Below are positions 1-64,000 of a stretch of 64,000 bases of DNA, piece after piece. The stretch covers positions 64,177,613 to 64,241,612 of the forward strand of contig NC_133172.1 in NCBI RefSeq assembly GCF_040802235.1, given 5' to 3'. The translations under genes and the position numbers were made by a program. This stretch comes from Manis javanica (Eukaryota > Chordata > Mammalia > Pholidota > Manidae). The notes under the pieces were generated by a model. The model worked only from the letters and a program-made list of their open reading frames with translations, was not told where the DNA came from and did not search any database. How positions within the stretch are numbered: position 1 is the first letter of the stretch; every line of letters begins with the position of its first letter.

Positions 1-44
1 TTTATCTGTACAACAATTCAGTGAGAAAGCCAACTTTGGCCTCA

Positions 45-135
45 CTTTGCAGATACTTATTATTATCCCCATTTTACTGATGAGAAAACTGAGGTGTGGG
101 AAAGGTAATGACTTGCTCAAGGCTATGAGCTGAGG
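45..135 (-). repeat. MIR relic
   Basis: The stretch around 66-130 reads as the antisense of the MIR core (cattttactgatgagaaaa, then ctgaggt and the gacttgctcaaggc part). This ancient mammalian SINE is shared by all mammals. Borders are approximate. Confidence 0.6.
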
Positions 136-744
136 ACAGCAGCCTGCATTCTTTCCCTGGAGGCTGGCCCCTTGCCATCCCTCAGCACTGCTTCCAACTG
201 CCAGGCAGAGATCAGACCACTGTAACAATTTCATTTCAAACAGTATAAAAACGATTGCATTTTATACCCTGTCCAAACACATTCAAATGTATTAGAGGCT
301 CTGAGTCACAAGTCCTCTGGACCGGGTGATGAGGGGAACGGGTGAGGGTGGGGGGCCCGTCACTTCCGGTCAGAGCCTGTTGCACAAGCTTCCATAAGGT
401 GCAAGAACCTCTCTGGGAACTTTGGTCAGTCACGGGACTGGCTGGAAGGCGGAGAGTGGGTGGGGCCACCACAGAAGAAAACAGTTCGGGAGGAGCCCCG
501 AGCGGGCCTGACTGTGCAGAAATAAAAAGCGGTTCAGAGGTGTGAACTGGCAGCTGCCCCGGGCTGGGGGGGGCGGTGGGGCGCTGCTCTCTCCACACAC
601 CAGCCACAAATAGGAACCTCGCGAAGGCAGGGCAGCCACGGGTTAAGGACCAGTAATCAATGTCGGCAGAGCGTTCCAGTTTCAGGGGTGAGGGAGGGGA
701 AGCATATACCGGTTGCCTGTGTCAGCTTTGTGCAGACCCAGGAA

Positions 745-905
745 CCAGTCGGACCAGCTCTGAAGGGGGGCCCACACTTCTCAGTGACCCTGGACAGGTT
801 ACTTTTTTTTCTTTTTTTAGCGTTTCCTCATCTGGAAAATGGGCATTAGAAGAATTTACTTCACATAGTCATGAATATCAAATGAGTGTCTGATGCGCAG
901 CCAGG
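745..905 (+). repeat. MIR relic
   Basis: Sense-oriented MIR core: a stretch like 'tgaccctggacaggttact' is followed by 'tttcctcatctggaaaatgg' and an A-rich tail region. A T-rich expansion interrupts it at about 802-820. Borders are approximate. Confidence 0.6.
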
Positions 906-1665
906 CGCTATTTAGCACTCTGAGACTGGTCGTTAGGAATTTGGGGACACAGAAAAGCGAAGGATAAGCCGCCAGAACCCCTCCTCCGCACCACATCTAC
1001 CTGGGCTTTGCTTTTTCTGCGGACAAAGCCTTCTAGCCCTGGCAGAGAGCATGCGGGCTAGGCCCCCATGCCCTGGACTGCAGGGACGGCACAGGCGGGA
1101 GAGGTAGGGTGCCGCGGCCCCAGTCCTGACCGGGGCGGGGGTGCTGGGCCTGACTTCCAGAAGTGAGTCCGCTCCTAAGGCAGAAAGTGTCATCCCAAAT
1201 CACACATCTGTGGCCCAATGATCCAGGCGCCTGCCCGGCCGCGGATGCCGGCTGCCTCCTCCTTAACCTAGGCCTTAGAACTTCGTGTCACGTCGCTGCG
1301 CAGAGGCCCGTGGGCACCGGCGCTGGGCAATCACGGCCCCGCCTCGGAGGGCTCTGCGACCTGGGGCCCGGATCCTCCCGGGGTCAGGGCTGGGGGCCTA
1401 GCGGGATCGGGGGCCTGGGACCGGGTGGTGGCCGCCGCGATCCCTGCTCTCCGCAGGTTTCCCTCGGGCTCCCGAGCTCGGCCCTGTTGCCCTGGGACCT
1501 GTGTGGCCTCAGCACGCAGCCGGCGCAGGGTACCGACACCCTCCCTCTGCGCCAGCTCTACTCGCGGCGCTCCGCTCGGGCGGCACCTCAGGAGATGAAC
1601 CGCTTGGGAGCGCGGACCCAGCTGGGGGTGCCCGCCAAGGAGCGGACGTGGGGCACCGAGCCTAG

Positions 1666-26236
<24,571 letters not shown>

Positions 26237-27290
26237 GGGACAAGGTGCCCTGGCCCAAATAGCTGGACCCCCTTGATGGGCCTGGCTGTGCCACAAGCTC
26301 CTTTCAGCCTAGACTTTGATCTCCCCTTGGCCCAGTTTCTGCTGGAGGGCTGTGGTTGCCATGCCTGTTTCCCTCCGTGATCACTAAATGTCTTGGCAGA
26401 GGTGAATCCAGTGCCTGGTGACAGGGCAGCTCTCAGCTCAGGCCCAGGCCACCGTCCTCAGTTGCAGTCGGGCCCAGGGGCAATGCAGCTGTCTGTGCAC
26501 CTATTCTCGCCCGGAGCCTGCGTATGCAGGCTCTTCCCCGCACTCGTGATGGGTTGGAATGCACTGGGATAGCAATGAGCGGGCCCCTCAGTCAGTCTCA
26601 CTTGTCTTGTGCTGGGCGCTGGCCTCAAGCTCATTAATGGGTTACAGTTGGGGGTGCTCACTGGGCTTGAGGATTCCAACACCTCTACCTGCTGCCTGTG
26701 GGCGGGTTCATGAGAAGACTTCTTGCTACTCTCATCATGCTGTGTGGGGGAAGTGTGGAACCTTCTAGTAAGTTCTGTGGGTGGAGAGTCCCATCTCTGC
26801 ACCATGGGGCCAGCTCTAGCCCAGATGACCCATTGGGTTTGCAGTTCATAGTGTCAACCATGCCATGACCAAGTGAAGAGTCCCTTTGTGGGACTGGGGG
26901 ACACAGCTAGGATACCCCATCTCTGCAATTCAGGCTGCATGCACTGGGCTCCCCTAATCCCAGGGGGGTGTAGCATGCACTCAGGTGTTCCTGCTGCCTG
27001 GTTGCATGGGGCCAGGGGTTATGGGACCTCCTGCAGAATGGGTGGCCCTGTCATCATTTCCCTCCCACTCCATGCCCTGAGGGCAGGCAGCTCTGCTGGT
27101 GCTGGGTTTGTGAGAAGACTACCTTTGTCCCGGTTCTCAATCCATTTCCAGAGGTGGGCCCAGAGTGAGGAAGGTTCCAGCTGGTATCTGGGTGTCTGCA
27201 CAGGGGCCACAATTGCTGTAACACCTGATGGTGGATAGACACCCCTTTGTACTGTACCCATTAAAATGCCAGCTCTCTGTCCTGTGGAAT
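26237..27290 (+). other. SPG7 3' UTR (extent inferred)
   Basis: No AATAAA follows the stop for about 1 kb. The first close match is ATTAAA at 27260-27265, so the UTR may run to about 27285. The extent is inferred; a non-canonical earlier signal is possible. Confidence 0.4.
27260..27265 (+). terminator. Candidate SPG7 poly(A) signal ATTAAA
   Basis: The second-commonest mammalian poly(A) hexamer, followed within 30-40 bases by a GT-containing stretch. It is the only such hexamer seen in the first kilobase after the SPG7 stop. Confidence 0.35.
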
Positions 27291-27299
27291 TCTGTTTGC

Positions 27300-29900
27300 A
27301 GAGTGCCAGGATGCTTAGCCAGGAATAGGGTGCACATGGCAGGAAGAGGGGCCACTTGCTCCCCCAGCCCTTGGCTGCCTGGCCAGGGACAGTCACTGCC
27401 CTCACATTTGTAGAATCAATGTGTCTGTGGACTTTGGCTGGCTGCTTGGTCATAGGTGACATCGGACACATGGTACCAGAAGCTTGCACCTCCTCTGTGT
27501 CCTGTGGGGACTGACATTGCTCCTCACACCTCTTGTGGGGGTTCTTGGGTGGAGAGGCTTCAGCAGCAGCATGTGGTCCCCTGGAGCAGCGCTGCATCAG
27601 GCACCCTGTGTGCTCCATGCTGGGCCTCCGTCCTCAGCCCTCTGCCAGGCAGATTGGGCACAGCATGGCCTGAGTGTAGCTACCAGAGCATCTGTTTGTG
27701 TTAGGTACGTCAGGTCTTGTGACAGATGCATTCTTTAGGTAAATGTACATTTAACACAATCAGAGCCCCAGAAGACAGAGAATAGTGAAAGAAAATTAAC
27801 TCCTAGTTCTTAGATCATCTTTATTCCACTTTGATGTATTCTCATAAGTCAACATTAATGATTGGTTTTATGCTTAAAAGTTTTTATTGTATAACTGACA
27901 GTGTATCAGTTTCAGGTGTAATTCCGTAGTCTTACATATTGCGAAATGATCACAATAAGTCTAGGTAGGAGCTGTCACCAGTTATAGAATTTTCTTGTGA
28001 TTGAGAACTTTTAAGAATTAAGCACCTTTCAAAGAAAACATGATTATAACATACTGCCAGCTGCCTTTCACTGACATTATTTCTCATACTCCAGGAATCT
28101 GATTAGCCTCTATCCGAGTTATGTGTAGGCCACCATTTCGGAAAGTTGAGAGGCCAGATTGTCATGAGCTCTGTGATGAAGCAGTGTGACCTATCCTTGC
28201 AGTATAGCTACTGCGTTTCCTAATTCAACTGTCAGGCCACATCTATGTGACATGAGCATGCTAATGTTTTCAAAGTGCTATAGCAACATGACATTTTTCC
28301 CCAAAACGCTACAAAATCATGTGCTGCAAGGGTATTAATTTAAAAATTGTGTCTCTGAAAGGGTAGCAGAGGCTATTGTTGACTATCTTGGGTTGGCTTT
28401 CCTCAAGGCCAGTCATGATTAGATATGGAATGAGCAGGCATTGACTTGAGTAATGGCCTCAGACTTGGAAGGAAATACTGGCAGGCCGTGCAGGGCAGGA
28501 CATGCTCCCAAACCTGCAGGGCATTTCCCAGGAGTCCCCGTCCCACTCAGCTGAATGCTGCTTCCAGGGGCATTAGCGGGCCCAAGCCTGGAGCTCTGTG
28601 CCAAGGGGTGGGGACTGTCCCTACAGCTAGAGATTTGTAAAACCCTGAGCCAGCCAAGTATTGCACCAGGACTCCTAACAGTTCTTTAGTCTTCCCCAAT
28701 GAGAGACGTGTATGTTTCCAGCAGAATTGGTCAATTTTTTTGTGTTGCCGTACTACTCACATTTCCGAGGAGGTGAGTGTGGTGCATTCAGGTATGGAAA
28801 ACCATATTCTGTGTGGGGCTCGGTGTGTGCAGCAGACCCAGGTCTCTAAGTTGCTTTTCTTGGTACTCGCTCCGTTTTGAGCAGCAGCTCCAACTTAAGG
28901 CCTTGAGCCCCCACTTGGGACCCAGGGCAGCCGCTTAACCAGGAGCAGGTGGAGCTCGGGGTCGGGGCGGATGGAGCTGCACGAGTCTGCGGGTCTGTAC
29001 AGAAGTGGGAGGTGTTCCAGCTTGGAGCAAGGTACCACAGCCCGCACGGGTCATTGCAAAGGGTCAGGAAATCATGGAGGAATGAGCTGACGTTCTATCA
29101 CGGAGCAAGGTAATTATTTACCCACCAGACGTCCGCAGTGTTGCTCTGCTGCAGTTAAACTGCCCAGGATGGAGTGGGTTCAAGCCCCATCTCACTGGAC
29201 AAAGTGGTTTGTGAGGCGGGCGATAGGCCCTCAAAGTCTGTGAGGACTGAGCGAGGTCCTTCACCTTCCCCGCCTGGGCCGCCCTCGCCACACCGGCTCC
29301 TTTTGTCACCTGAAGCGGACCTGTGTTACTGACCACCAGCGTCGCTGACTTACTGTGTGTTGCCGAACGGTGCTGTGTCTTGTGACCTCCCAGCAGCTGC
29401 TCCCATTTCACAGAACGGGAAAATTAAAATAACAAAAGCTTTAACTCCATAGCCACTGTATGACTTGCGGCTCCCTGACCTCCCAAGATCAGTCTGTTTG
29501 TGAAAATGGTGGACCCAAGAGATTTTGAACATGAACCTCACAGACCACCTCCAGGTTCACGGATAGGTGCTCCCGTTTGCAGCCCTGCGTTTGCGGACAC
29601 CGGTAAAGCAGGGCTAGTACTGCCCTCGGTTCATGAGCGCGCGCCCAGTAAACGGCGGAGCCTAGGTTTGAACTCCCGCTGTAGGCTCGGTGCATTTGTC
29701 AGCAGACAGCGCCTCGGCCATGCCCACGTCTTCTGCCCTTCATACAGGCCTGGAGCCCTGACCATGACCTGTTCATCCCTCGGTGGGTCCCAACCTGTTT
29801 TCAACACCCAAGGACGTCTCAACAGGTCAGAGAACTACCAGCAACCCGTTCACTCACTGCAGGTCAGGCTTCCAAATTCCCTTTTTATGTATCATGAAAG
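27300..29900. other. SPG7-RPL13 intergenic region
   Basis: No exon is supported. It contains an antisense L1 3' tail (27875-28000, possibly extending), AT-rich sequence to about 28400, and weak MIR-like remnants near 29395-29430 and 29640-29700. The end merges into the RPL13 CpG island. Confidence 0.5.
27875..28010 (-). repeat. L1 3' tail
   Basis: Reads tgtataactgacagtgtatc, agtttcaggtgtaattc and 'gcgaaatgatcacaataag', the antisense of the L1 3' UTR end typical of non-primate placental mammals. Confidence 0.6.
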
Positions 29901-30325
29901 TCTTAAAATGTCGATTACGTGTTCCTTGAGGGAAACGTGGTGACTGGGGCGAGAGTGGGAACTACGGAGGGTTACTGGGATGTACGGGCTCACAGCGGTG
30001 GGAGTGGCGATCTCCCACGCTGGCGGAGAAGGGCGCGCAGGCTCGGGTCCTGGACGTGCGGGCGGCCGAGCACCGCGGGCCTGGGTCCCACAACTCACGG
30101 CCGCTGTCCGCCCTCCGACAGCCGCGTTCGGCCTGGATGCCCCGCCTGCAAACACTCGGTGAGTTAACGGTCTCCAGAAGGATGCACGGAGGGGACGAAG
30201 ACTGGGACATGGAGGGCGAGGCTTAGGCGTGAAAACACGTACCGGCCGGAGAGCAGCCGAGCAAAAACCGCCTTCTCTCGGCGCCACGTCCGGCCGGGGC
30301 CGCAAGGGCGGTGAGGACAGCACGG

Positions 30326-30360
30326 CACGTGACTTCCGCGCTCTCCGGACCTAATTGGCC
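30326..30360 (+). promoter_or_regulatory. RPL13 upstream promoter motifs: E-box, ETS site, inverted CCAAT
   Basis: CACGTG at 30326-30331 overlaps the front of an ETS-type acttccg at 30332-30338. An inverted CCAAT box (attgg, 30354-30358) follows. These lie 65-100 bp upstream of the presumed start and are typical of ribosomal-protein promoters. Binding is inferred. Confidence 0.5.
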
Positions 30361-30398
30361 AGAACGCTCCGGCGCTTCCGATTCGCCGAGCCCACGCC

Positions 30399-30418
30399 AT
30401 CCCAGAGTGCTTTGCAGC
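30399..30418 (+). promoter_or_regulatory. ZNF143-like (SBS) motif at RPL13 promoter
   Basis: The bases atcccagagtgctttgcagc closely match the ZNF143/Staf binding sequence (TTCCCAGAATGCMTTGCGS). The motif sits just upstream of the polypyrimidine start. Confidence 0.55.
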
Positions 30419-30422
30419 CCCG

Positions 30423-30456
30423 CTTCCTTTCCGCTTGCCGTTCACCCTCGGAGAAG
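30423..30456 (+). other. RPL13 non-coding first exon with TOP-like start
   Basis: A pyrimidine run (cttcctttcc, 30423-30432) resembles the 5' terminal oligopyrimidine tract that puts ribosomal-protein mRNAs under mTOR/LARP1 control. The exon ends gagaag before gtgagt at 30457. It splices to 30653, giving a UTR of about 50 nt. The exact start base is inferred. Confidence 0.65.
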
Positions 30457-30660
30457 GTGAGTGCCTCCTGGGCCGGCGCTGCCGGGCTCCATCCGCAGCC
30501 ATCGGCGTAGGACTGCTGTCGGCGCGGCCACGGAGGCACCTCGGGCCCCAGCTGTAGACGGCGTTGGGCCGTGGCCCGAGCTCTCGGGCCGGAGGCCGCC
30601 GCTTCGACCGGATCCAGGGCCCTCACCCACCTCCCGTTCCCCACGTCCCCAGACTCGTAG

Positions 30661-32576
<1,916 letters not shown>

Positions 32577-34598
32577 GGGCTGCTGAGAGCTTGTGATAAA
32601 TCTGCAGTGTCTGTGTGACCATTGTCCAGGCATGGGGTGGGTCTGGCAGGGGTGAGGGCGTTTTTTGGGTTGCGTTTTGCTGTCTGTACTTCAGGGTCCC
32701 TTGGATCAGCTGTCGGCTGAGCAGCTTCAGGGCCTTTCCCATCGAGGTCCCAGCCCAGTTTTTAAGCAGAGGAGTTTTAGTGTGTTAGTCTCTGGGGACC
32801 TGGACCTGGGGCCGCAGCCTTGCTTTGAATTGTGCTCAGGCCCTTCCTGGGCCTGTGCACCTCTGCCCTGCCTGGTGGCAGACCCTTCACCCAGCTTTGT
32901 AGCACAGGAAACTGGCCTCTGGCTTTCCCTAAAGTGTCCTCATACTATGCTTGCTTAGTGACTGGGACACCGCTGCCCACCCTGAGGAAGCCTGGTGTCC
33001 CTGGTGGCAGCAGGGCCACAGCAGGACTTGGCAGTGTTTTGAGCTTAATGTCTTACTGTCTGGGTCCTTGGGGAGTTGCCAGGGATGTGGAATCCCACAC
33101 CTGGACCCACTCCCACTGGGGCTGGTCTGGAGCCTGTTCCAAAAGGTCATGTAGTAGGTGATGCTGGGCCTGCTGCTGCTGCTGTTTCTGGCTTTGAGGT
33201 TTTATAAGGCTGGTCTCAGTGCTTGACATATACATGGTGCCGGTGGGTTCAAAGATCAGCTGAACTGGAGAGGTGGGAATCTGAGCCTAGGCTGTGTCCT
33301 GACAATGCCTCTAGACAGCCAGGTGGACATGGTCCACTGGGTGCTTAGGGACCTGAGTGGGTGGCCTGCCCAGGGGCAGGCCCTGCCTCTGCGGGTGCCC
33401 TGGCTGCTGTCCAGGAGCACAGGGTGTGGGGCGGGAGTGCTGGGTTCTAGCCACGGGGCTGAGGGGAGGAGACTGCCACTGGCTGCACCCCACCCAAGTG
33501 AAGGGCCTCCTATTGTCTGGAGTGAGCACTTGAGAAAGGCCTTAGGTAGGGGACCCAGGCATGGGGACTGCATGCACCCTGGTGCACCACTGGCTGCCCA
33601 GTGCTGATGGCAGCCGTGCTGTCACTGGGTAAGCTGCCTCTCGGGTCCTCCCCTTTCTGTTTGGAGGCTGAGCTCAGTGCCAGAGTGCTTGGCGAGCTTG
33701 ACGAGGCCCCGCCCCCCGAGCGGAGCGGAACCCGCCCGGACATAAGCCCGGTTCTGCTTACCTGGAGCTCAGGAACCAGGCAGGAAACATCCAAAGGCTT
33801 CGAAGGTGCTGGAACCCTGCTTGTTCTTCCAGATCTGCTTGGTCCACTGACCTGCCCCTGACCCAAAGGAGCAAGAAGCAGCTGTCCCTGCAGTTCGGGG
33901 GTGTTTGTGGATTTCTGTGTCACCCGGCACCGGCCCAGCTCCCGTTCCAGGTCCTGTTTAGGGCCGCTGAGCTGGGGGAGGCGACAAGCCCTCGCCCAGC
34001 ATCCTGAGGCTGAGGAAGGCTCCCTGCGAGGTGGAGCCTGAACCCTAAATGCACGCCAAGAAGTGACCAGGACCTTGTATTGCCCAAGGCAAGACAGAGC
34101 GAGCGCGGAAGGCGGGTGCAGGCGGGTTCTGGGGCCACGCCCCCTCAGGGCTGCTTCCCGTGTCTGCCAGCTCCAGGGCAGGGCGGTCTTTGCCTACTGG
34201 CTGTCCCCTGGCACTGGGGTGGCTGATCCTAGGGTGGCCCCAGGAGCCCCCTTGAGCGTGGGCAGAAGGGTGACTAGGAGAGGCCACTCGTGCGCGTGCC
34301 TGGCAGGGCCCGCAGGGCAGCAGGAGAAGGGACCTCGGCGCTGTCCCGGCGAGGAACCCGATCCTGCCCCAGCCTGGGCCTCTATGACCTGGGCACTGAG
34401 CAGGGGCCCCGCTATGCTGTACGCTTGTAGGCACACAGCTTAGGCAACAAAAGTGCAGCGCCCCACCAGCACGTGAGGGCCTTATTTAGCATCGCCTCCA
34501 GGCAGACATTCGCCTTCTCAGATGGTTCTTTGCGCGCGGCAGGCGCAGCTCCTGGACAGGTTCCCAAAGTGGGTGTCCGGGAGCCGGCGATGCGCGCT

Positions 34599-34617
34599 GT
34601 GGCCACCAGGGGGCGGC
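34599..34617 (+). promoter_or_regulatory. Strong CTCF-type motif
   Basis: The bases gtggccaccagggggcggc contain ccaccagggggcgg (34603-34616), a full match to the vertebrate CTCF core CCASYAGRKGGCRS. It lies 2 kb downstream of RPL13 in a small CpG-rich patch. A boundary between the housekeeping and tissue-specific genes would be plausible but is inferred. Confidence 0.65.
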
Positions 34618-35589
34618 CGGGCCCTGCCGATCTGCAGGAGGGTCCGCACCTCCCTCTCTGCCTCCCAAGATGAGCGTTGGTCTGGCAGGAATTGCAAAGA
34701 AGTTTTCTCTATTTATTACCTTTTTTTTTTGCCTTTTTTTTTTTTCAACCACACATTAGGAATTTTGTTTAATCTTCCCAGGCTGTGTCTTTGCTCTCTT
34801 GATTATTTTTAAATGATCACAGTGCGTCTGACTTTGTGTCTCTGTGAATTCTATGCGTGGGACCGTCACCTGTCCAGGAAGGGTTTTATTTTGAATCTGT
34901 ATCCTGTAGTTGTCTTGTAAAAATAGAAAATTGTGATATTTTTAAAAGGAAGAATTAAAACTTAACATTAATTTCCAGTTGCTTTGAGTTGTTGTAGTTT
35001 AGAGGGAAACTACAGCCCTTGTAGGTGGCCTGGCTTTTTTCCAATTTCTCAGCTCAGTTCAAGCCAGAGTAGGAGGTGGCCTGACACGAAGGGGTGGACA
35101 ATTCTCTTCTCTTCTTGTGTCTCACACATTATTTTTTTATTTATGGGTGCTTACACTTGATTGTTTTTATTTTATGATTTGTGAATGTTAGGATATTTTT
35201 TTCTTTTTTAAGTTATAGAAGAAAACTCTGCTCTTCATTAAAAAGAAAAAGCCCATAAGAGAAAAGCATGCAAACACGAGACAAAGGCCTCCCTTCTCCC
35301 GCTCTGCCCTCTGAGACCCTGGAGTGGTTTCTGCATCTGTCCAGAGCGGGTCTCACATTCCAGCAAAAACTCCCGGGTGTTCTCTTTTTATGGCCACACG
35401 TGGCTCGCACCGTGCGCTCTGCGCTGGGTCGTGTCAGACCACCCAGGTCTCCGTCCCCTCTGGGCCCGCCGAGGGCCCCTTTTAGGGTGGAGGCATCTCA
35501 GCTGTCCAGCCCTCGGCAGCGGAACGCTGTGGATGCCCTCGCATTTCTTTACTTGCTCATTGACCTGAGCCTCCCCACCTAGTCACCGG

Positions 35590-35740
35590 CTGCCTACCTT
35601 TTTCTGTAGCTCACCTGTTTCGTCCTTTGTCTATTTTCTATTGTGATGTTCATCATTTTCTTGAATTGTAGGGGCTCTTTGCCTATTAAGGAAATTCACC
35701 TTTTGTCCTGCTGTGACACATTGTTTCCCAGGCTGCTCTC
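35590..35740 (-). repeat. L1M relic
   Basis: Antisense L1 wording is visible (tttgtctattttctattgtg, tgaattgtaggggctctttg, cctattaaggaaattcacc). It corresponds to the interior part also found at about 45940-46020. Confidence 0.5.
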
Positions 35741-36384
35741 TTCCTTTCCGGTGTTGCTTATATCTTGGGTGTGTGGTTTGGAGAGGGGATGGGATATTCT
35801 CCCTTAGGGGACAGTGTAGTATAGCAGAAGGACCACAGCTTGGCCTCTAGTGGATATTGGTCATTCTTTTGGCTTTCCAGAATCAGAGCCGTACAGGGGC
35901 CTCTCCGTGAATTTTGTGAGGGGCAGAACCCTCCTCTCATCGGAGCCGACAGGCCCTGTTCCCCCACAGCAGGCATGGCCACGTCACCAGCCTCCACACC
36001 TGCCTTGGCCTCGGTCCCATCCTGGTGATGCAACCTTGCTGTCCTCTCTGTGGACTTTGGGGGGGTTCTCTCTCCCCAATTCCAGGAACTCTCCAGTGTC
36101 CTTGTCCTTTCTGCCCCCTCGCAGAGTCACTTCCAGTTGCTTAGAACAAGACCTGACATGCCAGGAGTGCTGGCCCAGCTCTGGCTCTGGGCCTGCCTGG
36201 CACTGGCCATCCAGCACCTTCATTGCACAGGCACTGAGTACAGCCACATGTCAGGCACCACGGGGGCATCAGGCCACAAAGAGTAGGCAGAGGCTGATGA
36301 CGAGACTGGCATGGGCAGACAGGTGGACAGGGGGCCAGAGATGGCAGGAAGTGACATGGAGGGAATTAATTAAGGGCAAACAGA

Positions 36385-36500
36385 TGAAGAGACAATGGGC
36401 ATTCATTTATGCAAGTATTTATTGAGCACCTACTGTGTCCCAGGCCGTAGGGGTACATTGAATAAAAGGAAACAAATCCTATACATCCACCCTGTTATCA
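36385..36500. repeat. L2 relic
   Basis: The phrase cattcatttatgcaagtatt followed by tattgagcacctactgtgtc is the well-known L2 3' end. Confidence 0.6.
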
Positions 36501-37004
36501 CAGAGCTTTCCTTCTGGGAACCCTCTAGACACTGGCCAAGTCCCTGTCCCCTCACTCCTGCCGTCTGGGTTCACGGCCCCCTCCCATGTTGCTGGGAAAG
36601 GAAGTTGGTAATGATAAGGAGCCAGCACAGACCCTCCCTAAATGACCCCAAGCTGCTGCTCCACGTGGCTGGGGGTCTCCATGTGGTGGGGGTCTGGACA
36701 GACACCCAGGGGTCCTGGCTGCAGACACTGGAATGTCGCCAGAGGTCGTGTGGGACAGTGCTTAGACCTGTCCCCCTGTCTCTAGCTGCGGGGTCTCAGC
36801 TGGGCCCGTTGCTGCTCTTCTGACAAATGCCCAGTAAGCTTGGTGTTTCCTGGAGAGGAGGAGGTGTGATGAGGGGCCCTCCAGCCCCTCAGGGAGGCTC
36901 TTACCAGAGGTATCATCCCCGCCCTGGGGGAGCCAGCCCCCCGGGGAGAGGCCAGCCACCACTCCTGCCTGCCTCCCTGGCCCACACCGCCGTCACCCGC
37001 CAGC

Positions 37005-37325
37005 TCCTGTGACAGAAACACCACAGACTGGGCAGTTTGTGAGCAACATTGACTGCTCAGGGTCTGGGAAGCTGGAAGTTCAAGATCAAGGGGCCGGCAG
37101 ACTTGGCCTCTGGTGACGGCTGCCTCCTGGGTCATAGACAGCATCTCCTCACGGTGTCCCACGTGTCGGGAGGGGTGAGGGAGCTCTGGGGTCTCTAAGG
37201 ACACTGGTCCCATCATGAGGCTTCACCCACGTGATGTAAGCACCTCCCAAAGGCTCACCTCCTAACACCATCACCTTGCACGTTGGGGCTCAGCATAAGA
37301 GTTTGGGGGAGACACAAACATTCCA
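37005..37325 (-). repeat. MLT1-type LTR fragment
   Basis: Reads as the antisense of a mammalian MaLR LTR: 'accacagactgggcagtttg', 'agctggaagttcaagatcaa', 'gatgtaagcacctcccaaag' and 'tttgggggagacacaaacat'. Confidence 0.6.
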
Positions 37326-37404
37326 GCTATGGCATGGAAGAAGGCCACACAATGTTGAAAATTAAAAAAGGAAAAAACAGGTTAGAAACCAGAAACACAC
37401 ACAG

Positions 37405-37520
37405 GGACCTTGCTCAGCAAACACTGCTGTGTGCCAGTCATGGTCCTAGGCCCAGGGACTCGGCTGTAAGATGGCATGGGACCGTCCCTGTGCTGGCGGC
37501 CTGAGGACACACATACAGAG
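37405..37520. repeat. L2 relic
   Basis: The order 'gtgtgccagtcatggtccta', 'ggcccagggactcggctgta' and 'atgggaccgtccctgtgctg' follows the L2 3' end consensus order. It is diverged. Confidence 0.5.
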
Positions 37521-39449
37521 GGTTGGGGGCAACTTTTGGAAATTAATACAGATTTGCATGAAAAAAAGTTTGAGGATGAACATCAAAACATTGACAGTGT
37601 TTATATCTGGATGCTAAAACTTCTAATTCTACTTGCTTAGCCACATTTTATAGTTTTTAAACAAGAAACACATGTTATTACCTCCTCTTTAACAATAATA
37701 GCAAAGTTTAGGGAAGGGGATCTCATTTCCTGCCCTGGCTGCAGGAGCTCCCACGTGCCCTTGTCCCGAGGGCCTGTGCGCACTGGCCATTGGGGAGAGC
37801 AGGTGGCCCCCACCACCTGGTGCCTCTCCCAGCCCTTTGTGAGGCCACACATCTCAGACCAGGGCAGCAGAGGATTGGGCGTTTTCCTCTGCCGATTCTC
37901 TCTGTTAGCGTGTGCAGAGCCACGGTGACGCCTCTTCTCCAAGTCAGCCCCCGAGAGAGGCCCCGGGTCGCCTTGCGGAGGAAGCCACACCATGGGAGGA
38001 AAGAGACCCCAGTGGGTCTGTTAATGTCTCTGGACCTCGTCTCTGGAAATTGCACACTCTGAATTCTCTCTCCACTTCCCCTCCTTGGTGAGAATGGCAT
38101 ATCACTTTGGCACTGTGCATGGCATGACGAAGGGCAGAACTGGCCTGAGCAGCCCAGCACAAGCTGCTGAACTCATTGGGATGGCTTGACGTCACTGCAG
38201 TCAGCATGGAGAGTGCATGGCCGGGAGGTAGAGGTCAAGCCTGCAACTAGGACTCAGGGGAAATCAGACCTCAGGGGAAAGCTCTCAAGGCCTGGTATGC
38301 TAAGGGGCCCGGAGTGGGAGGGCCTGAGCCTTGCCAGGAGCCCCAGGCAGGACAGCTGGGGGCTCTGTGTCCAACAGAGCCCAGACCCTTGCCTGGATAT
38401 CGCGTCCTTATTTCCAGGGAAGCTCAGAGAGGTCGAGGGGCTTCGCCCAGGGTTCAGGTGGGCCAGGGTCCTAGAGGAGGGGGCTCTGGGGAGGCCTGGA
38501 CCCTTGCCTGAGAGCCACGACCAGCAACCCACGCGCATGGCTGGTGGGCTGAGGACTTGGGCTGCCTCCAGCGCAGGGGAGCTGGGCTGGGCAAGACGCA
38601 GGGTCTAGGGGGCCAGGAGCAGCTCCAGACGGTCTTAGAGAAGTTTCTGGGGGTGCCTGGGCCATCTTCCCAGAGTGGGTGACAGAGGCTGGCCAGGCAG
38701 GGGGAGGAGGCACCCATGTGGCCCCGAGCCCTCTGGTCCTCAGCTGGCTGTCTCCTCTTCAGCCGGGCGCCCGGGACACGAGCCCAGCTGCCGGAGAGCA
38801 GCCCGCTCAGCCTGGCTGCGAGGACAGCATTTCTGTCTCTGCAGACCTGGCACATGGTGCTCAAATCCAGGCCATTCCAGGATGCAGTCTGACCACCCCA
38901 CCACTGGGAACACCATCCGCCCCTGGGCCTCCTTGGCTGAGTCCCAAAGCCCAGCTAGGCTGGGGAGCAAACTTGACCTGTCACTGGCAGGCCCTCTGAC
39001 CTCAAGATCTTCTTCTGGAGTCCTGGAGGCCAAGGCTGAACCCTGAGCAGCCTGAAAGCGCAGAACCTGGCATGCCCGGGACTCGGTCTCTGCCCCCCTG
39101 GCCCTCTGGCCCCCCAGCTAAACCCTCTTATCCTCCTGCCATGGATTTTGGCCAGGCCTGTGCCCTACTCTCTTAAGCAGAAATCGGCAAAGAGAATGGG
39201 CTGGAGGTGGTTTCTGCTCCATCAACACCTCTCCCACACTGCTGCTGCTGCCGGGACAAGGCGGTCCGGGCGGTGGGGCTGAGGCTCCGGGCAGCGTCAG
39301 GCCCTTTCCAAGGGTCTCAGGCCTCTTCCCACCCAGCTGTGGGACCCATCCAGAAAGGGGTTCCCAGGCCCAGCCTGGTCAGACTCTGACCCCCTAGCCC
39401 GAGACCCCAAGGACAGCCAGGGGCTAACTGCTCTCGGATGACAAGTTTC

Positions 39450-39505
39450 TCTCCAGCAAGGTTCCTGGCACACAGCAGGTGCCCCCTAAAAGCTTGTTAA
39501 TTGAG
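39450..39505 (+). repeat. MIR 3' end relic
   Basis: The words 'gttcctggcacacagcaggt' and 'ccctaaaagcttgttaattg' match the MIR 3' end. Confidence 0.45.
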
Positions 39506-42500
39506 GTGGTTGGCCACCAAAAGTGCCCAGAGATCTGTGGAGGGGCCCCGGGACTTGGTGCACACATCAGCGCCGATCCACAGACACATGTACAGATACA
39601 TATACAGACACACATGTGTCTGGATACCCATGTAAACTCGAGACCACAAAAGGGACCTGCTGCTCTCAGCCACCCTCGTGGGGTCTGCATGGCCATCAGG
39701 GGAGCTGAGGTTAGTGGCCACGGGTGTGGACACGGACTTCAAGTTGCAGTGCTGTGACCTTGAGCAGGTCCCTGAGCTCAGCCCCCTGGGGGGTGTTGAG
39801 AGCCAGCATGCAGGGAGTGCTTGTTTCCACAGCCAGCGACCCCCTATTCCTGGTAGGAGAGCCCACAAGGGAAGCCTGGGGACCCGGCCCTCCCTCCACG
39901 TGCTGCAGAGCATTCCCTTCTGCCCAGCCCTGAGCCACTCCCCGCCAACTGGGATGCTCAGGGGCTGAGAGCTCGACAGCCTGGGTGGGTGGGTGGGGAC
40001 ACTGCCCTGTGTCTGGGCTCAGCTCACTTCGCTGTGGCCGGGGCGAGGCAAGCGTCCACAAGCCTCAGCGCTGTCATATCCTCTTTGCTGGCCAGCAAAG
40101 GGGGGATTCTCCCAGTAAGTCACTGGTCCTCAGCAGCTGAGGGGCAGTTGCCGCTGACCCCATTCACAGACCAGGGCCTGCCACCTGAGCGCTGCCTCCT
40201 GGGGATGGGGGCCGCTGGCAGTGTGGTGTTCCTGTGCCACCTCACTGGCCTGAAGGGGGAGGCAGCCCCGAGGGGCCTGGGAGGTGGGGGGCATGCCCGG
40301 CCTTGGGGCAAGACCTGTGGGGAGGGTGTGGCTCCGGCGCAGGGACTGTAGAATCACCAGGGCTGGTGGGCGAACCCAGGCGGCTGGCATCTCCAGTCTT
40401 GCTGCAGCACCCCTGCCACCCCCTAGGCAGCCTGGGGGTCCAGGGCAGGGCTGTGGGAAGGGCCTCGCTACTCAGCCGGTTCTCTCCTGCACCCCAGGTG
40501 AGGGGGCCTGGTGACCCTCTCTTGGAGTCTGACCTGGGGCCCTGGGCACTGCTCCGGACGAGCTCCTTAAAGTGCTTACTCATCCAGCCCAGCCATGGGC
40601 GGGCCTGATGGGGTCAAGTGTCTGCAGCCCAGATGCCCCCCCTGCCTTTTTAAAGTGTGGTGACTGTTTAATACCATCCTTGACTCATTCTCATCAAGCT
40701 GAGCGGCTGAGGCCGCGGACGGTGAAGCTGTCCACCCCGGCCTTCGGTGGCTCCTGCCTCGGCCCTGAAGAGTGACTCAGAGAACCTGCTGGTCTCTGCC
40801 AAAGCGGGCATGCGTTTGAGCTCTTAGAGAGAACCCCAAGCAGAAGAAATAACACTCTTTTCTCTAGGTCTTTTTGAGAAACTGGACCAAAATTACAAAG
40901 AATTCAAGTCTCCTACTGAGCAACAGTGTTTTCTGTGTTACTGTCCACAGAACTCCCAGCCCCACCTGTGTGCTGACCTGGGGTACCACCGTCTGGAGCT
41001 CAGAGTTTTCCTGTGCAACCCCAGTCACCCTGCTTTTTGCCACCTTTCTTGGCAAGAGCATTTGGGGGTCCTTCCCCTTTCTGTGCCTTTCTGCATCCCT
41101 GACTCTAAGCAGCTCCCCGTCCTTCCCCCTTCAAAGTACCAGTCGCCTCGCACAGACCAGCGTGAGGCTCAGTTCACGCTGGATTCTTCCCCCTGTGGTC
41201 ACAGTCACTGCTGATTAAAATCTGTCCACACTCTAGTGTCTGGCTGAGTCTGTCTCTGAATGTGCTTGGCCAGCATACTGCGGCTGGACATCTGCCCCTG
41301 CTTACTGGGGATTCAATCCAGCTGTTTCCATTTTAAGTGTGCCTGGAGGCAGGAAACACAGCCAACCCACATCTCATTTTTCTTGAATTGACCCTCCTGC
41401 AGAGACTGAGCAAGGGAATGTCAGCCTGCATGCTGTGTGGGGGCCTCAGGGCCCATGACCATCCCTCCACGACCAGCCAGCAGCCCTCCAGGCCCCTCTG
41501 CCCCCGGGGCTGTGCTCAGGCCTTGATCACAGTCCTCACCTCCAAAGGGAGAGACAGGCAGGCGACCGTCACCTGGGTCCTGAGGGGGCAGAATCAAGGA
41601 AGATAAGGGGTCAAATCTGACAGCACCTCCTGGGAACAAAAGGCAGAGAAGCAAACGGACCATTCCTGGAGGAAAAGGGGCCATGGAGCCCACCCCACCT
41701 CGTAGCCCCACAGCGGTCCTTCCTGGGGTGCCACGGGCAGCCGGCCCTTCGCTCTTGGGGAGAGGGGCCCCCCCTCGGTCTGCACCTCACCACGACCCTG
41801 TGCGCCCTCGTGTCTGCCCCTGCTCCAGGGTGCAGCTGAGGGGGCCCCAAGTGCCTCCAGCTCCTCTGCCAGCTCACAGTGGAGGCCTGTGCTGCAGCCC
41901 CTGGCCAGGGTGGACGCCCCTCCTGGGGCCCTCAGCCTCCTTGTCTGCCACCCACAACACTGACACCCACTGCCCCTGCCCATCCGGTGCCTCTCTCCTC
42001 CACCCCAACAGTGGGCACAACTTTGCCATGAAGGGACAGAAATTCAGCTGCCACACCTGCGCCCCTGCTAGGCGAGACCACACAGGCAGCCACACAGCAC
42101 CCTTGAGTGCCTGGGCTCCCCCGGCCAAGCATGCTCTCCCTGCATGGCTCTGGAGCTGGGCCCACACAGGCCACGCGGTGTGTCCACGGCTTCACCGTGC
42201 CACCCAGAGGAGCTGTCCCCTCCCCTCTATGCCTCCTGGTTGTGCTGCAGACCCCAGCAGAAGCATGTCTGAGGAGGAGGGTGGTGAGGAAGACCTAATT
42301 GTATCTTCCAAACCTGCTGGGGGCTTCTTCTGGCATGTGGCCCCTAGTTCCAGCCATGCCAGGGGAAGGCCCTCTGTCCCTCTGCCATGAGGCATGGCCA
42401 TGTCTGCATGGCTGCCACGTGCTCCCCTCATCCTGGAGTGACCACAGAACAGAGCCCTCTTAGGCACCCACAGCCTGAAAGAGGCCACAGCCCTGAGCGG

Positions 42501-43499
42501 GGCTGTTTGCCGTCTGAGCGCTCGGTGCCCCTGTGCTCCCTGGGTCTGTCACGCCCTCACCAGGGGGGTGGCTTCAGGTGGGCCGTCTGGCATCTGTGAG
42601 CCCATCGGTAACTCGGGACACTAATTAAACCCATAGCTGTGGAGTGGCGGCCCCCAAATGGTATGTCCCTTGGAGTCTGTGAATATGACCTCATTTGGAA
42701 AAACGCAGATGTAAGCAAGCTAAGGATCTGGGGATGCGGCAGTCTGGCGCCAGGACCGGCTGTGGGCCTGGGGGGCTGAGGGTGGTAGGGGGGCTCTCAG
42801 GGTGACAGGCGCCAATCGCGCCAGGCCATGGCCGCGGAGACCTCCGCTCCACTGACCTGCAGGGCAGCCCCGCAGCGGAGCCCACATCCAAGCTCACACT
42901 GCCTCACGCGGCCGGGACCTTTCCACAGCTCTTCCCTCCAGAGGCCCAGACGGGCACCTGGGTCTGGTCCTTGTCCACCAAATTTGCACAGAGCAGTCTG
43001 ACCCTCCAGACCCCAACCCCAGCCCCTCAGCACTTCCCAGGAAGCATCCACCTGTGACTCCAACCTCGCCAGCAGCCCGAATTTTCACTCATTCACACGG
43101 CGCATAATCAGAAACTCCCCTTGGGCAGCCCCATGTGGCCCCCACCATGACCACAGCTGCCACGGCGCGCTTGACCCGTCCCAGACACCACATGCGGACT
43201 CGTGCAGAATGGCAAGCTCTCGTGTCTGGCTTCCTTCTGCCCACACACCTTGTATGATTTTTGTCCACATTAATACGTGTGGTGGCAGCTCTGTCTTGTT
43301 CTGGGTCCTGCTCCACATGTGGAGAAACCACGGCTGGCCACCTGCTTGCTAGTGGATGGACATCAGGGCTGGTCCTACGGCTGCTGTAAGGGCTGGACTG
43401 AGCTGCAGCTCACCTACTGCCAGCGATGGACTGTTTGTGCCCCATGTTCAGATGTGGAGGCACTAACCCCAATGTGAGGGTGGCAGGAGGGACAGCCTC

Positions 43500-43760
43500 T
43501 GTGCCAGTCGGGGACAAGGTCCTAGGGGAAATCAGGTTAACTTCTGGAGCTGCTATAGCATGCACATGGCCTCTGGCCCAGTAATTACACATGAAATTTA
43601 CCCTCTGGGTGCGTTAGCCAGGGTGCAGGGCGACAAGTATCCTCTCGTGGCAGCGGTGGCACCATCCAGTGGGGACGTGGCTAATGTACCACCACCTCCA
43701 TATGATGGAATCTGGCATGGCTGCTGAAAATGCAGAGGCTGGCTTCACCGTGGTGGTGTG
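43500..43760 (+). repeat. L1M relic
   Basis: Sense L1 tail wording survives: ggcccagtaattacacatg, 'gtggcaccatccagtgggga' and 'ccatatgatggaatctggca'. Strongly diverged. Confidence 0.45.
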
Positions 43761-44089
43761 CATGCCAGATGGGTGTGCATATGTGCCCAGGGGACCTTGA
43801 CTGGGGCTGGGAGTAGAAACAGCCCCATGCAGTTAATGTTCCTGGGGGGAAGTCACCCCAGGCTTAGCACCCATTTTATTGTGCTCATAAACCTGTGGGC
43901 CAGGAGTGGGGGGCAAGGCCCAGGGGACATGGAGTCCCTGCTCCACGTGATCTGGACCTTGGTGGGGGTGTCAGGCAGAGCGCTCACATGAGCCCCGCCG
44001 CCTCCCAGGGTGGCGGCTCAGAGCACCACAGGCAAGCGTGTCAGCGGACCACGCAGATGCTCTCTTAGCTAAGCTGTCTCACAGCTCTG

Positions 44090-44450
44090 GCGGCTGTAAC
44101 AGACACCACAGACTGGGCACTTGACAGAAATTTACTTCTTATGGTTGGAGGCTGGAAGTCCAAGATCGGCGGCCGGCAGGCTCAGGGGCCGGCAAGGCTT
44201 GCCTTCCATGAGTGGCCGCCTGCTCGCTGTGTGCTCACATGGCCGAGGGAGACCATCTCTCTCGTCTCTTCTTGGGACCGTACTGATCTCATCGTGAGGG
44301 CTCCATGCTCAAGACCTGATTGCCCAGAGGGGCAGGAACTTCAGGGAGACAGAACTGACCAGTCCCCAGCACGGACCAGCCTGGCGATCACACAGGGTCC
44401 CTTCTACCACATCCTATTGTCTACAAGCAAGTCACAAACAGGTCGAGGGC
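44090..44450 (-). repeat. MLT1-type LTR fragment
   Basis: Antisense MaLR LTR wording: 'ggcggctgtaacagacacca', cagactgggcacttgacag, 'ggaggctggaagtccaagat' and 'gctgtgtgctcacatggccg'. Same orientation as the copy at 37.0 kb. Confidence 0.65.
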
Positions 44451-44699
44451 CATGAACCCCACCTCTCAAGGGAAAGATGTGTGGCTCCTGTGGGGTCTGA
44501 GATGTGGCTGCAGCCCTTGGGGAAGACACCCCCTGCCTGGCACCCACAGGCCTAGTGCCAGGCACTAGCCAGGCACAGGTGTCAGACTATGAGCCCGGGA
44601 AGCTCCAAAGTGCGGTAAGGATCTGGGAGTTGTGAACAGGAGGATCATGGGGTTCCAGGGCCTATTTCCTGGCTTGGGCAGGAGCTCCGGCACAGTGAG

Positions 44700-44952
44700 T
44701 CATTGATCTACGTGTATGCTTTTTATAACAGCTTTCTTGAGCTGCAATTTATATATTACAGAATTCACCCCTTTAGTGTGCACAATTCAGTGGTTCTTAG
44801 TAGAGTCAGAGTCGTGCAATCATCACTGTATTTAACTTTGAATGTTTTCATCATCCTAACAGAAACCCTGGACTCCTTAGCAGTCACTCCGCACCCCCAT
44901 CCTGGCCCTTGGTACCCGGCAATCTGCTTTCTGCCTCCATGGATTTACCTGC
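44700..44952 (-). repeat. Older L1M fragment, left half (split by a later insertion)
   Basis: Antisense old L1 tail ('tgcaatttatatattacaga', 'cccctttagtgtgcacaatt', gttttcatcatcctaacag). It continues at 46901 on the far side of a younger L1. Confidence 0.65.
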
Positions 44953-46900
44953 TCTGGACATTTATTTATTCATTTTTTTTGCTTATGACTCCCAACTTCT
45001 TTTTTTTAATTAAGGCATCATGGATATACAATCTTCTGAAGCTTTCACATGAACATTGTGGTTTCAATATCCACCCATATTATCAAATCCTCACTCCCCC
45101 CATTGTAGTCACTGTCCGTCAGCGTAGTAAGATTTATAGTCATTACCTGTCTTCTCTGTGCTGTACTCCCTTCCCATGGCCCCCCTACATTATGTGTTAT
45201 GAAATCATAACGCCCCCTCAATCCCCTTCTCCCTTTGCCACCCCTTCCCCCTTTGGTGACCACCAGTCCCTTCTTGGAGTCTGTGATTTTGCTGCTGTTT
45301 TGCTCCTTCAGTTTTGCTTCGTTGTTATACTCCACAAATGAGGGAAATCATTTGGTACTTGTCTTTCTCCGCCTGGCTTATTTCACTGAGCATAATACCC
45401 TCTAGCTCCATCCATGTTGTTGCAAATGGTAAGATTTGTTTTCTTATGGCTGAATAATATTCCACTATGTATACGTACCACATCTTCTTTATCCATTCAT
45501 CTACTGATGGACACTTAGGTTGCCTCCATGTCTTGGCTGTTGTAAATAGTGCTGCGATAAACATAGGGGTGCATCTGTCTTTTTGAATCTGGGATCTTGT
45601 CTTCTTTAGGTAACTTCCTAGAAGTGGAATTTCTGGGTCAAATGGTATCTCTGTTTTTAGTTTTTTGAGGAACCTCCATATTGCTTTCCACAACAGTTAA
45701 ACGAACTTACATTTCTATTAACGGTCTAGGAGGGCTCCCCTTTCTCTGCATCCTCGCCAGCATTTGTTGTACCTTGTCTTTTGGATGGTGGCGATCCTAA
45801 CTGGTGTGAGGTGGTATCTCACTATGGTTTGAATTTGCATTTCCCTATAATTAGTGATGTGGAGAATCTTTTCATGTGCCTGTTGGCCATCTGAATTTCT
45901 TCTTTGGAGAATTGTCTGTTCATACCCTCCACTCATTTTTTAATTGGGTTATTTGCTTTTTGGGTGTTGAGGCGTGTGAGCTCTTAATATATTTTGAATG
46001 TTAACCCCTTATTGGATATGTTGTTTACAAATATGTTCTCCCACACTGTAGGATGACTTTTTGTTCTACTGGTGGTGTCCTTTGCTGTACAGAAGAAGCT
46101 TTTTAGTTTGATGTAGTCCTACTTGTTCATTTTTGCTTTTGTTTCCCTTTCCCAAGGAGATATGTTCATGAAAAAGTTGCTCAAGTTTATATATATTTTT
46201 TGCCTATGTTTTCTTCCAAGAATTTTATGGTTTCATGACTTATATTCAGGTCTCTGTTCCATTTCAAGTTTACTTTTGTGTATGGGGTTAGATAGTAATC
46301 TAGTTTTATTCTCTTACATGCAGCTGTCCAGTTTTGCCAACACCAGTTGTTGAAGAGGCTGTCATTTCCCTGTTGTATGTCCATGGCTCCTTTATCGTAT
46401 ATTAATTGACCATATATGCTTGGGTTTATATCTGGGCTCTCTATTCTGTTCCATTAATCTATGGGTCTGTTCTTGTGCCAGTACCAAATTATCTTGATTA
46501 CTGTGGCTTTGTAGTAGAGCTTGAAATCATGGAGTGTAATCCCCCCTGCTTTATTCTTCCTTCTCAGGATTCCTTTGGCTATTCAAGGTCTTTTGTGGTT
46601 CCATATGAATTTTAGAACTATTTGTTCTCATTTGTTGAAGAATGCTATTGGTATTTTGATAGGGATTGCATTGAATGAATCTGTAGATTGCTTTAGGCAG
46701 GATGGCCATTTTGACAATATTAATTCTTCCTAGCCATGAACATGGGATAGATTTACATTTTTTAGTGTCTTCTTTAATTTCTCCCACGAGTGTCTTGTAG
46801 TTTTCAAAGTATAGGTTTCATCTCCTTAGGTTTATTCCTAGGTAGTTTTTTTTTTTTGATGCAATTGTAAATGGAGGGGTTTTCCTTGTTCTGGACATTT
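44953..46900 (-). mobile_element. 5'-truncated L1 (ORF2 end plus 3' UTR) inserted into an older L1M, with target-site duplication
   Basis: The 11-bp word tctggacattt occurs at 44953-44963 and again at 46890-46900, bracketing the element as a target-site duplication. T-rich runs at the left end are the antisense of the poly(A) tail. The minus strand shows the end of the L1 reverse-transcriptase protein with many breaks (about 46187-46787, including a [20 protein letters not shown] stretch) and then the L1 3' UTR. It is only a fragment of about 1.9 kb and cannot be active. Confidence 0.85.
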
Positions 46901-47230
46901 TACATAAATGGAATCACACAATACGAGGCCTTTTGTGCTTTGCTTCTCCCACCAAGCATCATGACTTCAAGGGTCTTCTGTCTGGTCGTGCTGTAGTCCT
47001 TCTCATGGCTGAGGAACACTCTGCAGTGTGGCTGGGCCCTGTTTTGTCTCTCACCTGTTGATGGACGTTTGCATCGTCTCTTCCTTTTGGCAGTTGTGAA
47101 TAACACTGCTGGAGCATGTTTGTGGGAGTTTCTGTGGGTGTACATAAGTAAGCCTCTAATCACTCTGTCATGTGTCTGTTGCACTCTCACAATCACACTG
47201 TGTAGTAACCAAAGACTCACATGTGCAGCA
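46901..47230 (-). repeat. Older L1M fragment, right half
   Basis: Continues the 44700-44952 element: 'tacataaatggaatcacaca', 'caccaagcatcatgacttca', 'cacctgttgatggacgtttg', 'gttgtgaataacactgctgg'. Confidence 0.6.
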
Positions 47231-50200
47231 CTTGCTACTGCAAAGCTGGACCAGCAGCCGGGCACCAGTGCCACACGAGGATGAGGCGTCCACTGCAAGA
47301 TGGGTGCTCATGAAGCTGGGAGACCCACAGGAGAGGTTTCCATCCTGGGTAGGGGGAGGGTGCTGGGGCAGGTGGCTGGGGGGTTTGCACAATGGGGCCC
47401 TGACAGGGGAGCTCACCCAGACAGGGAATGCCTGCTGGGGACAGGCCTGGATCATCAGCCATGGTGAATGGGCTGGGGGCCAGGGGCCTGGGGTCGAGGG
47501 GGCGCCGACGCCCCTGGAGGGGCTGTTTGGAGGGGAGGTAGCTGGAGCATTGTGCCTGCCTGTGGGGTCCCAGGCTCAGCAGGGTGCAGCTGGGAGTCCG
47601 TCCTGTTGGTCACAGATGGGAAACAGGCTTGAGGGGCACCCTGACCCACTGTGCTCCCCTGCATCCCATCTTTGAATCAACAACTTCCATGTTGTCCTTT
47701 GGATGAAGTCCAGACCCACTGAGGCTGGCAAGCCCATGCCAGCCCCTCCAGTTTCTTTGCCTAAAATGTTCCTCCATTGTTACCAGCGCTTCAGAATTCA
47801 GCTGACTTGCCCCTTCCTCTAGGAAGACTTCCTGTTCTGGAACGCTGCCTGGCCACGTGCCCCGTGTCCGGCCAGCTCAGGGCTGGCTCCACTGGGAGGA
47901 AAGGATTCGTCCAAGGAGCGGCCCACCCGTCCGGGTCCATCTCTGTCAGGATGAGGGCTGCTGTGACCCCTGGGCACTCAGAATGTTCTGCGCTTCTGGA
48001 CGCACCGGATCTTCTTGGACAGTAACTCATGCAGTCGGGTCGAAACGTGCCCAGGGTGCTGGTGTCTGAGGCAGTGGAGAGGTATTCTGGGGCATAAAGG
48101 GCGTGGGTCAAGGGACAAGCCGCTCCCAGCCCCTCTGGGCTCTGAGCCCCTGTCTCCCTCTCCACAGCCCTGCCTTCCTGTCTCACATCCAGTTAAATGA
48201 TGTTTTAAAGGTCAATTGTTTTACAAGGAGCCAGGTTGTTCTTCCCTGTCCAGTCACCTCTTTTCTGTGGATGTCATGGTCACAGGCACTGGGAGGGGAC
48301 AACCTTTAGCTCCTTGTGTACTAAGGGGAGGGGACTTCACGGGGTCACAGAACATTCTAGGGAGAAAATGTCAAGCATGGTGGGAGCTGGGGTCTGGAGC
48401 TCAGGGGACCTGAACACGGGCAGGTGGCAGTGAGCCAGCCCAGCTGGGACACAGGGACACTTGTATCCCTGGGAACAGAGTTGTCCCTGACCTGTGTCCA
48501 GCCCTAAGGGCAGAAGGGGGCATCTAGTGCCCCTAGTGAGTAAATGCCCCTAAACATGGCCTTGTGTGGCACACTCACTGATGAATCCTAGGTTGGGTTA
48601 GGGCCTGAGAAACAGGGTGTCGGGGAGGCAGAGAGTCCTCTCTGTCAGGTAGGAGTATCGGGGTGCATCAGACTGCAGTCCCACCAGGACAGGAGGCAGA
48701 GACAGTTCTGAGAGGCCAAGAGGGTGGCCTCAGGCAGTGGAACCCGGACTCTCGGGTACAGAGCAGGTGGGGGGCCCCTTCTCCCCTCATGCTGTCCTGG
48801 GTGGTTCAAAACCTTAGAAACTGTAACAGTGGCCCCTGCACAGCTCTGAAGCCCTGAACCCTTCCACATGGGCTCAAACCCCAGCCGAGCCAGTGGCCTG
48901 GCCGTGTGCAGCTGTGCCCTGGTCCCCAGAGCTGTGAAGTGGGGGTAACAGCATCTGAGCTGCCCTCGTGGGCCCCATTCACAGGGTGCTGCCCCCCAGC
49001 CACTCCCACGGGAGCCCGCAGGGTACCAGAGGGCAGTCGGGGCTGGATTGCAGGGAGGAACCACAGGGCCACTGCCAGGCCACCTGGGCTTAGGCCCCGG
49101 GGTATGGGTCTAAGGAGAGGGCAGCCTTGGGGGACCCCTTAGCTGACCCAGTCCCTGAGTGCCCACCAGCCTCAGGCCAGGCTTTGCACAGACAGAACCC
49201 TGAGCCCCAACAGCAGTTGAGAGCCCTGGACTGCATGGCTGCCCCAGGGGGAGGCTCACTGCCTGCCTGGGCGGGACTTCTGAGGTCTTAACGGTGGGGG
49301 GGGGGTGTCCCTGGCACTGCACGGGGGGTATGGGGTTGAGGTGGAGGGCAGCCCAGGACAGCGGGCCTCCAGTGGGCGGTGCCTCTGCTGAGGAAGCATC
49401 TGGCGATGGCAGTAGAAACAACATGGTATCCGACCTGCCCACCGGGTGGGGGGCACCACAGCCAGGGCCTCCCGCACCACTGGGCCCTCGGCCCGGGTGC
49501 CTCCTCACCTGGGAGGGCAACCCTGCAGCCCAGACGGACATGGCGCGCTCTCCCTGAACTTACCTGCAGGTGTCTTGTGCGCGCAGATGTACCAAGTCAA
49601 ACAACCGAACTGGAGCTACCTGGAGTTCCTCGTGGGAATTCAGCTCAGTAGCTGACAGTATGGCCACAGGCGGACCCCCGGGAGAGGCCCCAAGCCACCG
49701 GACTGTCCCCCTGGCAGGCGTGGGAAGGGTCTGGGGTGTGTCCAGCACTCCTCTGCCCTCGGGAACTCCAGTGGCACACACGGCCGGCTGGTGTGTTCGG
49801 GAGCCTGAGGGCCCATCGGGGAACATGACAAACAAAACCCCGGTGAGGGGCGCCCAGGAGTGCTGCGCCGAGCAGCGGCCTGGCAGCTGCCGGGAGGTGT
49901 GTCTTTGGGGGAAGAAGCAGCTGGGAGAACAGCACCTGCCCAGCTGGCAGGCTCTCTCTCCACAGACAGGCCAGAGGGTTAACCCGAGGTCTGCCCCAGG
50001 AGACCCCCGCTCCTCCTGACCGTGCCAGGTCTGCTTGAGCCCAGCGGGCCTTCTCAGGCCCCAGTGGCCCCCCTGGGGCAGGTGGTGGAGTCTGTCCCCC
50101 GGGCCCAGGAGCTGGCTCCATGAGGGGGAATGTGCTAGTGTGTTCAGGGGACCCAGGGTTCCTCAGCCCGAGAAAGGGGAAGCCAGCAGCCGGGGAGGTC

Positions 50201-50690
50201 TGAGTCCTTGGGCCCCTGCCTCCCTCCAAAAGCCTCACCGAGGGGACCGGACACTGGGGTGCTGTGCGCCCCACCCACTGGAGGATCGCTTCGTGGGGTC
50301 GCCCTGATGGACTTCACCCATTTGGACAGTCCTGCTCCCTCCACCCAACCTGAGATGTTTTCTCTTTGGGGACTTAGGAAGACAAACACATCCCCCAGGG
50401 CCACGAATGTGAAAGCAAGGGGGAGGCACCTCGTGCCCCCTGTCTGCATCCCCTTGCCCTGTGTCCCCTGTCCAATCTCCTGCTGGGAGGCCGACCCCAG
50501 CGTGGGGCGGGGAGCAGCCAGCAGTGTAGGGTGAGTTCCCCCACACCTTTGCCATGGGGGTGCTCAGGGCTGGGTTGGGGACCCCGAGGGTGCTGAGAAT
50601 CTGCAGTGTGCGGAGGGAGAAAGGCCTACTTGTATGCTGGGGGACCTCTTTCTGTTTTAATTAGTTTGATTTTCTGATTAATGAAATACT
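47230..50690. other. RPL13-DPEP1 interval between the two L1s, no coding exon seen
   Basis: GC-rich unique sequence. An open frame around 49560-49655 has no domain I recognise and no clear splice context, so it is not called. Confidence 0.45.
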
Positions 50691-50734
50691 AACAATTTCA
50701 AATGGTACAAAAAGGAATAGCTTAAAAGTAGAAA

Positions 50735-52230
50735 TTTACAGCACAATCCCTCAAAATACCAAAGGCATTCTTCACAGAAAAGCAACTAATCCTACGATTC
50801 ATGTGGAACCACCAAAGATCCCGAATAGTCAAAGCCATCTTGAGAAAGAACAAAGCTGGGGCATCACGCTCCCTGGTTTCAAACTGTACTACAAAGCTAC
50901 AGTGATCCAAACAGTATGGTACTGGCACAAAACCAGACCCACAGATCAACGGGGCAGAACAGAGAGCCCAGATACAAACCCACACATACAGGGTCAATCA
51001 ACATGTGCCAAAGGAGGCAAGAGCATACAATGGGGAAAAGACAGTCTCTTCAATAAATGGTGCTGGGAAAACTGGACAGCTACATGCAAAAGAATGAAAC
51101 TGGACCCATCTCACACCTTACAGAAAAATGAGTTCAAAATGGATTAAAGACCTAAATATAAGACCTGGAACTATAAAACTCCTAGAAGGAAACACAGGCA
51201 GTAAACTTTTGAACATCAGCCTTAGTAATTTTTTTCTGGATATGTTCCCTCAGATAAGGAACCCAAAAGCAAAAATAAACAAGTGGGGCTACATCAAACT
51301 AACAAACTTCCTCATTCCTCACAACTCAACACCAAAAACAAACAATCCAATTAAAAAATGGGCAGAGGACCTGAACATTTTTCCAAAGAAGACATACGCA
51401 TGGTCACCAGACACATGAGAAGATGCCCCACATCACTCATCATCAGGGGAGCTCAGACCAAAACCGCAGCCCAGGCGAGTCCCGCCGGTCAGAGGGGCCG
51501 ATGTCAACAGGCAGGAAATGACAAGCGCTGGCAAGGATGTGGAGAAGGAGGGACCTCGTGCACTGCTGGTGGGACCGCACATGGGTGGAGCCACTGTGGA
51601 AAGCAGTGTGGAGGCTTCTCAAAAAACTGAAAATAGAAATACCATACAATCCAGTAATTCCACTTCTGGGCATCTACCTGAAGAAAAAAAGTTGTTACTG
51701 CTGAAAGATACATGCACCCCCATCTTTATAGAGGCATTATTTACAATAGCCAGGATATGGAAGCGACCTAAGTGTCCATCAGTAGGTGAATGGATAAAGA
51801 TGTGGTATGTATACACAGTGGAATATTACCGAGTCATAAATAAAAAGGAAATCTTGCCATTTGCGACATGGACAGACCTAGAAGGCATTGTGCTGAGTAA
51901 AATAAGCCAGGTGGAAAAAGACAAATACCATAAGGTTCCAGTTATATGTGGAATCTGAAAAACGAAACAAACAAAACAGAAATAGACTCATAAACACAAA
52001 GAATGGAAGGTCGGTTACCCTGGGTGGGGCGATGGGTGAAAAGGTGAAGGGGATAAAGAGCTATCAACTCTAGATTATAAAACAGCGCAGTCACAGCAGT
52101 GGAAGCACAGCCTGGGGAAGGTGCAACGCTGCTGTCTTTGTGTGCTGGCAGATGGTGGCCACACTCGCCATGGCAACCAGTTAGTGACATGTATAACTGA
52201 TGAGTCACTAAGTTAACTGGACAAAAAACC
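50735..52230 (+). mobile_element. 5'-truncated L1 (ORF2 end plus 3' UTR), sense orientation
   Basis: Starts with the last part of L1 ORF2 in broken frames (for example [20 protein letters not shown], about 50875). It continues through the L1 3' UTR (caccaaaaacaaacaatcc, ggaagcgacctaagtgtcc, tatgtggaatctgaaaaacg) to about 52230. It is homologous to the 44.96-46.89 kb copy but in the opposite orientation. Multiple frame breaks; inactive. Confidence 0.85.
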
Positions 52231-52239
52231 CCAGTAGTA

Positions 52240-54100
52240 ACCTCTCTCCCCCAGCCCTGGTCCTTCTCCCGAAGGTCACTAGTCCCCCCGCTTTGCCCTC
52301 CCTGGGAGCAGGGCCACGGTGTAGGAGGCCCCAGGCCTGCCTCCTCTCTATGTGGGGCGCACAGAGTTCCTACTTCCGCCAAAGCCCCTGCTCACCCCAG
52401 CTCCTCTGTGAGCTCTGAGGTGGGAAAGCCCCTGCTGGGCCCCAGCATGGGTATTTGAACCCCTCACAACTGGGGGCTGCCCTTGCTCAAAATCCGGTGA
52501 CTGTGGCTCAGGCTGGAGCGCAGGGTCCCATAGCGGGACAGAGGGTGAGCCTGGGCAGGGACTGCGCCCCACTCTGTGCTCTCCCCGGCCTCAGAACTTT
52601 GAAACCAGTTGGTGGAGGCTTGACTCAAACAGGCCGGGACCCCAGGCAGAACTTCCCCTGATTTCGAAAGTCCCTGTGGCTGTGCCAGAGGACATTCCAA
52701 TCTGAGATGGCTTTTGCTGCTTGTGTAGCTGGGAATGTGGGGGGGCCACATCCCCTGCCCATTGCACATGTGGAGACCAGGGGTCCCAGCCTCTGAGCCA
52801 GGCTAGGGCCGACCCACTCCTAGATGGGGAGCGAGCACTCCCCACCCCTGGACCCAGGTCACTTTGCACCCCAGGGAAGCAGAGCGGTGGGCAGAGACTG
52901 AGAGAAACCGTGTGTGGGGGAACCCTGGGTCCACAGGTGACAGGCTGACAGCTGCCTGAGGCTGTGGGCTCGGTGGGAGGGGCGCAGATGCCCCCATGAG
53001 CCCCACGCTGACTTCCTCCTCATCTCTTCACTCCACCCTACCACCGATGCCAACACCCTGCCCAAGGTAGCCCCCATGCACTGTCCCGGGGACCCTGACT
53101 GCCTGTCGCCCAGCACAGGCCCCACCTAGGCCCAGCTGTGGGACCACGAGTGCACGCAGGCCCCACGACGTGGCCTGTGGTCTGCAGAACGACAGCCAGC
53201 TGCCATGTGTAAGGCATTAACCCTCCCTCAGCACATCGCTAAGGGCCCTGGGGGAGTGTTTTTAAGAGGTGGCTTTTTTTGTGAGAGGGAAGCTGGTTGG
53301 AGAGTTCAGGGGAGGAATGGAAAGTGAGAGAAACAGAGACAACCCTGCAGGCCTCCAGACGAGGCAGGACTGGCCTCCTGCTCAGGGCGTCTTGGGCTCC
53401 CCGACTCCTCTCACCGCTGGAAAGCCGCCTAATGGGGAGTGCCCACTAGTGCACCCATAGGTGGGCACCACTGTTTGCCCAGTGAGGCCACCGAGCTCCA
53501 CCTGGGGCAGACAGACAAGTTCATCAGTACCAGGCAGGTGAGTACACGGTGGGCCTGGCTGGCTGGGTTCAGGGCTTCTCAGGTGGTGGGTGGAGGGCAA
53601 GATGAAACGAGGGCATCAGTGTCATGCAGAGGGGGCAGAGGGTTGCCTCTGGGGCGGGGAGGATGGGACGGGGCCTCAGCAGAGCCTCTGGGGGTCCCTG
53701 GGGGATGACTCCTGATGCCGTGTGCGGGCAGGCCACGGGGCCCAGAGCGGTGGCGCAGCTGGCAGGGCCATGCAGTCATCCGGGGGAGAGTGGGGGCCCC
53801 AGGTGGACAGAGGTGTTGCTCATGAGGACCCTGGGGAGCAAGCCTTCTGGAGGGCAGAGGGCAGGGTGGTGGCCCCATGCTGGGCATAACAGTGGAGGGT
53901 CCTGAGGCCTCAGGGGCCTGGGAGGACAGCTGCGGGCACCTGTGGGCCCTGCGCCTTCCTGAGACGCAGCGCTGTGCCTGGTTCCCTCCTCCCCCACCCT
54001 CCCAGTGACCCCCCCACCGGCTGGCTATGGGGGGTTGTCACAGGGGCTGAGGCAGAGCTACGGGCACCGAGGTGGGCCCTGAGGACCGGGCAGGCACAAT
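52240..54100. other. RPL13-DPEP1 interval, no gene seen
   Basis: GC-rich unique sequence with no supported exon or recognisable repeat. Confidence 0.45.
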
Positions 54101-54129
54101 GACACAGGAACAAGGTCCCCACCCTGTGC

Positions 54130-54680
54130 TGAGTGTGCATGTGATGGGGTGTGTACGCTTGTGCTTTGTGTACATGGGCGGACAGACTTGGATGGGTCTG
54201 CATGTAGTCATGTCTATGTGCTTATGTTTGTGTATCTCTGGGCACACATCTGGGTGTCTGAGTGTATGGCCCTCATATGTGAAAAGCACTCGTGTGTTTC
54301 TGAGCATGTACGCTTGTCTGCACAGGCAGGTGTGGGATGTGTGCGAGTATTCTCTTTTGTGAGGTTTGTGTGCATGTATGTGCAAGTGTGTGGGCCATGG
54401 GTAGGTGTGCCTACATATGTCTGCTTGTGCAGATGGGGCACCATCTAGACATGCATGTGGATGGAGTCTGCCATGGTGGTGCGGATGGGGAATGGGCGCA
54501 CTTGTGTGCATGTGATCTGTGTGTGCGTCTGTGTGACCATACACACGTATGTGGGGTATGTCAGCCTGTCTTTCCTGTGTGCATGTGGGGGGTGTTTCTG
54601 CATATGCTCCTGTGGCCCAGGTAGACGTGTGGTTAGCTGTGTGTATATCTCACACACCATAGCATGTGTGTTTGTGAAGG
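54130..54680 (+). repeat. Degenerate TG-rich tract
   Basis: About 550 bp made largely of imperfect TGTG, GTGTGT and CATGTG words (for example tgtgcatgtatgtgcaagtg). It looks like an old, expanded and mutated (TG)n microsatellite. The open frames over it are by-products of the composition. Confidence 0.7.
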
Positions 54681-54689
54681 ACGCTGGGT

Positions 54690-56640
54690 GGTGCCTTTTG
54701 GAGCTCCGTGCTGCTATGGACAATCTCCAGGCTCGGTCTCCAGTGCCCCTCACCTGCTGTTGGCCCAGCCTACATGAGCTTGAGTGCAGCTGAAGCCCTG
54801 GTGGGAGGGGCCTCTTTGCACCCGAGGTCACAATGCAGTTTTGGTAGAATAAACCTTGGTGAACTCCAGCTGAAAATTTATTCCCTGGGGCTTCCATGAT
54901 GGGACCTGAGGATTCCAGGCCTGCTGGTGGCCCTCTGGCCTGCCTGTCATCAGATTTTTAAGAAGGTTCTGCCATCCAGCTGGGCCTTAGCTGTTCCCTG
55001 GACAGGGAGAGCAATTTGCTTTGACTCTTCATGGCTGCCTCTCTGCGGCTCTGGTAGAGATTTAACAGCACTGTTTAGTTTTTGTGTATTTTCACTTTGC
55101 TCCATTTGTTTATGGCAAATGATGCTAATTTTCTAACTAATACTATTCTCCTTATTTAAATAAAAAGGATACAATTTAAGGTAAACCATTAAGTGGCTCC
55201 TCTGAGAGCAGAGCTTGAGGCAAGGGTTGAGTGCAGAGAGCATCTTTGGGAAGTGACTACAGGGCTGGAAATAAAGAAAGTCTGAGACAGGGCATCATCG
55301 AGTGGTCGGAGGAGGTCCTCCCAGGGACCAGCTGGGAAAAGCGTTTGTCCACCGGCTTATATTCTCTTGGTGGAGGACCTCCCACACAAACCTGTGGGAG
55401 GCTCCCCGGCATCTGTGTGAGACTGAGAGGTGAGTCAGCCACAAGAAGTTTCTTTACTGAAAGGAAACAACTGTGAGGTGCAGAGAAGGCGACGGTCCCC
55501 GGAAGGAGCTCCCGGAGGCGGCAGGGGGGCTGCCTCACACTCCCTGAGGCCAGGGCCGCCCGCCCCACGCCTCAGTTCTCTGTAGCTGCGGGCTCACAGT
55601 GATCGTCAGTTACTGCGCGTGTTTCCTTTGGGCTGGGAAGCCCTCGCCAGGGTCCAGTGGGGCCAGCTGGTCTTTGGCCCACAGCATCAGCACCTCCACT
55701 GGGAGACCCAGAGATGGGGCTGGGCTCCCCTGAGGGCAGAGCCGGGCTGTCTTCTAGGGCAGAGCCAGGCTGCACCGAGAGCAGCTCCGACCACTTCCCA
55801 GAGGGGCGCTCCGGGAGGCCGAGTCAGGAGGGAGCATGGCAGCCCCGTGCCCGCTGCCCGCTAGGAGGCACTCCCCAGGCTACTGAACCCTCCCTGTAAT
55901 GGAAGCCTGTGGGATGCAGCCATCTGGGAAATGCCCTCTGCCATAGCCAGGAGTCAGAGCCCAAGGCTGTGCTGGTTCCAAAGTGTGCCACGGGGCTGTG
56001 CCATGCACCAGCAGCCAGAGCAAGCGGAGGAGGGCTCCCAGCCGGGCTACATCTGCCCCACCACCAGGTCAGAAGGTCGGACAGGCACGGGCACTTCCCA
56101 CCCTGCGCATCAGGTGAGGAATCCAGGACACCCCCAACGCCAGGGGCAGCTCCCACCAGCAGTTCCTGGGAATGAGATATTACACAGGAAGGGTGGCCAT
56201 GAAGCAGAGAACGAGCCCCACTGGGAATATTTGTGGAGTAGAAACCAGACAGGGGCTCAGCTCAAACACTGCAGGCGAGATGCTGGAAGTCAGAAAGATG
56301 GACGAACGGGGCTTTGTGGGAGCTGGAGGCAGAGTTCACGCCCACTGCCCACTCAGGAACGCATGAGCCTGGGAGCCACAGCCAGATGAAGGACACCAGG
56401 GTCCCTGGGAAATATTTCTTATGGGTTCAGAGTTGCTGTTAAAAGTGCTCATGTTGAGGTCGGGCACTGCGCCCCCACCCCTTGCTCACTTGGCCTGATG
56501 CCAGGAAGACGGCCTGCTGCTTGACCATTAAACGTGAGCCGATGGAGGCCGCCCGCTGCTCCAAGGAAGCCTGCAGACGCAGCAGAGGATGGGAAAAGTG
56601 AGTCTGGAGGGAAGAGATTATCGCCCGGTAAACAGGAAAA
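54690..56640. other. RPL13-DPEP1 interval, no gene seen
   Basis: Mixed GC-rich sequence with an AT-rich patch near 55070-55190. No exon is supported. Confidence 0.45.
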
Positions 56641-58970
56641 CAAATCCTCTAACTGATATCAGACAATACCAGTTCTATGCCAAGACAGGGTGCCGGGGGG
56701 AATCACTAAGGAAAACATGAGAAACCACTCCTGGGAGATTAAATATGTAATTCCTGGCAGAAAACATCAAATAAACATACTGGAAGTAAAAATTTAGGAA
56801 ATCTAGCACACAGAACAAACACATAGAAAACCTAAAGAGAAACACCTGGGAGACAAAAAAGATGAAGCCAGGTGGGTCCAGCATCTGATTAAGAGCAGGT
56901 GCCAGGAAAAGCGGACAGAGCAGGCGGGGCAGGGGCCTGGAGCACAGCCCTGGACCAAAGGCAGAGAGAGACCAACGGCCCGTGAACCTGAACGCTGAGC
57001 TCCCTGAGTGGAAAGCAGAGCCTCAGACTGAGGCCCGTCGCTGAGAGACGGTGGCCCTGAGGACAGAGGCGGCTCCGAGGGATCACGCAGGAATCCTCAG
57101 GGAAGTGGCTTATGACCCTCAAGTGCGTGTCCGGGACAGTGGGGTTGGCTATGAGGGCAGAACAGAGACATGAGTGGACACTCAAGGACTCAGAATTTAT
57201 TTCCCTCACACCCACTCGGGGGAGGGAGCTGAGGTCCAGCTCTGACGAAATAGAACACACAGCAGACGGAGGAACACCGCAGAGGAGACTGTAGGGTCGA
57301 AGCCGCGTGAGGTGCGAGGCTCAGGCTTAGAAGGCTGTGGAAATGTGATCACAGTCCCAGCGGAAGGGACTTGCAGCAGGCAGGTTCCAGGGCTGCTGAC
57401 AGCGGCTGGGTGCACAGGCCTGGACGAAGCACACCCCGTGGGGCTGCCTGACACCTTCCGTTTTCCAGAGATGCTGAGGCTGAGGCCTGGCAGGCAATCA
57501 CACACAGGCTGGCCCCAAGCCCACTCAGCCCTACCGCCTCGCCACCCCACAGAGAACGGGACTGGTTGGGGGGTCTCCACACAGGGCTGCTTCTGGCGTG
57601 AACCGCAGGCTGCTCGCTGTCCGGGCCTGGGAACTCGACTGTGCGGACAAGGGTGTGCCGTGTGGTCTTGGCTCTCTCCTCGAGGACCCTCAAGTAGCAC
57701 CTGAGGAAGCGGCCCCCAGCCAGGCCCTGGGAACGCTGTACTCTGTCAGCTTGCCGGCCCCTCTGCGCCCAAGTTAGGGAACAATGTGAGTGTCGGGGTG
57801 AGACCAGTGCCCTGGAGGACCGTGTGGGGCTGGGCTTCCTTTCCAAGGAGAAGTCAGGATACACGCCCCATCTTTACTTGAACATTTTGTATTTTGTTAA
57901 TCATGGACTTTTTTTTTTTTTTTGCAGATTTTTGCTTGAGATAGTGCATTAAAAATTATCTCAGTGAGGTTTTGGTGACCCCCCCACCTTGAAATTAGCA
58001 ACTGAGGGAGGGCACCCCACCCAGCCCTGCGCTGCCTGAAGGTCAAGGGTTGGACTGTGAGCCCACAGGAGAGCTCAGGGGAGCAGCAGACCCGTCAGGG
58101 GACCAAGGCCGGCAGGCGGTTCCAACGGGGGGGCTTTGGGGGGAATATGAGGAGTGATGGAGACCCTCAGGAAGCCGGGAAGGGTGTATCTGCCACCCTG
58201 CACTCCGGGCTGAGGGCTCTTCTTTTAGGCTTGCAAACTAATGAGGTATTACAAAGGGATGGGCAGAGGATTTAAAATATTTTGAACAACTAAAGAAATG
58301 AATTCTAAATTTGGAAATGGAGAGGTCAAATGAAGTGTCAGGCAGGTTTCAAAAGACAAATGTGTGGACTTGTCTTGGGAGGACGAGGGGCCGCAGTGGG
58401 AGGCACACACTTAAAACGGCATCAGGCCAGCGTGCTGGAGGCTGCCAGAGGGCATCCAGGCGCATTCCCGTGGGCGAGGATGCTGCCTGCCCGGGAAACG
58501 TCAAGGAAGTACTGCAGACAAGTGAGAAATGCGTCAGAATAAACATGTCAAGACAGGAAAAATAAAGAGAAACAATCTAGGAAAACAGGCAGTGATGTCA
58601 TTGAATGAATGCCTGGGCTCTGTGTGTTGAAAGGGAAGCACAGATTCGCGACAACCCTTAGAAATATGAGGGTAAATGCCAGCAAAACAGAGATACACAG
58701 AAGGACACGAGCTGTGAAGCTGGGGACTTGGAATGACCTGAGGAAGCCCATGGAAGCAAGAAAGAACAGAGGGCTGGGACGCGCGGCAGCCCCGGAAATG
58801 ACCTGAGACAAGCCCGGAGCAGGGCCCTGTGGTACCGTCACGCTGCCCTAAACGATCAGACAAAGATGCTCAGGTGAGCTTAAGAAATAAATTACAATTA
58901 CATGCTCTGTCAAGAAAACCCAACACTGAAACAAAAAGGATAAGAAACAAGTTGAAAATAAACAGAATAG
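56640..58970 (+). repeat. Probable HAL1/L1M relic
   Basis: A-rich on the + strand, with the order of a half-L1 element: 'tggaagtaaaaatttaggaa', 'aacacctgggagacaaaaaa', 'caggtgggtccagcatctga', 'ccaggaaaagcggacagagc', 'ctcaaggactcagaatttat', cctcacacccactcggggg, and later 'gaaatatgagggtaaatgcc'. GC-rich stretches in between may be drift or other insertions. Assigned from recalled consensus wording. Confidence 0.5.
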
Positions 58971-60300
58971 CATGGGCTGGGCAGATGCTGTAAGCAGAGC
59001 AGGGCACGACCAGGAGCAGTTCTGGAGGAACTGGCCCTCCTGGAAAGGCGTGTCCTCTGCGGTTGTGCCACTGGCGAGGCAGGCCAAGGGTGCGTGGTGG
59101 GCAGAGGGTGCGTGTCCCCCCAGTGTAGACCCCTGCCTCCAGCCAGGTGGGCTGCCTGGTGTGGACATGCTGTGTCCAGGCCGGCCTGGGACCAATCCCA
59201 GTCCACCAGGGGGGCCTCTTGTGCACAGATGAGGTCTGACCCAATGGCCTGGCATCAAGGACACCCCTGCAGGGTTGGGGGCTCCTGGCCAAGGGACATG
59301 GGGCTGGGAGGAAAGTCCTCGGTGGGGTCTGGGTGCAGAGGCCTGGGCCCCAGGACTCAGCTAATAGTGGCAGGCCAGGGGCTGGGACTTAGGCTGGAGG
59401 AAGGGACTGGGCTAGTCCCTGATGGGGGTGAGGGTGCAAGGGAGGACACCTACCTGTGAACGGGGTTCCGCGGGCAGTTCTGCAGCTGGTCTGACGCTCT
59501 CCAGGGGCAGAGGTGTCAGAGGGCCCACCTGTCCCAGCAAGACCATTCAGCTGCCCCTCCAGGGCCTGCCCAGCTCACCCACCCCTCTTCCTGCCTCCTT
59601 CCCAGCGGGCCTGGTTCCGGTCTGGTCCTGTCTGGCTGCTCTCTGGAGCCCTGGAAGCTGTCCCAGCCGTGGAATCAGAATCCACTGGTACCTGGTCAGT
59701 TCTTGGAAGCTCTCAGGAGACTTGTGTTCAGCAAAGCTGGCAAAGAGCCCAGCTCCAAGGAAGCATGGCACTCAGGCTCCTGCCCCCAAACCCCAAAGTC
59801 CAACCTGCTCCATCAGAAGCCTGCAGGGTGTGTGTCACTGTGATGCGAAGGGGCTGCAGGCCAGGAACCAGGGTGCGGGTGGGGCACCCCCTTGGGGTTG
59901 CACTCCATCTTTTCTGGTGAGCGCTGCAAAACCTTTTACAGGCAAAAGAGGTCCGTTGCAGGAGCATGCTGCTGGAGGCTTTAATTCTGCTGGCAGATCT
60001 CAGACAGGCTCCAGGTCCTGGGGCAGTGAAGGCAGGAGAGCTACCAGCACCGGCCGACCACCCGCCCTGGGCCACCCCTCTGAGCCTGTCACCCTTTCAT
60101 CTGGCCTCTGGGCCCTCTCTGGGGTCAGCAGCCTCTTACTATGCCTCTGCTCAGCCCGACAGCAACACCCAGACCGCGGGTCTAGCACCTTCTGTACCCA
60201 CCCTCCCTGGGAATGCTGGTTACTGATTGAACACCAGGAGCCTTAAATGGGAACTCCTGGCAGGGATCACCTGGACCAAAGGCTTCTACTCTCTCTCCAG
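58970..60300. other. DPEP1 upstream region / intron
   Basis: No coding exon is seen. Human DPEP1 has non-coding 5' exons upstream of its start codon. Any here cannot be recognised from sequence alone. Confidence 0.4.
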
Positions 60301-60495
60301 CCACACAGAGCCGCGCCCCCCGGCTTGCGCTTCCTCGTGCACACAGCCGGCCAGGCCAGCAGACGCACAGAAGCAGGGCCCTGGGCCTGTCATGTGGCAC
60401 AGCTGGTGGCTCTGGCCCCTAGTGGCCGTCTGCACTTCAGACCAGTTCCAGGATGAGGCTGAGAGAATCATGAGGGGCACACCTGTCATTGACGG
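60301..60495 (+). CDS. DPEP1: DPEP1 first coding exon, with 5' UTR part
   Basis: A good acceptor (ttctactctctctccag, ending at 60300) suggests the exon begins at 60301, giving 91 nt of UTR before the ATG at 60392. It encodes the signal peptide and VIDG. Donor gtaagt at 60496, phase 2. Confidence 0.85.
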
Positions 60496-63400
60496 GTAAG
60501 TGGCCCCTGGGCAGGGCTGGGGCGGGCTGGGCGAGGGAACTTGGCGCAAGGCTGGGCTCCTTTGACCTGAGACCAGCACTGGCCCATCTCTGCTGGACTA
60601 GTTCCCTCGTGGGGTCTGTTAGGGCCCCCAAAGGCTTCAGCTGCCAAGGGCCTGTGAGGAGCAGGACAGGAAGGAAGCAGGTGGCAAGGTGGGCCCTTGG
60701 CAGCTCCCAGGATGCCCCTTGGCCTGGCCCCATCTGCCCCCCAGGTCCCAGGGTGGGTCCTGGGCTTGGGACGTTGGGGCCTGGCCAGGGTCATGTCTCT
60801 GACTAACTCGGTGGCCAAAAGGAGCCTCCTTCCTCCCCTAGAGCTGCAGGTGAGGGGGGCATCTGCACAGGCCCCCAGGAGGCCCCTCCCGGCCCTTCTG
60901 ACCTGCTCCCTGAGGCCCTTCCTCACACCCCTCCCTGCCGCATGTCCATTTCAGGGTGGCCCCTCGGGTGTGAGGTCCCCGGGTCACCTCTGTGCTATAT
61001 GCCCAGCTTGACATCACCGTGGTGCCCAGTAGCATTGCACCTCAATGCCCCAACAAGTCTGCACCTACAGTTCCCACAAACCCCTGGTGACCGGACCCTG
61101 GTGACACCTGATCTCCTCTGATGTCACAGACAGCCTGGGTGGCCCCGTCCCCTCCAGTTCATCCTCACCCCTGCTCCACCCGTGCTGGGTCTCCTGCCGT
61201 GCGAGCCTCTCACCACCCCCCTCCCACCAGTCAGGCCTGGTCTCAGCCGCAGCCAAGACGGACCCCTGGGATTCCTATCCTCCCGGCCCAGCACCCTCCA
61301 CCCACCAGGGCTCCCTCTGAGCTCAGGGTCCGGGCCTGAGTCCTCCCGGCGGCCCCCAGGGACCACCAGCCTTGCCGCCCCACCCTCCTCGGTGCCCCCA
61401 GAAGGCCTCGCGCTGTCTTTGCTCTGCCCCATGCCCACTTGGCTGCCTCAGCCCCTCCAGGGCTTTGCTCAGGGCCCTTGGCAGCCAGGCCTTCCCAGAC
61501 TCCTGGGAAAACACCACCGGCACTGGCCCAGCCCGCCCCCTCCCACTCCCGCTTTCTTTCCTGCCACAGCCTCAGGCACACCAGCTCAGAACAGATGCTT
61601 GATTCCCCGCCTGCCAGCCCAGAGTGGCACCTGGCCCACTCAGGCGCTGAGCATTAGGGGGCACCCATGTGTGTCTGGCACATGATAAGTGCTCGATAAA
61701 TGCTACAATCATTACTAATTGGCAGATGCCTCTAGGCTTTATTGGACAAAACTTCTGTGAGAAAAGCAGAGAAAATGGGCTGTCCTGTTACACAGAAACA
61801 TCAGGGACCAAGGCAGCCCCACAGGAGGAGGAGGAAGGGCCAGCCTGTGGGGACGAGGCAGCGGGGGCAGGGGGCGGGTGAGCAGCAGCTGCCTGTCAGG
61901 GGCAGAATAGCCATACGGCCACACCCAGCCACCTGGGGGCAGGAAGCATCTTCACTCTAAACGTTACCAAGGAAAAGGAGATTGGATGAGGGGCGACCAG
62001 CAGTCTTTCTGCAACAACTGGCTGTCACTCAGCACATTCCAGAGCTCAGAATCCTTACCTCCCCGCTTCTGGGTAGGAAGGCGGGGTCCTCGAACCACTG
62101 CTGAGGACCTGCCCAGGCCACACTGATAAGGAGGGTGGGTCTGGGAGGCTCCAGAACACGGTGTTGACCTCAGGGTGGAAGCAGCCACTGCCCCCACTTG
62201 GGGCTCCAGTGAAGGGCGGAGAGCAGTGCCCCGCACTCCAGGTGGGGCCAGACTTCCTAGACAAGCTGGGGCTTCCTCCCAGCCAAGGAGTAAAGTCCCT
62301 CAGGGCCCTGCCCAGCCACCCAGAGGGCACTCAGAGGCAGGGTAATGAGGCTGTGCGAGCTGGCCCACCCCTGTGCCCTGCTCTGCCAGGGAGGGCACAG
62401 GGGTCTCAGGAAGCACAGCTGGGGCGGGAGCTCCTCCCCACACGGCCAGCTAGCTTTGGAGAAGCTGAGCCCTGGGTGGGGACCTGGGCCCAGGGCCCCC
62501 AAATAATGGTAATATTAGTCTCAGCTTTGCTCTCCTAGGGTGCACGAGACGTGCCCAGGGTACAGATGGAGAAACCGAGGCAAGAGCCAGGCTTTGACAT
62601 GGGATCTGCCTGGGGGTGAGGACCCAGTGCTGGTCCTGTGGGGGGCGCTCTCGAAAGCTAGGGCAGCCCCTGCGGCCCTGCGACTGCACCCCAGCTATAG
62701 AGCGGTGACCCTGAGATGGGGTCATGGTGAGGGAGAAGGCAGTGGGCCCTCAGGGCACCAGGATGAAGCCCCCTCCAGGCTTCCTCACAGTCCCCTTGTC
62801 ACCAGTTTAGGGGGCCAGCCAGGGCACCCCTACATGTCCCCATGGTGCACTGGCTGGTTAAAGCGCATACTCCCCCTGGCCGGTCTGGGCTGGACCTGTT
62901 TCTCATCCTCCCAGGCGCCATGCACTTCCACATATGGAACTTAGGGAGCCAGCTCCCCAGCAGTCTGTCCCTGGGTCAACCTCTGGTCTCCCTCTGAGCT
63001 CTGTTCAGGCAGCCCTGCCCCCACGGAGTGTTGCCCGCTTCCCCTCCTTCTCCCTCCCCTCCCCTCCCTGCTCCTCCCCGCCCACCAGCCCAAGTGCTCA
63101 CCCCACTGGTTCCTGGGGAAGCCTCAGAGGGCCAGGGTCCTTTGACACACACACAAGGACATGCTCGGAGATGGTGGGGGCTGCCCCAGGGGTGGAGGCA
63201 GTAGAGGGCTGGGGTCCCCCAAATACTGCACTGCTCCTCCAGGAGGACAGGGTGGGGAGCAAGTTGCAAGCTATGCCCCCAACTTCCCACCCATCCCTGC
63301 AGGGGAAGGGCTTCCTCTTTGGCCTGTGAAGCTGTCAGGGGTGCAGCGAGCTGGGCCCCACCCCCAGCCACCCTTAGGTCCCCAGCCTTGCTCGGGGGAG

Positions 63401-63848
63401 CCCTTACAGCTTCTGGGTCTTCTCCTGGGACAGCTGTGAGGCAAAGCAAGTGCCCACCTCCCCTCTTCTGCCGTGAAGACCCTTACAGGGGAGACCTATC
63501 CACCTTGGGCTCTTAGTTGTTACCTGGCCTGTTCCCTGGGGTGGGACAGTTGAGAAGCTCCCCCAGGCTCAGGTGTGCCCAGGTAAGGGGCAGTCTGCCC
63601 CCTCTGTAGTCCTGAGCCTGTGAGAACCAGAGGACAGCGTGCCAGGGAGTGGGCCAGGAGGCCCCAGGCCCACAGGTCCATCCTGAGAAGCCTCCATCCC
63701 TTCCTGGCCCTCTAGGCACAACGACCTGCCCTGGCAGCTGCTGACCATGTTCAACAACCAGCTTCAGGACGAGAGGGCCAACCTGACGAGCCTGTCCCGC
63801 ACACACACCAACATCCCCAAGCTGAGGGCAGGCTTCGTGGGGGGCCAG
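60392..63848 (+). CDS. DPEP1: DPEP1, dipeptidase 1 (renal dipeptidase), 5' end only
   Basis: Two coding exons are in the window, 60392-60495 and 63716-63848, encoding residues 1-79; the gene continues beyond the right edge. DPEP1 is a GPI-anchored zinc metallodipeptidase that hydrolyses dipeptides such as cystinyl-bis-glycine, converts leukotriene D4 to E4 and cleaves some beta-lactams. Visible features are a signal peptide ([16 protein letters not shown], 16 aa), the mature start [11 protein letters not shown], the HND metal motif (H36 and D38, zinc ligands in the family) and the N57-L-T glycosylation sequon. Human has the same spacing. The next exon, which should begin FW, is not within the last 150 bases. 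Confidence 0.93.
60496..63715. other. DPEP1 intron
   Basis: A 3.2-kb GT-AG intron. It holds a MIR 3' end (61655-61715), a weak antisense MIR (62555-62600), a C-rich stretch near 63035-63085 and no recognisable exon. Confidence 0.5.
61655..61715 (+). repeat. MIR 3' end relic
   Basis: The phrase 'tctggcacatgataagtgct' followed by cgataaatgctacaatcatt is the characteristic MIR 3' end. Confidence 0.6.
63716..63848 (+). CDS. DPEP1: DPEP1 second coding exon
   Basis: Encodes residues 35-79 ([20 protein letters not shown] to LRAGFVGGQ). Acceptor ctctag, donor gtacac, phase 0 at the end. It carries the first zinc ligands and the N57 sequon. Confidence 0.93.
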
Positions 63849-64000
63849 GTACACCCAGCCCAGCCCTGCACTCAGCTGTACTGGGGCCACCTACTTCCTC
63901 CCTCCAGTCCCGGCGGAAGTGCAGCCGCCTGGTGGTGCTGTGCCTCCCGGGACCCTTGTGCCTCCGACCACCACCCAAGCCACAGAGAGGCCTTCCAAGA

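Follow-up and report, generated by a model that had tools for sequence, protein, structure and literature searches.

Gene Order Around the Expected Position of CPNE7

The analyzed window is a stretch of 64,000 nt (C17:64177613-64241612) that contains no N; some 313 kb separate it from the end of C17, a contig of 64.55 Mb. Feature coordinates below are window positions unless a contig is given. The order of genes on C17 is SPG7, RPL13, a gap-free interval of 27.8 kb, DPEP1, and CHMP1A. On the left side, matches to peptidase exons (Pfam Peptidase_M41, plus strand) are found at 21452-21556, 23028-23213, and 23740-23919 (overall 21452-23919, C17:64199064-64201531), which we take to be SPG7 from their position. 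The same Pfam model also yields a mirror pair of matches on another contig, at C2:105070757-105071838 (minus strand) and C2:105592846-105595853 (plus strand), with near-equal scores and about 0.52 Mb apart, which points to either a segmental duplication in inverted orientation or an error of assembly.

The left neighbor of the interval, RPL13 (30670-32575, plus strand, end approximate), is identified by tblastn with an RPL13 probe and by Pfam Ribosomal_L13e, matching at 30670-30774 (E = 1.5e-9), while its last exon (32417-32572) has no match in the Pfam scan. An RPL13 intron carries the C/D-box snoRNA snoMBII-202 (31045-31128, plus strand; Rfam RF00324, 76.9 bits), which is the sole Rfam match in the window at the gathering threshold, none being seen in the interval. 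On the right side, the first (60392-60495) and second (63717-63848) coding exons of DPEP1, both on the plus strand, match the DPEP1 probe in tblastn with 80 and 89% identity, respectively; the joined peptide of these two exons matches renal dipeptidase 1itq (E = 3.5e-32), and further DPEP1 exons follow as M19 matches just beyond the window end. CHMP1A, found with its own probe in the window plus the next 10 kb, is located after DPEP1 on the minus strand. Both flanks, SPG7 and RPL13 on one side and DPEP1 and CHMP1A on the other, are present in the expected order, with no assembly gap (0 N) between them.

The distance from the end of RPL13 (approximately 32575) to the DPEP1 coding start (60392) amounts to 27,792 bases, and the interval 32600-60391 is the place where CPNE7 is expected. 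Inside it, two mutually inverted L1-like fragments (44700-46900, minus strand, and 50640-52240, plus strand; recognized through inverted repeats I1-I4, label and limits set by eye) flank a stretch of 3.7 kb.

Published gene lists for horse (PMC7341496) and cattle (PMC7668599) give SPG7, RPL13, CPNE7, DPEP1, and CHMP1A; a further cattle list (PMC11663911) has the same order, with LOC112442426 between RPL13 and CPNE7. On chicken chromosome 11, CPNE7 is listed at 18983791-18989285 and DPEP1 at 18993512-18997373 (PMC6339939). CPNE7 is thus placed at the corresponding site in these relatives (in chicken, beside DPEP1), according to the lists; the adjacency of CPNE7 and DPEP1, being shared by horse, cattle, and chicken, is therefore old.

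Absence of CPNE7 From the Interval

The search for CPNE7 used a reconstructed human sequence rather than a database record, as did the searches for its neighbors. In tblastn against the window, its best match has E = 0.38, that is, noise level, and the top match in the interval is equaled or bettered in 28 of 100 shuffles. The Pfam Copine model gives 27 matches in the genome (45/45 candidates scored), and the CPNE7 probe gives 49 (70 of 82 candidates scored); none of either set falls in the window. Stop-free frames that reach 150 codons number 25 in the interval; the Pfam scan of 20 of these gives nothing above the cut-off and no copine or C2 domain, and two matches below the cut-off look like chance.

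The controls behave as expected. The RPL13, DPEP1, and CHMP1A probes all recover their genes in the window plus the next 10 kb. The CPNE7 probe itself gives a clear signal on all eight copine loci tested in the same genome (best E = 1e-60, on a retrocopy on C7), and on the CPNE6 locus it produces 13 collinear matches with 50-80% identity, chosen by script with E up to 1. Hence, profile, tblastn, and open reading frame scans detect no orthologous CPNE7 exon in the interval with the controls working; a marginal chain statistic, considered below, points in the other direction.

The initial annotation had placed about 28 kb between RPL13 and the first DPEP1 coding exon, had recognized no copine coding stretch there, and had taken CPNE7 as apparently missing; it had also suggested that the interval may be much shorter than the human one. 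The measured distance agrees with this estimate, the gap-free interval together with tblastn, Pfam, and the in-locus controls confirms the absence, and the tblastn check that it proposed, here made with the human CPNE7 probe, returns no CPNE7 exon match.

The gap-free interval lacks CPNE7, and the remainder of this one assembly yields no orthologue. Very probably, CPNE7 has been lost from the pangolin lineage, the gene body being physically deleted and both neighbors left in place. By inference, the deletion is genuine and would have become fixed on the pangolin line, with RPL13 and DPEP1 staying where they were.

Deletion, Assembly Artefact, or Decay in Place

The position of the locus near a contig end (some 313 kb away) is compatible with CPNE7 still being present in the animal, provided that a GC-rich subtelomeric stretch had been dropped or misjoined during assembly in a way that left the sequence seamless. 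However, the window is free of N, and the neighbors are present and in order; other copine genes, including the compact CPNE6, are assembled; and no orphan CPNE7 exons are found across the 63 contigs. When 32700-34600, 38000-40600, and 52250-54100 of the interval are searched against the assembly, each returns only itself; hence, no second contig with another version of the locus was found. A second haplotype contig was considered as a candidate and, judging from these three pieces, none was found. With this evidence, we regard an assembly artefact as unlikely.

A gene can also fade in place, so that point mutations leave only unrecognizable remnants. A weak collinear chain between CPNE7 and the plus strand of the interval, consisting of 12 members with the last one ending less than 500 bases from the DPEP1 start codon, has a score of 220. 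The maximum over 100 DNA shuffles is 200 on the plus strand and 244 on the minus strand, and over 100 shuffled proteins, 207 and 213, respectively. When the two L1-like repeats are masked, the chain scores 200.5, a value reached by two of 300 shuffled proteins, and this marginal statistic would fit decay. However, taken one by one, the members of the chain are all unconvincing, and two of them fall in L1-like sequence. Neither the CPNE6 probe nor the probe from the CPNE8-like retrocopy yields a clear excess of chain score in the interval (reached by 8 of 60 and 32 of 60 shuffles, respectively), these probes being shorter, more distant, and weaker than the CPNE7 probe. Given the poor members, the overlap with L1-like sequence, and the lack of a clear excess with paralogue probes, the chain is most likely noise, and it was set aside as a candidate remnant of CPNE7.

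The visibility of a decayed gene was assessed with synthetic CPNE7 copies carrying 3% indels and planted in shuffled interval DNA. At 10, 20, and 30% substitution, at least one match with E < 0.01 is obtained in 10 of 10 runs each; at 40%, the copies are found in six runs and missed in four of ten, which leaves some room for strong decay, the more so as the simulation is optimistic, its starting sequence being the probe itself. The genome also provides natural relics, as ENAM (E = 4.2e-140) and AMBN (clearly recognized) are both retained with stop codons. The inactivation of these genes in pangolins is dated in PMC12906968 to about 73 Mya for ENAM and about 54 Mya for AMBN, and both are still readily recognized. 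Readable relics of such age, taken together with the simulation, therefore favor removal of CPNE7 over slow decay in place, which we consider distinctly improbable.

Copine Genes in the Rest of the Genome

The genome search covered 2,559,957,944 bases in 63 contigs of a single assembly, and was conducted exon by exon with E up to 0.01. All 49 matches of the CPNE7 probe fall on ten other copine loci, read as CPNE1-6, CPNE8, CPNE9, and two retrocopies. These are CPNE1 (C5:21.5M), CPNE2 (C17:38.4M), CPNE3 (C2:172.3M), CPNE4 (C15:36.7-37.06M), CPNE5 (C3:30.4M), CPNE6 (C8:73.78M), CPNE8 (C15:5.4M), and CPNE9 (C16:53.5M), and two copies in which matches cross exon borders. Of the latter, the one at C7:53.9M (53.91M) is CPNE8-like and has long open stretches, and the one at C6:68.0M (68.01M) is CPNE1-like and broken. 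The locus names, including the assignment of the retrocopies as CPNE8-like and CPNE1-like, are probable and come partly from characteristic motifs; the name of CPNE6 is backed by a tail-to-tail Maf bZIP neighbor, read as NRL.

The copies nearest to the CPNE7 probe are CPNE4 and CPNE6: among five loci, they are the closest in one vWA exon (81 and 78% identity, respectively), and, unlike CPNE7, both are present in the pangolin genome. The CPNE4 locus has nine matches with 48-84% identity spread over 322 kb, including the top identity overall (84%, query positions 384-438). Human probes for the neighboring genes provide a yardstick for orthologues, with 85-95% identity for CHMP1A and 80-89% for the DPEP1 exons in the window; further DPEP1 matches have 57-85%, the lowest of them crossing an intron. 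An orthologue of CPNE7 should be closer overall than the CPNE4 locus is, by comparison with CHMP1A and DPEP1; the CPNE4 locus does not look like one.

None of the 49 matches (70 of 82 candidates scored) is orthologue-like; relocation of CPNE7 elsewhere in the genome is therefore unsupported, was rejected within this assembly, where all matches belong to other copine loci, and appears very improbable. The initial annotation had proposed a whole-assembly search and had left lineage-specific loss, relocation, and an assembly join side by side. Loss stands as the best reading; relocation does not hold, and for a join, there is no gap, and the three pieces searched revealed no second contig.

Possible Link to Tooth Loss

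Pangolins are toothless, and therefore the role of CPNE7 in dentine may have been free to go. Other dental genes are broken in the same animal, as AMBN and ENAM carry stops; their matches lie close together at C5:117.29-117.32M and contain several stop codons. Broken dental genes in pangolins have been reported (PMC12906968). In mouse, according to PMC10928576, dental epithelium is where Cpne7 is induced, and the gene promotes the differentiation of odontoblasts. In the same source, the tooth germs of Cpne7-null mice are normal at E18, and their weight is not significantly different until 12 weeks; at 6 months, they show thin coronal dentine and disorganized odontoblasts. The conditioned medium of null dental epithelium is reported to be no different from that of the normal one, and compensation by other factors is suggested (PMC10928576).

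Tooth loss as a cause of the CPNE7 loss is a plausible hypothesis, in which the absence of teeth would have helped the loss to be tolerated, given that CPNE7 supports odontoblasts in mouse; other roles of CPNE7 may be covered by the remaining paralogues CPNE4 and CPNE6. This link is weakened by two observations, the normal tooth germs of Cpne7-null mice and the retention of the gene in chicken, which is toothless and has an annotated CPNE7 (PMC6339939); since toothless chickens keep it, CPNE7 probably does not act in teeth alone. The loss may instead stem from its redundancy with CPNE4 and CPNE6, or from a chance deletion. A deletion of CPNE7 in pangolins within dental regression, in spite of the gene being pleiotropic and kept by toothless birds, is a tentative and somewhat doubtful proposition.

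Known dental losses offer partial parallels. According to PMC12906968, DSPP (whole-gene deletion, Asian pangolins) and KLK4 (Manis) are, like CPNE7, tooth-related genes gone from conserved synteny; however, these are dentine-matrix and enamel genes, respectively, whereas CPNE7 encodes a C2-vWA protein kept by toothless chickens. The dental genes ENAM and AMBN resemble CPNE7 in being inactivated in the same animal, but they are pseudogenes that persist as recognizable broken exons, whereas CPNE7 has no recognizable exon.

Relation to Published Gene Losses

Pangolin CPNE7 would be a case of lineage-specific gene loss. It is not among the ten dental genes that PMC12906968 surveyed. In the open PMC literature, nothing pairs CPNE7 with pangolin; copine combined with pangolin yields only unrelated work; nothing is found on copine-7 with gene loss and mammal; and for CPNE7 with loss, none of the matches listed, judging by titles and the starts of abstracts, concerns evolutionary loss. 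Likewise, CPNE7 is absent among the matches listed for toothless-type terms and among those listed for pseudogene terms.

If the loss is real, pangolins are natural CPNE7 nulls, and whether its main role in mammals is dental, as suggested by the work on mouse odontoblasts, or it is redundant with CPNE4 and CPNE6 could be judged by comparing CPNE7 in mammals that lack teeth or enamel, such as anteaters and baleen whales, with its state in toothed outgroups; it would also follow that dental surveys limited to matrix genes can miss losses of signaling-type genes. If, further, the deletion did occur within dental regression, it would be a dental-linked loss outside the usual set of enamel and dentine matrix genes, and the pangolin would represent a natural knock-out in which the non-dental roles of CPNE7 are dispensable in a mammal.

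A separate observation, which marks the genome as that of a pangolin, concerns ACE2, located on C19 at 141.8 Mb, where nine exon matches were translated. Six of the nine exon pieces, joined into one peptide, were compared with the PDB chain 7dhx_A ("pangolin ACE2") and have no differing residue in the aligned exon stretches; from the next best chain, they are set apart by many differences.
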